Shown piece by piece: positions 1 to 64,000 of a stretch of 64,000 nucleotides of DNA. The notes beneath the pieces were generated by a model that was not told where the DNA came from, did no database searches, and saw only the letters and a program-made list of their open reading frames with translations. Position 1 is the stretch's first letter. The number at the start of each line of letters is the position of its first letter. This DNA is from an uncultured Bacteroides sp. (lineage in GTDB: Bacteria > Bacteroidota > Bacteroidia > Bacteroidales > Bacteroidaceae): the NCBI GenBank assembly GCA_947646015.1, contig CANSEY010000013.1, forward strand, positions 41,077-105,076, in the 5' to 3' direction. Position numbers and translations under genes: made by a program.

Positions 1-732
1 CTTTATGTTCATGATGTGAATATGAATCTGTGGATGCCCTTTGCCCTTATCCGAAGGGCGTTGCTCCAATTTTGGATAATCTTTCTTTAACGGCAGGTAG
101 CCTGACCATTCATCGGTTATGACTTTTGCGTCCTTTGATATGTATCTGTCGAAGAACGGACGAAAAGAACTTGCCGAAGCATCATCTATCACTTGGGCAT
201 ACGCACGTCCCACGCCGTCTCGGACAATCTCCAACGCGACTATCACAAGCTTCTTTTTGCCTTCCGTGCTTCGTCCAATGATTCCTTCCTCTTCTCCTCC
301 GATATAAAACTCATCGACATGTACCTCTCCTTTAAGAGGATAATTACCGCTGCTCCGCATGGCTTTCTGTATCTTACGCTTGAATTCCCATACGGTTTTC
401 TGACGCATACAATATTCTTCCGCCAGTTCCAAAGAGGACATCCCTTTCTTCTTTGTCGATATTTTGAAGGCTATGTGGAAAGCGTAGACAAGCGGGAATT
501 TTATCTTGTCGAACATGCTTCCGCTGGTAACGCTCTCGTCATACTTACAGCGTGTACAACGGCGAGAATAGGGATATCTGTCATTGCAATAATTGGTATG
601 ACCGCATTTCTTGCATTTGAAGCCGTCTGCCCACTTTATCGAGGACAAGTACTCAAGGCATGAGGCATCATCGGTAAAACGACTATAAAATTTGATTGAT
701 TCCACTCCTTTGAATTTATCGCGTTGTTCCAT
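1..732 (-). CDS. ISXO2-like transposase (IS1595 family), cut by window edge
   Basis: A reading frame opens with ATG at 732 on the minus strand and runs without a stop to base 1, giving 244 residues of an unfinished protein. Near residues 40-60 it has two CxxC pairs (CKKC, CTRC) typical of the N-terminal zinc ribbon of IS1595/ISXO2 transposases. It then has VHVDEFYIGG near residue 140 and TDEWSGY near residue 215, which fit the first two acidic residues of the DDE-type catalytic core. The third catalytic region would lie beyond the window. It catalyses transposition of its insertion sequence. It lies downstream of the minus-strand genes at 811-1839 and probably inserted into the conjugative element later. 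I cannot see the far end or prove the terminal repeats. Confidence 0.85.
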   Translation of the reverse strand, partial: MEQRDKFKGVESIKFYSRFTDDASCLEYLSSIKWADGFKCKKCGHTNYCNDRYPYSRRCTRCKYDESVTSGSMFDKIKFPLVYAFHIAFKISTKKKGMSSLELAEEYCMRQKTVWEFKRKIQKAMRSSGNYPLKGEVHVDEFYIGGEEEGIIGRSTEGKKKLVIVALEIVRDGVGRAYAQVIDDASASSFRPFFDRYISKDAKVITDEWSGYLPLKKDYPKLEQRPSDKGKGHPQIHIHIMNIK

Positions 733-761
733 GCCTGCAAAAGTAGGCAAAATCCATAAAG

Positions 762-775
762 TTAGTGCGCACTAA
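762..775. repeat. 14-bp perfect palindrome beside the transposase gene
   Basis: The sequence TTAGTGCGCACTAA is its own reverse complement. It lies 30 bp upstream of the transposase start. It could be part of the insertion sequence end or an operator for the transposase promoter; the other end of the element is outside the window, so this cannot be decided. Confidence 0.4.
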
Positions 776-810
776 ACGCCTATACCTATAATTTAATTCC
801 GCCAACAGGT

Positions 811-1299
811 TTATAATAGTTCTTCGTATGTTCCGAAACCGATACACTCTGCTATGGTGAAATCTTCCCTGCCTTTGTCCGCCATGGATTTCATATCATT
901 CAGGCTGTCGCAGTAGAAGAATATTTCATCGTCCTTTTCCGTATCGGCATCCATAGCCAAAGCAATTCTTGCCTCTTCCGTTTCCAACGTATCGTTCCAC
1001 CGTATCATGCAATCCGCGTAATGAGGTTCACATCCTTTTTCTGTATAGAATTTAAGATAATGGCTTCCGATTTCCTTTCTGACCTCATCCGGCTTTTTCC
1101 ATGAACTGTCATCCACGATTTCAAAACCCAGCCCTTCGACCAGCAGGCAAGTACCATTATCATATACCATCATGGTGCGTTTGCCGATGTGTTTTTTACG
1201 CATTTCCGCCCAGTCGGGTATATCCCAACGCTCGGTAGTCCATACCCCGCGATAGGCTTCAGATATGGAATTGTATTCGCTTAATGTTATCTTCTTCAT
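811..1299 (-). CDS. hypothetical protein of the conjugative element
   Basis: The gene encodes 162 residues starting MKKITLSEYNS. I do not recognise the family. The protein is acidic and soluble with no signal peptide or membrane segment. It has many Trp, Tyr and Cys residues (for example WTTERWDIPDW near residue 20 and EKGCEPHYADC near residue 90). It is the last of three minus-strand genes (1839, 1564, 1299) spaced 10-11 bp apart, which suggests one transcript starting behind leader copy A. It ends just before the IS1595-type transposase. Confidence 0.7.
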   Translation of the reverse strand: MKKITLSEYNSISEAYRGVWTTERWDIPDWAEMRKKHIGKRTMMVYDNGTCLLVEGLGFEIVDDSSWKKPDEVRKEIGSHYLKFYTEKGCEPHYADCMIRWNDTLETEEARIALAMDADTEKDDEIFFYCDSLNDMKSMADKGREDFTIAECIGFGTYEELL

Positions 1300-1309
1300 G
1301 TCAATGTTT

Positions 1310-1564
1310 TTATAGGATACAGAAAGTTACCTTATAAGTCTTGCACGCCTTTCCGAATGCCGGATTGGTGTCGAATTCGTTGTATGACTCCCAATCCACC
1401 GACATGGTGTAACCGTTCGGAAAGTTTTCAACGATGAACTTGGTTATCATCTCCTTGTCTTCATCGGGCAGGAACAGTTCCTCGTCGATGCCGTACTCCA
1501 ATGAAAAAATCGCCCATTCGGGAATGTTGTCCCAAACGATCGTCTTGCTGTTATTGTTATTCAT
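1310..1564 (-). CDS. small hypothetical protein
   Basis: Encodes 84 residues starting MNNNNSKTIVWDNIPEWAI. It is acidic, with no signal peptide or membrane helix and no motif I recognise. It is spaced 11 bp from the gene upstream (1839..1576) and 10 bp from the gene downstream (1299..811), so the three are likely co-transcribed. The N-terminal Asn run is typical of an A-rich Bacteroides start region. Confidence 0.65.
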   Translation of the reverse strand: MNNNNSKTIVWDNIPEWAIFSLEYGIDEELFLPDEDKEMITKFIVENFPNGYTMSVDWESYNEFDTNPAFGKACKTYKVTFCIL

Positions 1565-1575
1565 AGTCCTGCTGA

Positions 1576-1839
1576 TTATTGGGGTGAAACCATAAGTCTT
1601 TTTATAATTTCGTCAAGCTCCGTTTCCCACTTGTCCGCCCCCTCAATGAGTGACGGGTAGGTCAGCTGTTTCCACTGTCGGTAATCGAACAGTTTCATCC
1701 GTAGCGGATAGTAGTCGAACAGCTTCCTGTTGTCAGCGAATATTCTCAGGTGGTTGGTTCCCACCTCCATCAGTTTCAGTCCGTATCGGTCGATTATCTC
1801 TTTGAACCGTCCCATCGGTGTAAAGTTGCTTCTGCTCAT
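1576..1839 (-). CDS. small hypothetical protein behind leader copy A
   Basis: Encodes 87 residues starting MSRSNFTPMGRF. A longer open frame reaches 2010, but its first 57 codons run through the structured repeat (copy A). The ATG at 1839 is preferred because it leaves 28 nt between the repeat and the start codon, the same spacing seen at the other four copies. The protein is basic (EIIDRYGLKLMEVGTNHLRI and repeated KLFDY motifs). I do not recognise the family. It is the first gene of a likely three-gene transcript. Confidence 0.65.
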   Translation of the reverse strand: MSRSNFTPMGRFKEIIDRYGLKLMEVGTNHLRIFADNRKLFDYYPLRMKLFDYRQWKQLTYPSLIEGADKWETELDEIIKRLMVSPQ

Positions 1840-1867
1840 ACCTTTTGTTTTTTGAGTTAGACATCCC

Positions 1868-2046
1868 CGGCTTTGTAGAGCCGAGATTTTATTTCTTGCC
1901 TGCCCCGCCGTTCCGTGCCGGATTGCGCAAGGCTTTCGGGAAAAATACCGCAAGCGCAGCGAGGATGATTTTTCCGCGAAACCCGAAGGGCCCGGCCTTG
2001 CACAATCCATAAGGCACGGGACGAACTTTGCAGGCTGAAATAAAAC
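1868..2046 (-). promoter_or_regulatory. structured repeat/leader element, copy A
   Basis: This is a nested inverted repeat. The outer stem pairs TTTTATTTC (from 1888) with GAAATAAAA (to 2046), followed by GCCTG/CAGGC. A middle stem pairs about 1910-1933 with 1993-2021. An inner stem pairs GGAAAAAT with ATTTTTCC around a tip containing ATACCGCAAGC and GCGAGGATGAT. A separate small hairpin, CGGCT/AGCCG (1868-1883), lies on the side of the gene starting at 1839. The same architecture recurs at four other places with different arm sequences but kept pairing. On the plus strand the base of the middle stem carries GAACTTTG, a weak match to the TAnnTTTG box. Its function is unknown. Confidence 0.8.
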
Positions 2047-2055
2047 AGCGGTGTC

Positions 2056-3162
2056 CTATTCCTCTTTTTTTCCGTCCTCCTGTGGAATCAGGTGTTTCAA
2101 ATCCGGGTCATTGGCAATTCTTTCCATCTCATCTTCAATTATTTGCAGTACGTCCGCCTTGATACGGGAGTAGTTGCGGTCTATCTGTTGCTGCATGATG
2201 TCGTTACCGTCTGCATCCTTGAACTCGTTGATGACAGGGATTTTTTTGTAGGCTCTGGTCTCCGCCGCCACCTTCTCGTTATCGACGATGATACGGGCAT
2301 GGAAAATCTTCTGCTCGATTTCCTCACCGAAGTTGTCCGCCACGCTGCCCACGAATGTACCCTGCGAGAGGTTGGCAATCTTGGAAGCGGGTATCAGGGA
2401 ATCCAATTGCGTGTTGATGGAGGTGGATGTGTCCTGCCGGTTGATGGATATGGACTGCCTTTGCTGAAGGATTTTGCCGAAACGCTCCGAAAGGTTCTTT
2501 GCCGTTTCGCCTACCACCTGTCCGGAGAAAATATTGCCGACTGTATTTTGGATCACTTTCGCCTCTTTTTCACCGTAGTCACGGGTCAGCTGCGAGAAGT
2601 CCTGGAAGCCGAGACATACCGCCACCTTGTTGCTTCGGGCGGTGGCTATCAGGTTGTCGATGCCGCGGAAATAGATGGTCGGTAGCTCGTCTATAATAAT
2701 GGAACTCTTCAGCTGTCCCTTCTTGTTCACCAACTTCACGATACGGGAATTGTACAGTCCCAAGGCCGCCGAATAGATGTTCTGCCTGTCAGGATTGTTT
2801 CCCACACAGAGGATTTTGGGCTGTTCCGGATTGTTCAGATCAAGTGTAAAATCATCGCCCGTCATCACCCAATACAACTGGGGTGAAATCATCCTCGAAA
2901 GCGGAATTTTTGCGGACGCTATCTGGCCCTGGAGCTGATCTTGCGCTCCAGATTGCCAGGCATCCATGAACGGGGAAAGGTAGTTTTCCAGCGAGGGATA
3001 AGAGGTAAGAATCGTGAAGATATCGGCATACGGCTTGTTAAGAAATTCTATCGCGTGGGGGAAGGTGCAATACTTGCCGTCCTTGTAAATCCGCAAGTAC
3101 CAGATAATCGCCGCGAGCAGGATAATCGGTGACTCCACGAAGAAATCACCCTGTTTCTGTAT
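2056..3162 (-). CDS. mobC: MobC/VirD4-like coupling protein, exon 2 (C-terminal part)
   Basis: This is the downstream part of the type IV coupling protein that brings the relaxase-DNA complex to the mating channel. Read after splicing at 3163, it continues from exon 1 with IQKQGDFFVESP. It holds the ATPase core with a Walker B-like segment SSIIIDELPTI near residue 463 of the joined protein. It ends at a TAG at 2056, giving 368 residues. A longer frame open to 3351 includes intron-encoded codons and should not be used as the protein start. Together with exon 1 the spliced product would be 674 residues, close to what I expect for CTnDOT MobC. Confidence in the family is high; the exact junction is inferred from intron end rules and reading frame. 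Confidence 0.88.
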   Translation of the reverse strand: MQKQGDFFVESPIILLAAIIWYLRIYKDGKYCTFPHAIEFLNKPYADIFTILTSYPSLENYLSPFMDAWQSGAQDQLQGQIASAKIPLSRMISPQLYWVMTGDDFTLDLNNPEQPKILCVGNNPDRQNIYSAALGLYNSRIVKLVNKKGQLKSSIIIDELPTIYFRGIDNLIATARSNKVAVCLGFQDFSQLTRDYGEKEAKVIQNTVGNIFSGQVVGETAKNLSERFGKILQQRQSISINRQDTSTSINTQLDSLIPASKIANLSQGTFVGSVADNFGEEIEQKIFHARIIVDNEKVAAETRAYKKIPVINEFKDADGNDIMQQQIDRNYSRIKADVLQIIEDEMERIANDPDLKHLIPQEDGKKEE

Positions 3163-3203
3163 ATCGGGTAAGTCAAGGGCATTGCTGCCCCCTTCTCCCC
3201 TAA

Positions 3204-3237
3204 GAACCGTACATGAGAGTTTCCCCTCATACGGCTC
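3204..3237 (-). ncRNA. group II intron domain V
   Basis: The 34-nt hairpin reads GAGCCGTATGAGG followed by the GAAA tetraloop and CTCTCATGTACGGTTC on the minus strand. This is the usual size and loop of the catalytic domain V. The stem pairs throughout except for the expected bulge. Confidence 0.9.
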
Positions 3238-3283
3238 AAGCAACTCAATATTTCTATTTGTTGTTAGAAATCGGCTCATACTT

Positions 3284-4936
3284 TCAACATTTTCGTTTAT
3301 TTCGCTTGTAGCAGTTGTTGTGGACAAGTTGCCGTACAATCGAACCATCAACAGATATTTCGTTGACGTTCCATGCTTTTGTACAATCTATTTCCTTGCC
3401 ACATAACGGACAAATCCGGTTCTGCTTGTTCCATAAATATAAGAGAGACTTACGTCCCTTGAGAGATTCCAGCATTTGTTGCTCCTTTCGCTGAAAGAAA
3501 TAATCATCGTATTCCGGGTCGAAGGGGTTTGCCTCACCTTTGATTTGCTTGTACGGGGTATAATGTATATCCGACAACCTTTTAAGAGTCAGGTAGTTCA
3601 CTTTCTTGCTCTTGGTTTCATATTTCCATGCAAACGTCCATTTACGCCCCCGAATTTCATGCCAATATTTGTCTGCAACCCAAGACTTGCGTTTCTTTGG
3701 ATGGCGACGTAAAGCCCATTTCTTCGTGAGATTGTAAATGTGATTGTCACAACCATGAAAAGCATCGGTTGATGCACCATATCGGTAATAGTTGCCCCAA
3801 CCTGTGATTACAGGATTAAGCATTCGTATCAGCGATTCCTGCTTACACATTTTATGTCCTTTAACGATGTCACCGATTTTTGCCCTGAAGCGTTTCTGTG
3901 CATCTTTGGACGGGGATGTGTATAGCCTTTTGCCAAACTTCCTCACATTGAAACCTAAGAAATCAAAACCGTCGTATATGTTCGTAATGGTAGTTTTCTC
4001 TTCGGATAAGGTCAGCCCTCTTTCTTTGAGAAATTCTATCACGATAGGTTTGACTTCGTTTTCCAATAGCTCCTTATCTCGACCTGTGATTATAAAGTCA
4101 TCCGCATAACGAATAAGGTTTACCTTGTAGTGGAATGTCTTATTGTTGCGCCATAATCTTTTGAATCTTTCAGCCAAGAGTGGTTGAAGTCCGTCAAGTG
4201 CTATATTTGCAAGTGTCGGTGATATGATACCTCCTTGTGGTGTACCCTCTTCTGTCGGGAATAGTTTGCCATTGAATACAGCTCCACATTTCAGCCATTT
4301 TCTGAGTATCGTCTTATCCATAGGGATATGATTAAGAAGCCAGTCGTGGCTGATATGGTCGAAGCAGCCTTTAATGTCTCCCTCCAAAATCCATTCGGGG
4401 GAATGCTGGCGGTTTAGAACCGTATCAATCTGACGGATAGCGTCCATTGTCCTGCGTTTCTTGCGAAAACCATAAGAAAAGCGGTCGCCTGTCGTTTCGG
4501 CTATCGGTTCCAATGCCATGAGATATAATGCCTGCATCGCCCTGTCTTTCATTGTCGGTATTCCCAACGGTCGGAGTTTACCGTTCTTTTTCTTGATGTG
4601 AACCCTACGAAGCGGCTGCGGATTGTAACCACGACGTTTCAGTTCACCGATTGCTTTGTACTTGCGCTTGGGAGAATCCCAAAGCTGTTTATCTACTCCA
4701 GACGTTTTCTTCCCTTTGTTGGAAGTAACCCTCTTTACCGCCAATGCCTTGGCGTAAAAAGAGTGGATCAGCATCCACTGCAAGGCTTTCACCTTGTTAT
4801 GTCTGCCTTCCTTTTGAGCCTTTACAATACGCGCTTGTAGCTTTCGGACATGGGCTTCACACTTGGACCAGTCCATGCCGTCCCAAGTTAGATTCCTACT
4901 ATCAGCAGGCGCACACGATGTTTTAGTTTCGTTCAT
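3284..4936 (-). CDS. ltrA: group II intron reverse transcriptase/maturase
   Basis: A 550-residue intron-encoded protein that helps the intron fold and splice and copies it into new DNA sites. The polymerase domain has LRPLGIPTMKDRAMQALYLM near residue 120 and the active-site RYADDFIITG near residue 277. These are followed by the thumb/maturase (X) region with YYRYGAS and W-rich segments. The C-terminus carries an HNH-type endonuclease signature, RICPLCGKEID and a later LVHNNCYKRNKRKC, so DNA target cleavage looks possible. The gene is in the same orientation as its host gene mobC, within intron domain IV. No frameshift or missing catalytic Asp is seen, so it is probably active. Confidence 0.95.
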   Translation of the reverse strand: MNETKTSCAPADSRNLTWDGMDWSKCEAHVRKLQARIVKAQKEGRHNKVKALQWMLIHSFYAKALAVKRVTSNKGKKTSGVDKQLWDSPKRKYKAIGELKRRGYNPQPLRRVHIKKKNGKLRPLGIPTMKDRAMQALYLMALEPIAETTGDRFSYGFRKKRRTMDAIRQIDTVLNRQHSPEWILEGDIKGCFDHISHDWLLNHIPMDKTILRKWLKCGAVFNGKLFPTEEGTPQGGIISPTLANIALDGLQPLLAERFKRLWRNNKTFHYKVNLIRYADDFIITGRDKELLENEVKPIVIEFLKERGLTLSEEKTTITNIYDGFDFLGFNVRKFGKRLYTSPSKDAQKRFRAKIGDIVKGHKMCKQESLIRMLNPVITGWGNYYRYGASTDAFHGCDNHIYNLTKKWALRRHPKKRKSWVADKYWHEIRGRKWTFAWKYETKSKKVNYLTLKRLSDIHYTPYKQIKGEANPFDPEYDDYFFQRKEQQMLESLKGRKSLLYLWNKQNRICPLCGKEIDCTKAWNVNEISVDGSIVRQLVHNNCYKRNKRKC

Positions 4937-5578
4937 TTGCTTTCCTCCTTTTGAAAGTTCTAAAAGTTATCTTGTAAAGAGTTACCATATACGGAAGTCT
5001 GCCCACTTTCGTGTCGGATGATGTCACCAATAACAACCCGTGATGTTGATTCAATCCGTATCCACCCCATTACAGGGTGGCATTCGCTTTTTCCGTTATC
5101 TCATACCTGCACCCCATTCGGCTTGCCTTGCGGTTCGCTTACTCGCATTCTTACGAGAGAGATACAGGCTTGCCCTGTTCCACGTAATTGACAAACGGAT
5201 AGTTTAGGTTCTGCCAAGTCCGCCGGCAGTGCTGTGTCCGTGTAACCCCAACATGGGCAAGGGTTATCCGACTGCTTACCTTTTGGTGAGAGCTAAAGTA
5301 TCTTGCGCTCCTTCAAACCTTACGACGGCTAAAGTCAGTTCACTTACGTTAACCATGCTATCCAGCCTCGCCACTCAACGGTATGATACTAACCGTCCTT
5401 GACATTCCCTCACGGTTCAGTCTTGTCCTTTCGGAAAGTGTACTTTGTCCTATAAGCTTGGCACAACCCATCACTGGAGATGCACCTTATAGTAGGCTAC
5501 CGCTGACGGAACAGCGGGTTAAATCATGCAATTAATATTGCTGTCTAACAATCAATTACGTGACTTTACAGGTCACAC

Positions 5579-6496
5579 CCAGGTCTTGTTCAAATTGAGC
5601 ATTATCGTGTAGGCGGATTCGTAGGCATCGGAAATATCCACCATGAATTTGGGATTGATGGGATTGCACCTGTGCGAGCGTCGGGGGTCATCGAAGTTTA
5701 TGACATAGAACTCCGGTTTAACCTTGTAATGTTCCTTGTGTTTAAGCAGGTGATTATAAGCTATTTCGGATAAATCCGGAAACTTGTAATCATAAATGTA
5801 CATGGCAAAGGATTTCTCGATTTGCTGTTTGATGTAGTTGTTTACCACCGCGTAGGATTTCCCGCTGCCCGGTGTTCCAAGCACGATGGACGCACGAAAA
5901 ACGTTTACAACGTTGATCCATCCGTCCCATTCCTTGCCCTGATACACGAACTTGGTCGGCAGGTTGACGGAATACTCGTTTTCCATAAAGCGGGTTTCCT
6001 GCATGAAACTCTCGTTGGCGGTGTTGAACACGTCCTCCATAAGGTTGTGTTTCAGCATACGGCTTATCCATACGCCCGACATCAAAAGAAGGATGTACCC
6101 GGCGGTCAGCGTTACCGTGTAAATGGCGGCATTGACCGTAGGATTGAACGGCAAATCAAGCATCCACCAGTTCATGAAGAACAATACAAGCCCCGAAAGG
6201 AAGGCGGTATATATCTTCCGCCAGGTCATCTTCTGGTTCTTCACGCCCTTCGTGCCCAAACATGACAGGGCAAGGAATATGACGGCGAATACTTTTGTCA
6301 CCAGCAGGTTGCTGAAAAGCCCCGCCGTCCTCTGGAAATTCAGGAGTATCTTATCGACCACTCCGATGTTGATACCCGCATCCACGAATGCCCGGTAACA
6401 GAACCAATAAACGTGGATGACGACAAACACGATGGATATGGCACGCATGAACTCCATGACCTTTGCCAATCCTCTCAAATCATCTTCTTGTTGCAT
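5579..6496 (-). CDS. mobC: MobC/VirD4-like coupling protein, exon 1 (N-terminal part)
   Basis: The 306 codons start MQQEDDLRGLAKVMEF at 6496 and stop at the intron boundary. The N-terminal third has about four hydrophobic membrane segments, as expected for an inner-membrane VirD4 protein. The Walker A motif GTPGSGKSYAV lies near residue 205. A longer open frame extends to 6859 but overlaps mobB in another frame, so the ATG 35 bp after the mobB stop is chosen. Without splicing, translation would end two codons into the intron (GTG then TGA at 5573), removing the Walker B half and inactivating the coupling protein. Confidence 0.88.
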
Positions 6497-6530
6497 ATTG
6501 AATAATTTTAATGGTGAATGAATACTGTTT

Positions 6531-7784
6531 TCAGGAGATACCCCGTGAGCGGCGTTTCTTTTTCTTCTTGCGTTGCAGCCTGCGTGCGAGAGCCTCTTCC
6601 TGCGGGTCGGGACCATTGGCTTCAAAATCGAAGATTCCGAAAGCCTGCCCGATGGCGTTTTCCATGTCGGCAGAGAAACTGCTTTGCCTGCTGATTTCCG
6701 GTGTGGGAGCATCCAAGTCAGGAATATTGTTCGGCCCATTGAACAATCGTTCAAAGGCATTTGCCGAGAACTCCTTTCCGAGCCGCGAGCCGTTATACAC
6801 CTCCCTGTTCTTGTGGTCGATGAAAGTAGCACCGTAAATGCGGCCTTCATTATTTTCACGGAATACCACGTCTATTCCCTGCCTGTTGAGCAGGCGGATG
6901 AAGTCCTCCCGGTTGCCCCGGCAGCCGTGCATGGCGAGTGCGACACCGTTCCGTATCTTGGGCTGCCATTTCTTGTCCTTGTATTCACGGGCATTGAATC
7001 CGATACGCTTTTCCAGTCCTTCATAGCCAAAGCGTTTTCCGATAAGGGAGGACTTGATGGGCGTACATACCGGCTTGCCTGTATCGTCTGTCATGGTATA
7101 GACAATGCCGTTGTAAGGCGTCCCTTCAAATTCGCCCCTGACCTGCTTCGCCTCGATGTTGAAGCAGGACAGCAACGCGCTGTACTCCCCGAATGACTGA
7201 AAGCGGTAAGTGGAGAACACGCTCTTGAGGATGTTGGAAACTTGTTGCTTTACATCGCCATTCTGATAGTCTGCTTTTTTCAGATATGGTTCCAACATTT
7301 CCCTGCGTTTGTCCTCCACCTGCTTCAGTCCGAACTTGCGTTCCAGTTCCCGGCAGGCTTTCATCGAGCGATTCCACTCGTAGGCGTCATCTATCTTTTC
7401 CCCTTTCTCGTTCACGCATGTGGAAACGATATGGATATGCCTGCGGTCTATGTCCTCGTGGATATACACGATGTAAGGCTGGTCGCCGTAGCCCATGCGT
7501 TGCATATACTCCCTTGCCAAATCCGCAAACTGGCTATCGGTCAGTTTGTCGTCCACAGAAGGATTAAGGGATATATGCAGTATGGGCTTTTCCGTATTCT
7601 TGTTGGCGAGCAGGTAGTTCTCGAATGCCCAAAGCGTGTTCCTCATGACCTGCTCCGGATTACCCGTGACATCGGCAATCATGCGGTTGCCCGAAATGAT
7701 GCGTGCCGTGGAGTCGTCCACTTTCTGCTGGTTGTAGATGACAGCCCCATAGAGCGAGGCGCCCCTGTTGATTTTCGCCACCAT
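6531..7784 (-). CDS. mobB: MobB relaxase (MOBP-type)
   Basis: A 417-residue relaxase that nicks oriT and stays bound to the transferred strand. The N-terminus has MVAKINRGASLYGAVIYN and, near residues 107-121, YIHEDIDRRHIHIVST with the paired His (HIH) that binds the metal. A basic C-terminus (LQRKKKKKRRSRG) would suit DNA binding. The start at 7784 is one base after the mobA stop (TGACATG) and has the purine-rich AGGGAGGAGG just upstream. A further 17 codons are open but would overlap mobA more. mobA, mobB and mobC form one minus-strand operon. Confidence 0.93.
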   Translation of the reverse strand: MVAKINRGASLYGAVIYNQQKVDDSTARIISGNRMIADVTGNPEQVMRNTLWAFENYLLANKNTEKPILHISLNPSVDDKLTDSQFADLAREYMQRMGYGDQPYIVYIHEDIDRRHIHIVSTCVNEKGEKIDDAYEWNRSMKACRELERKFGLKQVEDKRREMLEPYLKKADYQNGDVKQQVSNILKSVFSTYRFQSFGEYSALLSCFNIEAKQVRGEFEGTPYNGIVYTMTDDTGKPVCTPIKSSLIGKRFGYEGLEKRIGFNAREYKDKKWQPKIRNGVALAMHGCRGNREDFIRLLNRQGIDVVFRENNEGRIYGATFIDHKNREVYNGSRLGKEFSANAFERLFNGPNNIPDLDAPTPEISRQSSFSADMENAIGQAFGIFDFEANGPDPQEEALARRLQRKKKKKRRSRGIS

Positions 7785-7785
7785 G

Positions 7786-8244
7786 TCATTCCTCCTCCCT
7801 CTGCTTTTTGATAAGGTAGGTTTCCTCAAACTCATGGGTCAGCATGATGATCCGCTTGCTCAGCACCACCAGATCTATGGTCGTCTTTTCCAGATTGCGG
7901 AGCAGGGCGTATGCCCGTTTCTCCCCGAAATTGTTCTTGATTGCCTTGACCGTCTGGTTGTAGTTGTTGCCGATGGCCTGGAACTGGTGGTAGAAATTGG
8001 TAAGGCGGACATAGTAGTCCATCGTCGCCTTGTCGATTCTGACCACCTTGATTTCCTTTCCGAAAATCATTGCCTTGATGAATTTGGAGCGTTCCCTCAG
8101 TCCCGATTTTTGAAACTGGATATCGAACTTTACGTTCTCTTCCGAGTTTAGCCGCACCACATAACGGTACACGGCAGGGTCGGTTTTCGGTTTCCGCCCT
8201 ACACCTTTTCTTGTTTTTCTGTTCTTGTTTTCTTCCATACGCAT
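7786..8244 (-). CDS. mobA: MobA mobilization accessory protein
   Basis: About 152 residues, starting MRMEENKNRKTRKGVGRK, with a basic N-terminus followed by YRYVVRLNSEENVKF and an alpha-helical remainder. This is the pattern of MobA/MobC-type relaxosome proteins that bind oriT with the relaxase. The frame is open to an ATG at 8274 and another ATG lies at 8238; none has a strong ribosome-binding site, so the exact start is uncertain. It is the first gene of the mob operon, with the probable oriT region directly upstream. Confidence 0.85.
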   Translation of the reverse strand: MRMEENKNRKTRKGVGRKPKTDPAVYRYVVRLNSEENVKFDIQFQKSGLRERSKFIKAMIFGKEIKVVRIDKATMDYYVRLTNFYHQFQAIGNNYNQTVKAIKNNFGEKRAYALLRNLEKTTIDLVVLSKRIIMLTHEFEETYLIKKQREEE

Positions 8245-8274
8245 TGATGTTTTTTGTTTCTGATCTTCCGTCAT

Positions 8275-8520
8275 GGATTCACGACTTTGGAGTGAATCCC
8301 ACCCTGAGCCGGCAGGCGAGCGGCAAGTTGTTTTGAGTGCCCGAATTCATTTCGGGTGCCTCAAAACACAACTTGCTATGTTCGCTTGAACATGAATTTT
8401 CCTTCGTCAAATTGTGTTTTGACCTTCAGCCTCATTCTTCGGCTTCGGGATTACCCCTCCGCGACATCCATTTCGTTCTCGACAGCAAAGTTATGGCGGT
8501 ATATATTACTGTGAAATAGC
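8275..8520. other. probable oriT region with long inverted repeat
   Basis: This non-coding stretch lies between mobA (minus) and the tra genes (plus), the usual position of oriT. It contains a large imperfect inverted repeat at 8324-8375: CAAGTTGT, TTTGAG and CCCGAA pair with TTTCGGG, CTCAAAA and CACAACTTG around a 4-nt loop. A second small hairpin (GCC/GGC around 8431-8447) follows. No nick site can be fixed from sequence alone. Confidence 0.55.
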
Positions 8521-8527
8521 AAGTTAT

Positions 8528-8563
8528 ATGTAACGTGATGACAAATGGTGACACAGGTCGTCA
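8528..8563. promoter_or_regulatory. 36-bp dyad motif, copy 1 (upstream of traA)
   Basis: The motif begins ATGTAACGTGATGACA and ends AGGTCGTCA, with GTGATGAC and GTCGTCAC forming an inverted repeat. A second copy, identical at 31 of 36 positions by my count, lies at 12731-12766 upstream of traE. Its presence ahead of the two plus-strand transfer gene groups suggests a shared regulator site. In CTnDOT the Exc/Xis2c/Xis2d proteins are known to activate transfer genes; linking them to this motif is inference. Confidence 0.55.
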
Positions 8564-8587
8564 CCTCCCTTGAAACATGGTGACGGT

Positions 8588-8890
8588 ATGAAAAAATACC
8601 TTTTTATTTGCAGCGTGAACGGATGGAACCGGGCTTCCGATAATGAAATAATGGTCATATTGTCGGATGCTTCCGTTAGCGGTCGGAATAGTGGAAACAA
8701 TGTCGGATATGACGGTTATCGGAATGTCATGACCAACAGACCGGCCATTGACGGAAAGTCGGATACGATAACGGATACACTATCGGTTGGAATGATGGAT
8801 AAATCCGATAACGGATGCAGTGTCCGGCAGTCGGTTGGAAAGAAGCGTTCACGGATTGACGGATGGATAAGACAGACATTTATTCAATAA
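8588..8890 (+). CDS. doubtful small ORF over CGG-rich repeats upstream of traA
   Basis: An open frame of 100 codons starts MKKYLFICSVNGWNRASDN and ends 20 bp before traA. From about 8660 to 8860 the DNA is made of imperfect repeats built on TCGGAT, ATAACGGATA and TCGGTTGGAA, so the predicted protein is low in complexity (SGRNSGNN, VGYDGYRN). The reading frame may be real or may simply cross a repeated DNA site. Because traA is ParA-like, a centromere-like binding site is a reasonable alternative. I do not recognise a protein family. Confidence 0.35.
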   Translation: MKKYLFICSVNGWNRASDNEIMVILSDASVSGRNSGNNVGYDGYRNVMTNRPAIDGKSDTITDTLSVGMMDKSDNGCSVRQSVGKKRSRIDGWIRQTFIQ

Positions 8891-8910
8891 CAAACTAAAA
8901 AGTTAAGATT

Positions 8911-9675
8911 ATGAGCAAAGAACCTTTATTCGTTGCTGTCAGCAACCAAAAGGGAGGGGTCGGAAAATCAGCCTTGACAGTGGTGCTTTCCAGCTACCTC
9001 CATTTCGAGAAAAACCTGAACGTGGCAATCATTGATTGTGACTCTCCCCAGCACAGCCTTGTGCGCATGAGGGAACGGGACAAAAAAGCCGCCGCCAACA
9101 ATGCCTATTACCAGCAGCTGTTGAACCAGCAATGGGAGCGTGTAAAGAAGAAAGCCTATCCTATTGTAGGAGCCACTGCGGAAAAAGCGAGAGAGGCGGC
9201 GGACGAGCTTGCCGCAAACGGAGATTATGACCTGATTTTTGTGGACTTGCCCGGTACGGTGGAATCCACAGGGGTATTCCGCACTATCGTCAACATGGAT
9301 TATGTCCTGACACCTACCACGCCGGATCTTATCATCATGCAGAGTACGCTTGCTTTTTCCACTACGGTACTCGATTATGTCAGAAACACGAAGGATGTGC
9401 CGCTCAAGGATATCATCTTCTTTTGGAACAGGCTGAAAAAGCGTACTAACGTGGAAGTCTTCAAATCATACTCGGAAGTCATGCGGGAACTGCACCTGAC
9501 CGTTCTTGACAGTACGCTTCCCGACTTGTGCCGCTACGAGAAAGAAATCACCCATTGCAAACGCGCCTTTTTCCGCTGTACCATGCTGCCGCCTCCTGCC
9601 AGGCAGCTGGAAGGAAGCGGTATTGCGGAATTGGCGGAAGAACTTATCGTCAAACTTAAACTGGTACAGTCATGA
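8911..9675 (+). CDS. traA: TraA, ParA-family ATPase
   Basis: 254 residues with the deviant Walker A motif NQKGGVGKSAL near residue 12 and IFVDLPGTVEST near residue 108, the hallmarks of ParA/MinD ATPases. In CTnDOT-type elements this is the first gene of the traA-D group. It may position the element or its transfer complex; the precise role is not established. The start ATG follows an A-rich leader. It overlaps traB by four bases (ATGA), showing translational coupling. Confidence 0.9.
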   Translation: MSKEPLFVAVSNQKGGVGKSALTVVLSSYLHFEKNLNVAIIDCDSPQHSLVRMRERDKKAAANNAYYQQLLNQQWERVKKKAYPIVGATAEKAREAADELAANGDYDLIFVDLPGTVESTGVFRTIVNMDYVLTPTTPDLIIMQSTLAFSTTVLDYVRNTKDVPLKDIIFFWNRLKKRTNVEVFKSYSEVMRELHLTVLDSTLPDLCRYEKEITHCKRAFFRCTMLPPPARQLEGSGIAELAEELIVKLKLVQS

Positions 9676-10103
9676 CAAAGAAAAAAGTTGAAGTGAATGA
9701 GGATGTCCTCAAGAATATCATTGTCGGGGACATACCCATCTTCGGCAGAGAGAAGCCCAAAGAAGAAAGTACGGAACAGCCGGAAACGGAAGTGCCTCCC
9801 ATTACAGAACCTGCCGAAGCCCCTTCAGAGAAAACGGTTGCTGCAAAGCCCCGGAAAAAGAAAGAGGAAACGGGTAGCTATAGGGAAAGGTATCTGGTCA
9901 ATATTCCGGCATCCAACCGTTCCCATGTCTATATAAATCGTGAGGTAGCCGAATGTATCAAGCGTTTCCTTCCGGTCATTGCCCCGAATATGAGCATATC
10001 CGGGTATATAAGCAATATCCTCGTGGAGCATATCCAACAGCATTGGGAGGAGATCAATGAATTGTACAACAAAGAATATTATAAACCATTAAAACCGTTT
10101 TAG
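9672..10103 (+). CDS. traB: TraB, DUF3408 protein
   Basis: 143 residues. A disordered, Glu/Pro/Lys-rich N-terminal half (residues 15-65) is followed by a folded domain with RYLVNIPASNRSHVYINRE and SISGYISNILVEHIQQHWEE. This is the DUF3408 pattern of Bacteroides conjugative element TraB/TraC proteins. The fold may resemble a ribbon-helix-helix DNA-binding domain, which would suit a partner of the ParA-like TraA; this is inference. Coupled to traA by an ATGA overlap. Confidence 0.85.
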   Translation: MTKKKVEVNEDVLKNIIVGDIPIFGREKPKEESTEQPETEVPPITEPAEAPSEKTVAAKPRKKKEETGSYRERYLVNIPASNRSHVYINREVAECIKRFLPVIAPNMSISGYISNILVEHIQQHWEEINELYNKEYYKPLKPF

Positions 10104-10105
10104 TC

Positions 10106-10561
10106 ATGACACAGATTATTTTTCAAGTCGCAGCCATAGGCTGCTGCATTTACACAGCCTACAGATTGGGATTGTTCATTTACAAGAAACTGCGTAAGAA
10201 CAACAAGACAGCGAAAGCCGTCCAGGTCACCTCGTATGAAACTTCAGACCGGATAAACCCTGCAATAGAGCCGGCACGAAGTTTTTCATCCGTCATTGAA
10301 GAGTATGCCGATAGTCTTCCAAAAGAAAATTCAGAAAAGGTATCGTATCAGATTGCATATCTGATAACTTATCCGCTCGGTAATCGAATACAGGTATATA
10401 TAAACAGGGACAGTTATACCTATATCAAACGGTTTTTGTCTGTTGTTTCTCCGGATACATCCATGTCAGGTTTTATAAGCAGGATTATAGATGAGCATCT
10501 GAAAAAACACGAGAAAGAGATGTCGGCATTATACACGGAATGTATCAATAAACCTTTGTAA
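10106..10561 (+). CDS. traC: TraC, membrane-anchored DUF3408 protein
   Basis: 151 residues with an N-terminal hydrophobic segment (IIFQVAAIGCCIYTAYRLGL), then a domain clearly paralogous to TraB: RIQVYINRDSYTYIKRFLSV and MSGFISRIIDEHLKKHEKEM. It thus looks like a TraB duplicate that acquired a membrane anchor. It starts two bases after traB and ends two bases before traD. Confidence 0.82.
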   Translation: MTQIIFQVAAIGCCIYTAYRLGLFIYKKLRKNNKTAKAVQVTSYETSDRINPAIEPARSFSSVIEEYADSLPKENSEKVSYQIAYLITYPLGNRIQVYINRDSYTYIKRFLSVVSPDTSMSGFISRIIDEHLKKHEKEMSALYTECINKPL

Positions 10562-10563
10562 TT

Positions 10564-11349
10564 ATGGAAGCAGCACTCTATTTTCTAATAAAGATTGCCT
10601 GTGCGATTTTTATATTGTGGCATTTGTGGTCATTCATTTTCGGTCAGAAAATGTACGAGGTATGGGACAGGCTTTATCATCGGATGCGTATTGTCCGTAT
10701 CTGGTTATGGAAATATCGTAAAAAGCGTATGGCCGAAAAAGCACGGAATGCCGGCCGTAAGACGAGGCACAGCAAAAAACAGTTCCGGGAACCGCTGCCG
10801 GATACAGTTGGGCAAGGAACTGAAATGGAGGCATCTTCTCCTGCCAATGGCGATGATGTAATAGGCAAAACAAAGATTGTCTATCTGGAAGATCCGGAAG
10901 TGGCAAGGAAAACCCCTACACGCTCAGAACCTTTGAAAAAAGAACCCATAGAGGAAGATGAGGAAATACGCACGGATGATGTGGAGGATAATTTTCGGCA
11001 AGATGATAAAAGACTGACCGATGAGGATAAGCGTGAACTGATGGCTCCCGTGGACTCCGAACCGGATCCGGAATTTGTCACGGCCATGACATTCGAGGAT
11101 ATAAGCAATGTGGCGGAGGTGCTGATGTCAGAAAATCCTGATGAACAGAAAGCCATCCGTGCAGCTTCGACCATACACCATAAGATGCAGGAGACGGTTA
11201 TACTCTCTTTTCTTACAGACAAATTGAGCAATCAGGAAAAAGTAAATCAATTGCTCAGTGAATGTCTGGATGATACGGGCAGACCGTTGGCAAGACGAAA
11301 GTCCACATCCAAGAAAAAGGAGGCTTTCGATATAGGCAAATTCGTTTGA
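10564..11349 (+). CDS. traD: TraD
   Basis: 261 residues with an N-terminal membrane segment (residues 5-25), a basic stretch (residues 40-75), a long acidic, probably disordered middle (residues 95-160) and a helical C-terminal region (MTFEDISNVAEVLMSENP onward). Called TraD from its place after traC in CTnDOT-type elements and from general resemblance; no enzymatic motif is seen. Last gene of the traA-D group, separated from the next gene by a fresh promoter. Confidence 0.7.
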   Translation: MEAALYFLIKIACAIFILWHLWSFIFGQKMYEVWDRLYHRMRIVRIWLWKYRKKRMAEKARNAGRKTRHSKKQFREPLPDTVGQGTEMEASSPANGDDVIGKTKIVYLEDPEVARKTPTRSEPLKKEPIEEDEEIRTDDVEDNFRQDDKRLTDEDKRELMAPVDSEPDPEFVTAMTFEDISNVAEVLMSENPDEQKAIRAASTIHHKMQETVILSFLTDKLSNQEKVNQLLSECLDDTGRPLARRKSTSKKKEAFDIGKFV

Positions 11350-11454
11350 TTGTTTCTTTTTGTAGTCATAGTTTTTGGAGGCATGCCGATGTGATATCGG
11401 TGTGCCTTTTTCACTTTCAGAAGATTCCACCGGAAAATTTCAGGTATCCATACC

Positions 11455-11483
11455 TTTATTATATGGCAGGCTTCCTATCTTTG
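11455..11483 (+). promoter_or_regulatory. Bacteroides-type promoter
   Basis: The -7 box TATCTTTG lies at 11476-11483, with a TTTA sequence at 11455-11458 about 17 nt upstream in the -33 position. It precedes the small gene starting at 11505 by 21 nt. Confidence 0.6.
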
Positions 11484-11504
11484 CAAAAAAATGAACGATG
11501 TAGT

Positions 11505-11834
11505 ATGGCAGTGACAAAAGCGATATTGGAAAAATGGATGGTGGCGCAGAAGCGTCACCGGCTATCGGATAAACAGGTCCAGATGGCCCGTGAATTGGGA
11601 CTGAATCCCGACAAGCTCGGCAAGATAGACAACCACAGACAGGAGTCCTGGAAAGCTCCGCTTCCGCAGTTTATCGAAAGCATCTATTTCAAGCGGTTCA
11701 AGCGTGAGGAACCGGAAACGGTCAAGCCTCTGAAACAGATTATGGCGGAAATGGAAGCCAAGAAAAAGCTGCAAAAAGAGAAAAAGGAGGAACGGAGAAA
11801 ACAGCGTGCGCTCTCTTCCGATTCTGCGGAATAG
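11505..11834 (+). CDS. small basic hypothetical protein
   Basis: 109 residues starting MAVTKAILEKWMVAQKRHRL. The frame is open further upstream, but that stretch holds the promoter, so the ATG at 11505 is chosen. The middle reads LGLNPDKLGKIDNHRQ and the C-terminus is a highly charged Lys/Glu helix (MEAKKKLQKEKKEERRKQR). I do not know its function. It has its own promoter and a strong terminator (11854-11892), so it is a single-gene unit between traD and the minus-strand SLOG gene. Confidence 0.75.
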   Translation: MAVTKAILEKWMVAQKRHRLSDKQVQMARELGLNPDKLGKIDNHRQESWKAPLPQFIESIYFKRFKREEPETVKPLKQIMAEMEAKKKLQKEKKEERRKQRALSSDSAE

Positions 11835-11853
11835 GCATCGCGCATGGAATGAG

Positions 11854-11892
11854 GCGCAGTCTGAAAGCCGCCGGCTTTCAGACTGCGCTTTT
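11854..11892 (+). terminator. rho-independent terminator
   Basis: A perfect stem with 16-17-bp arms (GCGCAGTCTGAAAGCC pairing with GGCTTTCAGACTGCGC) is followed by TTTT. It closes the small gene ending at 11834, and because it is symmetric it may also act on the minus-strand gene ending at 11921. Confidence 0.9.
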
Positions 11893-11920
11893 CCGTTCTA
11901 TACAGACAGACCGATTTCCG

Positions 11921-12436
11921 CTATTTCATCCTTTCATAAAGATTGATGACCGGTTTTCCGCTTTCCAGTGCCTTGTTCATCGTGTAGAAAGTGCCTCCAT
12001 CCGGAACATGATCCCAGTACGCTATAATCATATCAGCCTTGCGTACCATGTATTCGTCCCTGCGAAGGTAGCAGCCTTTATGGTAGTTCTCGGAAACCAT
12101 CACCACCCGGTTCGTCCTTTCCAGCAGACGGGCATACAGCAGCTGGTCTTCCGCATCGAACCACAAGGGCTGTTTCCTGAAGGGTACTGCCGCTATTAGC
12201 ACGATATCCCCGTATTCTTCCCGGACCTGCAAGACCGCTTCCGCAGCTATCATGTCAAAGCCATTGGCCATTCCGGTATAATATGCCTTATATCCTTTAC
12301 CATACAATTCCGTTACCATTTCCACCACTGCATCCTTGATTTGTGCAAGTGTCAAGAGATTGTTCCCGTTTCCTTGCAGGATACGTTCCTTGCGGTGTCC
12401 CGTGAATGCCACTGCCAGATTGTTTTTTGCTTCCAT
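11921..12436 (-). CDS. SLOG-fold protein (DUF1273/YpsA-like)
   Basis: 171 residues with LAVAFTGHRKERI at the N-terminus, YYTGMANGFDMIAAEAVLQV near residue 53, AAVPFRKQP near residue 84 and ADMIIAYWD near residue 135. These match the Rossmann-like SLOG superfamily (DUF1273/YpsA), which is thought to bind nucleotide-derived ligands. It is transcribed against the surrounding tra genes and lies 27 nt behind structured repeat copy B. The ligand and role in the element are unknown. Some SLOG proteins act in anti-phage systems, but nothing here proves that. Confidence 0.8.
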   Translation of the reverse strand: MEAKNNLAVAFTGHRKERILQGNGNNLLTLAQIKDAVVEMVTELYGKGYKAYYTGMANGFDMIAAEAVLQVREEYGDIVLIAAVPFRKQPLWFDAEDQLLYARLLERTNRVVMVSENYHKGCYLRRDEYMVRKADMIIAYWDHVPDGGTFYTMNKALESGKPVINLYERMK

Positions 12437-12463
12437 ACCATTGAAAATTTAATGTTTGACCTG

Positions 12464-12652
12464 TACCGTCAATCCGAACGGTATTTTATTTCATGCAGGC
12501 CTTACCGTCCCGGTCCGGGATTGCGCAAGGCTTGCCGTGAAAAAATACCGCAAGCGAAGCGAGGATGATTATTTCACGGCAACCAGCCCGCAGGGCCGCC
12601 TTGCCCGATCCGTCAGGACACGGGACGACCTTTGCCGGAAGAAATGAAATGC
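12464..12652 (-). promoter_or_regulatory. structured repeat/leader element, copy B
   Basis: This has the same nested architecture as copy A. A small hairpin, TACCGT/ACGGTA (12464-12483), lies nearest the gene. The outer stem is ATTTTATTTC with GAAATGAAAT. The middle stem pairs GTCCCGGTCC with GGACACGGGAC, and GCAAGGC with GCCTTGC. The inner stem is CCGTGAAA/TTTCACGG. The tip holds ATACCGCAAGCGAAGC and GCGAGGATGAT. The plus strand carries GACCTTTG at the base. It sits 27 nt in front of the SLOG gene starting at 12436. Confidence 0.8.
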
Positions 12653-12730
12653 CGGCTTTCCCCTTATCCTCGTTTTCTTGTCCCCGTTGCTGGAAAAAGC
12701 CTTTTTTGATTGGCTCAAAATCCTCTCCCG

Positions 12731-12766
12731 ATGTAACGTGATGACATACGGTGTCATAGGTCGTAA
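12731..12766. promoter_or_regulatory. 36-bp dyad motif, copy 2 (upstream of traE)
   Basis: Begins ATGTAACGTGATGACA and ends AGGTCGTAA, matching copy 1 (8528-8563) at 31 of 36 positions. It lies 80 bp before the traE start, close enough for a regulator of the main transfer operon. No clear TAnnTTTG box follows, consistent with a promoter that needs an activator. Confidence 0.55.
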
Positions 12767-12846
12767 GGTTTGTAAATCAATAAATTAAACGCTATATATT
12801 CGCTGTCGAAATGATTTTTTGTCTCACTAATTAAATGTTTCGACAC

Positions 12847-13143
12847 ATGAAAAAAAGATTCTTTTCGGCAGTCATGACGCTGCTGGTTTCAGTGGGGGCT
12901 TTCGCCCAGGGTAACGGTATCGGCGGTATCACCGAAGCGACCAATATGGTCACAAGCTATTTTGACCCCGGCACCAAGTTGATTTACGCTATCGGTGCCG
13001 TAGTCGGCCTTATCGGTGGCGTGAAGGTATATTCCAAGTTCTCGTCCGGCGACCCGGACACCTCGAAGACCGCCGCCAGCTGGTTCGGGGCGTGTATTTT
13101 CCTGATTGTCGCGGCCACCATCTTACGCTCATTCTTCCTGTAG
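12847..13143 (+). CDS. traE: TraE (DUF4134)
   Basis: 98 residues from MKKRFFSAVMTLLVSVGAFA. It has a signal-like N-terminus, then GIGGITEATNMVTSYFDPG and two hydrophobic segments (LIYAIGAVVGLIGGVKVY and the C-terminal FGACIFLIVAATILRSFF). This is the TraE/DUF4134 family, resembling the small VirB2 pilin-like subunits of type IV secretion systems. An upstream in-frame ATG at 12835 would add four residues. First gene of the main transfer operon traE-traQ. Confidence 0.88.
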   Translation: MKKRFFSAVMTLLVSVGAFAQGNGIGGITEATNMVTSYFDPGTKLIYAIGAVVGLIGGVKVYSKFSSGDPDTSKTAASWFGACIFLIVAATILRSFFL

Positions 13144-13144
13144 T

Positions 13145-13477
13145 ATGGCGGAATATCCTGTTAACAAGGGGATCGGTCGCAGCCCGGAGTTCAAGGGACT
13201 CAAGAGCCAGTACCTGTTCGTTTTCGCCGGAGGTCTGCTCGCCCTGTTCGTGGTGTTCGTCATCATGTACATGGCAGGCATCGGCCAGTGGGTCTGCATC
13301 GGTTTCGGTGTCATCGCCGCCTCGGTGCTCGTGTGGGCGACCTTCCGCATGAACGCGAAGTACGGCGAATGGGGGCTGATGAAGCTCCAGGCGTTGCGCA
13401 GGCATCCCCGCTACATCATCAACCGGAGAAGATTTCTTCGGTTGTTTTCCCTAACCTCTAAAAAAAGAAGCGTATGA
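13145..13477 (+). CDS. traF: TraF (DUF4133)
   Basis: 110 residues with a soluble N-terminus (MAEYPVNKGIGRSPEFKGLK), two adjacent membrane segments (about residues 25-65) and a basic C-terminal tail. It matches DUF4133/TraF, a VirB3-like inner-membrane component that works next to the VirB4 ATPase. It starts one base after the traE stop and overlaps traG by four bases, so it is tightly coupled to both. Confidence 0.87.
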   Translation: MAEYPVNKGIGRSPEFKGLKSQYLFVFAGGLLALFVVFVIMYMAGIGQWVCIGFGVIAASVLVWATFRMNAKYGEWGLMKLQALRRHPRYIINRRRFLRLFSLTSKKRSV

Positions 13478-15972
13478 GAAATGTAATGAAGACAGCCACG
13501 CTGGAGAGCAAGTTCCCGCTGCTCGCCGTGGAGAACGGCTGCATCATCAGCAAGGATGCGGACATCACCGCGGCCTACAGGGTGGAGCTGCCCGAACTCT
13601 TCACGCTCACGAGGACGGAGTACGAGGCCATCCATTCCACATGGGCGAAAGCGGTCAAGGTGCTGCCGAACTACAGCATCGTGCACAAGCAGGACTTCTT
13701 CGTGGAGGAGAGCTACAAGCCGGACATCTGCAAGGACGACCTCAGTTTCCTGAGCCGCAGTTTCGAGCGGCATTTCAACGAGCGTCCTTACTTGCAGCAC
13801 ACCTGCTACCTGTTCCTGACCAAGACCACGAGGGAGCACAGCCGCACGACCAGCAGTTTCAACGCCCTGACACGGGGATTCATCATCCCCAGGGAGATGC
13901 AGGACAAGGAAACCGTCACCCGTTTTTTGGAAAGCTGCGGGCAGTTCGAGCGTATCGTGAACGACAGCGGCCTGCTCCGCATCACGCGCCTGACGGATGA
14001 GGAGATAACCGGGACGGACACTTCGGCCGGTATCATCGAGAAGTATTTCTCGCTCTCGCAGGAGAACACCGCCTGCTTGCAGGACCTCTCGCTCGGAGCG
14101 GGGGAAATGAAGGTGGGCGACAACTACCTCTGCCTGCATACCCTTTCCGATCCGGAAGACCTGCCGTCGGGCGTGGCGACAGACACACGCTACGAGCGTT
14201 TATCCACCGACCGAAGCGACTGCCGCCTGTCATTTGCCGCTCCGATAGGGATACTGCTCACCTGCAACCATGTGGTGAACCAGTACCTCTTCATCGACGA
14301 TTCGGCGGAGAACCTGCGGAAGTTCGAGCAGACGGCGAGGAACATGCACTCGCTTTCCCGCTACAGCCGTTCCAACCAGATAAACCGGGAATGGATCGAG
14401 GAGTATCTGAACGAGGCGCACAGCAAGGGACTGACCTCCATCCGTGCCCACTGCAATGTGATGGCTTGGAGTGACGACCGCGAAAAGCTCAAGCGTATTA
14501 AGAATGATGTCGGCAGTCAGTTGGCATTGATGGAGGCGAAGCCACGACACAATACGGTGGATGTGCCGACATTGTTCTGGGCGGCGATACCCGGCAATGC
14601 AGGTGATTTTCCTGCGGAGGAAAGTTTCTACACCTTCATCGAGCAGGCCTTGTGTCTGTTCATCGGTGAGACCTCTTACAAGGATTCGCTTTCCCCGTTC
14701 GGCATCCGCATGGTTGACAGGCTGACCGGAAAGCCCGTCCATCTGGATATTTCCGATTTGCCCATGAAGAACGGCACGATAACGAACCGGAATAAATTTA
14801 TCCTCGGACCGTCCGGCTCAGGCAAGTCTTTCTTTACCAACCACATGGTGCGCCAGTATTACGAGCAGGGAACGCATGTGCTATTGGTGGATACGGGAAA
14901 CTCCTATCAGGGGCTTTGCAACCTTATCCATGCCCGGACACACGGCGAGGACGGGATTTATTTCACTTACGAGGAAAACGATCCGATTGCCTTCAATCCA
15001 TTCTATGTGGAGGACGGTGTTTTTGACATCGAGAAGAAGGAGTCCATCAAGACGCTCATCCTCACCTTGTGGAAGCGTGACGACGAGCCGCCGACAAGGG
15101 CTGAGGAGGTGGCGCTATCCAACGCGGTGAACCTCTTTTTAGAGAATATCCGCAGGGACAACAGCATCAGGCCCTCCTTCAACACCTTCTACGAGTTCAT
15201 CCGTGACGAGTACCAGGATATTCTGAGGGAGAAGCGTACCCGTGAGAAGGATTTTGACGTGTGGGGTTTCCTGAATGTGCTTGAACCGTATTACCGTGGT
15301 GGGGAATATGACTTCCTTCTCAACTCGGACAAACAGCTTGACTTGTTGAATAAACGATTCATTGTCTTCGAGTTGGACAACATCAAGGACAACAAGGTAC
15401 TGTTCCCGATTGTCACCATCATCATCATGGAAACCTTCATCAACAAGATGAGGAAATTGAAAGGCATCCGCAAGATGATATTGTTGGAGGAAGCTTGGAA
15501 GGCCATCAGCAAGGAGGGCATGGCGGAGTATTTACGCTATCTCTTCAAGACGGTCCGCAAGTTTTTCGGCGAGGCGGTGGTGGTCACTCAGGAGGTCGAG
15601 GACATCATCTCGTCTTCCATTGTCAAGGGGACCATCATCAACAATTCCGACTGCAAGATTCTTCTCGACCAGAGAAAATATGTCAACAAGTTCGATGAGA
15701 TACAGGCGTTGCTCGGCCTGACCGACAAGGAGCGTGCGCAGATACTCTCCATCAACATGGCGAACAACCCTTCCCGAAAATATAAGGAAGTCTGGGTCGG
15801 TCTGGGCGGTTCGCAGTCGGCGGTCTATGCCACCGAGGTGTCGCTTGAGGAGTATTATTGTTACACGACAGAGGAGACCGAAAAGCTTGAACTTATGCGG
15901 CTTACGGAGAAACTCGGCGGCAATATCGAGCTTGCCATCAAGCAGCTGGCGGAAAGCAAGCGTGAAAAGTAA
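13474..15972 (+). CDS. traG: TraG, VirB4-like secretion ATPase
   Basis: 832 residues, the main energy-supplying ATPase of the mating apparatus. The N-terminal half is the Bacteroidetes-specific TraG N domain. The ATPase half has Walker A GPSGSGKSFFTN near residue 445, a Walker B-like KMILLEEAWKAISKEG near residue 667 and VVVTQEVEDIISS near residue 708. Length fits the VirB4 family. The 13.5-15.9 kb DNA is strikingly GC-rich, which creates long antisense open frames that are not genes. Confidence 0.95.
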   Translation: MRNVMKTATLESKFPLLAVENGCIISKDADITAAYRVELPELFTLTRTEYEAIHSTWAKAVKVLPNYSIVHKQDFFVEESYKPDICKDDLSFLSRSFERHFNERPYLQHTCYLFLTKTTREHSRTTSSFNALTRGFIIPREMQDKETVTRFLESCGQFERIVNDSGLLRITRLTDEEITGTDTSAGIIEKYFSLSQENTACLQDLSLGAGEMKVGDNYLCLHTLSDPEDLPSGVATDTRYERLSTDRSDCRLSFAAPIGILLTCNHVVNQYLFIDDSAENLRKFEQTARNMHSLSRYSRSNQINREWIEEYLNEAHSKGLTSIRAHCNVMAWSDDREKLKRIKNDVGSQLALMEAKPRHNTVDVPTLFWAAIPGNAGDFPAEESFYTFIEQALCLFIGETSYKDSLSPFGIRMVDRLTGKPVHLDISDLPMKNGTITNRNKFILGPSGSGKSFFTNHMVRQYYEQGTHVLLVDTGNSYQGLCNLIHARTHGEDGIYFTYEENDPIAFNPFYVEDGVFDIEKKESIKTLILTLWKRDDEPPTRAEEVALSNAVNLFLENIRRDNSIRPSFNTFYEFIRDEYQDILREKRTREKDFDVWGFLNVLEPYYRGGEYDFLLNSDKQLDLLNKRFIVFELDNIKDNKVLFPIVTIIIMETFINKMRKLKGIRKMILLEEAWKAISKEGMAEYLRYLFKTVRKFFGEAVVVTQEVEDIISSSIVKGTIINNSDCKILLDQRKYVNKFDEIQALLGLTDKERAQILSINMANNPSRKYKEVWVGLGGSQSAVYATEVSLEEYYCYTTEETEKLELMRLTEKLGGNIELAIKQLAESKREK

Positions 15973-16004
15973 TCCATTTTATCAACCGTTAAACACCAAT
16001 AATC

Positions 16005-16625
16005 ATGTATAGTAATTTGGAATCAGACGAAGGTAAACGCAGGGAGGTCATATCGGCCCTCTATTGGTCCCTGATGCAGAACTGGAACATTCCGCAGTCC
16101 ATACAGGACTATTATGGATTCTCGGAAGATTACCGGCTGTATCATCAACTTGAGGATATGGACTCCGATGTGTATAACCGTAAAAGGGAAGCGGGGGAAG
16201 TTCCCGATATTTTAGAAGTGGATGCAAGGCTGACACATGCCGTTGAGAAAGTCTTTGAAACGGTCTGTCCCCATCCTCCGGCAGAATACCTTGACAAGCT
16301 GAACGAGGATTTGCAGAAGTTGGGACAGATAGCCGCCATGCCGGATGCAGTCCATGACATCCTTCACATCAGTCCCGCTTTTCTTGTCAGGTACGGCATC
16401 GACAAAAAGGATTCCCCGGAGGAATGCTCCCGTCAGGCGGAAAAGGCGTACCGTGAACTGGATGCCCGTTTCGTCAGGATGACAGGTCGAAGGCCGTATG
16501 CCGACGAGCTGTTCGCTTCTCTCAAACGCAAAACGGAAGATGTGGCGAAGGAGAACCGCCCGAAACAGTCCCATCGGACAATCCTCCGTAACCCGCTGTC
16601 CAAAGGGCGGAAAATGGGACTTTGA
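16005..16625 (+). CDS. conserved transfer-region hypothetical protein
   Basis: 206 residues, soluble and charged, with no signal peptide. It starts MYSNLESDEGKRREVISALY and contains WNIPQSIQDYYGFSEDYRLY and a basic C-terminus (HRTILRNPLSKGRKMGL). It lies between traG and traI in the same direction, where traH would be expected, but I cannot confirm that name from the sequence. It is 32 bp after traG and 50 bp before traI. No motif suggests a function. Confidence 0.7.
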   Translation: MYSNLESDEGKRREVISALYWSLMQNWNIPQSIQDYYGFSEDYRLYHQLEDMDSDVYNRKREAGEVPDILEVDARLTHAVEKVFETVCPHPPAEYLDKLNEDLQKLGQIAAMPDAVHDILHISPAFLVRYGIDKKDSPEECSRQAEKAYRELDARFVRMTGRRPYADELFASLKRKTEDVAKENRPKQSHRTILRNPLSKGRKMGL

Positions 16626-16675
16626 TTTCCCATCGAAACAACAATCAGATTATTCATCATTAAAAAAGTAGATTT

Positions 16676-17305
16676 ATGAAAGTAAAAGTTTTAGTGCTGT
16701 GTATGGGCTGCTTCTTCTTCAGCCTCACGGCAAAGGCGCAGTGGGTCGTGACAGACCCGACCAATCTCGCACAGGGCATCATCAATGCCGCGAAAAACAT
16801 CGTGCAGACATCTACGACGGCCACGAATATGGTGAAAAATTTTCAGGAAACCGTCAAGATCTACCAGCAGGGAAAGGAGTTCTATGACGGGCTCCGCAAG
16901 GTGAAGAACCTTGTCCGCGACGCCCGCAAGGTGCAGCAGACCATCCTGATGGTGGGCGACATCACGGACATCTACGTGAACAGCTTCGAGCGGATGCTCA
17001 GCGACCCGTACTTCACGCCGGAGGAACTGAGCGCGATAGCCCTCGGCTACACCAAGCTGCTGGAAGAGAGCGCACACCTGCTGAATGACCTGAAGACGGT
17101 GGTCAACGAGAACGGGCTGTCGATGAACGACAAGGAGCGCATGGATATCATCGACCGGTGCTACACCGACATGCTCCAGTACCGGAGTCTGGTGCAGTAT
17201 TACACCAACAAGAACATCGGCGTGTCCTACCTGCGTGCCAAGAAGCAGAACGACATTGATCGTGTGATGGCTCTTTACGGCTCACCCCATGAGCGTTATT
17301 GGTAA
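16676..17305 (+). CDS. traI: TraI (DUF4141), VirB5-like
   Basis: 209 residues with a signal peptide (KVLVLCMGCFFFSLTAKAQW). A mostly helical body follows, with GIINAAKNIVQTSTTATNMV and YQQGKEFYDGLRKVKNLVRD. Family DUF4141 (TraI) of CTnDOT-type elements. The helical secreted design resembles VirB5 minor pilins. It is followed after 12 bp by traJ. Confidence 0.87.
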   Translation: MKVKVLVLCMGCFFFSLTAKAQWVVTDPTNLAQGIINAAKNIVQTSTTATNMVKNFQETVKIYQQGKEFYDGLRKVKNLVRDARKVQQTILMVGDITDIYVNSFERMLSDPYFTPEELSAIALGYTKLLEESAHLLNDLKTVVNENGLSMNDKERMDIIDRCYTDMLQYRSLVQYYTNKNIGVSYLRAKKQNDIDRVMALYGSPHERYW

Positions 17306-17317
17306 TCCTGAATCCGA

Positions 17318-18328
17318 ATGCTTATGGTATTGCTGGCAATAAATTTCGACAACCTGCATCAGATTTTGCAGAACCTGTACACGGACATGATGCCGCTCTG
17401 CTCGCAGATGACCGGTGTCGCCAAGGGCCTTGCAGGATTGGGAGCCCTGTTCTACGTGGCTTACCGCGTGTGGCAGTCATTGGCAAGAGCCGAGCCTGTA
17501 GATGTCTTTCCTCTTCTCCGTCCCTTTGCTTTGGGGCTGTGCATCATGTTCTTCCCGACACTCGTGCTGGGCACGCTGAACAGTGTCATGTCGCCCATAG
17601 TAAAGGGTACGCACACGATATTGGAGTCTCAGACCTTCGACATGAACGAGTACCGGGCGCAGAAGGACAAGCTGGAGTTCGAGGCGATGAAGCGCAATCC
17701 GGAAACGGCCTATCTGGTCGATAAGGAAGCCTTCGACAACAAGCTGGACGAACTTGGTGCGCTGGACGCGATTGAGGCCTGCGGGATGTATGTGGACCGG
17801 GCGATGTACAACATGAAGAAGGCGGTGCAGAATTTCTTCCGCGAACTGCTGGAGCTGATGTTCAACGCCGCCGCCCTCGTTATCGACACACTGAGGACCT
17901 TCTTCCTGATAGTCCTTTCGATACTTGGTCCTATCTCCTTCGCCATCTCCTGCTGGGACGGATTCCAGGCCTCGCTCAGCCAGTGGTTCGTCCGCTATAT
18001 CAGCATCTACCTGTGGCTTCCGGTCAGCGACCTGTTCAGCAGCGTGCTGGCAAGGATTCAGGTGCTGATGCTCCAGCAGGACATCGAGCGGCTTGCCGAC
18101 CCGAACTTCATCCCTGACGGCTCCAACGGCGTGTACATCACGTTCCTTATTATCGGAATCATCGGGTATTTCACCATCCCGACGGTCGCGAACTGGATCA
18201 TCCAGGCAGGAGGCGGTGCGGGCAACTACGGCAAGAACGTGACCCAGACGGCATCCAAGACAGGCTCTGTCGTGGCCGGTACTGCCGGTGCAGCGGTGGG
18301 CAATGTGGCCGGAAGACTTATCAAGTAA
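17318..18328 (+). CDS. traJ: TraJ, VirB6-like inner-membrane protein
   Basis: 336 residues with several membrane segments. These include LAGLGALFYVAYRVW near residue 40, FALGLCIMFFPTLVLG near residue 72, LIVLSILGPISFAISCW near residue 195 and FLIIGIIGYFTIPTVANWI near residue 278. A soluble acidic loop lies around residues 105-150. Matches the CTnDOT TraJ family, the likely counterpart of the polytopic VirB6 channel protein. Glycine-rich C-terminus. Confidence 0.9.
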   Translation: MLMVLLAINFDNLHQILQNLYTDMMPLCSQMTGVAKGLAGLGALFYVAYRVWQSLARAEPVDVFPLLRPFALGLCIMFFPTLVLGTLNSVMSPIVKGTHTILESQTFDMNEYRAQKDKLEFEAMKRNPETAYLVDKEAFDNKLDELGALDAIEACGMYVDRAMYNMKKAVQNFFRELLELMFNAAALVIDTLRTFFLIVLSILGPISFAISCWDGFQASLSQWFVRYISIYLWLPVSDLFSSVLARIQVLMLQQDIERLADPNFIPDGSNGVYITFLIIGIIGYFTIPTVANWIIQAGGGAGNYGKNVTQTASKTGSVVAGTAGAAVGNVAGRLIK

Positions 18329-18349
18329 TAACATTAAAACGACATTGGA

Positions 18350-18973
18350 ATGGAATTCAAATCATTGAAAAATATCGAGACCAGTTTCAGGCAGCTCCGC
18401 CTGTTCGGGATAGCCTATCTCTGCGTATGTACCCTGCTCGTGGGATTCTCCGTGTGGAAGGCCTACAGCTTCGCGGAGGCGCAGCGGGAGAAAATCTATG
18501 TGCTGGACGAGGGTAAGTCACTGATGCTGGCCCTCTCGCAGGACTTGGAACAGAACCGCCCCGTGGAGGCAAGGGAGCATGTAAAACGCTTCCACGAGCT
18601 GTTCTTCACGCTCGCTCCCGACAAGAGTGCGATTGAGAGCAATATCCAGCGGGCCATGTTCCTCGGCGACCGTTCCGCGTATGCCCACTATGTGGACCTG
18701 GCGGAGCAGGGGTACTACAACCGGATCATTTCGGGGAACGTGAACCAGCGTATCGGGATAGACAGCGTGAAATGCGACTTCAACACCTATCCTTACGAGG
18801 TTGTGACCTACGCGAAGCTCTCCATCATCCGGGAGAAGAGCGTGACCGAGCGCAGCCTCGTCACACGGGGCAGGCTGCTGAACTCCACACGCAGCGACAA
18901 CAACCCGCACGGCTTCATCATGGAGGCGTTCCGCGTGGTGGAGAACAAGGATATAAGAGTGTATGACCGTTAA
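18350..18973 (+). CDS. traK: TraK, VirB8-like
   Basis: 207 residues with a short cytoplasmic N-terminus (MEFKSLKNIETSFRQLRLFG), one membrane segment (residues 20-38) and a periplasmic domain ending with TRSDNNPHGFIMEAFRVVEN. This single-pass layout and its place in the operon fit the VirB8-like TraK family. It starts 21 bp after traJ. Confidence 0.88.
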   Translation: MEFKSLKNIETSFRQLRLFGIAYLCVCTLLVGFSVWKAYSFAEAQREKIYVLDEGKSLMLALSQDLEQNRPVEAREHVKRFHELFFTLAPDKSAIESNIQRAMFLGDRSAYAHYVDLAEQGYYNRIISGNVNQRIGIDSVKCDFNTYPYEVVTYAKLSIIREKSVTERSLVTRGRLLNSTRSDNNPHGFIMEAFRVVENKDIRVYDR

Positions 18974-18985
18974 AATTTTGAATGT

Positions 18986-19291
18986 ATGAGAAAGAGAATC
19001 TTGAAAATCAGAAGTCTGGCAGAAGGCAAGCTGCGGGACTTGTGCGACAGCCTGACTCCCGAAAGGAGAAAGGCGGTTGTCATCGGACTGTGCACCGTAT
19101 TCGCGGCAGTCAATTTCTATATGATATTCCGTGCCATATACGACATCGGACGGGAGGATGCCCGGCAGGAGGTAATCGAAATTGCCCCGCTGGATATTCC
19201 GGATTTCGTTCCTGCCGACACGCTCTCCGATGAGAAAGTGCGTGACATGGAAGAGTTTTTTAACCAATTCAACAATCAAGGCAATGAGTAA
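18986..19291 (+). CDS. traL: TraL (DUF3989)
   Basis: 101 residues with a basic N-terminus, one membrane segment (AVVIGLCTVFAAVNFYMIFRA, residues 31-50) and a short acidic tail. Small single-pass component found between traK and traM in CTnDOT-type elements. Its end overlaps the traM start by eight bases. Confidence 0.83.
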   Translation: MRKRILKIRSLAEGKLRDLCDSLTPERRKAVVIGLCTVFAAVNFYMIFRAIYDIGREDARQEVIEIAPLDIPDFVPADTLSDEKVRDMEEFFNQFNNQGNE

Positions 19292-20576
19292 CGACGCTAA
19301 CACATTGAAAAAGAGGCAGGAAATCAAGAAATACTTGGTTTATGCCGGGATGTTCCTGCTGTTCATCGGCTGCATGTGGTGGATTTTCGCCCCGTCGAAA
19401 GAGGACAGGCAGGAAGAAACTAAGAAAGCAGGTTTCAACACCGAACTGCCCGACCCGAGGGGTGCGGGCATAGAGGGCGACAAGATTGCCGCCTACGAGC
19501 AGGCTGACATGAGGCGCAGGCAGGAAGAGAAGATGCGCACGCTGGAAGACTTCTCTTCCCTTGCCGACGAAAAAAGGCAGGAGAATCCGCAGGCTGTGGC
19601 TGTGGAGATTGTGCCGGATTCGGAGTATAAGGGTGGCGGCACATCCTATCGTGGCGGTGGAAATCGCGGCAATGCCTTTGCATCCTCCGCCTCCGCCTAT
19701 AACGACATCAACGCCACTTTGGGCAGTTTCTACCAAGAGCCGGAGGAAGACCCCGAAAAGGAGGCGTTGAAAGCCGAGGTGGAGCAGCTGAAGCAGGCAG
19801 CCGCCGTACAGCAGCCCGCGCAGATGACTTACGAGGAGCAGGTGGCCCTGTTGGAGAAATCCTACGAGTTTGCCGCCAAGTACACGCCGGGAGGTGGCGG
19901 TGCAAATACCGGAAAGCAGGCGGGGAACGAGGCGGTCACGCGGAACGGGAAGGCGAAAGCCGTTCCCGTGGGGCTGGTTTCCACTCCGGTGGTATCGTCC
20001 CTGCCGCAGCCCGTCAGCGATTCCGTGCTGTTTGCAAGGCTGTCGCAACCGGGGCGGTTTCATACGGCAATCGGGAACACGGAAGCCGGGAGCATGAGGA
20101 ATACCGTCCGTGCCTGTATCCACGGCGACCAGACCGTCATCAGCGGACAGGGAGTGAGGATGCGCCTGCTGGAACCGATGCGTGTCTGGAAGCATGTCCT
20201 TCCGAAAAACACCCTGCTCACGGGAGAGAGCCGCATACAGGGAGAGCGGCTCAATATCGGGATTGTGCAGGTGGAATATGACGGTATCATCATTCCGGTG
20301 GAACTCACCGTGTATGACAACGACGGACAGGACGGAATCTTCATTCCCGGGTCTATGGAAGCGAGCGCGGTCAAGGAGGTGGCGGCCAACATGGGACAGA
20401 ACCTCGGCACGAGCATCTCCATCACCAACCAGTCGGCCAAGGACCAGCTGCTCTCCGAACTCGGGCGCGGAGCCATCCAGGGAGTGTCGCAGTACATCTC
20501 CAAGAAACTACGCGAGGAGAAGGTACACCTCAAGTCCGGCCATACCCTGATGCTTTATCAGAATGACAATCAATAA
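19284..20576 (+). CDS. traM: TraM, VirB10-like
   Basis: 430 residues from MSNDANTLKKRQEI. One N-terminal membrane segment (YLVYAGMFLLFIGCMWWIF) is followed by a long charged linker (residues 45-200, Gln/Glu-rich with YKGGGTSYRGGGNRGN). A C-terminal beta domain has IHGDQTVISGQGVRMRLLEP and ITNQSAKDQLLSELGRGAIQ. It belongs to the conjugative transposon TraM family, the VirB10-like protein that spans the periplasm. A longer frame open from 19182 overlaps traL and is rejected. Confidence 0.92.
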   Translation: MSNDANTLKKRQEIKKYLVYAGMFLLFIGCMWWIFAPSKEDRQEETKKAGFNTELPDPRGAGIEGDKIAAYEQADMRRRQEEKMRTLEDFSSLADEKRQENPQAVAVEIVPDSEYKGGGTSYRGGGNRGNAFASSASAYNDINATLGSFYQEPEEDPEKEALKAEVEQLKQAAAVQQPAQMTYEEQVALLEKSYEFAAKYTPGGGGANTGKQAGNEAVTRNGKAKAVPVGLVSTPVVSSLPQPVSDSVLFARLSQPGRFHTAIGNTEAGSMRNTVRACIHGDQTVISGQGVRMRLLEPMRVWKHVLPKNTLLTGESRIQGERLNIGIVQVEYDGIIIPVELTVYDNDGQDGIFIPGSMEASAVKEVAANMGQNLGTSISITNQSAKDQLLSELGRGAIQGVSQYISKKLREEKVHLKSGHTLMLYQNDNQ

Positions 20577-20597
20577 CCCAATTAAAATTCAAAGAAC

Positions 20598-21578
20598 ATG
20601 AAACAGATTTTTGTAATGCTTGCCCTTATGACGGGCGCAGTGAGTGCTTTCGCACAGAATGCCGGTGATTCAACGGCAACAGTTACCAACGGTGTCACAC
20701 TGACGGCGGATGTATATCCGCGGCAGGAGGACGGCGACCTCTATCACGGCCTTACCAGGAAACTGACCTTTGACCGCATGATACCGCCATACGGTCTGGA
20801 AGTGACTTATGACAAGACGACGCATATCATCTTCCCCTCAGCGGTGCGGTATGTGGACCTCGGCTCTGCCAACCTTATAGCAGGCAAGGCGGACGGTGCG
20901 GAGAATGTTATCCGCGTGAAGGCCACGGTTAAAAATTTCCGTGACGAGACGAATATGTCGGTCATCACCGAAAGCGGCAGTTTTTACACCTTCAATGTCA
21001 AATATTCTGATGAGCCGCTATTGCTCAATGTGGAGATGAAAGACTTTATCCATGACGGCAGCAAGGTGAACCGTCCGAACAACGCCCTTGACATCTATTT
21101 GCAGGAGTTGGGTTGCGAATCGCCCAAACTCGTGCAGTTGATTAACAGGAGCATCCACAAGGAGAACAGACGCCATGTCAAGCATATCGGAAGCAAGGCT
21201 TTCGGCATCCAATACCTCTTGCGCGGGCTTTATACCCATAACGGGCTGCTCTATTTCCACACGCAGATCAGGAACTCGTCCAATGTGCCTTTCGAGGTGG
21301 ATTTCGTGACTTTCAAAATCGTGGATAAGAAGGTGATGAAGCGTACAGCCATTCAGGAGAATATTATTTTTCCTCTCAGGGCTTACAACTATGCCACTGT
21401 GGTTGCAGGAAACAAGGAGGAACGCACCGTATTTGCGTTTGACAAGTTCACCATCCCTGCCGACAAGGTATTGGTGGTGGAACTGAACGAGAAAAGCGGC
21501 GGACGCCATCAGTCCTTCACCGTGGAGGGTGAGGACATCGTGAGAGCTAAAGTCATCAATAAACTTAAAGTGAAATAG
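20598..21578 (+). CDS. traN: TraN (DUF4138), VirB9-like
   Basis: 326 residues with a signal peptide (KQIFVMLALMTGAVSAFAQN). A beta-rich domain follows, with LTFDRMIPPYGLEVTYDKTT and IHKENRRHVKHIGSKAFGIQ. Family DUF4138/TraN, believed to act as the outer-membrane VirB9-like ring component that pairs with TraM. Only two bases separate it from traO. Confidence 0.9.
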   Translation: MKQIFVMLALMTGAVSAFAQNAGDSTATVTNGVTLTADVYPRQEDGDLYHGLTRKLTFDRMIPPYGLEVTYDKTTHIIFPSAVRYVDLGSANLIAGKADGAENVIRVKATVKNFRDETNMSVITESGSFYTFNVKYSDEPLLLNVEMKDFIHDGSKVNRPNNALDIYLQELGCESPKLVQLINRSIHKENRRHVKHIGSKAFGIQYLLRGLYTHNGLLYFHTQIRNSSNVPFEVDFVTFKIVDKKVMKRTAIQENIIFPLRAYNYATVVAGNKEERTVFAFDKFTIPADKVLVVELNEKSGGRHQSFTVEGEDIVRAKVINKLKVK

Positions 21579-21580
21579 TT

Positions 21581-22153
21581 ATGCGTAAGGTAATTTATCT
21601 GTGTGTTGCAGTCGTATCGCTTGCCCTGTTTTCAGGGCAGGCATACGCCCAACGGTATCTTCCCGGAATGATGGGTGTGGAACTTCGTGGCGGTTTTGCG
21701 GGCGGTTCTAAAGGGCCTTTGAATTATTATACCGGATTCGCGGTATCGGGATACACGAAGAAAGCCAACCGCTGGGTGGCAGGTGCGGAATACCTGCTGA
21801 AGAATTATGAGTATCGCACCATATCCGTACCCCGTGCCCAGTTCACGGCAGAGGGAGGCTATTACCTGAAGTTCCTGTCCGACCCCTCAAAGACATTGTT
21901 CCTTTCCATCGGCGGTTCAGCCCTTATAGGATATGAGACGGTGAATTGGGGTGACAGGATGATGCACGACGGTTCAAGGCTTCTTGCCGGTGATGCCTTC
22001 CTCTACGGCGGTGCGCTCACTTTGGAGCTGGAAACCTACATTACCGACAGGATAGTCCTGCTTGCCAATGTGCGTGAGCGTGCCCTGTGGGGCAGTCCGT
22101 TAGGGGTGTTCACGACTCAGTTCGGGCTGGGCGTCAAGATAATCATCAATTAA
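21581..22153 (+). CDS. traO: TraO, outer-membrane beta-barrel-like
   Basis: 190 residues with a signal peptide (VSLALFSGQAYAQRY). Alternating beta-strand patterns follow (GVELRGGFAGGSKGPLNYYT, TLELETYITDRIVLLANVRE), ending in an aromatic/hydrophobic strand typical of outer-membrane barrels. Belongs to the TraO family of CTnDOT-type elements. The next gene starts six bases later. Confidence 0.87.
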   Translation: MRKVIYLCVAVVSLALFSGQAYAQRYLPGMMGVELRGGFAGGSKGPLNYYTGFAVSGYTKKANRWVAGAEYLLKNYEYRTISVPRAQFTAEGGYYLKFLSDPSKTLFLSIGGSALIGYETVNWGDRMMHDGSRLLAGDAFLYGGALTLELETYITDRIVLLANVRERALWGSPLGVFTTQFGLGVKIIIN

Positions 22154-22159
22154 CTGCCA

Positions 22160-23041
22160 ATGCCCATGAACATGGAGGAAATAAGAGAAATCCCGATTAC
22201 GGACTTTCTGGCGCGATTGGGACACGAGCCGAAAAGACAGCGCGGGGATGAATGCCGGTATCTCGCCCCGTACCGCGAGGAACGGACTGCCTCGTTTCAG
22301 GTGAACATCCGCAAGAATGTCTGGCACGACTTCGGGACCGGACGGGGCGGTGATATATTCACCCTTGCAGGGGAACTGACAGACAGCCGTGATTTCAAGG
22401 AACAGGTGGATTTCATCACAAGGATTTATGGCGGTCTGGCCCCGGAAAGAAAGACGGTTTTCCGTCCCAAAGAGAACGGCAAGGATAATCCCGATAAAAA
22501 GGAATGCTTGACGGATATCCGTTTCGGACCGCTGTACAACAAGGTTTTGCTCCGCTATCTGGAAGAACGGGGCATTTGCCGCGGTGTGGCATTGCCGAAC
22601 TGCGAGGAGGCAAGGTACACCTTGCATGGCAAGCGGTATTTCGCCATCGGTTTCCGAAATCTCAGCGGCGGATACGAGTTGCGCAACCGCTTCTTCAAGG
22701 GAAGCCTGTCGCCAAAGGACATCTCGCTGATGGAAAACGGTTCGGATACCTGCAACCTGTTCGAGGGGTTCATCGACTACCTGTCGTGGATGGTTCTCGG
22801 TCTCGGGTGCGGTGACGACTACCTCGTGCTGAACTCGGTGGCTCTGTTGGAACGCTCGTATGGCTTTCTTGACAGGTACGGACATATCCGGTGCTATCTG
22901 GACCGGGACGAGGCGGGACGGAGAACGCTGGAAGCTCTCCGTAAACGCTACGGCAATAAAATAGAGGACTGCTCCGCCTTGTACAAGGGGTACAAGGATT
23001 TGAACGAGTACCTGCAAAACATGGACGGGTATCCGGAATAA
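22160..23041 (+). CDS. traP: TraP, DnaG-type primase
   Basis: 293 residues. The N-terminus resembles the zinc-binding domain of DnaG primases (DECRYLAPYREERTASFQVN, then VWHDFGTGRGGDIFTLAGEL) but lacks most of the zinc-ligand cysteines. The C-terminal half is a TOPRIM domain with LFEGFIDYLSW near residue 200 and CYLDRDEAGRRTLEAL near residue 244. It probably primes complementary-strand synthesis in the recipient or during replication. Alternative starts at 22166 and 22172 are possible. Confidence 0.88.
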   Translation: MPMNMEEIREIPITDFLARLGHEPKRQRGDECRYLAPYREERTASFQVNIRKNVWHDFGTGRGGDIFTLAGELTDSRDFKEQVDFITRIYGGLAPERKTVFRPKENGKDNPDKKECLTDIRFGPLYNKVLLRYLEERGICRGVALPNCEEARYTLHGKRYFAIGFRNLSGGYELRNRFFKGSLSPKDISLMENGSDTCNLFEGFIDYLSWMVLGLGCGDDYLVLNSVALLERSYGFLDRYGHIRCYLDRDEAGRRTLEALRKRYGNKIEDCSALYKGYKDLNEYLQNMDGYPE

Positions 23042-23071
23042 ACAAATCGAATATCAATCATTAAAACGAAA

Positions 23072-23641
23072 ATGAATATGAAAAAGAGAAATGTAAAGAA
23101 CGCGTTGGCCGCATTTTTTTCGGCAACGCTCGTGGTACTGGCGGCGTTTGCCCTGGTGTCCTGTGACAATGAACTGGACGTGCAGCAGGAATATCCGTTT
23201 ACGGTGGAAACGATGCCTGTCCCTACCCGCATAGTAAAAGGTGAGACGGTGGAAGTCCGCTGTAAACTCAAACGCGAAGGCCGGTTTTCCGATGCCCGCT
23301 ATACCATCCGTTACTTCCAGCCGGACGGCAAGGGTACGCTCCGTATGGACGACGGGATGGTGCTGCTGCCCAATGACCGCTATCCGCTGGATAGGGAGGT
23401 ATTCCGTCTGTATTATACTTCGGAATGCGAGGACCAGCAGACGATAGACATCTATTTCGAGGACAACAGCGAACCGGCACAGCTTTTCCAGCTGAGTTTC
23501 AGTTTCAACAACGAGAGGACGGATGAGACTGAAGAGAACACGGAAGGGACTGTAGTCAGTCCCGAAAGACCGTGGCTAAGGGATTCGCTTGTTATAAGAC
23601 CGCCTGTGTTGAAATCAGAAAAAGGTTCCATATGCGAATGA
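23072..23641 (+). CDS. traQ: TraQ (DUF3872)
   Basis: 189 residues with an N-terminal signal and lipobox (VLAAFALVSCDNE), so probably a lipoprotein. The Ig-like beta domain has YPFTVETMPVPTRIVKGETV and FRLYYTSECEDQQTIDIYFE. The acidic C-terminal tail from about residue 155 is probably flexible. Family DUF3872/TraQ. Its last ten bases overlap the start of the muramidase gene. Confidence 0.86.
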   Translation: MNMKKRNVKNALAAFFSATLVVLAAFALVSCDNELDVQQEYPFTVETMPVPTRIVKGETVEVRCKLKREGRFSDARYTIRYFQPDGKGTLRMDDGMVLLPNDRYPLDREVFRLYYTSECEDQQTIDIYFEDNSEPAQLFQLSFSFNNERTDETEENTEGTVVSPERPWLRDSLVIRPPVLKSEKGSICE

Positions 23642-24150
23642 TTGTAACGGCTACATGCCTGATTCTGGGTTGCAGCAGCATGGTGGTACAACCACGGGGA
23701 GGCGGTTCGTCGCCTCCCGCCACCTTGCAGATTCCGGCTTCGCTGTTCGAGAAAGCCATTGCCTGCATCAAGGAACATGAGGGTTGGCATGGAAATCATC
23801 TGCCATACGTAGGATTTGGGCACAAATTATTGCCAGGTGAAACATTCACTCCGGATATGACCAAGGCGCAGGCGGATTCCCTGCTGAGGGCGGATTTGCT
23901 GAAACTTTGCTGTATGTGCAGCCGCTTCGGGAAAGACGCGCTCTTGGTCGCAACCCTTTCATATAATGTGGGTTATTACCGTCTGGTAGGCAATGGAAAG
24001 ATACCCAAGAGCAGATTGATTCAAAAACTGGAATCCGGAGACAGGGATATTTATCAGGAGTATATCTCCTTCAGGTGCTACAAGGGGAAAGTGGTTCCAA
24101 GCATAGAGCGACGGCGAAAAAAGGAATTTGAACTGCTTTTTGAAGAGTGA
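23632..24150 (+). CDS. muramidase lipoprotein (GH24-like) of the transfer operon
   Basis: 172 residues. The start MRMIVTATCLILGCSS gives a lipobox at LILGC. The catalytic region has CIKEHEGWHGNHLPYVGFGH, matching the E...G(Y/F)GH arrangement of phage-type lysozymes. TKAQADSLL and LSYNVGYYRL also fit that family. It would open the peptidoglycan so the mating channel can assemble, the role of VirB1-like enzymes. It is last in the transfer operon and overlaps traQ. A start at 23638 is also possible. Confidence 0.88.
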   Translation: MRMIVTATCLILGCSSMVVQPRGGGSSPPATLQIPASLFEKAIACIKEHEGWHGNHLPYVGFGHKLLPGETFTPDMTKAQADSLLRADLLKLCCMCSRFGKDALLVATLSYNVGYYRLVGNGKIPKSRLIQKLESGDRDIYQEYISFRCYKGKVVPSIERRRKKEFELLFEE

Positions 24151-24205
24151 AAGAAGTGTCAGAATAAGGTTTTGGATAATATAGTGTAATTTGTAATTGG
24201 ATAAA

Positions 24206-24239
24206 TCGCCCTCTCCACCGGTTGTTGTGGAGAGGGCGA
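24206..24239. terminator. bidirectional terminator between tra and accessory genes
   Basis: A perfect stem, TCGCCCTCTCCAC with GTGGAGAGGGCGA around an 8-nt loop, lies between the convergent muramidase gene (ending 24150) and the minus-strand gene ending at 24275. T-rich runs are short, but position and stem strength support a terminator for both sides. Confidence 0.8.
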
Positions 24240-24274
24240 TTGGTGTAGAAGGCTGTTTCACATACCTGTCCGGT

Positions 24275-25201
24275 TCAGCTTACGGTAACAACCTCCTGTA
24301 TTTCCGCTTCTTCGGGCAGACGGGACAGCAGGAGCTCCGCCATCGCCCCGTTCTGTGGGATGAGGGCCGGGAAGTCCGTCTTTCCGGGCTTGTATATTTC
24401 TGTAGCCACGTTGTACAGATCCCAGGCGGTAATCTGTCCCTTTGTCATGGCCAGTTTCAGCACCTCTTCGGTGAATATGGAAATCTGCCCTTGGTTCAGG
24501 GGATAGGTCTCGACGGAGGATGAAAGGTTCCTGTCCGAGCTGTCGTGGGATACACGCAGTGCTGTCAGCAGTCCTATGTACATATATACCTCCTCCATGG
24601 AAATAATCTTGTTTTTCAATCTCCGTATCCGTTCGATATCCTCGTTCATGTTCACCTCGAAGTTCGCCAGCCAGCCGTCCACGGTCTCGAACACCTCTTC
24701 CGTCGATACTTTCTTCTTTCCGTAATTGCAGACGCTTCGCTCAGGCGAAAGGATACACTGGTTATGGCATATGAGCACGCAGGGGCCTATGGCCGCCTGT
24801 ATCCCGTCCTGATGGTAAGCCACGACAAGCGTCGTCGTCAGCTCGTCCGTCTCCCAGTCCTTGATCCGGATGGTGGCGAAGATACGGCGGAGTATGTGTG
24901 CTTCCACCGCCTTTTCCCCGTGTGTCTGCTCCACCTGCGGGAGTATGCTCACGCCGGGCTGTGTCTTGTTCCTGTTCTGGGCGGCGAAGATTTCCTCCAC
25001 CTCATAATTGAGGCTGTGCTTCTCGCAGATATCCATCATGCGCCGGATGACCTGGTAATGGTAGATGCCCTGCACGGGATTGTTGTAGATGTCGTTCTCC
25101 TTGTAGGTACGCTGCAATGTCTCGAAGTTCATCACTTCGATTCCGTTCTTCTGGAAGTCGAACTGTTGTTGTCTTTCCAATACTGCCAATGTTGTTTCCA
25201 T
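24275..25201 (-). CDS. hypothetical protein, possibly DUF3871/DUF932-related
   Basis: 308 residues, soluble. Recognisable stretches are NDIYNNPVQGIYHYQVIRRM near residue 36, AYHQDGIQAAIGPCVLICHN near residue 149, LSPERSVCNYGKKKVSTEEV and ISMEEVYMYIGLLTALRVSH. The pattern reminds me of the DUF3871/DUF932 type proteins common on Bacteroides mobile elements, but I cannot confirm the family by reading. It is the most distal accessory gene on the minus strand, 66 bp after the gene ending at 25268, and is closed by the bidirectional terminator. Confidence 0.7.
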   Translation of the reverse strand: METTLAVLERQQQFDFQKNGIEVMNFETLQRTYKENDIYNNPVQGIYHYQVIRRMMDICEKHSLNYEVEEIFAAQNRNKTQPGVSILPQVEQTHGEKAVEAHILRRIFATIRIKDWETDELTTTLVVAYHQDGIQAAIGPCVLICHNQCILSPERSVCNYGKKKVSTEEVFETVDGWLANFEVNMNEDIERIRRLKNKIISMEEVYMYIGLLTALRVSHDSSDRNLSSSVETYPLNQGQISIFTEEVLKLAMTKGQITAWDLYNVATEIYKPGKTDFPALIPQNGAMAELLLSRLPEEAEIQEVVTVS

Positions 25202-25267
25202 AATCTTGAATTTTATGAAGTTGATACTATTAGATTGTTTATTATTTATTGTTACCGTTTTCCCTTT

Positions 25268-25558
25268 TCAGGTATGTATCTGCCATCCGTGGAACGGTTC
25301 CAGCGTGACGGCGAAGGACCTGTCCGGTATTCCATGATAGAGCAGGCCGCCCACGATGCCCGTCCTTCCGTCGGGATAACGTTGCGTGAAACCGAACGAA
25401 TACGGCGCGTGGTCGTAATAGAGGGATATCTCACTGGGATGGTCGGGATTCTTCTCCCAGCTTTCCAGTCTGTCCAGACAGTGCCGGAACGAGGTGTCGC
25501 CGATGGATTCTGCATAGCGCTTTACTTTCTCGAAATGTTCTTCATTCAGGATTTTCAT
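25268..25558 (-). CDS. DUF4120-like small protein behind leader copy C
   Basis: 96 residues starting MKILNEEHFEKVKRYAESIG. The conserved-looking C-terminus contains APYSFGFTQRYPDGRTGIVG and YHGIPDRSFAVTLEPFHGWQ. It resembles the DUF4120 family of Bacteroides conjugative elements; function unknown. It starts 29 nt after structured repeat copy C. Confidence 0.72.
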   Translation of the reverse strand: MKILNEEHFEKVKRYAESIGDTSFRHCLDRLESWEKNPDHPSEISLYYDHAPYSFGFTQRYPDGRTGIVGGLLYHGIPDRSFAVTLEPFHGWQIHT

Positions 25559-25587
25559 GACTTTTGTATTTTATCTGTTAAACATGC

Positions 25588-25779
25588 CCGGCTCCGGGAG
25601 CCGGTATTTTTATTTCTCGCCTGCCTGACTGTCCCGTGTCCGTACGCGCAAGGTTTGGCGAAAGAAAATACCGCAGCCTTCAGGCGAGGATGATTTTCTT
25701 TCAGCCAACCCCGCAGGGGCCCGGCCTTGCGGCGTACGCAGGACACGGGACTACCTTTGCAGGGTGGGAAATAAAATAT
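25588..25779 (-). promoter_or_regulatory. structured repeat/leader element, copy C
   Basis: A small hairpin, CCGGCT/AGCCGG (25588-25604), lies near the gene. The outer stem contains TATTTC/GAAATA. The middle stem pairs GTCCCGTGTCC with GGACACGGGAC and GCAAGG with CCTTGC, with CGTACG facing CGTACG. The inner stem is GAAAGAAAAT/ATTTTCTTTC. The tip is GCC-TTCA-GGC between ATACCGCA and GAGGATGAT. The plus-strand TACCTTTGC at its base fits the -7 box. It lies 29 nt before the DUF4120-like gene and about 57 bp after the stop of the upstream gene. Confidence 0.8.
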
Positions 25780-25836
25780 GCGGTCATTTTTTGGATGCCT
25801 TTCGGTTCAGGTCCTGGTTCTGTGATGCGGTGTACC

Positions 25837-26178
25837 CTATGCCGGAACTGTTTTTGAGGGATTGCCGGTCACGTACCGGATGATTTCTTCCCCGCTTGTT
25901 TCACCTTTGAGGTATGACAGCAGGCGTGGGAAAAACAGTTCAGGACAGTCCGTACCCACCTGGGAACTTGCTCCATTCCCGGTTGCGCATATGGCGAACC
26001 TGCCCAGTCCCAGACTTTGCGACTGTGGCACGATATGGAATGACAGCTTGTCCGTGGCGTTGATATGCAATCCCCGGCGGTAGGTGTAGAATGTCTTGGG
26101 TTCGCCGGTATCGTTATCCAAAGCTATCCGCTTATAACTGTTGGCTTTCAACAGCCTTATCAATTCCTGATTGGTCAT
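25837..26178 (-). CDS. small hypothetical protein
   Basis: 113 residues starting MTNQELIRLLKANSYKRIAL. It includes FYTYRRGLHINATDKLSFHI and GRFAICATGNGASSQVGTDC. Soluble, no motif I recognise. It follows the gene ending at 26200 by 21 bp and is separated from the DUF4120-like gene by repeat copy C. Confidence 0.68.
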   Translation of the reverse strand: MTNQELIRLLKANSYKRIALDNDTGEPKTFYTYRRGLHINATDKLSFHIVPQSQSLGLGRFAICATGNGASSQVGTDCPELFFPRLLSYLKGETSGEEIIRYVTGNPSKTVPA

Positions 26179-26199
26179 AATCTTTCTGTTTTTGGTTTG

Positions 26200-26718
26200 T
26201 CAAATAGGTTTTACCGGTCTGGCTTCCATCACCGCAGAACGGATTTTGGCTTCCAATGCCGTATGATTTTCTTTCTTGACCCGTAGTTTCTGCCGAAACT
26301 GTTGCAGCTGCCCGTCGGTGGCTTCATCGAAGAACAGGTTGTTTGTGCGCTGGTATTCCAGATACTCCTTCTCTTTCCTTTCCGCGATGGTAATCTGTGC
26401 CTTTGCCGTTGACAATCTCGACAGGCAGGAGTTGAAACCGGTCCGGAGTCCGGTGCGTTTGTCGTAATAACTGTAATAGGTGTGAATATGCTTGCGAGGG
26501 TACAGGCATTGCAGCCGGGCTTCGCGCCAGCGGACCACCCAGCGGTAGCGTTCGTGCAGTTCCCTTGGCAGGTCATACGAGTGAAGCCGGACTGTATCGC
26601 CGGCTTCATCCCTGTATTCGATGGAGATACGTACCCAATGCCCGATTTGCAGTTCCCGTTCTGCTTTTGCAAGCTCTTTGGCGTATTCCCACCAGTCATC
26701 CATTCTTTCCTGTGCCAT
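26200..26718 (-). CDS. hypothetical basic protein
   Basis: 172 residues from MAQERMDDWWEYAKELAKAE. Rich in Arg, Tyr and Trp (RWVVRWREARLQCLYPRKHI, YYSYYDKRTGLRTGF), then a charged helical C-terminus (ITIAERKEKEYLEYQRTNN). It could bind nucleic acid, but no known domain is visible. The ATG at 26718 is preferred to the one at 26742, which overlaps the upstream gene ending at 26729. Confidence 0.65.
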   Translation of the reverse strand: MAQERMDDWWEYAKELAKAERELQIGHWVRISIEYRDEAGDTVRLHSYDLPRELHERYRWVVRWREARLQCLYPRKHIHTYYSYYDKRTGLRTGFNSCLSRLSTAKAQITIAERKEKEYLEYQRTNNLFFDEATDGQLQQFRQKLRVKKENHTALEAKIRSAVMEARPVKPI

Positions 26719-26728
26719 ATTGGAATTA

Positions 26729-27439
26729 TTATGATAGTGCAACCGTCTCTAAAAATTTCAGGTAGGCGGAAATCGCCTTGTGGCAGCCGGAAAAATCAGG
26801 GCTGCGGCTTCCCCTCGGCCTGCTGTAGGTGATGCTCCCGGACTTGTCCAACTGTTTCACGCGGCTGCCCAGCACGCCCTTGGTCCGGATATGTATTTCA
26901 AAGCCGTCCCGTTTGGCAATCTCAAGGAACATCGTGCCCGTAATCCGTTCCCCTTCCAGGAATTTCTGTTTATGCTCATCGAGCAACAGCTGATGTTGCT
27001 CTTCACGTACCCTGCGCTCTTCCGCCTTTTTCTGTTCCTGTTCCCTGCGTTTCTGTTCCTGCTCCCTTTTGTATGCTTCACGGGCTTGCAGCAAGGGTGC
27101 GGTGTCGAGTCCGAGGGCCTCGAACACGCGGATGGAGAGCAGCTTGACAAAAGATCCTTTTTCCGCACTCTGAAGCGTATCCGCAATCCAGTTCCTGCAA
27201 TAAGCGGCGGCTTCCTCCCTGCGGTTTTCCCCGTTGAGGAACCGGCGGGAATACTGCCCGCAGGAGAAGCATACGTTTTCAATCTTGCAGACCACATGGA
27301 AACAGTCCTCGTCCTCATTCCCGTATTCATTCTTTTCCGACAACGAGAGATACACGTTCTCGGCATACGGTTCCAGTTCCATATAAGGGGCCACGACGGT
27401 ATTACCGTCAGACTTGTATCTGAATACTTTTGCTTTCAT
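26729..27439 (-). CDS. hypothetical protein with charged coiled coil
   Basis: 236 residues. The N-terminal domain (residues 1-115) has CFHVVCKIENVCFSCGQYSR. A highly charged helix from about 120 to 165 (YKREQEQKRREQEQKKAEER) is probably a coiled coil. The C-terminal domain has FLEIAKRDGFEIHIRTKGVL and SITYSRPRGSRSPDF. Unknown function. It starts two bases before the previous gene's end at 27441, so it is co-transcribed. Confidence 0.68.
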   Translation of the reverse strand: MKAKVFRYKSDGNTVVAPYMELEPYAENVYLSLSEKNEYGNEDEDCFHVVCKIENVCFSCGQYSRRFLNGENRREEAAAYCRNWIADTLQSAEKGSFVKLLSIRVFEALGLDTAPLLQAREAYKREQEQKRREQEQKKAEERRVREEQHQLLLDEHKQKFLEGERITGTMFLEIAKRDGFEIHIRTKGVLGSRVKQLDKSGSITYSRPRGSRSPDFSGCHKAISAYLKFLETVALS

Positions 27440-27440
27440 C

Positions 27441-27809
27441 TTACATATTTTTTGATTGTCCGTTCATATAATCCGTAATTCTCATTTCCAGTTCATCGTA
27501 TATCCGGTTGAACTGCTCCTGGTACTCTTCCAGAAAAGCCCCGTCCGTATCGCACATGTCTTCGAGCGTCCTTCCGTTTGCACGGCACAGCTCCGCATCG
27601 GCCAGCTCACTGACAATCTCGCTGAGCATCGAGCGGTCGTCTTCGGAAAGCAACCCTTCTTTCTTCAGGTGGCAGTAGTTGCGGATATTGTTTAGTAAAT
27701 GCAGGTCCGCCCCTTCCCACCGTCTGTCTGGGAAGAGCGAGAATGCCTGTTTCAGTTCGTCGGGCTGTCCGCCCCACCATTCGTTCAAATTGTTCGGTTC
27801 CATATTCAT
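27441..27809 (-). CDS. small acidic hypothetical protein
   Basis: 122 residues from MNMEPNNLNEWWGGQPDELK. A longer frame runs upstream into the DnaJ-domain gene and is rejected. Mostly helical and acidic, with RNYCHLKKEGLLSEDDRSML and LEEYQEQFNRIYDELEMRIT. No known domain. It lies between two genes at spacings of 1-4 bp, within one operon. Confidence 0.68.
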   Translation of the reverse strand: MNMEPNNLNEWWGGQPDELKQAFSLFPDRRWEGADLHLLNNIRNYCHLKKEGLLSEDDRSMLSEIVSELADAELCRANGRTLEDMCDTDGAFLEEYQEQFNRIYDELEMRITDYMNGQSKNM

Positions 27810-27813
27810 AAAT

Positions 27814-28836
27814 TTAATTGGTTGTTGCCTGTCTGGTTTGCCATTGCCGATGGGCGATGATGTATTCCTGTCGTTCCTGCTCCAGTAACACTTCCGTTTC
27901 AGGAGTGTAGCCGAGAAAACGGATGTAACCGCCATTATATCCCGTGAGCTTGCATTGGATACCGGCTTTCTCCAATTTGTCTATCCGTTTCTGCGCCAGT
28001 TTCGCGCTTGAGTAATCCTTCGGCCAGAAATAGTGCTCGCCCTGCGAGCCGTAATGGTCTTCCCCGAGTATCATTTCACCGGAATGCCTCCTGTGCTCGA
28101 TGAAATCGAAACGGGCTGTGCCCAATGCCTGCCTAATTGCCTTGTGTGCGGCACCTTCGGGATGTTTGAATACCTCCGGCTTGTCCTTCTCCTTGCAGTC
28201 CAGTTTGGGTAGCTCCACTTTATACGGTTGCCTGTAACTGCCTATTCCCATCGTCATATAGAAATTGGTGTGGTGGTAATCCATCATCAAGTCGCTGTCG
28301 TCGAAATTGTACGACATGACGAAATCGCATATATTCATCATTACCTCTTTGGCTCTGTCAGTAAGTGATTCGTCGGATTCGATACAATAATGATTGATTT
28401 CGTCCTGAACTTTGCCGGACTCTCTGGTAAACGCCTCGAAATCCGCTTTCATAAGCCGGACATGGATGGAATTGTAGTTTTCGCGTCTGACGGAAAACCT
28501 GTATCTCGGATAGGTCTCTTTCAGCCATATCCGTGTCAGCTCCACAATTTCAGGAGCATGCTGTCCCTTGTAGTTGCGGCCTTTCCAACGGTATTCGTTA
28601 TACACGTATTCGGTGTATTCCCTTGCCGTCGCTCCCGAATAGTCGTGTTCGTAGCCGCTTGTGCTTACGGAAACATCCTGCCTGTCTTTCCATACATCGT
28701 ACAGTTTTTCAAATTCGGTATTCACCTGCTGCATGATGGCGGTGTCACCACCCTTGTCCGGGTGGTGCTCCAATGCCAGCCGGCGGTACTCCTTCTTCAA
28801 GTCCGCCAGACTTCGTATGTTCTGAAAATAAGTCAT
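27814..28836 (-). CDS. DnaJ-domain protein
   Basis: 340 residues. The first 55 residues form a J domain with LKKEYRRLALEHHPDKGGDT, including the HPD that stimulates Hsp70. The remaining 280 residues are unlike normal DnaJ: there is no Gly/Phe region or zinc fingers. The end, KLAQKRIDKLEKAGIQCKLT followed by GYNGGYIRFLGYTP, looks like a small module found in large proteins of mobile elements. It may recruit the host DnaK chaperone for the element's benefit; this is inference. Found in many Bacteroides conjugative elements. Confidence 0.85.
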   Translation of the reverse strand: MTYFQNIRSLADLKKEYRRLALEHHPDKGGDTAIMQQVNTEFEKLYDVWKDRQDVSVSTSGYEHDYSGATAREYTEYVYNEYRWKGRNYKGQHAPEIVELTRIWLKETYPRYRFSVRRENYNSIHVRLMKADFEAFTRESGKVQDEINHYCIESDESLTDRAKEVMMNICDFVMSYNFDDSDLMMDYHHTNFYMTMGIGSYRQPYKVELPKLDCKEKDKPEVFKHPEGAAHKAIRQALGTARFDFIEHRRHSGEMILGEDHYGSQGEHYFWPKDYSSAKLAQKRIDKLEKAGIQCKLTGYNGGYIRFLGYTPETEVLLEQERQEYIIAHRQWQTRQATTN

Positions 28837-28847
28837 GGTGTTTCTTT

Positions 28848-29666
28848 TTATGCCCCTGCGAGGCGGTTTATAAAATATTCCTGATAGTCAAGGTCGAGAC
28901 CGAGATTGCTGCACGCCATCCCGATGTCGTCTTCCCTGAGGTCGTCCACCTCCTGCAATTCGCGAAGATGCCGTAGTTCATCGTCCAGGTATTCCTGTGC
29001 TTTCGTATCGTTGCAACTGCATGAGTAGCGAATCTGGCTGATAATGTCTTTCTGCATATTGTCTGTTTTTAAGAAGTGTTCTTTGTAAATTTGTCGTTTG
29101 CGTTCATAATCCTGTCCGCTCCACCATTGGGTTGCAGCATCGACAAAAGCCTGCGAACCCTCTTCAGAGGGATAATCACATTCCCGAAGTCCCGTAATCT
29201 GTTCCATTACCTTGGACTCGCACGACTCCCACCAAGACAGCATTTGTTCCTTAAACTCTTTCAATGTAATGAGAGTGTTGTGCGCTTCACATTCAGAGCA
29301 CCATTCACTGTCATCGGAATCGCTGACATATTCGTTCGTATTGGCATCGACCCATGCGGTGATTTCCACGTTTGTGGAACCGCATTCTTCACATACAAGA
29401 ATTTCTGAATCATCCGGATTCTTTCTTTTAGACTTTCCGTCATAAAGCGTGACGGCACGTTCCACCAGCAGTTCCCGGCTGCTCTCCGAAAGATCCGTAC
29501 AGAACCGTTCCACCGCTCCGAATATGGCTTTGTCACTGTTCGCACACCATTTTTCCCAGAAATGTTGGTATTGCCCTCCGAACACAATTTTACATTCTTC
29601 CTTGCTCCATGCGTTCCACATATAGTAGAAGAAGCTGGAGACTGCATTTCCCGCTTGATATTTCAT
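28848..29666 (-). CDS. hypothetical protein with zinc-ribbon-like cysteines
   Basis: 272 residues. Near residues 90-130 two pairs, CEECGSTNVEI and WCSECEAHNT, are spaced like a zinc ribbon. The N-terminus reads MKYQAGNAVSSFFYYMWNAW and the C-terminus has CNDTKAQEYLDDELRHLREL. Acidic and soluble; function unknown. It starts 11 bp after the next upstream gene and ends 11 bp before the DnaJ-domain gene. Confidence 0.7.
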   Translation of the reverse strand: MKYQAGNAVSSFFYYMWNAWSKEECKIVFGGQYQHFWEKWCANSDKAIFGAVERFCTDLSESSRELLVERAVTLYDGKSKRKNPDDSEILVCEECGSTNVEITAWVDANTNEYVSDSDDSEWCSECEAHNTLITLKEFKEQMLSWWESCESKVMEQITGLRECDYPSEEGSQAFVDAATQWWSGQDYERKRQIYKEHFLKTDNMQKDIISQIRYSCSCNDTKAQEYLDDELRHLRELQEVDDLREDDIGMACSNLGLDLDYQEYFINRLAGA

Positions 29667-29677
29667 GATTTTCAGAT

Positions 29678-30262
29678 TTAAGGTTCGACATTCTTTGTTC
29701 CTTCCAGCTCCAGCTTTGCAGCCTCGTACATTTCGTTGAGCCAGTCGATGTTACTTGCACCGAGTTCAAACGGGGATTCGCAGGTAACTTCCTCAAGGCT
29801 GTCCTTTATCGTGGCCAATACCGTAAGTTTGTTGTCTGTAGCTTCAATGCCATTTACCCAACATTCGTAAGGCTCGCCGTCGTCATTGAACCATATTACC
29901 CAGACAGGGTCTTCGTCCTGACTCGTGAATGTCAGTTCCGTCAATCCGTGTGCATAGAGCAACTGACATATTGCTTCAATGATGTCCTTGCGGAGTTCTT
30001 CAATCCTGCCGCTGAAATCCATGGCAGTGTATTTTGCCCTGCCTTTTTTGCTCCGCTCCTTGAAGGACAGAACCTGCACGTCGGGATGACAGTCGAAATT
30101 CCAGTCCGTTACCTCGTCATCACCGCAGGTCGTGTGGATATTGCCGCCCAGCACCAGACCGCAGTCTTCCGTTACCATTCTTTCTGCTTGGTCGCGGTCT
30201 TCCGCCACGACAGTGTAAGTACCTTCGAAGGCGTACCTTACCTTTACATCATACTTTGCCAT
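29678..30262 (-). CDS. hypothetical acidic protein
   Basis: 194 residues starting MAKYDVKVRYAFEGTYTVVA. The first 45 residues (KVRYAFEGTYTVVAEDRDQA) resemble short domains seen in several small proteins of such elements. The middle contains EELRKDIIEAICQLLYAHGL and WVIWFNDDGEPYECWVNGIE. No catalytic motif is seen. Part of the minus-strand accessory operon. Confidence 0.68.
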   Translation of the reverse strand: MAKYDVKVRYAFEGTYTVVAEDRDQAERMVTEDCGLVLGGNIHTTCGDDEVTDWNFDCHPDVQVLSFKERSKKGRAKYTAMDFSGRIEELRKDIIEAICQLLYAHGLTELTFTSQDEDPVWVIWFNDDGEPYECWVNGIEATDNKLTVLATIKDSLEEVTCESPFELGASNIDWLNEMYEAAKLELEGTKNVEP

Positions 30263-30281
30263 AATTCTTATGATTTGATTG

Positions 30282-30791
30282 TTAATGATTTATTTGTTGA
30301 CAACTTATGATTTTATGAAATCCGGCAGGGTCAAGCCGGTAAAGCGACGGCATATTCAGCTTTACCATCGGGTAGTCTACCCAACCGCTCTGTCTCTTGT
30401 AGCCTGTATCCTCCGCCAGTTTGTTGGCTATAAGGAACTCCATGGCATCGGGATTGTTGTTGATGTCGACAAAAGCCCTGTCCGGTAAAGCAAATGCCGG
30501 TTCATTTTCAAGATTGACCGTCAGGATGGTGTAGATTTCATGTGTCTCAGGAGCTTTCAGGCACAATGCCGGCCAACCGTTTGGGTACATTTCCATTGCT
30601 ATGGAGAAGTGTCCGTCCTGATAGCGAAAAGTCCTGCCGGCAACCGGGCGATTGCACTTGACTATCTCGAAATCATCTTCTCCTTCGGTAAATGTCATCA
30701 TAGGCAAGGATACATCGGCAAAACATTCTTCATCACGGTAACAGAGGTGCTCTTTCCCGTGTGACCGGATTATTGTCAAATGGGTATTCAT
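30282..30791 (-). CDS. hypothetical protein, possibly DUF4313
   Basis: 169 residues from MNTHLTIIRSHGKEHLCYRD. An in-frame GTG at 30797 is an alternative start. It contains FSIAMEMYPNGWPALCLKAP and FVDINNNPDAMEFLIANKLA and ends with PSLYRLDPAGFHKIISC. I associate this layout with DUF4313 proteins of Bacteroides mobile elements, but with low certainty. Function unknown. Confidence 0.68.
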   Translation of the reverse strand: MNTHLTIIRSHGKEHLCYRDEECFADVSLPMMTFTEGEDDFEIVKCNRPVAGRTFRYQDGHFSIAMEMYPNGWPALCLKAPETHEIYTILTVNLENEPAFALPDRAFVDINNNPDAMEFLIANKLAEDTGYKRQSGWVDYPMVKLNMPSLYRLDPAGFHKIISCQQINH

Positions 30792-30831
30792 ATTCACAAT
30801 TGTTTTATAAAGTTATTGCTTTATTTGACTG

Positions 30832-31761
30832 TCAGGACACTATGCTTACTGCATCACCGAAGAAGGAATCACATACGCCATATACATGCTGGACGGAGTA
30901 GTCGTATTTGGAGCGTTCATCATCCAGCCGGAAACGGAAACCGTGGTAGTCTTTCACTTCCAGTTTCAGCCTTACATCCTGTTTCAGCTCCATTTCAAGC
31001 AGGCTGCCACCGCCATACATCGAACTGAACAGTCCGCAACAGTTTCCTTTGGGAATGACGATCTCTTTTAGGGAGAAGCCGGCATCATACAGTTCCTTCA
31101 GGTTAACCTTTCCGATATAGGTCAGCAGGTTGGCTCCGCAGCAGGAGTTGACAAGTTCCTGGTAGAATTGTTCGTAGGACACCTGCTCCTTGCCGTCACG
31201 CGATTTCCTGTTCGGGAAGCGTTCGTGAACCTCGTATCCGTGTTCAAGCAAGAGTTTCTTGACCTTGGCAGGATTGAGGTTCAGGGTATCCACCATGTCC
31301 CCGAAATAGGATTCCTCGTAGCGATAGCCGCCTTGCGACTCGAACCAGTTGGAATTTATGCAGTCATAGTTGGAAAGCATTTCCACCCGGATGGGTATGT
31401 CGTCCGTGCGTTTTATCAGGTCCTTCAGCACATCCGAGTCGTTACGGTTGTATATCTCATCGCGGATTTCATCCTCGTGCCAGTCGAAGAAGTCATCGAC
31501 ATCTTCCTCGTCAAAGTCACCCGATACGGTGCATCCCTCTTTTAATTTTGCGATAATCTCACGGACCGCTTCCCACTCGGCATCGCTGTACCACTCGTCT
31601 GCCTTTTCCCACAGCTCTTCGCAGTTTTTGTTGTCAAGACACTTCTGTATCAAGCCCCGATGGTCGTCAAGATTGTCATTATAATCCGTCCATACCAGCG
31701 TGTAGGCCGGTTCCATAAGGGACTTCACGAAATCCAATGTCAATGTTTTCTGTTCATCCAT
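30832..31761 (-). CDS. hypothetical acidic protein
   Basis: 309 residues starting MDEQKTLTLDFVKSLMEPAY. A strongly acidic stretch near residues 85-105 (DFDEEDVDDFFDWHEDEIRD) could mimic DNA or bind metal. The C-terminus has VIPKGNCCGLFSSMYGGGSL followed by LEMELKQDVRLKLEVKDYHG. No known family recognised. It is 40 bp from the next gene and is closed on the upstream side by a 92-bp gap. Confidence 0.7.
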   Translation of the reverse strand: MDEQKTLTLDFVKSLMEPAYTLVWTDYNDNLDDHRGLIQKCLDNKNCEELWEKADEWYSDAEWEAVREIIAKLKEGCTVSGDFDEEDVDDFFDWHEDEIRDEIYNRNDSDVLKDLIKRTDDIPIRVEMLSNYDCINSNWFESQGGYRYEESYFGDMVDTLNLNPAKVKKLLLEHGYEVHERFPNRKSRDGKEQVSYEQFYQELVNSCCGANLLTYIGKVNLKELYDAGFSLKEIVIPKGNCCGLFSSMYGGGSLLEMELKQDVRLKLEVKDYHGFRFRLDDERSKYDYSVQHVYGVCDSFFGDAVSIVS

Positions 31762-31853
31762 TTGTCTTACCTGTGTACGGCAGGATTCTGTTTCCCGTAC
31801 ATACCGTTATAAATGACGGAAGCGACCTTGCGGCCGCCTCCGTGTAAATCTCC

Positions 31854-32141
31854 TTATCCATACAGTTCCTTCACGGCCCTGTCGTATTTTTCCTTTTCCA
31901 TCTCCGTCTTCAGGTTGAAATGGAAACGGGCGGTATATCTGTAACCGGTTCTCGGCTCACCGCCGCATTGCCGTATCGCCATGTCTATCTCCCAGTCGAT
32001 ATCACCGATGCCGAGCGATATGTATGAGTGCTTTAGCATACATCCGGCAAGCCGCAGAGCGGAGTCCTTTTTGTTCTCTCTGCACAGCTTGTCGAAAGCC
32101 ATTATTGCGATTTCTCTGTTTTCTATCGTTATCGTAGTCAT
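31854..32141 (-). CDS. small hypothetical protein
   Basis: 95 residues from MTTITIENREIAIMAFDKLC. A longer frame to 32336 overlaps the upstream gene in another frame and is rejected. It includes LRLAGCMLKHSYISLGIGDI and YRYTARFHFNLKTEMEKEKY. Unknown function. It starts 10 bp after the upstream gene's end. Confidence 0.62.
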   Translation of the reverse strand: MTTITIENREIAIMAFDKLCRENKKDSALRLAGCMLKHSYISLGIGDIDWEIDMAIRQCGGEPRTGYRYTARFHFNLKTEMEKEKYDRAVKELYG

Positions 32142-32151
32142 ATATTCCAAT

Positions 32152-32466
32152 TCAGTTAAGTGTCGGACTATCCCGTTCCCTGTCCCGGCTTGCCAGCATT
32201 CCGAAATGGATACTGAATATGCGTTGTCCGAAACAGACCGGGGAATTGTATTCCACACGCTGCCACAGCGTGAAATGGTTGCCTGCATACGACCATCTGA
32301 AATATCCCGACAGCGAGCCGTACGCGGGATTGGCATTCCGGTGTATGAGCATTCTGTTCACCTCCATGATGTTGTTTGCCACCAGAAGGGTATTCAGTAT
32401 CTCCACGAACGCCATCTGCGCGTATGGGTCTGTCGGGAAGACCGGTCCGAGAAAATTGATATTCAT
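32152..32466 (-). CDS. small hypothetical protein
   Basis: 104 residues starting MNINFLGPVFPTDPYAQMAF. It contains NNIMEVNRMLIHRNANPAYG and FRWSYAGNHFTLWQRVEYNS. Soluble, no recognised domain. It starts 12 bp after the gene behind leader copy D and is probably on the same transcript. Confidence 0.65.
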   Translation of the reverse strand: MNINFLGPVFPTDPYAQMAFVEILNTLLVANNIMEVNRMLIHRNANPAYGSLSGYFRWSYAGNHFTLWQRVEYNSPVCFGQRIFSIHFGMLASRDRERDSPTLN

Positions 32467-32478
32467 AAGCGTATGTTT

Positions 32479-32976
32479 TTAATCGTAATTGTCATCGAAC
32501 ACCTCGAAACGGGGGGTGACCGTGTCGAAGTAATTGTTTGATATGCCCGGATAATACAGGAAGCCATCATCGTCTCCGTCCGGGCAGGTGTCGTCGCCGG
32601 TGGACGTGGCATTGCCGTACAGTTCCAGGTAGTGCGCTACCAGCAGGTGCGGGTCTTCCGAGCTGATGTCGTGATGACATTTGTCGCACCAGTCGAAGAA
32701 CCACTCCTTGTCGGGTTCATCCAGCTGTTCCATCGCCTCCCTGATTTCAAAGAAGTTGGGGCACAGCCACTGCCTGTTTATCAGCGAGCCGGGAATCTCT
32801 TCCCACCGCGTGTACCTGTACTCCGGGTTCTCCTCTTCCGGGAACATGTCGGAGCAGGTGCAAAGGAATTCCCCCATGTCGCCGAAGTCGGACATCTGCA
32901 ACCAGTTGTCCTTCTCCTGCCTTATGTCTATGAGATGCTGAGTGGTCACTGCCACTTCCGCTTGATTCAAGTCCAT
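32479..32976 (-). CDS. acidic hypothetical protein behind leader copy D
   Basis: 165 residues, very acidic throughout, with scattered Cys and Trp (EFLCTCSDMFPEEENPEYRY, EWFFDWCDKCHHDISSEDPH). The C-terminus DDTCPDGDDDGFLYYPG is almost all acidic. Acidic small proteins on mobile elements are sometimes DNA mimics against restriction, but I see no ArdA-type motif, so this is only a suggestion. It starts 25 nt after structured repeat copy D. Confidence 0.68.
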   Translation of the reverse strand: MDLNQAEVAVTTQHLIDIRQEKDNWLQMSDFGDMGEFLCTCSDMFPEEENPEYRYTRWEEIPGSLINRQWLCPNFFEIREAMEQLDEPDKEWFFDWCDKCHHDISSEDPHLLVAHYLELYGNATSTGDDTCPDGDDDGFLYYPGISNNYFDTVTPRFEVFDDNYD

Positions 32977-33001
32977 AATCGTTTTTTATTGTAGTTAATG
33001 A

Positions 33002-33177
33002 CCGGAACCGGGGATTCCATTCCACAGGCCCCAAAAGGTCCGTATCCCGGCTGTGCAGGGTTTTCCGGGGAAATACCGCAGCCTCCGGCGAGGATGATTT
33101 CTCCGGAAACCGCTCGCGGCATGACCTTGCACAGCCGATGGGGATACGGGCTACCTTTGCCTGTGGAATGGATTCTG
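33002..33177 (-). promoter_or_regulatory. structured repeat/leader element, copy D
   Basis: A small hairpin, CCGG/CCGG (33002-33011), lies near the gene. The outer stem pairs CCATTCCACAGGC with GCCTGTGGAATGG. The middle stem pairs CCGTATCC with GGATACGG and GGCTGTGCA with TGCACAGCC. The inner stem includes TTCCGG/CCGGAA. The tip is GCC-TCC-GGC between ATACCGCA and GAGGATGAT. Also AAAGGT faces ACCTTT. It lies between the methylase-helicase gene (ends 33205) and the gene starting at 32976. Confidence 0.8.
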
Positions 33178-33204
33178 CGGTTCCCTGTGTCTGTACTCAT
33201 TTTG

Positions 33205-36200
33205 CTAACTCATTATGCGCTGGCTTCCCCAGCTGATGTGGATTTTTCCCTCGCTGTCACGTTCCCGTACCAGCAGACTGTCGATGACGGACATCGTGAC
33301 ATCGAACTCCTCGAAGATTTCCGACTGCTCCTTCACCTCGCCGGTCTTGATGAACTCGTTGAGCCTTTCCTTTGTCAGTACCAATGCCATCAGGTTCTGT
33401 TCCACGGAATCCTTGTAGGTCACGAAATGGACGTTCTTCAGTTCCTTGGAGTCCAGGCGGATGAAGCGGAAGTAGAACTGCTCCATCTTGGGGATGTTCC
33501 ATTGCAGGGATTCAAGGATGACATCGTTGCAGGAGGGGATATTTACCGAGCTGCTCAGGCTCTGCTGCGTGCATACCAGTATGCCGTTGATGGTGGAATC
33601 GAATTCCGAAACGATGCCCTGCCGCTTCTTGAACGCGACGTCACCCTTGACGGTAAATACCGGTCGGTCCGGGAAACGCTCGCGGATGAGATTTTCGTAC
33701 AGTTCAAACGCCGCTATGGAGGTGCAGCCGACGGCAACCTTGCCGGGAATCTTCCGTATCAGTTTCTCGATGAAGACTGTCTTGTTCGGGTAGCCGTTCC
33801 CGAAATAGCCCTCTATCAGGTGGGGCACGGAGCAGGCCTTGATAAGAAGTTTGATCTGGCGCATGAGACGGAGCCCGGCATCCTTTTTCGTGTCGCCCGT
33901 ACTGTTGTAGTAAAGCTCGCAGATACGACAGAACTCCTCGATGATAACACGGTACACCTCGTGTTCCCCCTCGGATGGTGCGACCGTGTGCATCCTTACC
34001 TCGTATTTTTCTCCGGCAAAGTCCTTGAACTTGCGCGTGATGACGGTCTTGCCGATAAGCTCGGACAGTTCGTCCTTGTTATATACGTCCTGGTTCTGCT
34101 TCTCGATGCCGAACACGGTCGCCTTGCCGGGACAGTGGCAGGCCCGGAACAGTACGTGCCCCCTGAAGGCGGGGAACGGTTCTCCGTAGTGCGGGTTTGG
34201 ATCTTCCTCTATCTCCCTGTCCCTGTTCTCGTGGTATATCCGGCTGCACCAGCAAATCATGTTTATGGAGTTATTGTACAACAGTTCAAACTGGCTGTAC
34301 AGCTCCGCGATGTTGTTGCGCGTGGTCGTTCCCGTGTCGAGGATCTTGTATTTGAGCCTGCGGAAGATGCCCAGGATATGCCTTGTGCGTTGTGACGAGG
34401 GGTTGGTAATCTCGTCGGATTCATCGAATACCAGGCAGAGTTTCCTTGAGGTGCGCCTGATGAACTTTGTCAGCCCTCTTTTCAGCTTGCCGAGCATGGA
34501 GGTGGAAAGCACGAGGAATACCCCTTCCGGAACCGTTTCGAGGTCGGCGTTGTTCCTGACCATGCGGAATCGCTCCCTGTTTATCGTCAGGAACGGCACC
34601 CATGTCATGTTGGTGGCGATGGCGGGGGCCAGTATGATGACATTGCGCACCTTACGGTATTTGAGCAGGTACTTGGCACGGTGATAGACAGCCGCCGTCT
34701 TGCCGGAGCCTTGCTGCCAGTTCAGCAGGGCAAAGCGTTTCTGCAATACGAGGTTCAGGTCGTGTTTCTGAAGCTCCGTGAACTCACATACATCGCCTTC
34801 CTTGTTGATGAAGGTCGTGCGGTCAAGATATTCGGCCAGTTGTGTGTCCGGTTTCATGTCTGAGAATGGACGGTTCTGTATTTCATATTGCCTGCGCTTT
34901 TTCCGTATCAGTTTCTTCGCTGCACGGACCTGCATCATGTTCTTTTCCGTCAGGATTTCCGGTACGGGAAGCTCCGCCCGTCCCAATACGAGGTCGTTGA
35001 TGCCCGCTGCCTTGTGCTGTACCTTATCCAGCAGGCGTGGGGCGTACTGTTTCAGCCTGAAGCCGTAGGAGGTCTTCACCAATGCCACTTCCTTGCGCGG
35101 GACGATGTTTTGTGAGGTGATGTACCTGCGGATGATACCGAGTACTTTTTTCGTGGTCAGCTTCTTCCTTTCCCATTCCTTCTCCTGCTCTTTGGTGGCG
35201 TTCTCCGGTGGTTTCTGGTTGCGGAACTTCGTCACCAACGCTTCCGCCTTGTCGATATGCCTGTTCAGTGCCGCGTGTGCTTTCAGTTCGTACATGTACT
35301 TGGCGAGCTTGTACTCGAACAGTTCCAGTTCCTCCCTGTCAATCCGGTTGGTCTCGCGCATAAGGTCGAGGCGCAGTTTGTGCTTCATCGCCCTTGCCTC
35401 CATGATACGCCCTTTCAACTCGTCCATGGAGATGAACTCTTCCGCATTGTAGGGCTGCATTTCGATATGGCGGGACTCGCGCAGGAACACCATTACTTTC
35501 GTGCGGAAGTTGTGTACCCCTGTGGAGGCAAAGGCGTTCGGGTCTAATTGCACCTGGCCTACAAAGGAAAAGTCGCTGTTGATATTCGCGACACGGCTCT
35601 TCTCCCAGAACTCGCTTTGCATGAACGATAAGGGAACGATGACCATCAGGATGCCTGCCGGATTGAGCACATCGTATGCTTTGTTCATGTAATACTCCTG
35701 GGAGAGCTTGTAGTCGAACTTCAGATTGAAGGGAGGGTTGCCGATGATGACGTCGAAGCGTTGTTCCGGGTGGTATTGCCGGATGTCGCATTTCTCGATA
35801 CGGGCTTCCGGGTAGAGGTATCTGGCGACAGTCACTGCTTTGCCGTCAATGTCAAACCCGTAGGCGTTGTGCAGGTTGGGAAGGTGGTTGAAGAAGTTGC
35901 CCATGCCGCAGCACATGTCGAGGATCATTTCCGAATAGACGGGAGAAAGCATCTCCACCATATCCCTGCATACTTCATGCGGAGTGAAGAACTGTCCCAT
36001 CTCGAACTCTTTTTTGGCATTGGCATACTCGTTATAGTTGGCGAAGTCGGATTGCTTTAGGTTGTGCAGCCCTCCGATGCCGGTATAGCAGTTGTAGATG
36101 CTCTCTGCCGGAATAAGGTCTTTACCTGAGTCTATGGCGAAAAATATCTTTTCGTTGACTTCGGCCCGCTTGTCCTGCGGTATCTGTTGGGGGATGATGG

Positions 36201-36207
36201 CGTACAT
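33205..36207 (-). CDS. N6-adenine methylase-helicase fusion protein
   Basis: 1000 residues from MYAIIPQQIPQDKRAEVNEK. The N-terminal part is an adenine methyltransferase with FEMGQFFTPHEVC near residue 68, ILDMCCGMGNFFN (SAM-binding motif I) near residue 96 and DVIIGNPPFN (catalytic NPPF) near residue 145. The C-terminal half is a helicase-like ATPase with LLNWQQGSGKTAAVYH near residue 495 and the Walker B-type CLVFDESDEI near residue 590. Such fusions are common on Bacteroides conjugative elements and may protect or remodel incoming DNA; that role is inferred. The ATG at 36207 is preferred to one at 36249 that overlaps a terminator hairpin. Confidence 0.88.
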   Translation of the reverse strand: MYAIIPQQIPQDKRAEVNEKIFFAIDSGKDLIPAESIYNCYTGIGGLHNLKQSDFANYNEYANAKKEFEMGQFFTPHEVCRDMVEMLSPVYSEMILDMCCGMGNFFNHLPNLHNAYGFDIDGKAVTVARYLYPEARIEKCDIRQYHPEQRFDVIIGNPPFNLKFDYKLSQEYYMNKAYDVLNPAGILMVIVPLSFMQSEFWEKSRVANINSDFSFVGQVQLDPNAFASTGVHNFRTKVMVFLRESRHIEMQPYNAEEFISMDELKGRIMEARAMKHKLRLDLMRETNRIDREELELFEYKLAKYMYELKAHAALNRHIDKAEALVTKFRNQKPPENATKEQEKEWERKKLTTKKVLGIIRRYITSQNIVPRKEVALVKTSYGFRLKQYAPRLLDKVQHKAAGINDLVLGRAELPVPEILTEKNMMQVRAAKKLIRKKRRQYEIQNRPFSDMKPDTQLAEYLDRTTFINKEGDVCEFTELQKHDLNLVLQKRFALLNWQQGSGKTAAVYHRAKYLLKYRKVRNVIILAPAIATNMTWVPFLTINRERFRMVRNNADLETVPEGVFLVLSTSMLGKLKRGLTKFIRRTSRKLCLVFDESDEITNPSSQRTRHILGIFRRLKYKILDTGTTTRNNIAELYSQFELLYNNSINMICWCSRIYHENRDREIEEDPNPHYGEPFPAFRGHVLFRACHCPGKATVFGIEKQNQDVYNKDELSELIGKTVITRKFKDFAGEKYEVRMHTVAPSEGEHEVYRVIIEEFCRICELYYNSTGDTKKDAGLRLMRQIKLLIKACSVPHLIEGYFGNGYPNKTVFIEKLIRKIPGKVAVGCTSIAAFELYENLIRERFPDRPVFTVKGDVAFKKRQGIVSEFDSTINGILVCTQQSLSSSVNIPSCNDVILESLQWNIPKMEQFYFRFIRLDSKELKNVHFVTYKDSVEQNLMALVLTKERLNEFIKTGEVKEQSEIFEEFDVTMSVIDSLLVRERDSEGKIHISWGSQRIMS

Positions 36208-36237
36208 GTCTTTGGATTGTTTACGTTTGAAAATGAA

Positions 36238-36268
36238 GACACCCCGCAAGGATGCCTTACGGGGTGTC
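36238..36268 (-). terminator. terminator upstream of the methylase-helicase gene
   Basis: A stem of GACACCCCG with CGGGGTGTC and a 13-nt loop is followed on the minus strand by TTCATTTTC. It sits between the gene ending at 36289 and the ATG at 36207, so it could end the upstream transcript or act as an attenuator of the methylase-helicase gene. Confidence 0.75.
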
Positions 36269-36288
36269 TGGATTGGTCTCTCATGCCG

Positions 36289-37230
36289 TTATTGTTCTCT
36301 TAGTGTGATTTCATCCAGCCGGAGCCGCTTGAAACAGCTTTCGGCGGCTGCACTGTCCTTGAACCTGACGTCTATGCGCCCGTTCTTGTAGAATCTGATT
36401 TGCTCGGCATTGGTCGTGGTAAGGTCGTACCAGTCGTTAATGGATACATTATTATCATCGAAACAGATAATCATCTTTGAGTTGCCGTTCAATATGTCAT
36501 CCGCACCGAATGCAATTCCAGCACAAAGGGTTTCCAACTCATTGGTATAGCTATATGACACTCGACAACGATTACTGTATTGCATGGAAAAATCATCAAA
36601 ACGGATGATTTCAGGGAAGATAATCTTGTCCTTCTTTAGTTCAGTCTTTACCTTAGTCCAGTATGCCGGTTTGACGACTTTCTGAACACGGCTGAGTAGT
36701 TCCTCTTCCGCCGTTTCGCGGAAGCTCTTGCCTCCCAAGTGTTCTATGACGGCATCCACGTATGTTTCATAGACCGGGCGGAATCCCATGCGGAGCGTTT
36801 TCCCGTCTATGTTCGGCACCGGCACTTGAACATTGTAGGTGTTGTTGAAATAGGAGATAATGCGACCCGCGAAGTTGGAGTTGGCATTACGGTTCTTGTC
36901 CACCAAGTCATTGATAAGGTCGAACGGCTTGAACTCGTTGTGCGAATAGTCATCCCTGCCGTTATGGTAGAAATAGAAATCGCGCATGGATACCTTGCCG
37001 TTGTCTTCGTAATGGAACTTGCGTTCCGCCTGGTATTGTTCAGCATCTTCCTTGAAGACGGCGTACCAGCGGTCTATCTGGTCGAGCGTCCTGTAGAGCA
37101 GGTCCTGCTGTGTCTGGCAATAGAGGCGGTCTTGCTCCGTGATTTTGTCCTCGTTTCTCACTTGTACGCTCAGGATACCGGAAAGCAGGTCGGGAGCGTT
37201 GCCGACCTTAGTTGCTGTTGTCGTTTGCAT
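36289..37230 (-). CDS. hypothetical protein, possibly DUF4942
   Basis: 313 residues. It contains LLYRTLDQIDRWYAVFKEDA near residue 48, FDLINDLVDKNRNANSNFAG near residue 103 and MIICFDDNNVSINDWYDLTT near residue 252, then FYKNGRIDVRFKD. The size and its place beside a methylase gene are reminiscent of DUF4942 proteins, but I cannot confirm this. It is 19 bp after the gene starting at 38062 and ends before a terminator. Confidence 0.68.
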   Translation of the reverse strand: MQTTTATKVGNAPDLLSGILSVQVRNEDKITEQDRLYCQTQQDLLYRTLDQIDRWYAVFKEDAEQYQAERKFHYEDNGKVSMRDFYFYHNGRDDYSHNEFKPFDLINDLVDKNRNANSNFAGRIISYFNNTYNVQVPVPNIDGKTLRMGFRPVYETYVDAVIEHLGGKSFRETAEEELLSRVQKVVKPAYWTKVKTELKKDKIIFPEIIRFDDFSMQYSNRCRVSYSYTNELETLCAGIAFGADDILNGNSKMIICFDDNNVSINDWYDLTTTNAEQIRFYKNGRIDVRFKDSAAAESCFKRLRLDEITLREQ

Positions 37231-37249
37231 ATTTATTGGATTTTAGATG

Positions 37250-38062
37250 TTAGAAATTCTTGATACGATACAGGTAGGTGATGTGCTGTTCCATGTCCTT
37301 GACAATCTTGACTTGTTCGGGATGGAAATTCAGTCTTCGCTCTACGGCAGGGGATTCTATCTTTTCCCACTCGGGAAGCGGCAGGAATATATATTCGCGA
37401 CGGAAACACCACAATACTATTTGTGTAGGCCAATTTCCCTTGAAGATCGTTCCTTCATAGTCTTCCACGAACTGTTGCAGTTCCGCCTCGTTACGGAAAG
37501 CAATGTCAAAACCTTGGTAAAGATTGCCGGCTTCCGATTCCTCCTTTTTATTGAAATAAAATTTTCGGTAGGTTTCGGTCGTGAAATTTCCGTACTTGGG
37601 ATTGGGTTCTGAATAGAACCACATCGGTACTTTTGCGTAAAATGCCACCGCTCCGTTTGCACAAGCTCTACAATGTCCCCAGTCCTTGAATGAACCATCC
37701 GTCCATTTCAGGAATTTCAATTCTTTCGGATTCACGGCATGAAACGCACCTCCACTGACGCTCAACCGGATATTTCCGTTATCATTCCAGACGAAAGGTA
37801 TGCTTGGCTGTTCGCATATAGAAAGATGCCCTTTATTTGTGTGGTGCAGGTTCTCTATAAGGGCGTTGCCGTAATAGTCCCCGTCTTCGGTCACATAAAT
37901 CAGTCTGTCTCCGATTTGCGGTGTGATTTCGGAACGTGTCTGTTCGATGAGTTCCACATAACTGTTAGCCATATCGACATCTTTCTGTGTCAGCCCGTGT
38001 TCATGGTCGAATGAAACATTCAGTTCTCTGAGTGTTTCCACACTGTACTTGTTTTTAGCCAT
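37250..38062 (-). CDS. hypothetical protein (possibly DUF4121) behind leader copy E
   Basis: 270 residues from MAKNKYSVETLRELNVSFDH. It contains ITPQIGDRLIYVTEDGDYYG, CRACANGAVAFYAKVPMWFY and VLWCFRREYIFLPLPEWEKI. An upstream ATG at 38071 would add three residues. The 38062 start is preferred because it leaves 28 nt to repeat copy E, the spacing at the other copies. I tentatively relate it to DUF4121. It is the first gene of the accessory block on this strand and the last gene of the element before its end. Confidence 0.7.
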   Translation of the reverse strand: MAKNKYSVETLRELNVSFDHEHGLTQKDVDMANSYVELIEQTRSEITPQIGDRLIYVTEDGDYYGNALIENLHHTNKGHLSICEQPSIPFVWNDNGNIRLSVSGGAFHAVNPKELKFLKWTDGSFKDWGHCRACANGAVAFYAKVPMWFYSEPNPKYGNFTTETYRKFYFNKKEESEAGNLYQGFDIAFRNEAELQQFVEDYEGTIFKGNWPTQIVLWCFRREYIFLPLPEWEKIESPAVERRLNFHPEQVKIVKDMEQHITYLYRIKNF

Positions 38063-38090
38063 CTGTAACATAACATTTGATTTTTGTTAG

Positions 38091-38276
38091 TCCGGCTTTT
38101 CGGGGCCGGAGTTCCCGTAACTACAGGCTTAAAAGGTCGTGTTCCGTACATGCAAGGTTTCCGGGAAAAATACCGCAAGCCCTTCAGGGCGCGGAAGATT
38201 TTTCCACGGAACCCGAAGGGCTTGACCTTGCTTGTACGAAAAGAACACGAATTACCTTTGCCTGTGAGTTACGGGG
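38091..38276 (-). promoter_or_regulatory. structured repeat/leader element, copy E
   Basis: A small hairpin, TCCGGC/GCCGGA (38091-38110), lies near the gene. The outer stem pairs CCCGTAACT with AGTTACGGG and CAGGC with GCCTG. The middle stem pairs CGTGTTC with GAACACG and GTACATGCAAGG with CCTTGCTTGTAC. The inner stem is GGAAAAAT/ATTTTTCC. The tip is GCCC-TTCA-GGGC between ATACCGCAA and GCGGAAGAT. The plus-strand base holds TACCTTTGC. Last copy, at the element's edge. Confidence 0.8.
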
Positions 38277-38537
38277 ACTCGGCTACGGGATGGCAGCTCT
38301 TTCCGATAGGACTATTTCATAAGATTTTGACCGGATTATTACCGGCCTTTACAGAAAAAATGCTATCTTTGCATTGATAAAAGAGTTATTTGAAAGCATG
38401 AGGAACATGGTGGTTCTGAACAATCCGGCATTTTCTTATCCGTTGCCCGTTCTCATGCGAGTTTACTACAAATCGTTGATAGTCAAATAAAATACTTCAC
38501 ACTATCACAAATATATGAAAAGGATGGACTGGCTCTG
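38277..38537. other. probable right junction of the conjugative element
   Basis: This stretch lies between the last element feature (copy E) and the truncated chromosomal gene. CTATCTTTGC at 38363-38372 matches the CTnDOT attachment core GTAnnTTTGC at all fixed positions except the first, and is a candidate att site. The downstream gene's frame is open back to 38394. A weaker candidate lies near 38504-38513 on the other strand. The exact joint cannot be fixed without an empty-site sequence. No other gene is seen here. Confidence 0.5.
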
Positions 38538-39974
38538 ATGAAGACCGGACAGGAAAATCAGAAATTATGGGTGGATAAAGAGAAAGATGGACGGTCATGG
38601 GGATATTTCTATCTGGGAACAAAGGATGACGTGACCTGTGCACAGGGGGATGCAGCCGAAATGAGGGCATACTTTATGAAAGAGGGAGATCTGAAACAAA
38701 TGAGAAAGTCTGCCGAGAAACGCTATGCTGCATTTGCACAGAAGCTGGATATGAACAGCGATTTCCCGCAACATCTCACTGCAGCCTTTGACGGACTGTA
38801 TACAATGGCTTATTTCGGCGAGGACTTAAGACCTTATTGGAATAAAGACGGAAAATCAAGCATAGAAGATTTGTATGCAGATGCAGAGAAAGATTATAAA
38901 GAAGTGATGGCAAAATGTTATGCTTTTGACCGTCAATTGATGGCGGATGCTTACCTTGCCGGAGGAAAAGAATATGCTGAACTCTGTGCTTTGGCTTATC
39001 GTCAGTCTGTATCCGCTTTCCAGATGTCTGAAGATTCGGATGGAGAATTGCTTTATTTTACTCCGCAGGTAGGTCCGGTGGATGAATATTATCCGGCTTC
39101 ACCACTATATCTTCGCTACAATCCCGATTTGGTAAAAGCGATGCTTAATCCGTTCTTTTATTATAGTGAAAGCGGGAAATGGGGAAAGCCATTTCCTCCG
39201 CATGATTTAGGAGGATATCCTATCGTAAACGGGCAGACGATAGGTGGTGATATGCCTGTAGAAGAAGCAGGAAACGGATTGATAATGACTGCTGCTATTG
39301 CTAAAATGGAAAAGAATGCTTCGTATGCAGAAAAGCATTGGAAGACATTGACTCAATGGGCTGAGTATTTATTGGAAAACGGCACGGATACCGGTGATCA
39401 GCTTACTACAGATAATTTTGCAGGGAACTGCCCTCATCATGCTAATTTATCCGCCAAAGGTGTTTTGGGTATTGCAGCGTATGCACGTCTGGCAGAAATG
39501 CTGAATAAGAAAGAAGAAGCGGAGAAGTATATGAATGCTGCCGGTGAGATGGCTAAAGAATGGGAAATGGCTGCTTATGCGGGTGACCATTACCGACTGG
39601 CTTTTGACCAACCGGATAGTTGGGGGATGAAGTATAATCTGGTGTGGGACAGGCTGCTTGGCTTGAATCTTTTCCCGAAGAGAGTTATTCAGAAAGAGAC
39701 GGATTTCTATCTTACTAAGATGAATGAGTTTGGATGTCCGTTGGATAGCAGACATAGTTATACGAAAGTGGATTGGACAGTATGGACTGCTTCGTTGAGT
39801 GCTGACCGTATGCAATTCCGTAAGCTTATGTTGCCGCTTCATAAGTTTATGAATGAGACTACAGATCGCACACCAATGGCTGATTTGATAAATACGGATG
39901 GGAAAACTATAGTAGGATTTACGGGGCGTACTGTAGTAGGTGCCTATTTTATCAGGTTGTTGGAAAAGGAATAA
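38538..39974 (+). pseudogene. glutaminase-family protein (DUF4965/DUF1793), 5'-truncated
   Basis: 478 residues from the internal ATG match the C-terminal part of Bacteroides glutaminase-family (GtaA-like) enzymes. Features are WGYFYLGTKDDV, AAFDGLYTMAYFGEDLRPYW, GGDMPVEEAGNGLIM and DQPDSWGMKYNLVWDRLLGL. Full-length members are about 830 residues with a signal peptide, so the first third is missing. The frame continues upstream to 38394 with IYEKDGLALMKTG, which looks native near its end. The simplest explanation is that the conjugative element inserted into the gene and the 5' part lies on its other side. Without signal peptide or N-terminal domain the product is unlikely to work. Confidence 0.82.
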
Positions 39975-40052
39975 TTAGAATCTTAATGTCTTTTAGAAGG
40001 TATATTCGGAGCAATATGATATAGTTGATTTATTATTTTAAATAAAAACATT

Positions 40053-40700
40053 ATGAATATGAAAGGTTTATTTTATTTAGTTGTTACTATGGTAGTAATA
40101 ATTGCATGTACAAATGAAGAGTTTGATGCTAATTCAGAAGTTAAGAAGGAAGAAGTTAAAACAAAGATTGCATCATTAGCTGAAAAATATGATGTAAACG
40201 TCGATTTCTTTGAGATTAATCCTTCAGAAAAAACTGAAAATGAGATGTCATTAGAAGAAATTGAAGAATTGTTTCGTGATATAAAACAACTTAGAGAACA
40301 CCCTGTTGAATTAAAGATGTATAAGGATAAAGAAGAAAATGGCTGTATGTTTTATTCTACTAAAGAGCAGAAACCTAGTGTGCCGCTTGCTAAAACACGT
40401 AGTGAAATTTATTCATTCAGTGATTGGATTTGGAATCTTACATGGTTTAGTGTAACTTTGATCGAAGATAACAAAAATGTAACAGTAATGACAGATATAA
40501 CAGGATTATCAGTTTATACGTATTCTCAATCTTATGCGAGTGGCTATGTATCAGGAAATGCTATATCATTTAATAGTACGGGGAAAATTAAGGCAACTAT
40601 AACTCAGGTTGTTGGCTTTAACCTTTCTTATGTTATTAATTCTTCAGGGACATACGATAAGAGTGCGGGAAAGGGAAGTGTTACAGTTTCTGCATATTAA
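40053..40700 (+). CDS. hypothetical lipoprotein
   Basis: 215 residues with a signal peptide and lipobox (LVVTMVVIIACTNEEF). A charged helical region follows (residues 30-90, KKEEVKTKIASLAEKYDVNV), then a beta-rich C-terminal domain (TVMTDITGLSVYTYSQSYAS to the end). AT-rich and without recognised homology. It is followed after 21 bp by a small membrane protein, so the two may be one functional pair. Confidence 0.7.
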   Translation: MNMKGLFYLVVTMVVIIACTNEEFDANSEVKKEEVKTKIASLAEKYDVNVDFFEINPSEKTENEMSLEEIEELFRDIKQLREHPVELKMYKDKEENGCMFYSTKEQKPSVPLAKTRSEIYSFSDWIWNLTWFSVTLIEDNKNVTVMTDITGLSVYTYSQSYASGYVSGNAISFNSTGKIKATITQVVGFNLSYVINSSGTYDKSAGKGSVTVSAY

Positions 40701-40721
40701 TGATTATTGAGAATAAAAATT

Positions 40722-40937
40722 ATGATTATGCCTCCAATGTTTTTTGAAATTGTTTATGTTCTGATTTTGTTGATTGGGATATTGGTCGTGTTGAAAAGTC
40801 ATCAACTTACTAAACCATATAAATATTTATGGGTCATTTTGGTTTTGTTATTTAATCTGTTAGGCATAATTGCCTTTTTGATATGGAAACAGTATCTTAA
40901 CAAAATGAGCAATAGTGGATCGCATGGAAATGTCTGA
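40722..40937 (+). CDS. PLDc_N-like small membrane protein
   Basis: 71 residues from MIMPPMFFEIVYVLILLIGI (an upstream TTG at 40707 is also in frame). Two membrane segments flank a short loop, with KPYKYLWVILVLLFNLLGII matching the PLDc_N pattern (K..W...V...P/N..G). Such small proteins include bacteriocin immunity factors. It directly follows a lipoprotein gene of unknown function. Confidence 0.7.
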   Translation: MIMPPMFFEIVYVLILLIGILVVLKSHQLTKPYKYLWVILVLLFNLLGIIAFLIWKQYLNKMSNSGSHGNV

Positions 40938-41035
40938 TTTGATATATAATATGAATCGGGTAAACTTTTTTCTCTATGCTCTTTGTAAATCCGGGATGGA
41001 TTGAATAGACCATTGAAACTGGTTGTTTTTCTTTG

Positions 41036-41067
41036 ATTTAGCCACCGTTATTATGATGGTGGCTAAA
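41036..41067 (+). terminator. terminator after the small membrane protein gene
   Basis: ATTTAGCCACC pairs with GGTGGCTAAAT around a 10-nt loop, followed by TTCTTATC. The stretch 40938-41240 holds only this hairpin, the palindrome and the promoter of the next gene. Confidence 0.7.
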
Positions 41068-41155
41068 TTTCTTATCTTAGATAAAGATACAGGAGGTGCC
41101 CCTTTTTTCATAAATGCCATTGTCGTTTCTGTCTATAACCATAAAACATACTTGA

Positions 41156-41197
41156 AATCGGAAGTTTTTAGGGGTATACCCCTAAAAACTTCCGATT
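41156..41197. promoter_or_regulatory. 42-bp perfect palindrome, probable operator
   Basis: The arms AATCGGAAGTTTTTAGGGG and CCCCTAAAAACTTCCGATT meet around TATA, giving a perfect 42-bp palindrome. A partial third copy of the right arm (CCCTAAAAACTTC) lies at 41222-41234, just before the start codon. The promoter -7 box at 41205 follows immediately, so the -33 region falls in the palindrome. It probably binds a dimeric regulator or forms a hairpin; the regulator is unknown. Confidence 0.75.
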
Positions 41198-41204
41198 AAT
41201 TATT

Positions 41205-41212
41205 TATATTTG
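41205..41212 (+). promoter_or_regulatory. -7 box of the DUF4143 ATPase gene
   Basis: TATATTTG fits TAnnTTTG. It ends 28 nt before the ATG at 41241 and overlaps the spacing downstream of the 42-bp palindrome. Confidence 0.65.
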
Positions 41213-41240
41213 TGTCTATAACCCTAAAAACTTCAGTTGT

Positions 41241-42455
41241 ATGATTAATCGTGAACTTTATATGGAGCAAATCACTCCTTTTATTGATAAGCCATTTGTG
41301 AAAGTTATCACTGGTATTCGTCGCTGTGGCAAGTCGGTCGTGTTGCGTTTAATTCGTGAGGAACTTTTACGAAGAGGAGTATCTGAGGATTATATTATTT
41401 ATATGAACTTTGAAAGTTTCGAGTGGATAGACATGAAGGAGGCGAAGGCGTTATACGCTCATATTCGGGAAGCTACGAAAGCCTCGGGAAAATATTATAT
41501 TCTCTTGGATGAGATTCAGGAAGTTACAGATTGGGAAAAGGCAGTGAATGCCTTTTTGGTTGACTTGGATGTAGATATTTATGTGACAGGTTCTAATTCA
41601 CGTTTACTATCTTCCGAGTTTTCGACTTATTTGGCAGGAAGATACGTTGCCTTTCACATTATGACTTTATCCTTTAGAGAATATCTATTATTTCATGATC
41701 TCCCGCTGACAATTTCTGTATCCGACCGTAAAACGGAGTTTCTGAAATATCTTCGTATGGGAGGATTTCCGGCTATTCATACGGCAAACTATGATTATAA
41801 TGCTATCTACAAAATAGTGTATGATATTTATTCTTCTGTCATTCTTCGTGATACCGTGCAGAGGCATAGCATTCGTAACGTAGAAATGCTTGAAAGAGTG
41901 GTGAAGTTTGTTTTTGATAATATTGGGAATAAACTAAATGCGAAAAATATTGCCGACTATTTCAAAAGTCAGCAACGGAAAGTAGATATCAATACGATTT
42001 ATAATTATCTCAATGCTTTAGATAGTGCTTTTGTCATTCAACGTATACCACGTTATGACATCAAGGGCAAAGAGATTCTGCAAACCAATGAAAAGTATTT
42101 TGTAAGTGATCTTTCATTAATTTATTCTGTGATGGGATATCGGGACCGCTTAATAGGGGGAATGCTCGAAAATTTGGTTTGCATGGAGTTGAAACGCCGC
42201 GGATACGAAGTATATGTAGGTAAACAGGATGAAAAAGAAGTTGATTTTGTAGCCATTAGGCGTGAAGAGAAAATATATGTGCAGGTTACTTATCAACTTG
42301 GCTTGCAAGCAACCATCGATCGTGAGTTTGCCCCTTTACTGGCAATTGATGATCATTATCCTAAATATGTGGTTAGTATGGATGATCTATGGCAAGATAA
42401 TATTGAAGGGGTTAAGCATCGGCATATAGCCGATTTTCTACTTGATGAGTGGTAA
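41241..42455 (+). CDS. AAA ATPase with DUF4143 domain
   Basis: 404 residues. Walker A GIRRCGKSVVL near residue 26 and Walker B YYILLDEIQEV near residue 88 mark the AAA_14 ATPase. YVTGSNSRLLSSEFSTYLAG and the LSFREYL sensor region follow. The C-terminal DUF4143 domain ends with LENLVCMELKRRGYEVYVGK and EVDFVAIR, resembling a degenerate nuclease fold. Such proteins are frequent in gut Bacteroidetes in many copies; their role is unknown. The promoter region carries a palindrome that may mediate self-regulation. Confidence 0.88.
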   Translation: MINRELYMEQITPFIDKPFVKVITGIRRCGKSVVLRLIREELLRRGVSEDYIIYMNFESFEWIDMKEAKALYAHIREATKASGKYYILLDEIQEVTDWEKAVNAFLVDLDVDIYVTGSNSRLLSSEFSTYLAGRYVAFHIMTLSFREYLLFHDLPLTISVSDRKTEFLKYLRMGGFPAIHTANYDYNAIYKIVYDIYSSVILRDTVQRHSIRNVEMLERVVKFVFDNIGNKLNAKNIADYFKSQQRKVDINTIYNYLNALDSAFVIQRIPRYDIKGKEILQTNEKYFVSDLSLIYSVMGYRDRLIGGMLENLVCMELKRRGYEVYVGKQDEKEVDFVAIRREEKIYVQVTYQLGLQATIDREFAPLLAIDDHYPKYVVSMDDLWQDNIEGVKHRHIADFLLDEW

Positions 42456-42481
42456 AGACGGACTAAAGCTTTAGTCCGTCT
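42456..42481. terminator. bidirectional terminator, perfect 26-bp palindrome
   Basis: AGACGGACTAAAG and CTTTAGTCCGTCT form a perfect palindrome between two convergent genes. The stop codon of the minus-strand deacetylase (42463) lies inside it and the ATPase stop is one base before it. Confidence 0.8.
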
Positions 42482-43530
42482 AACAAATCTAAATAAATCC
42501 CGATAGCCTCTTCTATCTCTTTCAGCATAATATACTCTTCGGCTGTATGTGAGCGTGAAGAGCGTCCCGGACCGATCTTTACCGACGCAAAGGACATCAA
42601 TGCCTGATCTGACAAAGTCGGGGAACCGAAAGGTACGCGTCCCATCTTCACCGCTTTCTGTACGAACGGATGTTTCTCATCAATTCGTGAAGAGTTGAGG
42701 CGGAACGAGCGGGCTTTCGCATCGCAGGCTATATGCTTTCTGATCTCTGCAAATAAATCTTCGTTAGAATAAAGTTCGTTGCTTCGGATATCGACAACAA
42801 ATGTACATTTATCGGGAACTACATTGTGCTGAGTGCCCGCATTGATTACCGTAACGCTCATTTTTACCGGCCCGAGTAAAGGCGATTCTTTCTCGAAACG
42901 ATAATCACGGAACCAGGCGATATCGTTCAATACCTTATAAATGGCATTATCTCCTTCATCGCGTGCGGCATGTCCGGCTTTTCCCGTAGCAGTTACATCC
43001 AATACCATCAATCCCTTTTCGGCAATGGCAGGTTGCATTTCCGTAGGTTCGCCTACGATAGCGAATGAAACAGGGGGTAACCCCGGTAATACACTTTCAA
43101 TCCCATCCTTACCCGAAACTTCTTCTTCGCAGGAAGCAAGGTAGATGAGATTGTAATTTTGAGAAGTGCGACATAGTTGCAGGAACACCTGTAAGAGCGA
43201 AACAACACTGGCTCCGGCGTCGTTACTGCCCAATCCGTATAATTTCCCGTTTTCCTCGCGGGGCGTGAAAGGGTCTTTGCGCCAGCCATTTACGGGTTTT
43301 ACCGTGTCGATATGAGAATTGAGTAGGATTGTCGGCTTTTTAAGGTCGAACATAGGACTGAGGCACCAAACATTGTTTCCCTTGCGTCCGGTCTGCATCC
43401 CTTCGGCTTCGATATAATTTTGCAGGAAATCAGCGGCTTGCGTCTCTTCCCGACTGATGGACGGAATGCTGATTAGTGATTTCAACAGGCTTACAGCTTC
43501 GGCTGTCATGGTTGGAATATCGTATTTCAT
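42463..43530 (-). CDS. argE: M20-family deacetylase (ArgE-like)
   Basis: 355 residues from MKYDIPTMTAEAVSLLKSLI. The M20 metal-binding features are present: LLNSHIDTVKPVNGW near residue 70, GLGSNDAGASVVSLL near residue 98, ASCEEEVSGKDG near residue 130 and EPTEMQPAIAEKGL. In Bacteroides the arginine pathway uses succinylated intermediates, so the substrate may be N-succinyl- or N-acetyl-ornithine/citrulline. Assignment to arginine synthesis is by similarity only. A strong divergent promoter lies upstream. Confidence 0.85.
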   Translation of the reverse strand: MKYDIPTMTAEAVSLLKSLISIPSISREETQAADFLQNYIEAEGMQTGRKGNNVWCLSPMFDLKKPTILLNSHIDTVKPVNGWRKDPFTPREENGKLYGLGSNDAGASVVSLLQVFLQLCRTSQNYNLIYLASCEEEVSGKDGIESVLPGLPPVSFAIVGEPTEMQPAIAEKGLMVLDVTATGKAGHAARDEGDNAIYKVLNDIAWFRDYRFEKESPLLGPVKMSVTVINAGTQHNVVPDKCTFVVDIRSNELYSNEDLFAEIRKHIACDAKARSFRLNSSRIDEKHPFVQKAVKMGRVPFGSPTLSDQALMSFASVKIGPGRSSRSHTAEEYIMLKEIEEAIGIYLDLLDGLKL

Positions 43531-43565
43531 ATACAAACTTGTTAATTTAGAGCTTAATATTTGCA

Positions 43566-43597
43566 CAAAGATACTCGTTTTGCGCAATAGTTTCAAA
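43566..43597 (-). promoter_or_regulatory. promoter of the ArgE-like gene
   Basis: On the minus strand TTTG (43597-43594) and TATCTTTG (43573-43566) are separated by 20 nt, an exact fit to the Bacteroides -33/-7 consensus. The start codon is 35 nt downstream. Confidence 0.85.
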
Positions 43598-43606
43598 TAA
43601 AACTAA

Positions 43607-43614
43607 TACCTTTG
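43607..43614 (+). promoter_or_regulatory. -7 box of the acyl-CoA synthetase gene
   Basis: TACCTTTG fits TAnnTTTG and ends 25 nt before the ATG at 43640. It is divergent from, and interleaved with, the ArgE-like promoter. Confidence 0.7.
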
Positions 43615-43639
43615 TGCCATATTTATCAATACAAAGAGT

Positions 43640-45445
43640 ATGACTTATCATCATTTATCTGTCTTGGTCCACCGTCAGGCTGAAAAGTATGGCGACAGGG
43701 TAGCATTGAGATACCGCGACTATGAGACAGCACAATGGATTCCGATTACCTGGAATCAATTCTCCGGAACTGTACGGCAGGCAGCTAATGCTTTCGTTGC
43801 GCTAGGAGTGGAGGAACAAGAGAATATCGGTATTTTTTCACAGAATAAACCTGAATGGTTCTATGTCGATTTCGGCGCATTTGCCAATCGCGGGGTTACT
43901 ATTCCGTTCTATGCAACGAGTTCACCCGCACAGGCACAATACATTATCAACGATGCGCAAATCCGTTATCTTTTTGTAGGCGAACAGTATCAGTATGATT
44001 CTGCATTCAGCATCTTCGGCTTTTGTTCCTCGTTACAACAACTGATTATTTTCGACCGTTCGGTAGTAAAAGACCCGCGTGATGTCTCTTCCATCTATTT
44101 TGATGAGTTTATGGCAATGGGCGAAGGATTGCCGCATAATGAGGTGGTGGAAGAACGTACGGCACGTGCTTCTTACGATGATCTGGCTAACATCCTTTAT
44201 ACTTCCGGTACGACGGGAGAGCCGAAGGGAGTAATGTTGCATCATTCGTGCTATCTGGAGCAGTTCCATACGCATGACGAGCGTCTGACGACAATGACCG
44301 ACAAGGACGTTTCTATGAACTTCCTTCCGTTGACACACGTATTCGAGAAGGCATGGTGCTATCTTTGTATTCATAAAGGAGTACAGATCTGCATCAATCT
44401 TCGTCCGGCAGATATCCAGACAACCATTAAAGAAATTCGTCCGACACTGATGTGCAGCGTACCCCGTTTCTGGGAAAAGGTATATGCCGGTGTACAGGAG
44501 AAGATCAATGAAACGACAGGATTGAAGAAGGCGCTGATGCTGGATGCCATCAAAGTCGGCAGAATCCATAATCTGGATTATCTTCGGTTGGGAAAGACCC
44601 CTCCGGTGATGAATCAACTGAAATATAAGTTCTACGAGAAGACTATTTATTCTTTGCTGAAGAAGACGATCGGTATTGAGAATGGAAATTTCTTTCCGAC
44701 AGCCGGTGCAGCCGTGCCCGATGAAATCAATGAATTTGTTCATTCGGTAGGAATCAACATGGTGGTCGGCTATGGACTGACAGAATCTACGGCTACGGTA
44801 TCATGTACTTTGCCGGTAGGTTATGATATCGGTTCGGTAGGTGTGGTATTGCCGGGACTGGAAGTGAAGATAGGCGAAGACAATGAAATCCTGCTCCGTG
44901 GAAAAAGTATAACCAAAGGATATTATAAAAAGGCGGAAGCTACTGCCGCTGCTATCGATGCTGACGGCTGGTTCCATACAGGCGATGCAGGTTATTTCAA
45001 GAATGGGCAGTTATTCCTGACAGAGCGCATTAAGGATTTGTTTAAGACGTCGAATGGTAAATATATTGCTCCGCAAGCATTGGAAACCAAACTGGTGATA
45101 GATCGTTATATTGACCAGATCGCTATTATCGCAGATCAGCGGAAGTTTGTTTCTGCCTTGATCGTTCCGGTGTACGGGTTTGTCAAGGACTATGCGAAGG
45201 AGAAAGGAATCGAATACAAAGATATGGCCGAACTGTTGCAGCACCCAAAGATTGTCGGTCTGTTCCGTGCACGGATAGAGACCTTGCAACAGCAATTTGC
45301 GCATTATGAACAGATCAAACGCTTCACATTACTTCCTGAACCTTTCAGCATGGAGCGTGGAGAATTGACTAATACATTGAAGTTGAAACGCTCAGTGGTT
45401 TCTGAAAACTACAAAGAACTGATTGAGAAGATGTACGAAGAATAA
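43640..45445 (+). CDS. long-chain fatty acid-CoA ligase (AMP-forming)
   Basis: 601 residues of the adenylate-forming superfamily. The nucleotide-binding motif YTSGTTGEPKGVMLHH lies near residue 187. VVGYGLTESTATVSC near residue 375, WFHTGDAGYFKNGQLFLTER near residue 440 and LFKTSNGKYIAPQALE also match. It belongs to the FadD15-like long-chain acyl-CoA synthetases that activate fatty acids for lipid synthesis or turnover. Single-gene unit with its own promoter and terminator. Confidence 0.92.
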   Translation: MTYHHLSVLVHRQAEKYGDRVALRYRDYETAQWIPITWNQFSGTVRQAANAFVALGVEEQENIGIFSQNKPEWFYVDFGAFANRGVTIPFYATSSPAQAQYIINDAQIRYLFVGEQYQYDSAFSIFGFCSSLQQLIIFDRSVVKDPRDVSSIYFDEFMAMGEGLPHNEVVEERTARASYDDLANILYTSGTTGEPKGVMLHHSCYLEQFHTHDERLTTMTDKDVSMNFLPLTHVFEKAWCYLCIHKGVQICINLRPADIQTTIKEIRPTLMCSVPRFWEKVYAGVQEKINETTGLKKALMLDAIKVGRIHNLDYLRLGKTPPVMNQLKYKFYEKTIYSLLKKTIGIENGNFFPTAGAAVPDEINEFVHSVGINMVVGYGLTESTATVSCTLPVGYDIGSVGVVLPGLEVKIGEDNEILLRGKSITKGYYKKAEATAAAIDADGWFHTGDAGYFKNGQLFLTERIKDLFKTSNGKYIAPQALETKLVIDRYIDQIAIIADQRKFVSALIVPVYGFVKDYAKEKGIEYKDMAELLQHPKIVGLFRARIETLQQQFAHYEQIKRFTLLPEPFSMERGELTNTLKLKRSVVSENYKELIEKMYEE

Positions 45446-45478
45446 GGCTTTTCTCGGTCTGGCCTGATGATAAACGAT

Positions 45479-45521
45479 AAACGGTGAACAAGCTGCATAT
45501 TTGGCAAGCTGTTCACCGTTT
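45479..45521. terminator. bidirectional terminator
   Basis: AAACGGTGAACA pairs with TGTTCACCGTTT around a 19-nt loop that itself can pair (AGC/GCT). It separates the convergent acyl-CoA synthetase and M16 peptidase genes. Confidence 0.78.
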
Positions 45522-45576
45522 GTTCTTTGTGTATCAATTGGCTATGTATCTGCTATTTTATAGAGAACACTATACT

Positions 45577-48497
45577 TTAGTAACCGAAGATTTGTTCCTG
45601 AGTGAGTTCCTCGATAGGGCCTACTGCTTTCAGCTTATTCATATCGAGGTCTTTCTTGTCTCCCAAGATGCAATACACATACGTGCGTCCTTTCACCCAT
45701 TCCTTTTGGAAATCAACGATATCTTTCAATGTCATAGTCTGCACGTCATTATAGAGTTTGATGCGCGGATCTACGCTTTGTCCCAAATCCTGTGCATTGA
45801 TATAAGTCCAGATAATATCGCTTTTGATGATGCGGTCGGTACGCATGCGGTTGATTAATCCTTCTTTTGCCAATTTGAAGGCTGCTTCGGATTCTGGCAT
45901 ATTGTTGATAATATCGTTGAACGTATTGACGGCATCAATCATCTTGTCATTTTGAGTTGCAATCTGGGTACGTATCGTATATGGATACTTCAGATAGCTT
46001 GGCGGCATTATACCCGCCCATGCGGAATAAGCCAGTCCACGTGTTTCACGCATTTCCTGGAAGACGATGGAGTTCATGCCTCCGCCGAAATATTCGTTAT
46101 ATAATTCGCGGGTAGGTTCTATAGCCGGATCGTATTTCTTATCAAGATTGGAAATTTGCGCCATATAAATCTGTTTGGCTTCGTAAGGAGCTACCAGCAC
46201 TTTGGTCGCCGGAGTTTCAAGATAAGAGTATTCGTTTCCTGCAGGAATATCTTTCAGAGTAGCCGGTACCTGGTGGTATTGTTCGATGGTAGCCAGCAGG
46301 TCTTTGCTGCTGCTAGGGCCATAATACAGGATACGATGTTTGTAGTTGTTCTGATTGTGAATCCGGTCAACCAGTTCCTGTGGATTCATGCTGGCGAGCT
46401 CTGCTTCCGTCAGTAAATTGGTGGCAGGAGACTTCGGGCCGTACATCGCATAATTCATCAGGCGGGAGAAGTTCTGTCCTTGATTCAGTTTGGCATCTGC
46501 ACGGGCTTTCAGTATATCTCCGACCAGATTGTCGTAAGCTTCCTTGTTTACTTGTGCGTCTGCCAGTAACTTCTCGAATAGTTGCATGGCAGCCGGCATA
46601 TTCTCATTCAGACCGGAAAGAACCACGTAGGTGCGTTCGTTGCCCGGAGAAACGTAGAAAGTACACGCCAGACGATAGAACTCGCTCTTCAGTTCTTCCG
46701 GTGTCATGTCGGAAGTGCCCAGATATTCAAGGTAGTCGAAAGCCGTTCCCAATGCCTTGTCGTTGTTGTTACCCATATCGAATACGTAGATCAGTTGGAA
46801 GAGATCGTTGGTAGTATTCTGCTTATAGAGTACCGGAATGTCGGATTTCGCTGTCAGCTGGCTCATATCTTTCTTGAAGTCGAGGAATACAGGTTCGATG
46901 GGCTTTACTGCATTCTCCTGTATGGAGGTAAGGAATGGACTTGCCACATCCCGGTTGGATACGATGGGAGTAATCTCCGGTTTTGTCATCTTCTTCTCGT
47001 TTGGGTCCTTGCCTTGTTTCTTGTAGACAACGGCATAATTATCCTCCTTCAGATATTTATCGGCAAAGGCCACGATATCCTCTTTGGTCAGTTTAGCCAT
47101 GCGGTCGATGGCGGTTACTTCGTCCTCCCAGTTTGTTCCGTTAATGAATGAGTTGACGAATATGTCGGCACGTCCTTCATTGCTTTCCATGCTTTGGAGC
47201 TCGTAGAGCTTGAAGTTGTTGATATTGGCTTGCAGCATCTTCTCATCGAACTCTCCGGCACGAAGTTTCTTTATTTCGTTCAGCAAGAGGTCTTTGACTT
47301 CTTCCAGCGTTTGTCCCTGTTTGGGAAGTCCGCCCAATATGAAGGCTGAGTAATCTGCCAGTCCCATCGGGTAACCGTAGCTGTTCAGCACCTTCTGCTG
47401 CTGGTTCAGATCAAGGTCGATGAGTCCTGCCTTTCCATTGTATAATACTTGCGAAACAACTTGCAGAACCTCGAAATCCTTGCTGGCCAATCCGGGGAAT
47501 CTCCATGCCAGTGCAACGCTTTCCGCATCCGGACCTAATACCTCTTTAACTACTGGTGCGGTGATCGGATCTTCTTTCGGCAGATTCAGTTTGGGAAGTT
47601 CCGGATTCGGCTTCAAGCCTCCGAAGTATTTATCTATCAAGGCAATGGTTTCATCCGGGTCTAAATCTCCGGACATACAGATCGCCATATTATTGGGAAC
47701 GTACCATTGTTTATAGTAATTCTTGATATTGGTGATGGAAGGGTTCTTCAGATTCTCCTGTGTACCCAATACGGTTTGTGTTCCATAAGGATGCTTGGGG
47801 AAGAGAGAGGAGAAGATCGCCTCCTGCACTTTGCTGTTGTCCCGGGTCAGAGACATGTTTTTTTCTTCGTATACAGCTTCCAGTTCCGTATGGAAACCGC
47901 GGATGACATTATTCTCGAAGCGGTCTGCCTGAATCTTTGCCCAGTTCTCTATCTGATTGGAGGGGATATCTTCCTGATAGACAGTCTGGTCATACCATGT
48001 GTAGGCGTTGCTGCCGGAAGAACCGATAGCAGCCATCAGCTTGTCATATTCGTTGGGAATGGCGTATTTGGATGCTTCGTAAGAGAGGCTGTCGATGGTG
48101 TGGTAGATCGCTTTGCGCTCTGCTTCGTCCGTCGTCTGGCGGTATATCTCAAATTGCTGTTCAATTTGGTCCAATAGTGGTTTTTCGGCAGCATAATCCT
48201 GTGTGCCATACTTGTCGGTACCTTTAAACATCAGGTGTTCAAAGTAGTGTGCCAGTCCGGTCGTTTCTGCCGGGTCGTTCTTTCCGCGCCCACCCGCACG
48301 GCGATGAATGTTTGAATGCGGGGAGTTTCCTTGTTTACAGTGAGGTAAACTTTTAATCCGTTGTCCAGTGTGTAGATGCGGGCTTTCAGCGGGTCATTGG
48401 GCACTGTCTCGTAGCTATACTTCTTTTGTGAGCTACAACTGCTCATCACTAATGCTAGAAAAAGCGATAAGCATGAAAGTTTCAGGAGTTTGTTCAT
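45577..48497 (-). pseudogene. M16 zinc metallopeptidase lipoprotein, frameshifted
   Basis: The gene would encode about 972 residues starting MNKLLKLSCLSLFLALVMSS with a lipobox (VMSSCSS). At 48285-48289 the sequence reads GCGC where GC would keep the frame, so a 2-nt insertion shifts translation into a stop at 48231. Repairing it restores VRVGGKNDPAETTGLAHYFE, including the HxxEH zinc motif (HYFEH). The downstream part (884 residues) is otherwise intact, with both M16 halves (KPYTIRTQI- and NEGRADIF-type regions). This is either a recent inactivating mutation or a sequencing error. A downstream start at MFKGTDKYG would lack the active site. Confidence 0.85.
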
Positions 48498-48524
48498 ATT
48501 GTGACAACATTTTAGTGACAGAAA

Positions 48525-48532
48525 CAAAGGTA
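48525..48532 (-). promoter_or_regulatory. -7 box of the M16 peptidase gene
   Basis: The minus strand reads TACCTTTG here, 27 nt before the ATG at 48497. Confidence 0.65.
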
Positions 48533-48545
48533 GCGGAATTTTTCT

Positions 48546-48553
48546 TACCTTTG
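48546..48553 (+). promoter_or_regulatory. -7 box of prfB
   Basis: TACCTTTG lies 49 nt before the prfB start and is divergent from the M16 promoter. Confidence 0.65.
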
Positions 48554-48602
48554 CACCGAAAAGAGAAATTTGTAAATTGTAAATGATAAAATTGTAAATC
48601 AC

Positions 48603-49719
48603 ATGATTACTATTGAACAACTTAAAGACGTGAAAGAGCGCACTGATGCGCTGAGGAGGTATCTTTGACATCGACGGGAAGAAAATTCAAGTCGAAGAAG
48701 AGCAACTAAGAACGCAGGCGCCGGGATTCTGGGATGACCAGAAGAAAGCGGAAGCCCAGATGAAACTGGTGAAAGACCTGCAAAAGTGGATTGACGGCTA
48801 TAATGAAGTCAAGACGCTGGCGGACGAACTGGAACTGTCGTTCGATTTTTATAAAGAAGAATTAGTGACTGAGGGAGATGTGGACGCGGCTTATGCGAAA
48901 GCCAGTGAAGCGGTGGAGGCACTCGAACTCAAGAATATGCTGCGTGATGAAGCCGACCAGATGGCCTGTGTGTTGAAAATCAACTCCGGTGCGGGTGGTA
49001 CGGAAAGTCAGGACTGGGCATCTATGTTGATGCGTATGTATCTGCGCTATGCTGAAACGAACGGTTACAAGGCTACTATCGCCAACCTTCAGGAAGGGGA
49101 TGAGGCAGGAATCAAAACCTGTACCATCAATATTGAGGGAGATTTCGCTTATGGTTATCTGAAAGGAGAGAACGGCGTTCACCGTCTGGTGCGTGTTTCT
49201 CCGTACAATGCGCAAGGCAAGCGCATGACATCGTTTGCTTCCGTGTTCGTCACTCCGTTGGTGGACGACAGTATCGAAGTGAATATTCTGCCTGCCTGCA
49301 TTTCATGGGATACATTCCGAAGCGGTGGTGCCGGTGGTCAGAACGTTAATAAGGTGGAATCCGGCGTCCGTCTGCGCTATCAGTACAAAGACCCTTATAC
49401 GGGAGAAGAAGAGGAAATCCTTATCGAGAATACCGAAACTCGTGACCAGCCGAAGAACCGTGAGAATGCAATGCGCCAGTTGCGCTCTATCTTATACGAT
49501 AAAGAATTGCAGCACCGCATGGCAGAACAGGCGAAAGTGGAAGCCGGTAAGAAGAAAATCGAATGGGGATCGCAGATTCGCAGCTATGTATTCGATGACC
49601 GCCGCGTGAAAGACCATCGTACCAACTATCAGACTTCGGATGTAAACGGAGTGATGGATGGTAAAATCGAGGAATTCATCAAAGCCTATCTGATGGAATT
49701 TTCATCGCAGGAATCATAA
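48603..49719 (+). CDS. prfB: peptide chain release factor 2 (programmed +1 frameshift)
   Basis: The first 21 codons (MITIEQLKDVKERTDALRRY, then L) end at an in-frame TGA (48666-48668). A +1 shift that skips T48666 continues as DIDGKKIQVEEEQ to the stop at 49719, giving 371 residues. RF2 recognises UGA and UAA and releases the finished peptide; the GGQ motif is in RSGGAGGQNVNKVESG near residue 242. The frameshift lets RF2 sense its own level: when RF2 is scarce, ribosomes pause at UGA and shift. Counting from the in-frame ATG at 48760 would miss the N-terminus. Confidence 0.96.
48654..48669 (+). promoter_or_regulatory. prfB programmed frameshift site
   Basis: AGGAGG (48654-48659), a Shine-Dalgarno-like stimulator, is followed after three bases by CTTTGAC (48663-48669), the classic RF2 shift site. 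Confidence 0.95.
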
Positions 49720-49802
49720 AAACAAAAATTAGCGAGTGTTATTTTTGGAAAGTTAAAAGATTTGTTTTTACTTTGTTAGCGTTGAACTTTAAAGCTAACA
49801 TT

Positions 49803-49937
49803 ATGGGTAAAAGTAAGAGAAAAGTAGCACATAGTAAGAAAGAGGAGGAGCAGGCCCAGCGGGTAGTCAAGATAGTATTTGTTTCACTCATTATTTTGGC
49901 GCTGATTATGCTGATCGCATATTCCTTTTTCGGTTGA
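49803..49937 (+). CDS. small single-pass membrane protein
   Basis: 44 residues: a basic, Lys-rich N-terminus (MGKSKRKVAHSKKEEE), then one hydrophobic helix (IVFVSLIILALIMLIAYSFF). Its ATG follows an A-rich leader, and a terminator-like structure follows the stop. No family is recognised; small membrane proteins of this type are often missed in annotation. Confidence 0.65.
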   Translation: MGKSKRKVAHSKKEEEQAQRVVKIVFVSLIILALIMLIAYSFFG

Positions 49938-49940
49938 TTG

Positions 49941-50040
49941 ATTCACCACAGGTTACACAGTTTTGCATGGACGGGGACACGTTGATTGTCGACGGTGAAT
50001 ATCCATGCTGACGAGGGTAGTCCGTGGTGAATTCTTTTTT
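49941..50040 (+). terminator. branched hairpin with T-run
   Basis: ATTCACCAC (49941) pairs with GTGGTGAAT (to 50032), followed by TCTTTTTTTG. Within it GCATGGA pairs with TCCATGC. The T-run makes it a likely terminator for the small membrane protein gene; the branched interior is unusual for a plain terminator. Confidence 0.65.
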
Positions 50041-50060
50041 TGTACCCCCTTTGTTATCCG

Positions 50061-50126
50061 TGTAACAGTATTGTAACCTTTCTGTAATTTCACCGTATCT
50101 CTTTTGTAATCTCTCCGTATCCTGCT
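50061..50126 (+). promoter_or_regulatory. Pho-box-like array of six 11-bp repeats
   Basis: Six consecutive 11-bp units begin TGTAAC, TGTAAC, TGTAAT, CGTATC, TGTAAT and CGTATC. The 11-bp period and (T/C)GTAA/T core match direct-repeat sites of PhoB-type response regulators. The array ends five bases before the -7 box at 50132, replacing a -33 element, as expected for an activated promoter. The downstream gene is a phosphate-selective-type porin. PhoB binding is inferred. Confidence 0.75.
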
Positions 50127-50131
50127 CATTG

Positions 50132-50139
50132 TACCTTTG
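50132..50139 (+). promoter_or_regulatory. -7 box of the porin gene
   Basis: TACCTTTG lies 26 nt before the porin start and directly after the six 11-bp repeats. Confidence 0.75.
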
Positions 50140-50165
50140 CCGCGAATTAAGTAGCAAACAACTGA

Positions 50166-51218
50166 ATGAGTAGAATTACAACAACCGTCGCCCTGCTTTT
50201 GATGGCGACAGCAGCCTGCGGACAGGCTAAAGAAGATGCCGGGGATGGCAAACAGCTGGATAAGCAGATCATGGAACTGAAAGATTATTTGCCTGAAATT
50301 CATGGAACGATCCGGGGAAAATATGAGTTCCAGACAGAAACCAACGAAAGCCGTTTTGAAGTGCGGAATGCCCGCTTCAGTGTTTCGGGAAATGTACATC
50401 CGATTGTAGCCTATAAAGCGGAGATCGATTTGTCCGATGAGGGGTCCATCAAGATGCTTGATGCGTATGCCCGTGTGTTTCCTGTCAAGGACCTGAATTT
50501 TACGATTGGTCAGATGCGTGTACCTTTCACGATCGATGCCCATCGTTCTCCCCATCAGCAGTATTTTGCCAATCGTTCGTTTATAGCCAAGCAGGTGGGC
50601 AATGTGCGTGATGTCGGCTTCACCGGTTGTTATACACAAAAAGAAGGTCTTCCTTTTGTCCTTGAAGGTGGATTGTTTAACGGCTCCGGTCTGACTAATC
50701 AGAAGGAATGGCATAAGACCTTGAATTATTCGATAAAAGCACAGTTGCTGCCTAATAAAAATTGGAATCTCACTTTGAGCACTCAAATGATAAAGCCGGA
50801 ACATACCCGTATTAATATGTATGATGCCGGCATCTACTATCAGAATAATCGTTTTCATATCGAAGCGGAGTATTTGTATAAAATGTATGGACACGAAGCG
50901 TTTAAGGACGTTCATGCGGTCAATAGCTTTGTGAATTATGATTTGCCGTTGAAAAAAGTATTCAATAAGATTTCTTTTCTGGCCCGTTATGATATGATGA
51001 CTGACCACAGTAATGGGCTGGCGGACAGTGAGACAGGTGTTTTGAAGATAAACGACTATGCCCGTCATCGTGTGACAGGCGGTATCACGCTGAGCCTTTC
51101 CAAAGCTTTTATTGCCGATCTCCGTCTCAACTTTGAGAAGTATTTCTATCAGAAGTCCGGAGTTCCCAAAGAATCGGAGCGTGATAAAATCGTTATTGAG
51201 TTTATGACGAGATTTTGA
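50166..51218 (+). CDS. phosphate-selective porin O/P-type outer-membrane protein
   Basis: 350 residues with a signal peptide (VALLLMATAACGQAK). A beta-barrel follows: GTIRGKYEFQTETNESRFEV, FRVPFTID-like strands (FTIGQMRVPFTIDAHRS) and a C-terminal strand ending in Phe (IVIEFMTRF). The layout fits the OprP/OprO porin family. The Pho-box-like array upstream supports a role in phosphate uptake when phosphate is scarce. Expression by a two-component regulator is inferred. Confidence 0.8.
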   Translation: MSRITTTVALLLMATAACGQAKEDAGDGKQLDKQIMELKDYLPEIHGTIRGKYEFQTETNESRFEVRNARFSVSGNVHPIVAYKAEIDLSDEGSIKMLDAYARVFPVKDLNFTIGQMRVPFTIDAHRSPHQQYFANRSFIAKQVGNVRDVGFTGCYTQKEGLPFVLEGGLFNGSGLTNQKEWHKTLNYSIKAQLLPNKNWNLTLSTQMIKPEHTRINMYDAGIYYQNNRFHIEAEYLYKMYGHEAFKDVHAVNSFVNYDLPLKKVFNKISFLARYDMMTDHSNGLADSETGVLKINDYARHRVTGGITLSLSKAFIADLRLNFEKYFYQKSGVPKESERDKIVIEFMTRF

Positions 51219-51226
51219 TTTTTAAT

Positions 51227-51234
51227 TATCTTTG
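51227..51234 (+). promoter_or_regulatory. -7 box directly in front of the CYTH gene
   Basis: TATCTTTG ends only four bases before the ATG at 51239. Bacteroides transcription starts about 7 nt after this box, so the mRNA would begin at or near the start codon, with no leader. Confidence 0.65.
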
Positions 51235-51238
51235 TGCT

Positions 51239-51706
51239 ATGGCACAAGAAATAGAACGTAAATTTTTAGTTTCCGGTGATTTTAAATCCTTTGCTTTTGC
51301 GCAGAGCCGGATTATGCAGGGATATATTTGCAGCGCCCGTGGTCGGACGGTGCGGGTTCGTATTCGTGACGATAAAGGTTATCTCACTATCAAAGGTGCT
51401 TCCAACGAATCGGGTACCAGTCGCTATGAGTGGGAAAAGGAACTTCCCTTGTCCGAAGCGGAAGAACTGATGAAACTTTGCGAACCGGGAATGATTGATA
51501 AGACCCGTTATCTGGTACGTAGTGGCAATCATATCTTCGAAGTAGACGAGTTCTACGGTGAGAATGAAGGACTTATTGTGGCTGAAGTAGAGCTGGGTAC
51601 GGAAGATGAGGCGTTTGTCAAGCCCGGGTTTATTGGCGAAGAAGTGACCGGGGATATACGCTACTATAACTCTCACCTGATGAAAAAACCGTATAAAACG
51701 TGGTGA
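51239..51706 (+). CDS. CYTH-domain protein (triphosphate tunnel family)
   Basis: 155 residues starting MAQEIERKFLVSGDFKSFAF. The EIERKFLV motif, the charged strands VRVRIRDDKGYLTIKGA and RYEWEKELPLSEAEEL, and VAEVELGTEDEAF define the tunnel that binds triphosphates. Relatives include inorganic triphosphatases and class IV adenylate cyclases; the substrate here is unknown. An in-frame upstream ATG at 51215 lies before the promoter and overlaps the porin gene. Confidence 0.9.
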   Translation: MAQEIERKFLVSGDFKSFAFAQSRIMQGYICSARGRTVRVRIRDDKGYLTIKGASNESGTSRYEWEKELPLSEAEELMKLCEPGMIDKTRYLVRSGNHIFEVDEFYGENEGLIVAEVELGTEDEAFVKPGFIGEEVTGDIRYYNSHLMKKPYKTW

Positions 51707-51724
51707 ATGTTAACAAATAAGCTG

Positions 51725-51732
51725 TATATTTG
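51725..51732 (+). promoter_or_regulatory. -7 box of the MgtC/DUF4010 gene
   Basis: TATATTTG fits TAnnTTTG and lies 24 nt before the ATG at 51757. Confidence 0.65.
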
Positions 51733-51756
51733 TTCCTAGTACTAAAAGAGCAGTAT

Positions 51757-53049
51757 ATGGAACAGTTGTACAATTATCTACCGAGAGAACTGATAACTTT
51801 CGTTCTGGTTACTTTATTTTCTTTACTTATCGGACTGTCACAACGACGGATCAGTCTGAAGCGTGAAGGGGAAACAACTCTCTTCGGGACTGACCGTACA
51901 TTTACTTTCATTGGTATTCTAGGCTATTTGCTCTATATACTCGATCCTACGGATATGCGTCTGTTTATGGGTGGTGGTGCTGTGCTCGGTTTATTGCTGG
52001 GCTTGAACTATTACGTCAAGCAGTCTCAATTCCATGTTTTTGGTGTAACGACCATTATTATTGCACTGATTACTTATTGTCTGGCTCCTATTGTGTCTAC
52101 CCAGCCTTCCTGGTTTTATGTGATGGTGATTGTGACGGTGCTTTTATTGACAGAGCTTAAACATACCTTTACGGAGTTTGCCCAGCGGATGAAGAACGAT
52201 GAGATGATTACATTGGCAAAGTTCTTGGCTATCAGTGGTATCATATTGCCTATGTTACCGCACAAGAACCTGATTCCGGATATTAATCTCACTCCTTATT
52301 CTATTTGGCTGGCGACGGTTGTCGTCTCCGGTATCTCGTATTTGTCTTACTTGCTGAAACGCTATGTGTTTCATGAATCGGGAGTATTGGTTTCCGGCAT
52401 TATCGGTGGATTGTATAGTAGTACTGCCACAATTTCGGTATTGGCCCGTAAAAGCAGAAAGGCTTCCGAGCAGGAGGCGAACGAATATGTAGCTGCTATG
52501 CTGCTTGCGGTCAGCATGATGTTTCTGCGTTTTATGATATTGATTCTGATCTTTAGCAGGGAGATATTTACATCTATCTATCCTTATCTTTTGATTATGT
52601 CTGTGGTAGCTGCCGTTGTTGCGTGGTTTATCCATTCCCGTCATCGACGCTCCAAGGATATGACCGATGAGTCGGAAGATGAGGACAGCAGTAACCCGCT
52701 CGAATTTAAAGTAGCTCTGATTTTTGCCACTCTCTTCGTTGTGTTTACAGTGCTGACGCACTATACTTTGGTTTATGCGGGTACAGGCGGATTGAATCTG
52801 CTTTCTTTTGTATCCGGACTTAGTGACATTACTCCTTTTATCTTGAACCTTTTGCAGAATACAGGGAGCGTAGCTGTACTGGTTGTTGTGGCTTGCAGTA
52901 TGCAGGCTATTATCAGTAATATTCTGGTGAATATGTTTTATGCTTTGTTTTTTGCAGGGAAAGGTAGTAAGTTACGTCCCTGGATTTTGGGAGGATTCGG
53001 GACGGTGATCGGGGTAAATCTTGTGTTGCTTCTGTTCTTCTATTTGTAG
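51757..53049 (+). CDS. MgtC/SapB-DUF4010 membrane protein
   Basis: 430 residues from MEQLYNYLPRELITFVLVTL. The N-terminal part has the MgtC signature (LFSLLIGLSQRRISLKREGE) and about four membrane segments. The C-terminal DUF4010 part has GIIGGLYSSTATISVLARKS near residue 220 and further membrane segments. About 11-12 membrane helices in all. The family is linked to magnesium limitation and stress, but transport has not been shown. A TTG at 51730 is open in frame but lies inside the promoter. Confidence 0.87.
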   Translation: MEQLYNYLPRELITFVLVTLFSLLIGLSQRRISLKREGETTLFGTDRTFTFIGILGYLLYILDPTDMRLFMGGGAVLGLLLGLNYYVKQSQFHVFGVTTIIIALITYCLAPIVSTQPSWFYVMVIVTVLLLTELKHTFTEFAQRMKNDEMITLAKFLAISGIILPMLPHKNLIPDINLTPYSIWLATVVVSGISYLSYLLKRYVFHESGVLVSGIIGGLYSSTATISVLARKSRKASEQEANEYVAAMLLAVSMMFLRFMILILIFSREIFTSIYPYLLIMSVVAAVVAWFIHSRHRRSKDMTDESEDEDSSNPLEFKVALIFATLFVVFTVLTHYTLVYAGTGGLNLLSFVSGLSDITPFILNLLQNTGSVAVLVVVACSMQAIISNILVNMFYALFFAGKGSKLRPWILGGFGTVIGVNLVLLLFFYL

Positions 53050-53103
53050 AAAAGGGGGGCATCCTTTTTGTTGCCGAATACACTCAATAGAACTGGCTTA
53101 TAT

Positions 53104-53134
53104 TTTGTTTTTTTGAATAAAGAAACTATCTTTG
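53104..53134 (+). promoter_or_regulatory. promoter of hipBA
   Basis: TTTG (53104-53107) and TATCTTTG (53127-53134) are separated by 19 nt, an exact match to the Bacteroides consensus. The hipB start is 58 nt downstream. Confidence 0.85.
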
Positions 53135-53192
53135 TATTTAGATATAATAGTATCTGAATAGTGCTATTTTTAAATTAATTGAATATAATTGT

Positions 53193-53519
53193 ATGCCTTT
53201 ACTTTATAATTTTGATGTAGAGAGACCCGAAGAGTTGCTGGCAATTCTGGCTCAGAATCTGCAGAAACGCAGGCTTGAGAAAGGACTTTCCCGAGAAGCT
53301 CTTACCGAACTTAGCGGAGTTCCGACGCCTACTATTGCCAAGTTCGAACAAAAGCATACTATTTCATTGGCATCCTATGTGGCATTAGCAAAAGCACTGG
53401 GTTACTCTAAAGCTATCAAGGAACTTTTATCTGAACCGCTGTTTAGTACAATGGAGGAGTTGGAAATGATTAATAAGAATAAAAACAGAAAGAAGGGGCG
53501 TAATGAAATCAGTAAATAA
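53193..53519 (+). CDS. hipB: HipB-like antitoxin (XRE family)
   Basis: 108 residues with a helix-turn-helix, LAQNLQKRRLEKGLSREALT to PTPTIAKFEQKHTISL (residues 20-60). A basic C-terminal tail (NKNKNRKKGRNEISK) follows. It pairs with the overlapping HipA gene, which it would neutralise while repressing the promoter. Its last 17 bases overlap the hipA start, so the two are translationally coupled. Confidence 0.85.
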   Translation: MPLLYNFDVERPEELLAILAQNLQKRRLEKGLSREALTELSGVPTPTIAKFEQKHTISLASYVALAKALGYSKAIKELLSEPLFSTMEELEMINKNKNRKKGRNEISK

Positions 53520-54618
53520 ACTGATAGTAACCTATCATAGTAGAAGTGTTGGAACTCTCAGTATGACACCTGATAATCGGCTATGCGCATTTCAGTATGA
53601 TAGAGAGTGGTTGGCTAATGGGTTTTCTATCTCTCCGCTTGACTTGCCTTTAAAACCTGATTTGTTTATTGCTAAACCACAACCTTTTTGGGGAAACTTT
53701 GGTATTTTTGAAGACAGTCTCCCTGATGGATATGGGCGTTATTTACTTCATCGTTTACTCAAAAAACAAGGGGTGAATGATAGCGAGCTAACTCCCTTGC
53801 AACGGTTGAGTATAGTCGGAACATCAGGGATGGGAGCTCTTTGTTATATACCGGAGACATACATTGGCGAAGAAAAATCTCTTCCGACACTAGATTGCCT
53901 TCAGCAAATGGCATTGGACATACTGTCAGAGAAATCGTATGAGGATGAAGAGGTACTTTACTTTAATAGTGGCAACTCAGGTGGATGCCGCCCTAAATGT
54001 TTACTTCACGATACAGAAGGAGCTTGGTTGGTGAAGTTCAGGCATACATATGATCCGAAAGATATGGGAGCGATGGAGTATCGTTATAATGAAGTCGCTC
54101 GTAAATGTGGCATAACAGTACCGGACTTTAAATTGATGGACGGAAAGTATTTTGCTACCAAACGTTTTGATATTGAAAATGGTATTAGGTATCATATTGC
54201 TACGGCAGGGGCACTACTTAATGAATCTATTATGCAACCCAGATTGGATTATAAGACTTTACTGCACTTGGTTGGTTATCTTACCCAAGACCCTAAACAG
54301 GTAGATGAAATGTTCCGGCGTATGGTGTTCAATGTCTTAACGGATAATAAAGATGACCATGCCAAAAACTTTAGTTTCATTTATAAAGAGGGGAACTGGG
54401 CGTTAGCTCCGGCTTATGACTTGACCCGATGCAATAACGGATATAATGGAGAACATGCTACCTCTGTTAATAATCATGGTAATCCTACTATAGAAGATAT
54501 GCTGATTGTTGGAGAGAGCATTCGTATTCCTCGGAAAAAGGGAAAAGAGATGATATTGACTATTGCAGAAGGGTGTGCTGAGTTATTATCTAAGGATTAT
54601 AGTGCCGCTGCTTTTTGA
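53503..54618 (+). CDS. hipA: HipA-like serine/threonine kinase toxin
   Basis: 371 residues. The N-terminal (Couple_hipA-like) domain has NRLCAFQYDREWLANGFSIS and FGIFEDSLPDGYGRYLLHRL. The kinase part has NSGGCRPKCLLHDTEGAWLV near residue 155, FATKRFDIENGIRYH near residue 212, and VLTDNKDDHAKNFSFI near residue 285 with the catalytic D and N. ALAPAYDLTRCNNG gives the metal-binding DLT motif. In E. coli HipA phosphorylates glutamyl-tRNA synthetase and promotes dormancy; the target here is unknown. Confidence 0.9.
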   Translation: MKSVNKLIVTYHSRSVGTLSMTPDNRLCAFQYDREWLANGFSISPLDLPLKPDLFIAKPQPFWGNFGIFEDSLPDGYGRYLLHRLLKKQGVNDSELTPLQRLSIVGTSGMGALCYIPETYIGEEKSLPTLDCLQQMALDILSEKSYEDEEVLYFNSGNSGGCRPKCLLHDTEGAWLVKFRHTYDPKDMGAMEYRYNEVARKCGITVPDFKLMDGKYFATKRFDIENGIRYHIATAGALLNESIMQPRLDYKTLLHLVGYLTQDPKQVDEMFRRMVFNVLTDNKDDHAKNFSFIYKEGNWALAPAYDLTRCNNGYNGEHATSVNNHGNPTIEDMLIVGESIRIPRKKGKEMILTIAEGCAELLSKDYSAAAF

Positions 54619-54639
54619 TACCCTTCTGTTTTGCTCATA

Positions 54640-54662
54640 TTGGGGGATGCTATAATCCCCAA
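54640..54662. terminator. hairpin between hipA and the nuclease gene
   Basis: TTGGGG and CCCCAA arms pair (with ATs inside) around a short loop between convergent genes. The stop codon of the minus-strand nuclease lies inside it. Confidence 0.6.
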
Positions 54663-55789
54663 TCACTTTTATTGTAACTTCGTTCTACCTCATTCTCAAT
54701 GTTATCGGGAAGATTGTGGAAGAAGTCGATTCCTGTCTTTTCTTCAAGTTCGTCAATTGAAAGGGCATAAGATGCATAATTATTGTTACTGTATGATTTA
54801 TGTTCAAACCAAAAGCCTATTGCTTTATATTGACCATTTTTTAGTGATAAAATAGCCATATAGAAATATTTGGGAACTGGAATAGTGTTATTTGTTTTAA
54901 GATATTTGATAATATTGTTATTATCAATAGTACCTCCTTTGGCTACATAAAGGGTATCTTGATCGTTAGTTATGTTCCCCCATGTCTGTACTTTCTTTTC
55001 TAAACTTGCCCATATGCCGCCGTTGAATCCGTCTTGTATCTGTGGGTTCATATTGGACATATAAAAAGTTTGTTTGTTAGCCGTTGCAGAGTATTGTCTG
55101 TCTGACGAAGCAACCAGATGTCCTCTGCTGTAGCCTGAACCAGTATAATCACCATCGTGTGTTCGATATTGTGATGGAATGCTGGGATCATCACTAAAGT
55201 CTCCTGCACGTCCGACTTTATTGTCAGGTGTTGAGGTGCTGAAAGTAAAAGCTACCCAACGTGAACTTTTTTGAGTACAATCATATTCAAAACTGTAAGT
55301 TATTACTTCTTTACCATTATATTGCGTAGTATGGGTGATGAATAAATTATTATTTGCCTTGTTTAATGCTGGAATTTCAATCCTTCCTGCATATCCCGAT
55401 GGATTAGGATCCGGATCAGGCTCTTCACCATTTCCTCCTTTTTGGGTGATCGTTATATTTTCACTCTTTCCATTAGATGTTACGGTGATAACAGTATAAC
55501 GTTCATCATCATCATTAGCGGATACAGAACAGATGGTAGAGGCATTCCCGTTTCCCTCTTTGTTATTTATTGTGCACCAACTATCCTGACTAGATGCAGT
55601 CCACTTACCGTCTGTCTTTATTTGTAGAAAGAAACTGCCTCCCTTTGCGGAAACTTCATTGTTTTTAAGGTCTGTACTAACACTTAATCCGCCAATATTA
55701 TCTGTTGGATCATTGTTGTCGCTACCACACGCTGCAAACAGGGTAGGGAGTAGTACTAATAGTAAGGTTTGGATGAATTTATGTTTCAT
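54650..55789 (-). CDS. secreted NUC-family nuclease with BACON domain
   Basis: 379 residues. A lipobox (LFAACGSD) shows a lipoprotein. A BACON domain follows (residues 32-118, ending ENITITQKG), then a Pro/Asp linker and a DNA/RNA non-specific endonuclease domain with GSGYSRGHLVASSDRQYS near residue 215 and YMSNMNPQIQDGFNGGIWAS. The usual DRGH is SRGH here; the catalytic His is kept. It probably acts on the cell surface to cut extracellular DNA or RNA. It lies 14 bp after the EEP nuclease gene, in one operon divergent from the TonB receptor gene. Confidence 0.9.
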   Translation of the reverse strand: MKHKFIQTLLLVLLPTLFAACGSDNNDPTDNIGGLSVSTDLKNNEVSAKGGSFFLQIKTDGKWTASSQDSWCTINNKEGNGNASTICSVSANDDDERYTVITVTSNGKSENITITQKGGNGEEPDPDPNPSGYAGRIEIPALNKANNNLFITHTTQYNGKEVITYSFEYDCTQKSSRWVAFTFSTSTPDNKVGRAGDFSDDPSIPSQYRTHDGDYTGSGYSRGHLVASSDRQYSATANKQTFYMSNMNPQIQDGFNGGIWASLEKKVQTWGNITNDQDTLYVAKGGTIDNNNIIKYLKTNNTIPVPKYFYMAILSLKNGQYKAIGFWFEHKSYSNNNYASYALSIDELEEKTGIDFFHNLPDNIENEVERSYNKSDWGL

Positions 55790-55803
55790 AAGTTAACTGT
55801 TCG

Positions 55804-56835
55804 TTAGTCTTTAATCTCTTTGATTAAATAAATAATGGTTGGCAAGTGGTCGCTATATCCGTTAAGCCATACACCTCCGGCATGTGTTCTTTTGGGATAT
55901 CCTTTGTACTTTCCTTCTTTTTGGAACATATAATCTCTTCTAAAGATTTCGTTTCTGTAATATTTCAGTGTACTTCTGTCATTACCTAATAAATTTCCTG
56001 TAAATACGATCTGATCAAACAGATTCCATTTACCATCATACATTAAAGTACCGTTACCCTTCTTTAAAGTGTCCCACCAGGGATTATACAAATCATGTTC
56101 CTTTGTATCTTGAGTTTTGCGTTTTGCTCCTAATGCAACAGCCATACTTTTGTCCATTGGATCGTCATTCATGTCTCCCATGATGATGACCTTTGCATTT
56201 GAATCCTCATTTAATAAAGAATCTTTTAAGGCTCGGACTTGTTCTCCTGCTCTTTCCCGAGCGGGTGATGCGGCTGCACGTGAAGGCCAGTGATTTACGA
56301 TAAAGTGCACCTTTTCACCGGCAAGTGTACCGCTGGCAATAAGGAAACCACGGGTTTTATAGGTAGTATCATTATTCTCATAAATATATGGAGCGAGTTT
56401 GCTGGCAGTGAGGTGAAAGAATTTCGGATTGTAGAAAAATGCACAGTCCACACCACGCCGGTCCGGACCTTCATAATGAACAATTTCGTATCCTCTGTCG
56501 GATAAAGCAGGTTGTTTGAGTAGATCTTCCAATACTCTTCTGTTTTCAACTTCCGACATACCGATAATAGTTGGTCCTAATGGTAATTTGTCTGTCGATA
56601 GCTGACTTAATATTTCAGACATGTTTTTTAGCTTCGCTTCATATTTCATGGAGTTCCACTTATTTTTACCATTTGGTAAATATTCAAGGTCGTTTTTGCC
56701 CGCGTCATGAATTGTATCGAACAGATTCTCAAGGTTATAAAACGCTGCGCTGTAAAGAGCATACTTTTTCTCCTGTGAATAGCTTGTTATCGAAATAAAC
56801 AGTAACAGGCTCCATACCATTAAAAACTTTTTCAT
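55804..56835 (-). CDS. secreted endonuclease/exonuclease/phosphatase family protein
   Basis: 343 residues with a signal peptide (WSLLLFISITSYSQEK). EEP-fold motifs are AFYNLENLFDTIHD near residue 32, GMSEVENRRVLEDLL near residue 93, FIVNHWPSRAAASPARERAG near residue 178, IIMGDMNDDPMDKSM near residue 218 and GYSDHLPTIIYL at the end. The family hydrolyses phosphodiester bonds in nucleic acids. First gene of a two-gene operon with the NUC nuclease, divergent from the TonB receptor gene across a 199-bp gap. Confidence 0.9.
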   Translation of the reverse strand: MKKFLMVWSLLLFISITSYSQEKKYALYSAAFYNLENLFDTIHDAGKNDLEYLPNGKNKWNSMKYEAKLKNMSEILSQLSTDKLPLGPTIIGMSEVENRRVLEDLLKQPALSDRGYEIVHYEGPDRRGVDCAFFYNPKFFHLTASKLAPYIYENNDTTYKTRGFLIASGTLAGEKVHFIVNHWPSRAAASPARERAGEQVRALKDSLLNEDSNAKVIIMGDMNDDPMDKSMAVALGAKRKTQDTKEHDLYNPWWDTLKKGNGTLMYDGKWNLFDQIVFTGNLLGNDRSTLKYYRNEIFRRDYMFQKEGKYKGYPKRTHAGGVWLNGYSDHLPTIIYLIKEIKD

Positions 56836-57034
56836 TATTTATCTATAAATTAGGTTTCTGAATATTACATTGGTTTGACAAATATCTAAAAAGAAAACGG
56901 AAAAACAAGTATTATTACCTATTTTTTCTTTGTTTTTTCTTGTAATATCCCTTTTTTTTTGTTGTTTTGTACTCTCGCTGTAATATAACTGTGAATTTTC
57001 GTGCTACAAATTAACACTAATAATAATTTAAATT

Positions 57035-59575
57035 ATGAAACAAAGATTAGGAATAGTGATTGCATTGTTTTGTCTTTCGCCAGCTATTTTTGCTCAGCAG
57101 AAGGCCGAAAAGAATGCACGTGAAGATAATGCTTCTTTCACATTCACTGAATCGCAATTGAATGAAGATGATGATGCAGCTCAAAGTGCATCTGCTTTTG
57201 TCTCTTCCAACAATGATGTGTACCTTTCTAATGTCGGCTACTTGTTTAGCCCGATGCGTTTTCGCGTCAGGGGCTATAATTCGCAGTACAGCGATACGTA
57301 TATTAATGGTGTTCTGTTCAATGATGTAGAAACCGGTCGTTTCAGCTATGGAATGATTGGAGGATTGAACGATGCGACACGTAATAAAGAAGGTATCGGT
57401 GCTTTTGAAATTAATAATTTCACCTTTGGCCCTATCGGTGGAGCTACTAATATCAATATGCGTGCCAGTCAATATGCAGCAGGATCAAAATTAAGTCTCT
57501 CCGGCTGTAATCGTAACTATATTCTGAGAGGTATGTATACCTATTCTACAGGTTTATTGAAGAATGGCTGGGCATTTACAGGTTCTCTCGGATATCGTTG
57601 GGCTAACGAAGGTGTTATTGAAGGTACATTCTATAATGCGTTCTCTTATTTTCTGGCAGCAGAGAAAGTCTTTAATGACAAACATAGCTTGTCTATAGCT
57701 ACATGGGGGGCTCCTACAGAAAGAGGACAGCAAGGTGCCTCTACAGAAGAAGCTTATTATCTGGCTAATAGTCACTATTACAATCCAAACTGGGGTTATC
57801 AGAATGGTGAAAAGCGTAACTCACGTGTTGTACGCTCTTTCGAGCCTTCTGCTATCGCATCTTGGGATTTTGATATCAATAAAGAAATGAAGCTGAAGAC
57901 AAGCGCAGGATTCAAATATAGTAATTATGGAACAAGTGCACTTGGATGGTCGGGCAATGCTGCCGATCCTCGTCCGGATTATTATAAGAAGCTGCCTAGT
58001 TCTATCTTTAATGTATATGATAAGTCGACAGTGCCGAGTGAAGATGAGTTGAATCTGTTCAATGAAGTAACAGAGCGCTGGAAAACCAGTAAGTCTATTC
58101 GTCAAATTGATTGGGATCAGATGTACTTTGCCAATCAGCAGGCCAATGCATTGGGAAAAGAGACCTTGTATTATCAGGAAGAACGTCATAATGACCAGTT
58201 AGCTTTCAATTTCAGTTCGATCTTCAATCATACGATTGACCAGCATAATAGCTATGTGGTCGGTTTAGCTGTGAATACTACTAAAGGTATGCACTATAAG
58301 AAGATGAAGGATTTGTTGGGTGGTGATTTATATACAGATGTTGATAAGTTCTCTGTCCGTGATTATGGTTATAACTCTTATGTGATTCAGAATGACTTGG
58401 ACAATCCTAACAGACGTATCGGTGAAGGTGATAAGTTCGGTTATGACTATAATATCTTTGTAAATAAACAAAATGTATGGGCGCGTTATCAGGGTGATAA
58501 CGATGGACATTTCAATTATTTCGTATCAGGTAAGATCGGATCAGCGCAAATTAGCCGTGATGGAAAGATGCGTAATGGTCGTGCTCCTAAGAAATCTTTG
58601 GGAAGCAGTGGCACAGCTAAATTCCTGGAAGGTGCAGTGAAAGCTGGATTTACATATTCTATTAACGGTAATCATTCATTGATCCTGAACGCCGGTTATG
58701 AGAACCGTGCTCCGTTGGCATATAACTCATTCATCGCTCCTCGTATCAAGAACGATTTTGCACATGGTTTGAGAACAGAGAAGATTTATAACGGTGAATT
58801 GACTTATCGTTTCAATACTCCTATTGTTTCAGGACGTGTCACTGGATATTATACTCGTTTTAATGATCAGGTTGAAATGGATGCTTTCTACAATGATAAT
58901 GAAGCTCGTTTCACTTACCTTTCTATGAGCGGAATTGATAAGGAAAATTGGGGTGTGGAAGCTGCTGCAACTTTTAAACTCATGTCCAATCTGTCATTGA
59001 CAGCTATCGGTACGTGGTCTGATGCCCGTTATATGAATAATCCTACGGCTGTTCGTACTTATGAAAGTGAAAGTGAATCTAATATTGACCGCGTTTATTG
59101 TAAAGGACTTCGTGATAACGGAACACCGTTGTCTGTATATAGCCTCGGACTGGACTACAGCGTGAAAGGTTGGTTCTTTAACGTAACAGGAAATTATTAT
59201 CACCGTGTTTATCTGGACTTCTCTACTTACCGTCGTTTAGGTAGTGTATTAGGAAAGTATTCTGATGGCGCTGTAGATGCTAATGGTAATCCGGTAGGCT
59301 ATAATGTACCGGAGCAGGAAGAATTGAATGGTGGTTTCATGCTTGACGCTTCTATTGGTAAATATATTCGTTTGAAGAATGGAAAGAGCCTGAGCATTAA
59401 CCTCAGTGTGAACAATATTCTTAATAATACGAACTTGCGTACTGGCGGATATGAGCAGAACCGTGATGATAGCTATGATGACGGAGAAGCACGTACATAT
59501 GTTTTCTCTAAGAACTCTAAGTACTATTATGCTCCTGCTTGCAATGCTTTCTTGAACATTGGATATAGATTCTAA
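57035..59575 (+). CDS. TonB-dependent outer-membrane receptor
   Basis: 846 residues with a signal peptide (LGIVIALFCLSPAIFAQQ). A plug-like region (MRFRVRGYNSQYSDTYINGV, then GPIGGATNINMRASQYAAGS) precedes a large beta-barrel ending NAFLNIGYRF. Unlike SusC proteins it lacks the N-terminal carboxypeptidase-like domain. It sits first in an operon with two surface lipoproteins and a nuclease, and opposite two more nuclease genes, so the likely substrates are nucleic-acid fragments. A clear TonB box is not obvious to me. Confidence 0.87.
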   Translation: MKQRLGIVIALFCLSPAIFAQQKAEKNAREDNASFTFTESQLNEDDDAAQSASAFVSSNNDVYLSNVGYLFSPMRFRVRGYNSQYSDTYINGVLFNDVETGRFSYGMIGGLNDATRNKEGIGAFEINNFTFGPIGGATNINMRASQYAAGSKLSLSGCNRNYILRGMYTYSTGLLKNGWAFTGSLGYRWANEGVIEGTFYNAFSYFLAAEKVFNDKHSLSIATWGAPTERGQQGASTEEAYYLANSHYYNPNWGYQNGEKRNSRVVRSFEPSAIASWDFDINKEMKLKTSAGFKYSNYGTSALGWSGNAADPRPDYYKKLPSSIFNVYDKSTVPSEDELNLFNEVTERWKTSKSIRQIDWDQMYFANQQANALGKETLYYQEERHNDQLAFNFSSIFNHTIDQHNSYVVGLAVNTTKGMHYKKMKDLLGGDLYTDVDKFSVRDYGYNSYVIQNDLDNPNRRIGEGDKFGYDYNIFVNKQNVWARYQGDNDGHFNYFVSGKIGSAQISRDGKMRNGRAPKKSLGSSGTAKFLEGAVKAGFTYSINGNHSLILNAGYENRAPLAYNSFIAPRIKNDFAHGLRTEKIYNGELTYRFNTPIVSGRVTGYYTRFNDQVEMDAFYNDNEARFTYLSMSGIDKENWGVEAAATFKLMSNLSLTAIGTWSDARYMNNPTAVRTYESESESNIDRVYCKGLRDNGTPLSVYSLGLDYSVKGWFFNVTGNYYHRVYLDFSTYRRLGSVLGKYSDGAVDANGNPVGYNVPEQEELNGGFMLDASIGKYIRLKNGKSLSINLSVNNILNNTNLRTGGYEQNRDDSYDDGEARTYVFSKNSKYYYAPACNAFLNIGYRF

Positions 59576-59606
59576 ATAAATGGGCAAATTAATACAAGGA
59601 AATGAT

Positions 59607-60440
59607 ATGAAAAAGATAACATTTATTTTATCTGCCGCGTTGTTGCTGACATTAGGCGTTTCGTCATGTATGGACGACTTTGATACGCCTGTGACAGGGA
59701 ACGCTTATGGTAATAACACTATAAAAGAGCAACGGACTATTTCGATTGCTAATCTGAAGGAAAAATACAGTTCAGTAATTTCGGCAAATCAGTTTCAGAC
59801 AGTTACTGAAGAAACTCGGATTTCCGGTGTAGTAGTAGGTGATGACGAAAGTGGAAATATCTACAAACAGCTGATTGTGGCTGATGAAACAGGAGCTATT
59901 GTGGTAGGTATTAACTCTACTGGCATCTATGCTAATTGCCCTGTTGGACAGAAAGTGGTGATTGACTGTGAAAACTTGAATGTGGGTGGATACGGAATGC
60001 AAGCTCAGATAGGTACTACCTACAAAGGAGCCATTGGACGTATGGACCTGGCTGTATGGTTGGATCATGTCAGAGTAATCAATAAACCTCAATTGTGGTA
60101 TGACGAGCTTATTCCGATGGAACTTACCGGTGCTCAGTTGAAAGCTTATGATAAAGACTTGGCGCCTGTACTTGTGATGTTCAAGGATGTTACAATTAAA
60201 GAAGCGGATGGTACTGCTACTTTTGCTCCTGAAGATTTGAAGGATGGTGGTAATGGAGTAAACCGTACATTGGTGTTGGATGATAATTCAACATTGACGT
60301 TCCGTACCAGCACTTATGCTAATTTCTCAACCGAAGTGATGCCGACAGGTAAAATTAATGTGATAGGTATTCTGAGCCGTTATAATAGTACATGGCAAAT
60401 TGTAGCTAGAACATATAGTGATATTCAAAGAAATAACTAA
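59607..60440 (+). CDS. DUF5689-type surface lipoprotein
   Basis: 277 residues from MKKITFILSAALLLTLGVSS, with the lipobox SSCMD. The domain has TISIANLKEKYSS, RISGVVVGDDESGNIYKQLI, an OB-fold-like region (QKVVIDCENLNVGGYGMQAQ) and a C-terminal repeat ending IGILSRYNSTWQIVARTYSD. This pattern fits DUF5689, often found next to extracellular nucleases and TonB receptors. OB folds bind nucleic acids, so a DNA-capture role is plausible. A longer in-frame start at 59580 lacks the signal sequence position. Confidence 0.85.
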   Translation: MKKITFILSAALLLTLGVSSCMDDFDTPVTGNAYGNNTIKEQRTISIANLKEKYSSVISANQFQTVTEETRISGVVVGDDESGNIYKQLIVADETGAIVVGINSTGIYANCPVGQKVVIDCENLNVGGYGMQAQIGTTYKGAIGRMDLAVWLDHVRVINKPQLWYDELIPMELTGAQLKAYDKDLAPVLVMFKDVTIKEADGTATFAPEDLKDGGNGVNRTLVLDDNSTLTFRTSTYANFSTEVMPTGKINVIGILSRYNSTWQIVARTYSDIQRNN

Positions 60441-60461
60441 TAAAATAAATATTCAACTATT

Positions 60462-62426
60462 ATGAAAAAGATTCTAAATGCTTTATTCTTGACTATAATA
60501 ACGTTAGTCACATTTAGTTGTAGTGATGTTCCTGCTCCTTATGATATCAATGGAGGAGGAAACGGCGAAGGACCTGCCTTGACCGGAGATGGTACGAAAG
60601 AGAATCCATATGACATAGCAAGTGCTATGACGAAACAGGATAACTCAGAAGCTTGGGTGATGGGATATATTGTAGGGTGCATTAATGATAAGAGTATTTC
60701 GACTGATGCTGTATTTGCACCTCCTTTTACAAATGCCGCAAATATTTTGATTGCTGCTGATGCGGATGAGACAGATTACAAGAAATGTATTCCAGTACAG
60801 CTAGTGTCTCAAACAGATGTTCGTGCTGCATTAAATTTGGTTGACAATGGTGGAAACTTGGGTAAAGCTGTTGTAATTAAAGGACAGTTGACGAAATATT
60901 TTGGAGTTGCTGGTCTTAAGAGTCCTACTGCTGCGGTTCTTGATGGTAAAGATATTGGAGATGGTGGTGACCCGGAACCTGGTGATAAAGATAATCCGCT
61001 AGGCTTGGACGATTCAAAGAAAAATAATACTTTTTCTGCTGATTTTGAAGATTTGGTAGCAAATAGTGATTATGAACTGGAAGGTTGGTATAATGTTGCC
61101 GTAGAAGGTGGTAGACGCTGGCAAGGAAAGACATTTAATAATACCACGACAGGTAAAACCGATAAATATATTCAAGCTACCTCTTATGGTGGTACTGGTG
61201 AAAAATTTGAATGTTGGTTTGCAACTCCTGCCTTTGAGGTGGATCAAGTTAAGGATAAAAAAGTATCTTTCGATTGCGCTGTATACAATTATGCAACTGC
61301 TTCTGCTAATTCTAAATTGGAAGTTTATTTCCTTCAATTAGTGGATGGTAAGATGGTTTCTACTGCGATAAATGTAGCAGGGATGCCAACAACAGATAAT
61401 ACATGGGTATCATTGACAGCAGATTTGAGTGCTCAAGCTGGTAAAACAGGATTTGTTGGATTTAAATATACAAGTACTAGCTCTTCTGAAGCGTTAAGTT
61501 ATCGATTGGATAATATTAAAGCGGGACCAGCTGAAGGTGGAGAAGATCCTGATCCTTCAGGAGAAACTGTTGTAGTAACTAAAGATCAGTCTTATGAAGA
61601 AACCTTTGCCTCAGCATTTGGAAAATTTACAATAGATAATAAAGAACTGGGAGGATTAGAAGCTGTTTGGACGATTGATGCAAGTTATAAATGTGCAATA
61701 GCAAGTGCTTTTAAGGATGCTGCTGGTATTGTTGCTGAAAGTTGGTTAGTATCACCAATTATAGATATGACTTCTATATTATCTACAGATGATATTAATT
61801 TGTCATTTACTCAGATGTCCCAAAAACAGGGTGATGCAAATGAATATATGTTGAAAATTAAAAATGTAAGTGATAACGGGGCTTGGGAAAATCTAACGTT
61901 TGAACAACCGGAAGCCGGATTTAAAGCAATGTTAGTAAACATAAAGCTACAGGTTTATGCTGGTAAGAAAATACAGTTAGCATTTGTATATAAGAATGCT
62001 AAGACTGATTCTGCACCTAAATGGGAAATTCAGAATGTGAAAATTGGTGTAACACCAGGTGTGCCAGGTGGAACAGAGGATGATCCTTTAACTTGTGCAG
62101 AAGTGATAGCCTTGAATAATACTGCAGCAGGTCCTTATTATGTGAAAGGCTATATCATAGGTTTTGCAAGTAGCGCTACTAGTTTCGTGTTCAGCAATTT
62201 TACAGATAAGCAGAATACTAATATTGTTATTGCTGATTCAAAAACTGAGACTGAAACTACTAAGTGTGTTATTGTAAAATTACCCAATGGTGATATGCGT
62301 TCTGGGCTTAACTTGTATAACAACCCAACTAACTTAGGAAAATTAGTCTCTATTAAAAGTACATTGGGTGCATATTTTAAAGTACCAGGTTTAACTAATC
62401 CTACCGAATATAAGTTCGTTGAATAA
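60462..62426 (+). CDS. multidomain surface lipoprotein with OB-like repeats
   Basis: 654 residues with a lipobox (LVTFSCSD). Two similar OB-like domains lie at the ends: DGTKENPYDIASAMTKQDNS with WVMGYIVGCINDK near residue 66, and PLTCAEVIALNNTAAGPYYV with KGYIIGFASSATSF near residue 565. Both end in VDNGG/YNNPTNLGK... followed by Y(F)KVPGL-type strands. They resemble DUF6359. Between them are two beta-sandwich domains (choice-of-anchor J-like: FECWFATPAFEVDQVKDKKV; AESWLVSPIIDMTS). It is 21 bp after the DUF5689 gene. Probably binds substrate for the TonB receptor. Confidence 0.82.
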   Translation: MKKILNALFLTIITLVTFSCSDVPAPYDINGGGNGEGPALTGDGTKENPYDIASAMTKQDNSEAWVMGYIVGCINDKSISTDAVFAPPFTNAANILIAADADETDYKKCIPVQLVSQTDVRAALNLVDNGGNLGKAVVIKGQLTKYFGVAGLKSPTAAVLDGKDIGDGGDPEPGDKDNPLGLDDSKKNNTFSADFEDLVANSDYELEGWYNVAVEGGRRWQGKTFNNTTTGKTDKYIQATSYGGTGEKFECWFATPAFEVDQVKDKKVSFDCAVYNYATASANSKLEVYFLQLVDGKMVSTAINVAGMPTTDNTWVSLTADLSAQAGKTGFVGFKYTSTSSSEALSYRLDNIKAGPAEGGEDPDPSGETVVVTKDQSYEETFASAFGKFTIDNKELGGLEAVWTIDASYKCAIASAFKDAAGIVAESWLVSPIIDMTSILSTDDINLSFTQMSQKQGDANEYMLKIKNVSDNGAWENLTFEQPEAGFKAMLVNIKLQVYAGKKIQLAFVYKNAKTDSAPKWEIQNVKIGVTPGVPGGTEDDPLTCAEVIALNNTAAGPYYVKGYIIGFASSATSFVFSNFTDKQNTNIVIADSKTETETTKCVIVKLPNGDMRSGLNLYNNPTNLGKLVSIKSTLGAYFKVPGLTNPTEYKFVE

Positions 62427-62450
62427 CTAATAACTGGATATAAGGTAATA

Positions 62451-62487
62451 AGGAGTATACTGATGTAATATAGTATACTCCTTTTTT
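62451..62487 (+). terminator. rho-independent terminator
   Basis: AGGAGTATAC pairs with GTATACTCCT around a 13-nt loop, followed by TTTTTT. It lies between the large lipoprotein gene and the downstream nuclease gene, so the nuclease is expressed by read-through or from an unseen promoter. Confidence 0.88.
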
Positions 62488-62501
62488 AACAAAAATGAAT
62501 T

Positions 62502-63383
62502 ATGAGATTTTTTAATAGAAGTGTTGTTTTATTGATTTGTTGTACATTTTTCCTTGTATCTTGTAGCAAAGATGATGAAGATGAAAATAAAGAAAATATA
62601 GCATTTAGTCCTATTGAACTTCCTGCTTTACGCAATGGCGCTGATGATATTTTTTTATCTCCAACTACTACATTTAATGGTCAACAAGTAATTACTTATA
62701 GTATGGAGTATGACAAGAGTAAAAAGCACGCTCGTTGGGTGGCCTTTAAATATTATAATGTAACAGGACAAACAAATTGGAACCGTAATGACTGGAAACA
62801 GACAGAATGGGGTGGTGATCCTTGGCAATCTGATCCGAATATTCCCCAGGCTGATCAACGGGTACAAAGTGACTTTGGAAAGCAAGGTTATGATCGTGGG
62901 CATATTTGTGCTTCTTCAGATCGTCTTTATTCAAAAGATGCCAATGAGCAAACTTTCTATTATAGCAATATGAGTCCTCAGAAGAATTATTTTAATGGAA
63001 CTAAGGGTATTTGGAATGATTTGGAAGGGAAAGTTCGTACTTGGGGGCGAAGTAGTACTTTTCGTGATACTCTGTATGTTGTGAAAGGTGGGACTATAGA
63101 TAAAGAAAACCAAATATGGACATATATTGGTGGAGATAAATCGAAACCTGTTCCTAAATATTATTTTATGGCATTACTTTGTAAAAAGGGGGAAACTTAT
63201 AAAGCCATTGGTTTTTGGCTAGATCAAAGTACTACAGTAAAGCCTGCATTATCTGAATGTGCTAAAACAATTGACGAACTGGAAGAATTAACAGGATTGG
63301 ACTTCTTCCATAATTTGCCGGACAACTTAGAGAATGCTGTAGAATCTAAGTACGCAATATCTGCTTGGACCGGACTGCAATAG
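62502..63383 (+). CDS. secreted NUC-family nuclease lipoprotein
   Basis: 293 residues with a lipobox (FLVSCSKD). The nuclease domain has YDKSKKHARWVAFKYYN near residue 70, KQGYDRGHICASSDRLYS near residue 130 with the canonical DRGH, and YYSNMSPQKNYFNGTKGIWN. A C-terminal DELEELTGLDFFHNLPDNLE is shared with the nuclease at 54650-55789, showing the two are paralogues. No BACON domain. It sits 15 bp after a terminator. Confidence 0.9.
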   Translation: MRFFNRSVVLLICCTFFLVSCSKDDEDENKENIAFSPIELPALRNGADDIFLSPTTTFNGQQVITYSMEYDKSKKHARWVAFKYYNVTGQTNWNRNDWKQTEWGGDPWQSDPNIPQADQRVQSDFGKQGYDRGHICASSDRLYSKDANEQTFYYSNMSPQKNYFNGTKGIWNDLEGKVRTWGRSSTFRDTLYVVKGGTIDKENQIWTYIGGDKSKPVPKYYFMALLCKKGETYKAIGFWLDQSTTVKPALSECAKTIDELEELTGLDFFHNLPDNLENAVESKYAISAWTGLQ

Positions 63384-63414
63384 AATAAAACTTGTTTGTT
63401 ATAGATATAATTAG

Positions 63415-63469
63415 ACCTTCATCTTCCACTTCTTCCTATCGATAGGAGATTAAAGTGGGGGATGAAGGT
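63415..63469 (+). terminator. terminator after the second nuclease gene
   Basis: ACCTTCATC pairs with GATGAAGGT, with further pairing CCACTT/AAGTGG and TCCTATCGATAGGA at the tip, followed by TTTTGGG. The rest of 63384-63554 shows no gene. Confidence 0.85.
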
Positions 63470-63554
63470 TTTGGGTTATATAGGAATATGCTCTGATAGC
63501 TTAGTGTTATTGAACTCATATTTAAATAAGACATAGATTAGTTGTATAATGGTT

Positions 63555-63995
63555 TTATAACTTTTGTCTATTGCTGATCTTCATCCACAATTTTTCCCAC
63601 CATCCACTTTCAGCTTTACTTAGCATATCAGAGGTTATCGTGATTATCTTTTCTCTTAACTTGTTCTGTTCGGTTGCCATCGCATACTGCCTTTCCAGCA
63701 CTGAAATTCTACGCTTTTTGTATTGAAGGTCTTTTTCTTGTAGCTCAATGACTTCCATATACAGTTTACACACTTCAGACTGATTGATACAGAGTTGTTC
63801 TAGTGTGCGGATATATCCTGTTGTGGGAAGATTCTTGCGCAGGTATATAAATCTCTGAAGGCTCTTTTCGTCTATGATAAGAGTAGTTTCAGTGAAATAT
63901 GCGGTGATTGCTTCCATTTCTGCCCACAAACAGATGTCTTCTTCTTTGACTCCGTACTTGTGCGCCGCTTCGTCTATGCTAATCCATTTCGGCAT
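63555..63995 (-). CDS. hypothetical DNA-binding-like protein
   Basis: 146 residues starting MPKWISIDEAAHKYGVKEED. The first 55 residues resemble an excisionase/MerR-like helix-turn-helix (EAAHKYGVKEEDICLWAEME). A long charged coiled coil follows (LQEKDLQYKKRRISVLERQY). Its length suggests a chromosomal regulator, but the family is not known to me. It ends convergently to the nuclease gene. Confidence 0.65.
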   Translation of the reverse strand: MPKWISIDEAAHKYGVKEEDICLWAEMEAITAYFTETTLIIDEKSLQRFIYLRKNLPTTGYIRTLEQLCINQSEVCKLYMEVIELQEKDLQYKKRRISVLERQYAMATEQNKLREKIITITSDMLSKAESGWWEKLWMKISNRQKL

Positions 63996-64000
63996 AGTGT

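Follow-up and report, generated by a model that had tools for sequence, protein, structure and literature searches.

The window, a stretch of 64,000 nt from an uncultured Bacteroides sp. (contig CANSEY010000013.1, assembly GCA_947646015.1), holds five copies of a long hairpin, one arm of which carries the predicted boxes of a σABfr promoter. Each copy is probably a single-stranded-DNA promoter which switches on establishment genes in the recipient.

The host element of the five copies is, from its mob, oriT and tra layout, a conjugative element of the CTnDOT/CTn341 type. A MobB-like relaxase (6531..7835, PF03432) and a MobA/MobC_2-like relaxosome protein (7786..8274) are encoded on the minus strand. 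The tra genes (DUF4134, TraG ATPase, TraJ, TraM, DUF4138 and a primase-like gene) occupy 12835..23041 on the + strand. An apparent ICE end lies right of copy E.

Hairpin copies and their folds

The tip pattern occurs five times in the window, always on the + strand, at 1943, 12543, 25666, 33071 and 38168, and not once in 100 shuffles; the invariance of the tip is owed in part to its use as the search key. A covariance model recovers the same five copies with 108–128 bits, all five being among its 39 training sequences. Both searches bear out the positions and the common orientation given in the preliminary description. Copy A spans 1868..2046 (tip 1943-1969), copy B, the first past the putative nic, 12464..12652 (tip 12543-12569), copy C 25588..25779 (tip 25666-25694), copy D 33002..33177 (tip 33071-33098) and copy E 38091..38276 (tip 38168-38199). 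The predicted folds contain a small hairpin and a long multi-part hairpin in every copy, which is the shared architecture described earlier.

Strong covariation between the arms had also been claimed, and it is found again in 39 divergent copies: the score is 0.410, compared to 0.174 ± 0.009 in shuffled alignments (0 of 500 shuffles reach 0.410) and 0.055–0.162 with slid partners, the structure being taken from the very alignment scored. In silico, the copies are stable non-coding stem-loops kept by covariation, as a single-stranded-DNA promoter should be. The number of G-T pairs in single minimum-energy folds is 104 on the + strand versus 124 on the minus strand with RNA parameters, and 55 versus 49 with DNA parameters, so that the + strand is not clearly richer; overall, wobble pairs give the + strand moderate support at most as the folding strand. 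The unbiased choice of pairs singles out neither strand.

Predicted promoter boxes on the 3' arm of the + strand

Past the tip, the 3' arm of the + strand carries CCTTGC and then, mostly after 22–23 nt, TAnnTTTG. Compared with the consensus given in PMC7366714, this is, at the level of sequence, a σABfr promoter of Bacteroidetes. The −33 box, CCTTGC, pairs with GCAAGG, and the −33/−7 spacing on the template arm is 18–19 nt in 36 of 50 cases. In duplex DNA the promoter faces away from the gene, and folding of the + strand turns it round to face the gene. By sequence, the folded strand thus displays boxes for the main host sigma factor, directed at the gene, as expected for a single-stranded-DNA promoter. 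The preliminary description had missed this promoter, which supplies a mechanism.

In the window, copy A has CTTG of the −33 box at 1997-2000 and the −7 box GAACTTTG at 2023-2030, in an internal loop and with its first T replaced by G. In copy B the boxes lie at 12600-12603 and 12627-12634 (GACCTTTG, also in an internal loop). Copies C, D and E share the −7 box TACCTTTG: at 25752-25759 in C (−33 box 25726-25729), where all but the last G is unpaired, at 33152-33159 in D (−33 box 33126-33129) and at 38253-38260 in E (−33 box 38227-38230, read from the sequence). In the folds predicted for D and E the −7 box is base-paired, and so it is in 32 of 107 unique copies, about a third.

The wider set started from 136 listed tip matches, one of them at an edge. 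A filter on the fold and CAAG rejected 22 (two true copies, L123 and L125, were lost in this way) and left 113, or 107 unique candidates. Before any promoter filter, 98 of the 107 match the −7 box in five or six of its six fixed letters when the best position within the permitted range is taken, and this is the unfiltered figure. The promoter filter, which asked for a −33 box and four or more of the six letters and is biased towards the promoter, removed seven candidates, and two more (L043 and L106) were set aside as chance matches. In the 98 copies that remain, the box has 6/6 letters in 71 and 5/6 in 25, compared to none and three, respectively, on the mirror arm, searched alike; all these values, mirror control included, are best-place scores. 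Among 51 representatives, the columns of the box are T in 36, A in 51, two variable positions, then T in 51, T in 51, T in 48 and G in 49; the first T is missing in 15 of the 51, and copies A and B are of the same kind. Information content is 1.54 bits per column on the −7 arm, versus 0.47 on the opposite arm.

A second set consists of 28 covariance-model matches, two duplicates (L180) having been removed, 20 of which are outside the window's order. The box has 6/6 letters in 15 of them and 5/6 in five, and the mirror arm has 6/6 in none and 5/6 in six. The free letters of the 15 full boxes are CC (six), TT (three), AC (three), TC, CA and CT.

Genes behind the copies

A minus-strand ORF starts 70–189 nt from the tip in all 81 copies with enough flank. 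The preliminary description put the start codon 25–29 nt from the edge of every copy; this holds for A (start codon at 1839) to D, but the distance is 19 nt for E. The five first genes, called unrelated in that description, have no Pfam family in common, and those behind A and D match none.

All of the following genes are on the minus strand. Copy A precedes an orphan gene of 87 aa (1576..1839) and further ORFs at 1310-1564 (DUF6926) and 811-1299. The gene behind B (11921..12436) belongs to the YpsA/SLOG family (PF06908, 1.2e-16). Behind C, a DUF4120 gene (25268..25558) is followed by an ORF at 24275-25201 which resembles DUF932 below the Pfam cut-off. An orphan gene of 165 aa (32479..32976) behind D heads a run of ORFs down to 25837. 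Copy E precedes a DUF4121 gene (37250..38071), a gene without family (36289-37230) and, in third position, a gene for an N6 DNA methylase-helicase protein of 1014 aa (33205..36249), a candidate anti-restriction gene.

The sequence of a copy goes with the gene that it precedes (mean similarity 0.81 vs 0.63), and 96 of 378 copy pairs at least 75% alike precede unrelated genes.

Orientation and putative transferred strand

Among the matches listed, 83 of 84 copies within 60 kb of a tra ATPase gene are on its strand (30 element units), and 77 of 78 within 60 kb of a relaxase gene are on the opposite strand (27 element units), these units being related by descent rather than independent and the elements being tip matches not individually verified, with G025 and G139 left out. 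TraG has no entry within 60 kb for 38 of the 122 copies listed, nor has the relaxase for 44 of 122, an absence of little meaning. The discordant orientation is that of one ICE copy (G416:C23:12895). In 20 further genomes, a TraG match above the cut-off lies no more than 30 kb from 10 copies, and all 10 are on the TraG strand. Against the general trend, 4 of the 18 copies of the second set that have a relaxase gene at up to 30 kb are on the same strand as this gene. Along with the promoter on the + strand, the 83/84 and 77/78 counts support the earlier suggestion of a single-stranded-DNA element active in conjugation.

The oriT candidate is an inverted repeat at 8325..8377 (+ strand), in which ACACAACTTGCT (8366-8377) does not vary among the 21 elements aligned; nic would lie near 8375/8376 on the + strand, at ACACAACTTG/CT. 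The argument is not clean, because a second block, CGACTTTGGAG, left of the inverted repeat, is also invariant. The relaxase gene is typically found in the lagging region (PMC11541004). The conservation of oriT and this usual position suggest that the + strand is the one transferred. Copy B is then 4.2 kb from the putative nic, and C, D and E are 17–30 kb from it. Copy A adjoins mob and would be the last to enter, in contrast to the leading region of F.

Proposed mechanism and alternatives

The + strand would enter the recipient single-stranded and fold into the long hairpin, whose duplex stem would unite the −33 box (CCTTGC/GCAAGG) and the −7 box (TAnnTTTG, past the tip on the 3' arm), with a usual distance of 18–19 nt on the template arm. 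The host RNA polymerase with σABfr would bind the stem, read towards the base of the hairpin and continue into the single strand on its 5' side, from which the minus-strand gene is templated. Establishment genes (those of the methylase-helicase, DUF4120, DUF4121 and SLOG proteins, and others) could thus be expressed before the second strand is made. Once the DNA is double, the promoter would face away from the gene, which would fall silent. We infer the folding in vivo, the use by RNA polymerase and the role of the genes behind the copies.

The copies might instead be single-strand initiation sites, at which RNA polymerase or the ICE primase primes synthesis of the complementary strand, the genes being incidental. 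Their recurrence round the element, the primase-like gene among the tra genes and the title of the first Frpo paper, which names both transcription and primer synthesis, agree with this, but priming alone needs neither an ORF just behind every copy with enough flank nor a copy sequence that tracks this ORF, and we consider it unlikely. The structured mRNA leader (riboregulator) of the preliminary description is quite improbable. A hairpin does lie upstream of each gene, Watson-Crick helices are alike on both strands, so that the minus strand can fold too, and its single folds do not have fewer G-T pairs. However, its consensus fold is poorer (−10.5, compared to −21.3 for the + strand, with RNA parameters), the + fold is the more stable in 25 of 39 copies with RNA parameters and in 29 of 39 with DNA parameters, and the 320 nt upstream of each of the five gene starts contain no minus-strand TAnnTTTG. 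The Rfam comparison that had been proposed gave no relevant family, and a leader leaves the promoter box on the opposite strand and the orientation fixed by tra unexplained.

An ordinary double-stranded promoter directed rightward, with the inverted repeat as its operator, would fit the boxes on the + strand and the position of copy B before the tra genes at 12835. It is very unlikely, since the 3' ends of minus-strand ORFs lie right of A, C and D and the apparent ICE end right of E, and compensatory change keeps the partner arm. Many copies of common architecture, and the similar pairs before unrelated genes, might also recall a MITE-like transposable hairpin or a recombination site; a single orientation per element, a narrow range of distances to the gene and, on average, co-descent with this gene make this extremely unlikely.

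Returning to the single-stranded-DNA promoter, we lean slightly towards a broader proposal: the conjugative elements of Bacteroidia may have their own, independently evolved family of such promoters, written in the σABfr code. The copies on the transferred strand would give the element a full "entry programme" of genes that are off in the donor and transcribed solely from the entering single strand, while the tra genes, on the other strand, would stay off until the DNA is double. No report of single-stranded-DNA promoters in Bacteroidetes was found in the literature searched. The candidate system would involve another phylum, another sigma factor and integrative elements by which gut bacteria exchange genes; if true, such promoters evolved on more than one occasion. 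The sequence of the hairpins would also be enough to pick out, among genes not yet characterised (DUF4120, DUF4121 and others), those that an element requires earliest on entry, and would offer a route to new anti-defence genes.

Comparison with known systems

The mob, oriT and tra layout of the window is like that of the CTnDOT/CTn341-type elements of Bacteroidales. The oriT, nick site and traA-Q of CTn341-like elements are described in PMC5729914; no description of the hairpins was found in the available part of that paper or in the literature searched.

Single-stranded-DNA promoters are described for enterobacterial plasmids (Frpo/ssi of F, ColIb-P9 and others; PMC9849209, PMC11541004), and the mechanism of Frpo is known in F (PMC9849209). 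The covariance model finds no sequence relation to Frpo in the 22 kb of the F leading region that hold Frpo1 and Frpo2 (best E 3.7). A simple σ70 scan of the F Frpo regions gives no clear promoter on either strand, and the promoter geometry proposed here is therefore without a positive control. As described for Frpo/ssi in these sources, the copies are non-coding hairpins before genes which the transferred strand, as deduced here, would template; the promoter boxes would be formed in the fold, there is more than one copy per element, and DNA methylases and further putative establishment functions are encoded behind the hairpins. Unlike Frpo/ssi, they have σABfr rather than σ70 boxes, carry a constant tip loop of no known role, and are found in integrative elements of Bacteroidetes, throughout the element and not in the leading region only.

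Structure and conservation of the hairpins

Five hairpins (copies A to E) lie at 1868-2046, 12464-12652, 25588-25779, 33002-33177 and 38091-38276, as reported in the preliminary description. All are on the plus strand, and 100 shuffles of the window gave none. Folding bears out the single architecture claimed for all copies: a small hairpin precedes a long one built from outer and middle stems, the CCTTGC/GCAAGG stem, a side hairpin and the tip. The strong covariation put forward there also holds in an alignment of 39 divergent copies (A3): on a structure taken from that same alignment, the score is 0.410 versus 0.174 in shuffles, and standard pairs fill 90.3% of cells versus 76.9%. The Rfam search suggested at the same time gave no relevant match for the hairpins; the two matches in the window that pass the curated thresholds both belong to a group II intron.

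The tip varies least of all parts, to some extent because it served as the search key; it carries AAATACCGCA and GCG(A/C)GGA(T/A)GAT in the window copies. Its constancy across copies is striking (ATACCGCA / GAGGATGAT, and about ATACTACC / GGTGGAGAT in distant relatives, also read roughly as AAAATAC..C and GGAGATTTT). The tip has no role in the single-stranded DNA (ssDNA) promoter model; perhaps it serves as a protein site or lets RNA polymerase make an upstream contact.

Folding moderately favours the plus strand. RNAalifold gives -21.3 and 32 pairs for the plus strand and -10.5 and 16 pairs for the minus strand with RNA parameters, and -6.7 and -1.9, respectively, with DNA parameters. Single folds are more stable on the plus strand in 25/39 copies (RNA, p 0.026) and 29/39 (DNA, p 0.0005). 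G-T pairs in these folds are not clearly more numerous on that strand, and pairs chosen without bias give a noisy result, with no strand bias at strict thresholds.

A putative promoter box on one strand

On the 3' side of the tip, the plus strand carries CCTTGC and then TAnnTTTG with a C after it; the two motifs are 22-23 nt apart in 39 of 50 representatives. The sigma-ABfr factor of Bacteroidetes has TAnnTTTG as its -7 box and TTTG as its -33 box (PMC7366714). The -7 box reads TACCTTTG in copies C, D and E, and its first T is a G in A and B. The column counts for 51 representatives (copies below 90% identity) are T 36, A 51, two variable positions, T 51, T 51, T 48 and G 49.

Of 107 unique candidates, collected without any promoter filter, 98 have five or more of the six fixed letters. 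Among the filtered copies (n=98), 71 have all six letters and 25 have five, compared to 0 and 3 at the mirror position on the minus strand (the arm opposite the box, searched in the same way). The mirror position also has CCTTGC, which results from the pairing with GCAAGG. The -7 arm holds 1.54 bits of information per column, versus 0.47 for the facing arm and 0.44 and 0.45 for the variable spacer arms. Sequence conservation is thus confined to a single strand, the pattern that reading of the non-template strand by a sigma factor would produce. Of the 107 unique copies, 32 have a base-paired -7 box, as do D and E, which fits the ssDNA-promoter model poorly.

Genes behind the hairpins

In duplex DNA, a plus-strand promoter would aim rightwards, away from the minus-strand gene. 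On a folded plus strand, the polymerase would leave the hairpin at its base and continue along the 5' flank, the strand that serves as template for that gene. Where the flank is 700 nt or longer (81 copies), every copy has a minus-strand ORF of at least 60 aa that begins 70-189 nt from the tip (mostly 92-113); a loose control on the other side gave 46 of 85. A RefSeq plasmid record holds three copies, all with a listed minus-strand CDS starting 55-61 nt from the match of the covariance model, although one of these hairpins is overlapped by another listed CDS. TAnnTTTG is absent on their own strand within 320 nt upstream of all five window genes.

These minus-strand genes encode an 87-aa orphan (behind A), a YpsA/SLOG protein (B), a DUF4120 protein (C), a 165-aa orphan (D) and a DUF4121 protein followed further on by an N6-methylase-helicase (E). 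The latter would fit a putative role in protection from restriction. The structure predicted for DUF4121 is confident (pLDDT 90), and its comparison with solved structures gave no convincing relative. The 81 first genes form 36 crude clusters, and the family matches among the 28 scanned are DUF4121 (three), DUF6926 (two), DUF4120, DUF4326 and YpsA (one each). Hairpin similarity is 0.81 ahead of related genes versus 0.63 for the others, although unrelated genes follow in 96 of the 378 copy pairs with a similarity of 75% or more. Overall, hairpins and their genes share descent. Copies also recur in pairs with a spacing of about 570 nt (G400:C1:2067431 and 2068004; G394:C97:94858 and 95431; 21467 and 22045 in record L152, where they flank a DUF4120 gene).

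Orientation and transferred strand

The window belongs to an integrative conjugative element (ICE) of the CTnDOT/CTn341 type. Its minus-strand mob region comprises the coupling-protein (mobC/TraG) gene (2056 to about 6500), split by a group II intron (3163-5518, minus strand, reverse transcriptase at 3284-4936), the relaxase (6531-7835) and MobA (7786-8274); ParA (at 8911) and the tra genes (from 12835) are on the plus strand. The ICE seems to end at about 38300-38540, since the next plus-strand gene, at 38538, for a glutaminase A-type protein, looks cut (its first domain match begins at profile position 83).

In the 32 genomes that have copies, a TraG ATPase gene is listed within 60 kb of 84 copies, and 83 of these share its strand; a relaxase is listed within 60 kb of 78, and 77 are on the strand opposite to it. 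The element units are unanimous in 29/30 and 26/27 cases, respectively. The single copy off the strand of its nearest tra ATPase gene (1 of 84) is G416:C23:12895. In a second set of 20 genomes, ten copies within 30 kb of TraG are all on its strand, two of them outside the Bacteroidales, and two further copies are opposite a TraG match below the family's cut-off; relative to the relaxase, 14 copies are opposite and 4 on its strand.

The inverted repeat between the mob and ParA/tra genes is the putative oriT. When the sequences upstream of mobA were aligned for 21 elements, a plus-strand stretch in the right arm of the repeat, ACACAACTTGCT, was invariant in 21/21. The right-hand flank is conserved as well, whereas record L143 has changes in the left arm; this pattern suggests that nic is on the plus strand. 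The tra side would then enter first and the relaxase last, in agreement with the statement that the relaxase typically sits in the lagging region (PMC11541004). A second block, CGACTTTGGAG, invariant in 21/21 elements, lies in a small hairpin left of the repeat (window 8200-8400); conservation is therefore not limited to one side, which counts against a plus-strand nic. Copy A, which adjoins mob, would arrive last, and copies C to E would arrive 17-30 kb after nic; neither fits the ssDNA-promoter model.

Distribution

In the window's own genome, the tip pattern finds nine copies and the model ten. C13:25775, which lies 15.3 kb to the left of the window, and C8:6138 are added by the model; C8:17902 is matched by the pattern but missing from the ten listed for the model. 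The tip pattern alone occurs in 4/393 genomes of the order, own included; at class level, model R1 matches 19/295 genomes, of which 14 lie outside the order. Among 28 model matches (20 outside the order), the six fixed -7 letters are present in 15 and five in 5, compared to 0 and 6 in the mirror arm. Because the training copies of the model had the box, its presence is not independent, but the free positions vary in the 15 six-letter matches (CC 6, TT 3, AC 3, TC, CA, CT), which makes the spread informative.

Weaker relatives in one genome (G292:C1:597474, 906829 and 2926495; records L184 and L185) lie about 2.6 kb from relaxase genes, with no TraG match listed nearby and one -7 box read, which is degenerate; they are perhaps in mobilizable elements. 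Some MAG contigs with copies have the labels Acetatifactor and Clostridium (L010, L023, L058), which may be due to a binning error or to cross-phylum transfer. Two copies, together with cfxA, are present in a circular Phocaeicola record of 38 kb (L150, OY726014.1).

Comparison with known ssDNA promoters

In the F plasmid, the single strand of Frpo1 and Frpo2 folds into stem-loops with promoter boxes, and both are required for early, transient expression (PMC9849209). Frpo-like promoters were found in many conjugative elements (PMC11541004); the word start 'Bacteroid' is absent from the main text of that article and of PMC12826799. No report for Bacteroidetes was among the papers listed in searches of a literature library that leaves out most subscription journals and bioRxiv. 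Behind copy C, the gene at 24275-25201 (minus strand) has a DUF932 match below cut-off, and a DUF932 gene (L183:18439-19260) follows the F region taken as that of Frpo1; the two proteins have no BLAST similarity. The window hairpins differ from Frpo in that they do not match the F leading region. If they are ssDNA promoters, they would act like Frpo, outside its sequence family.
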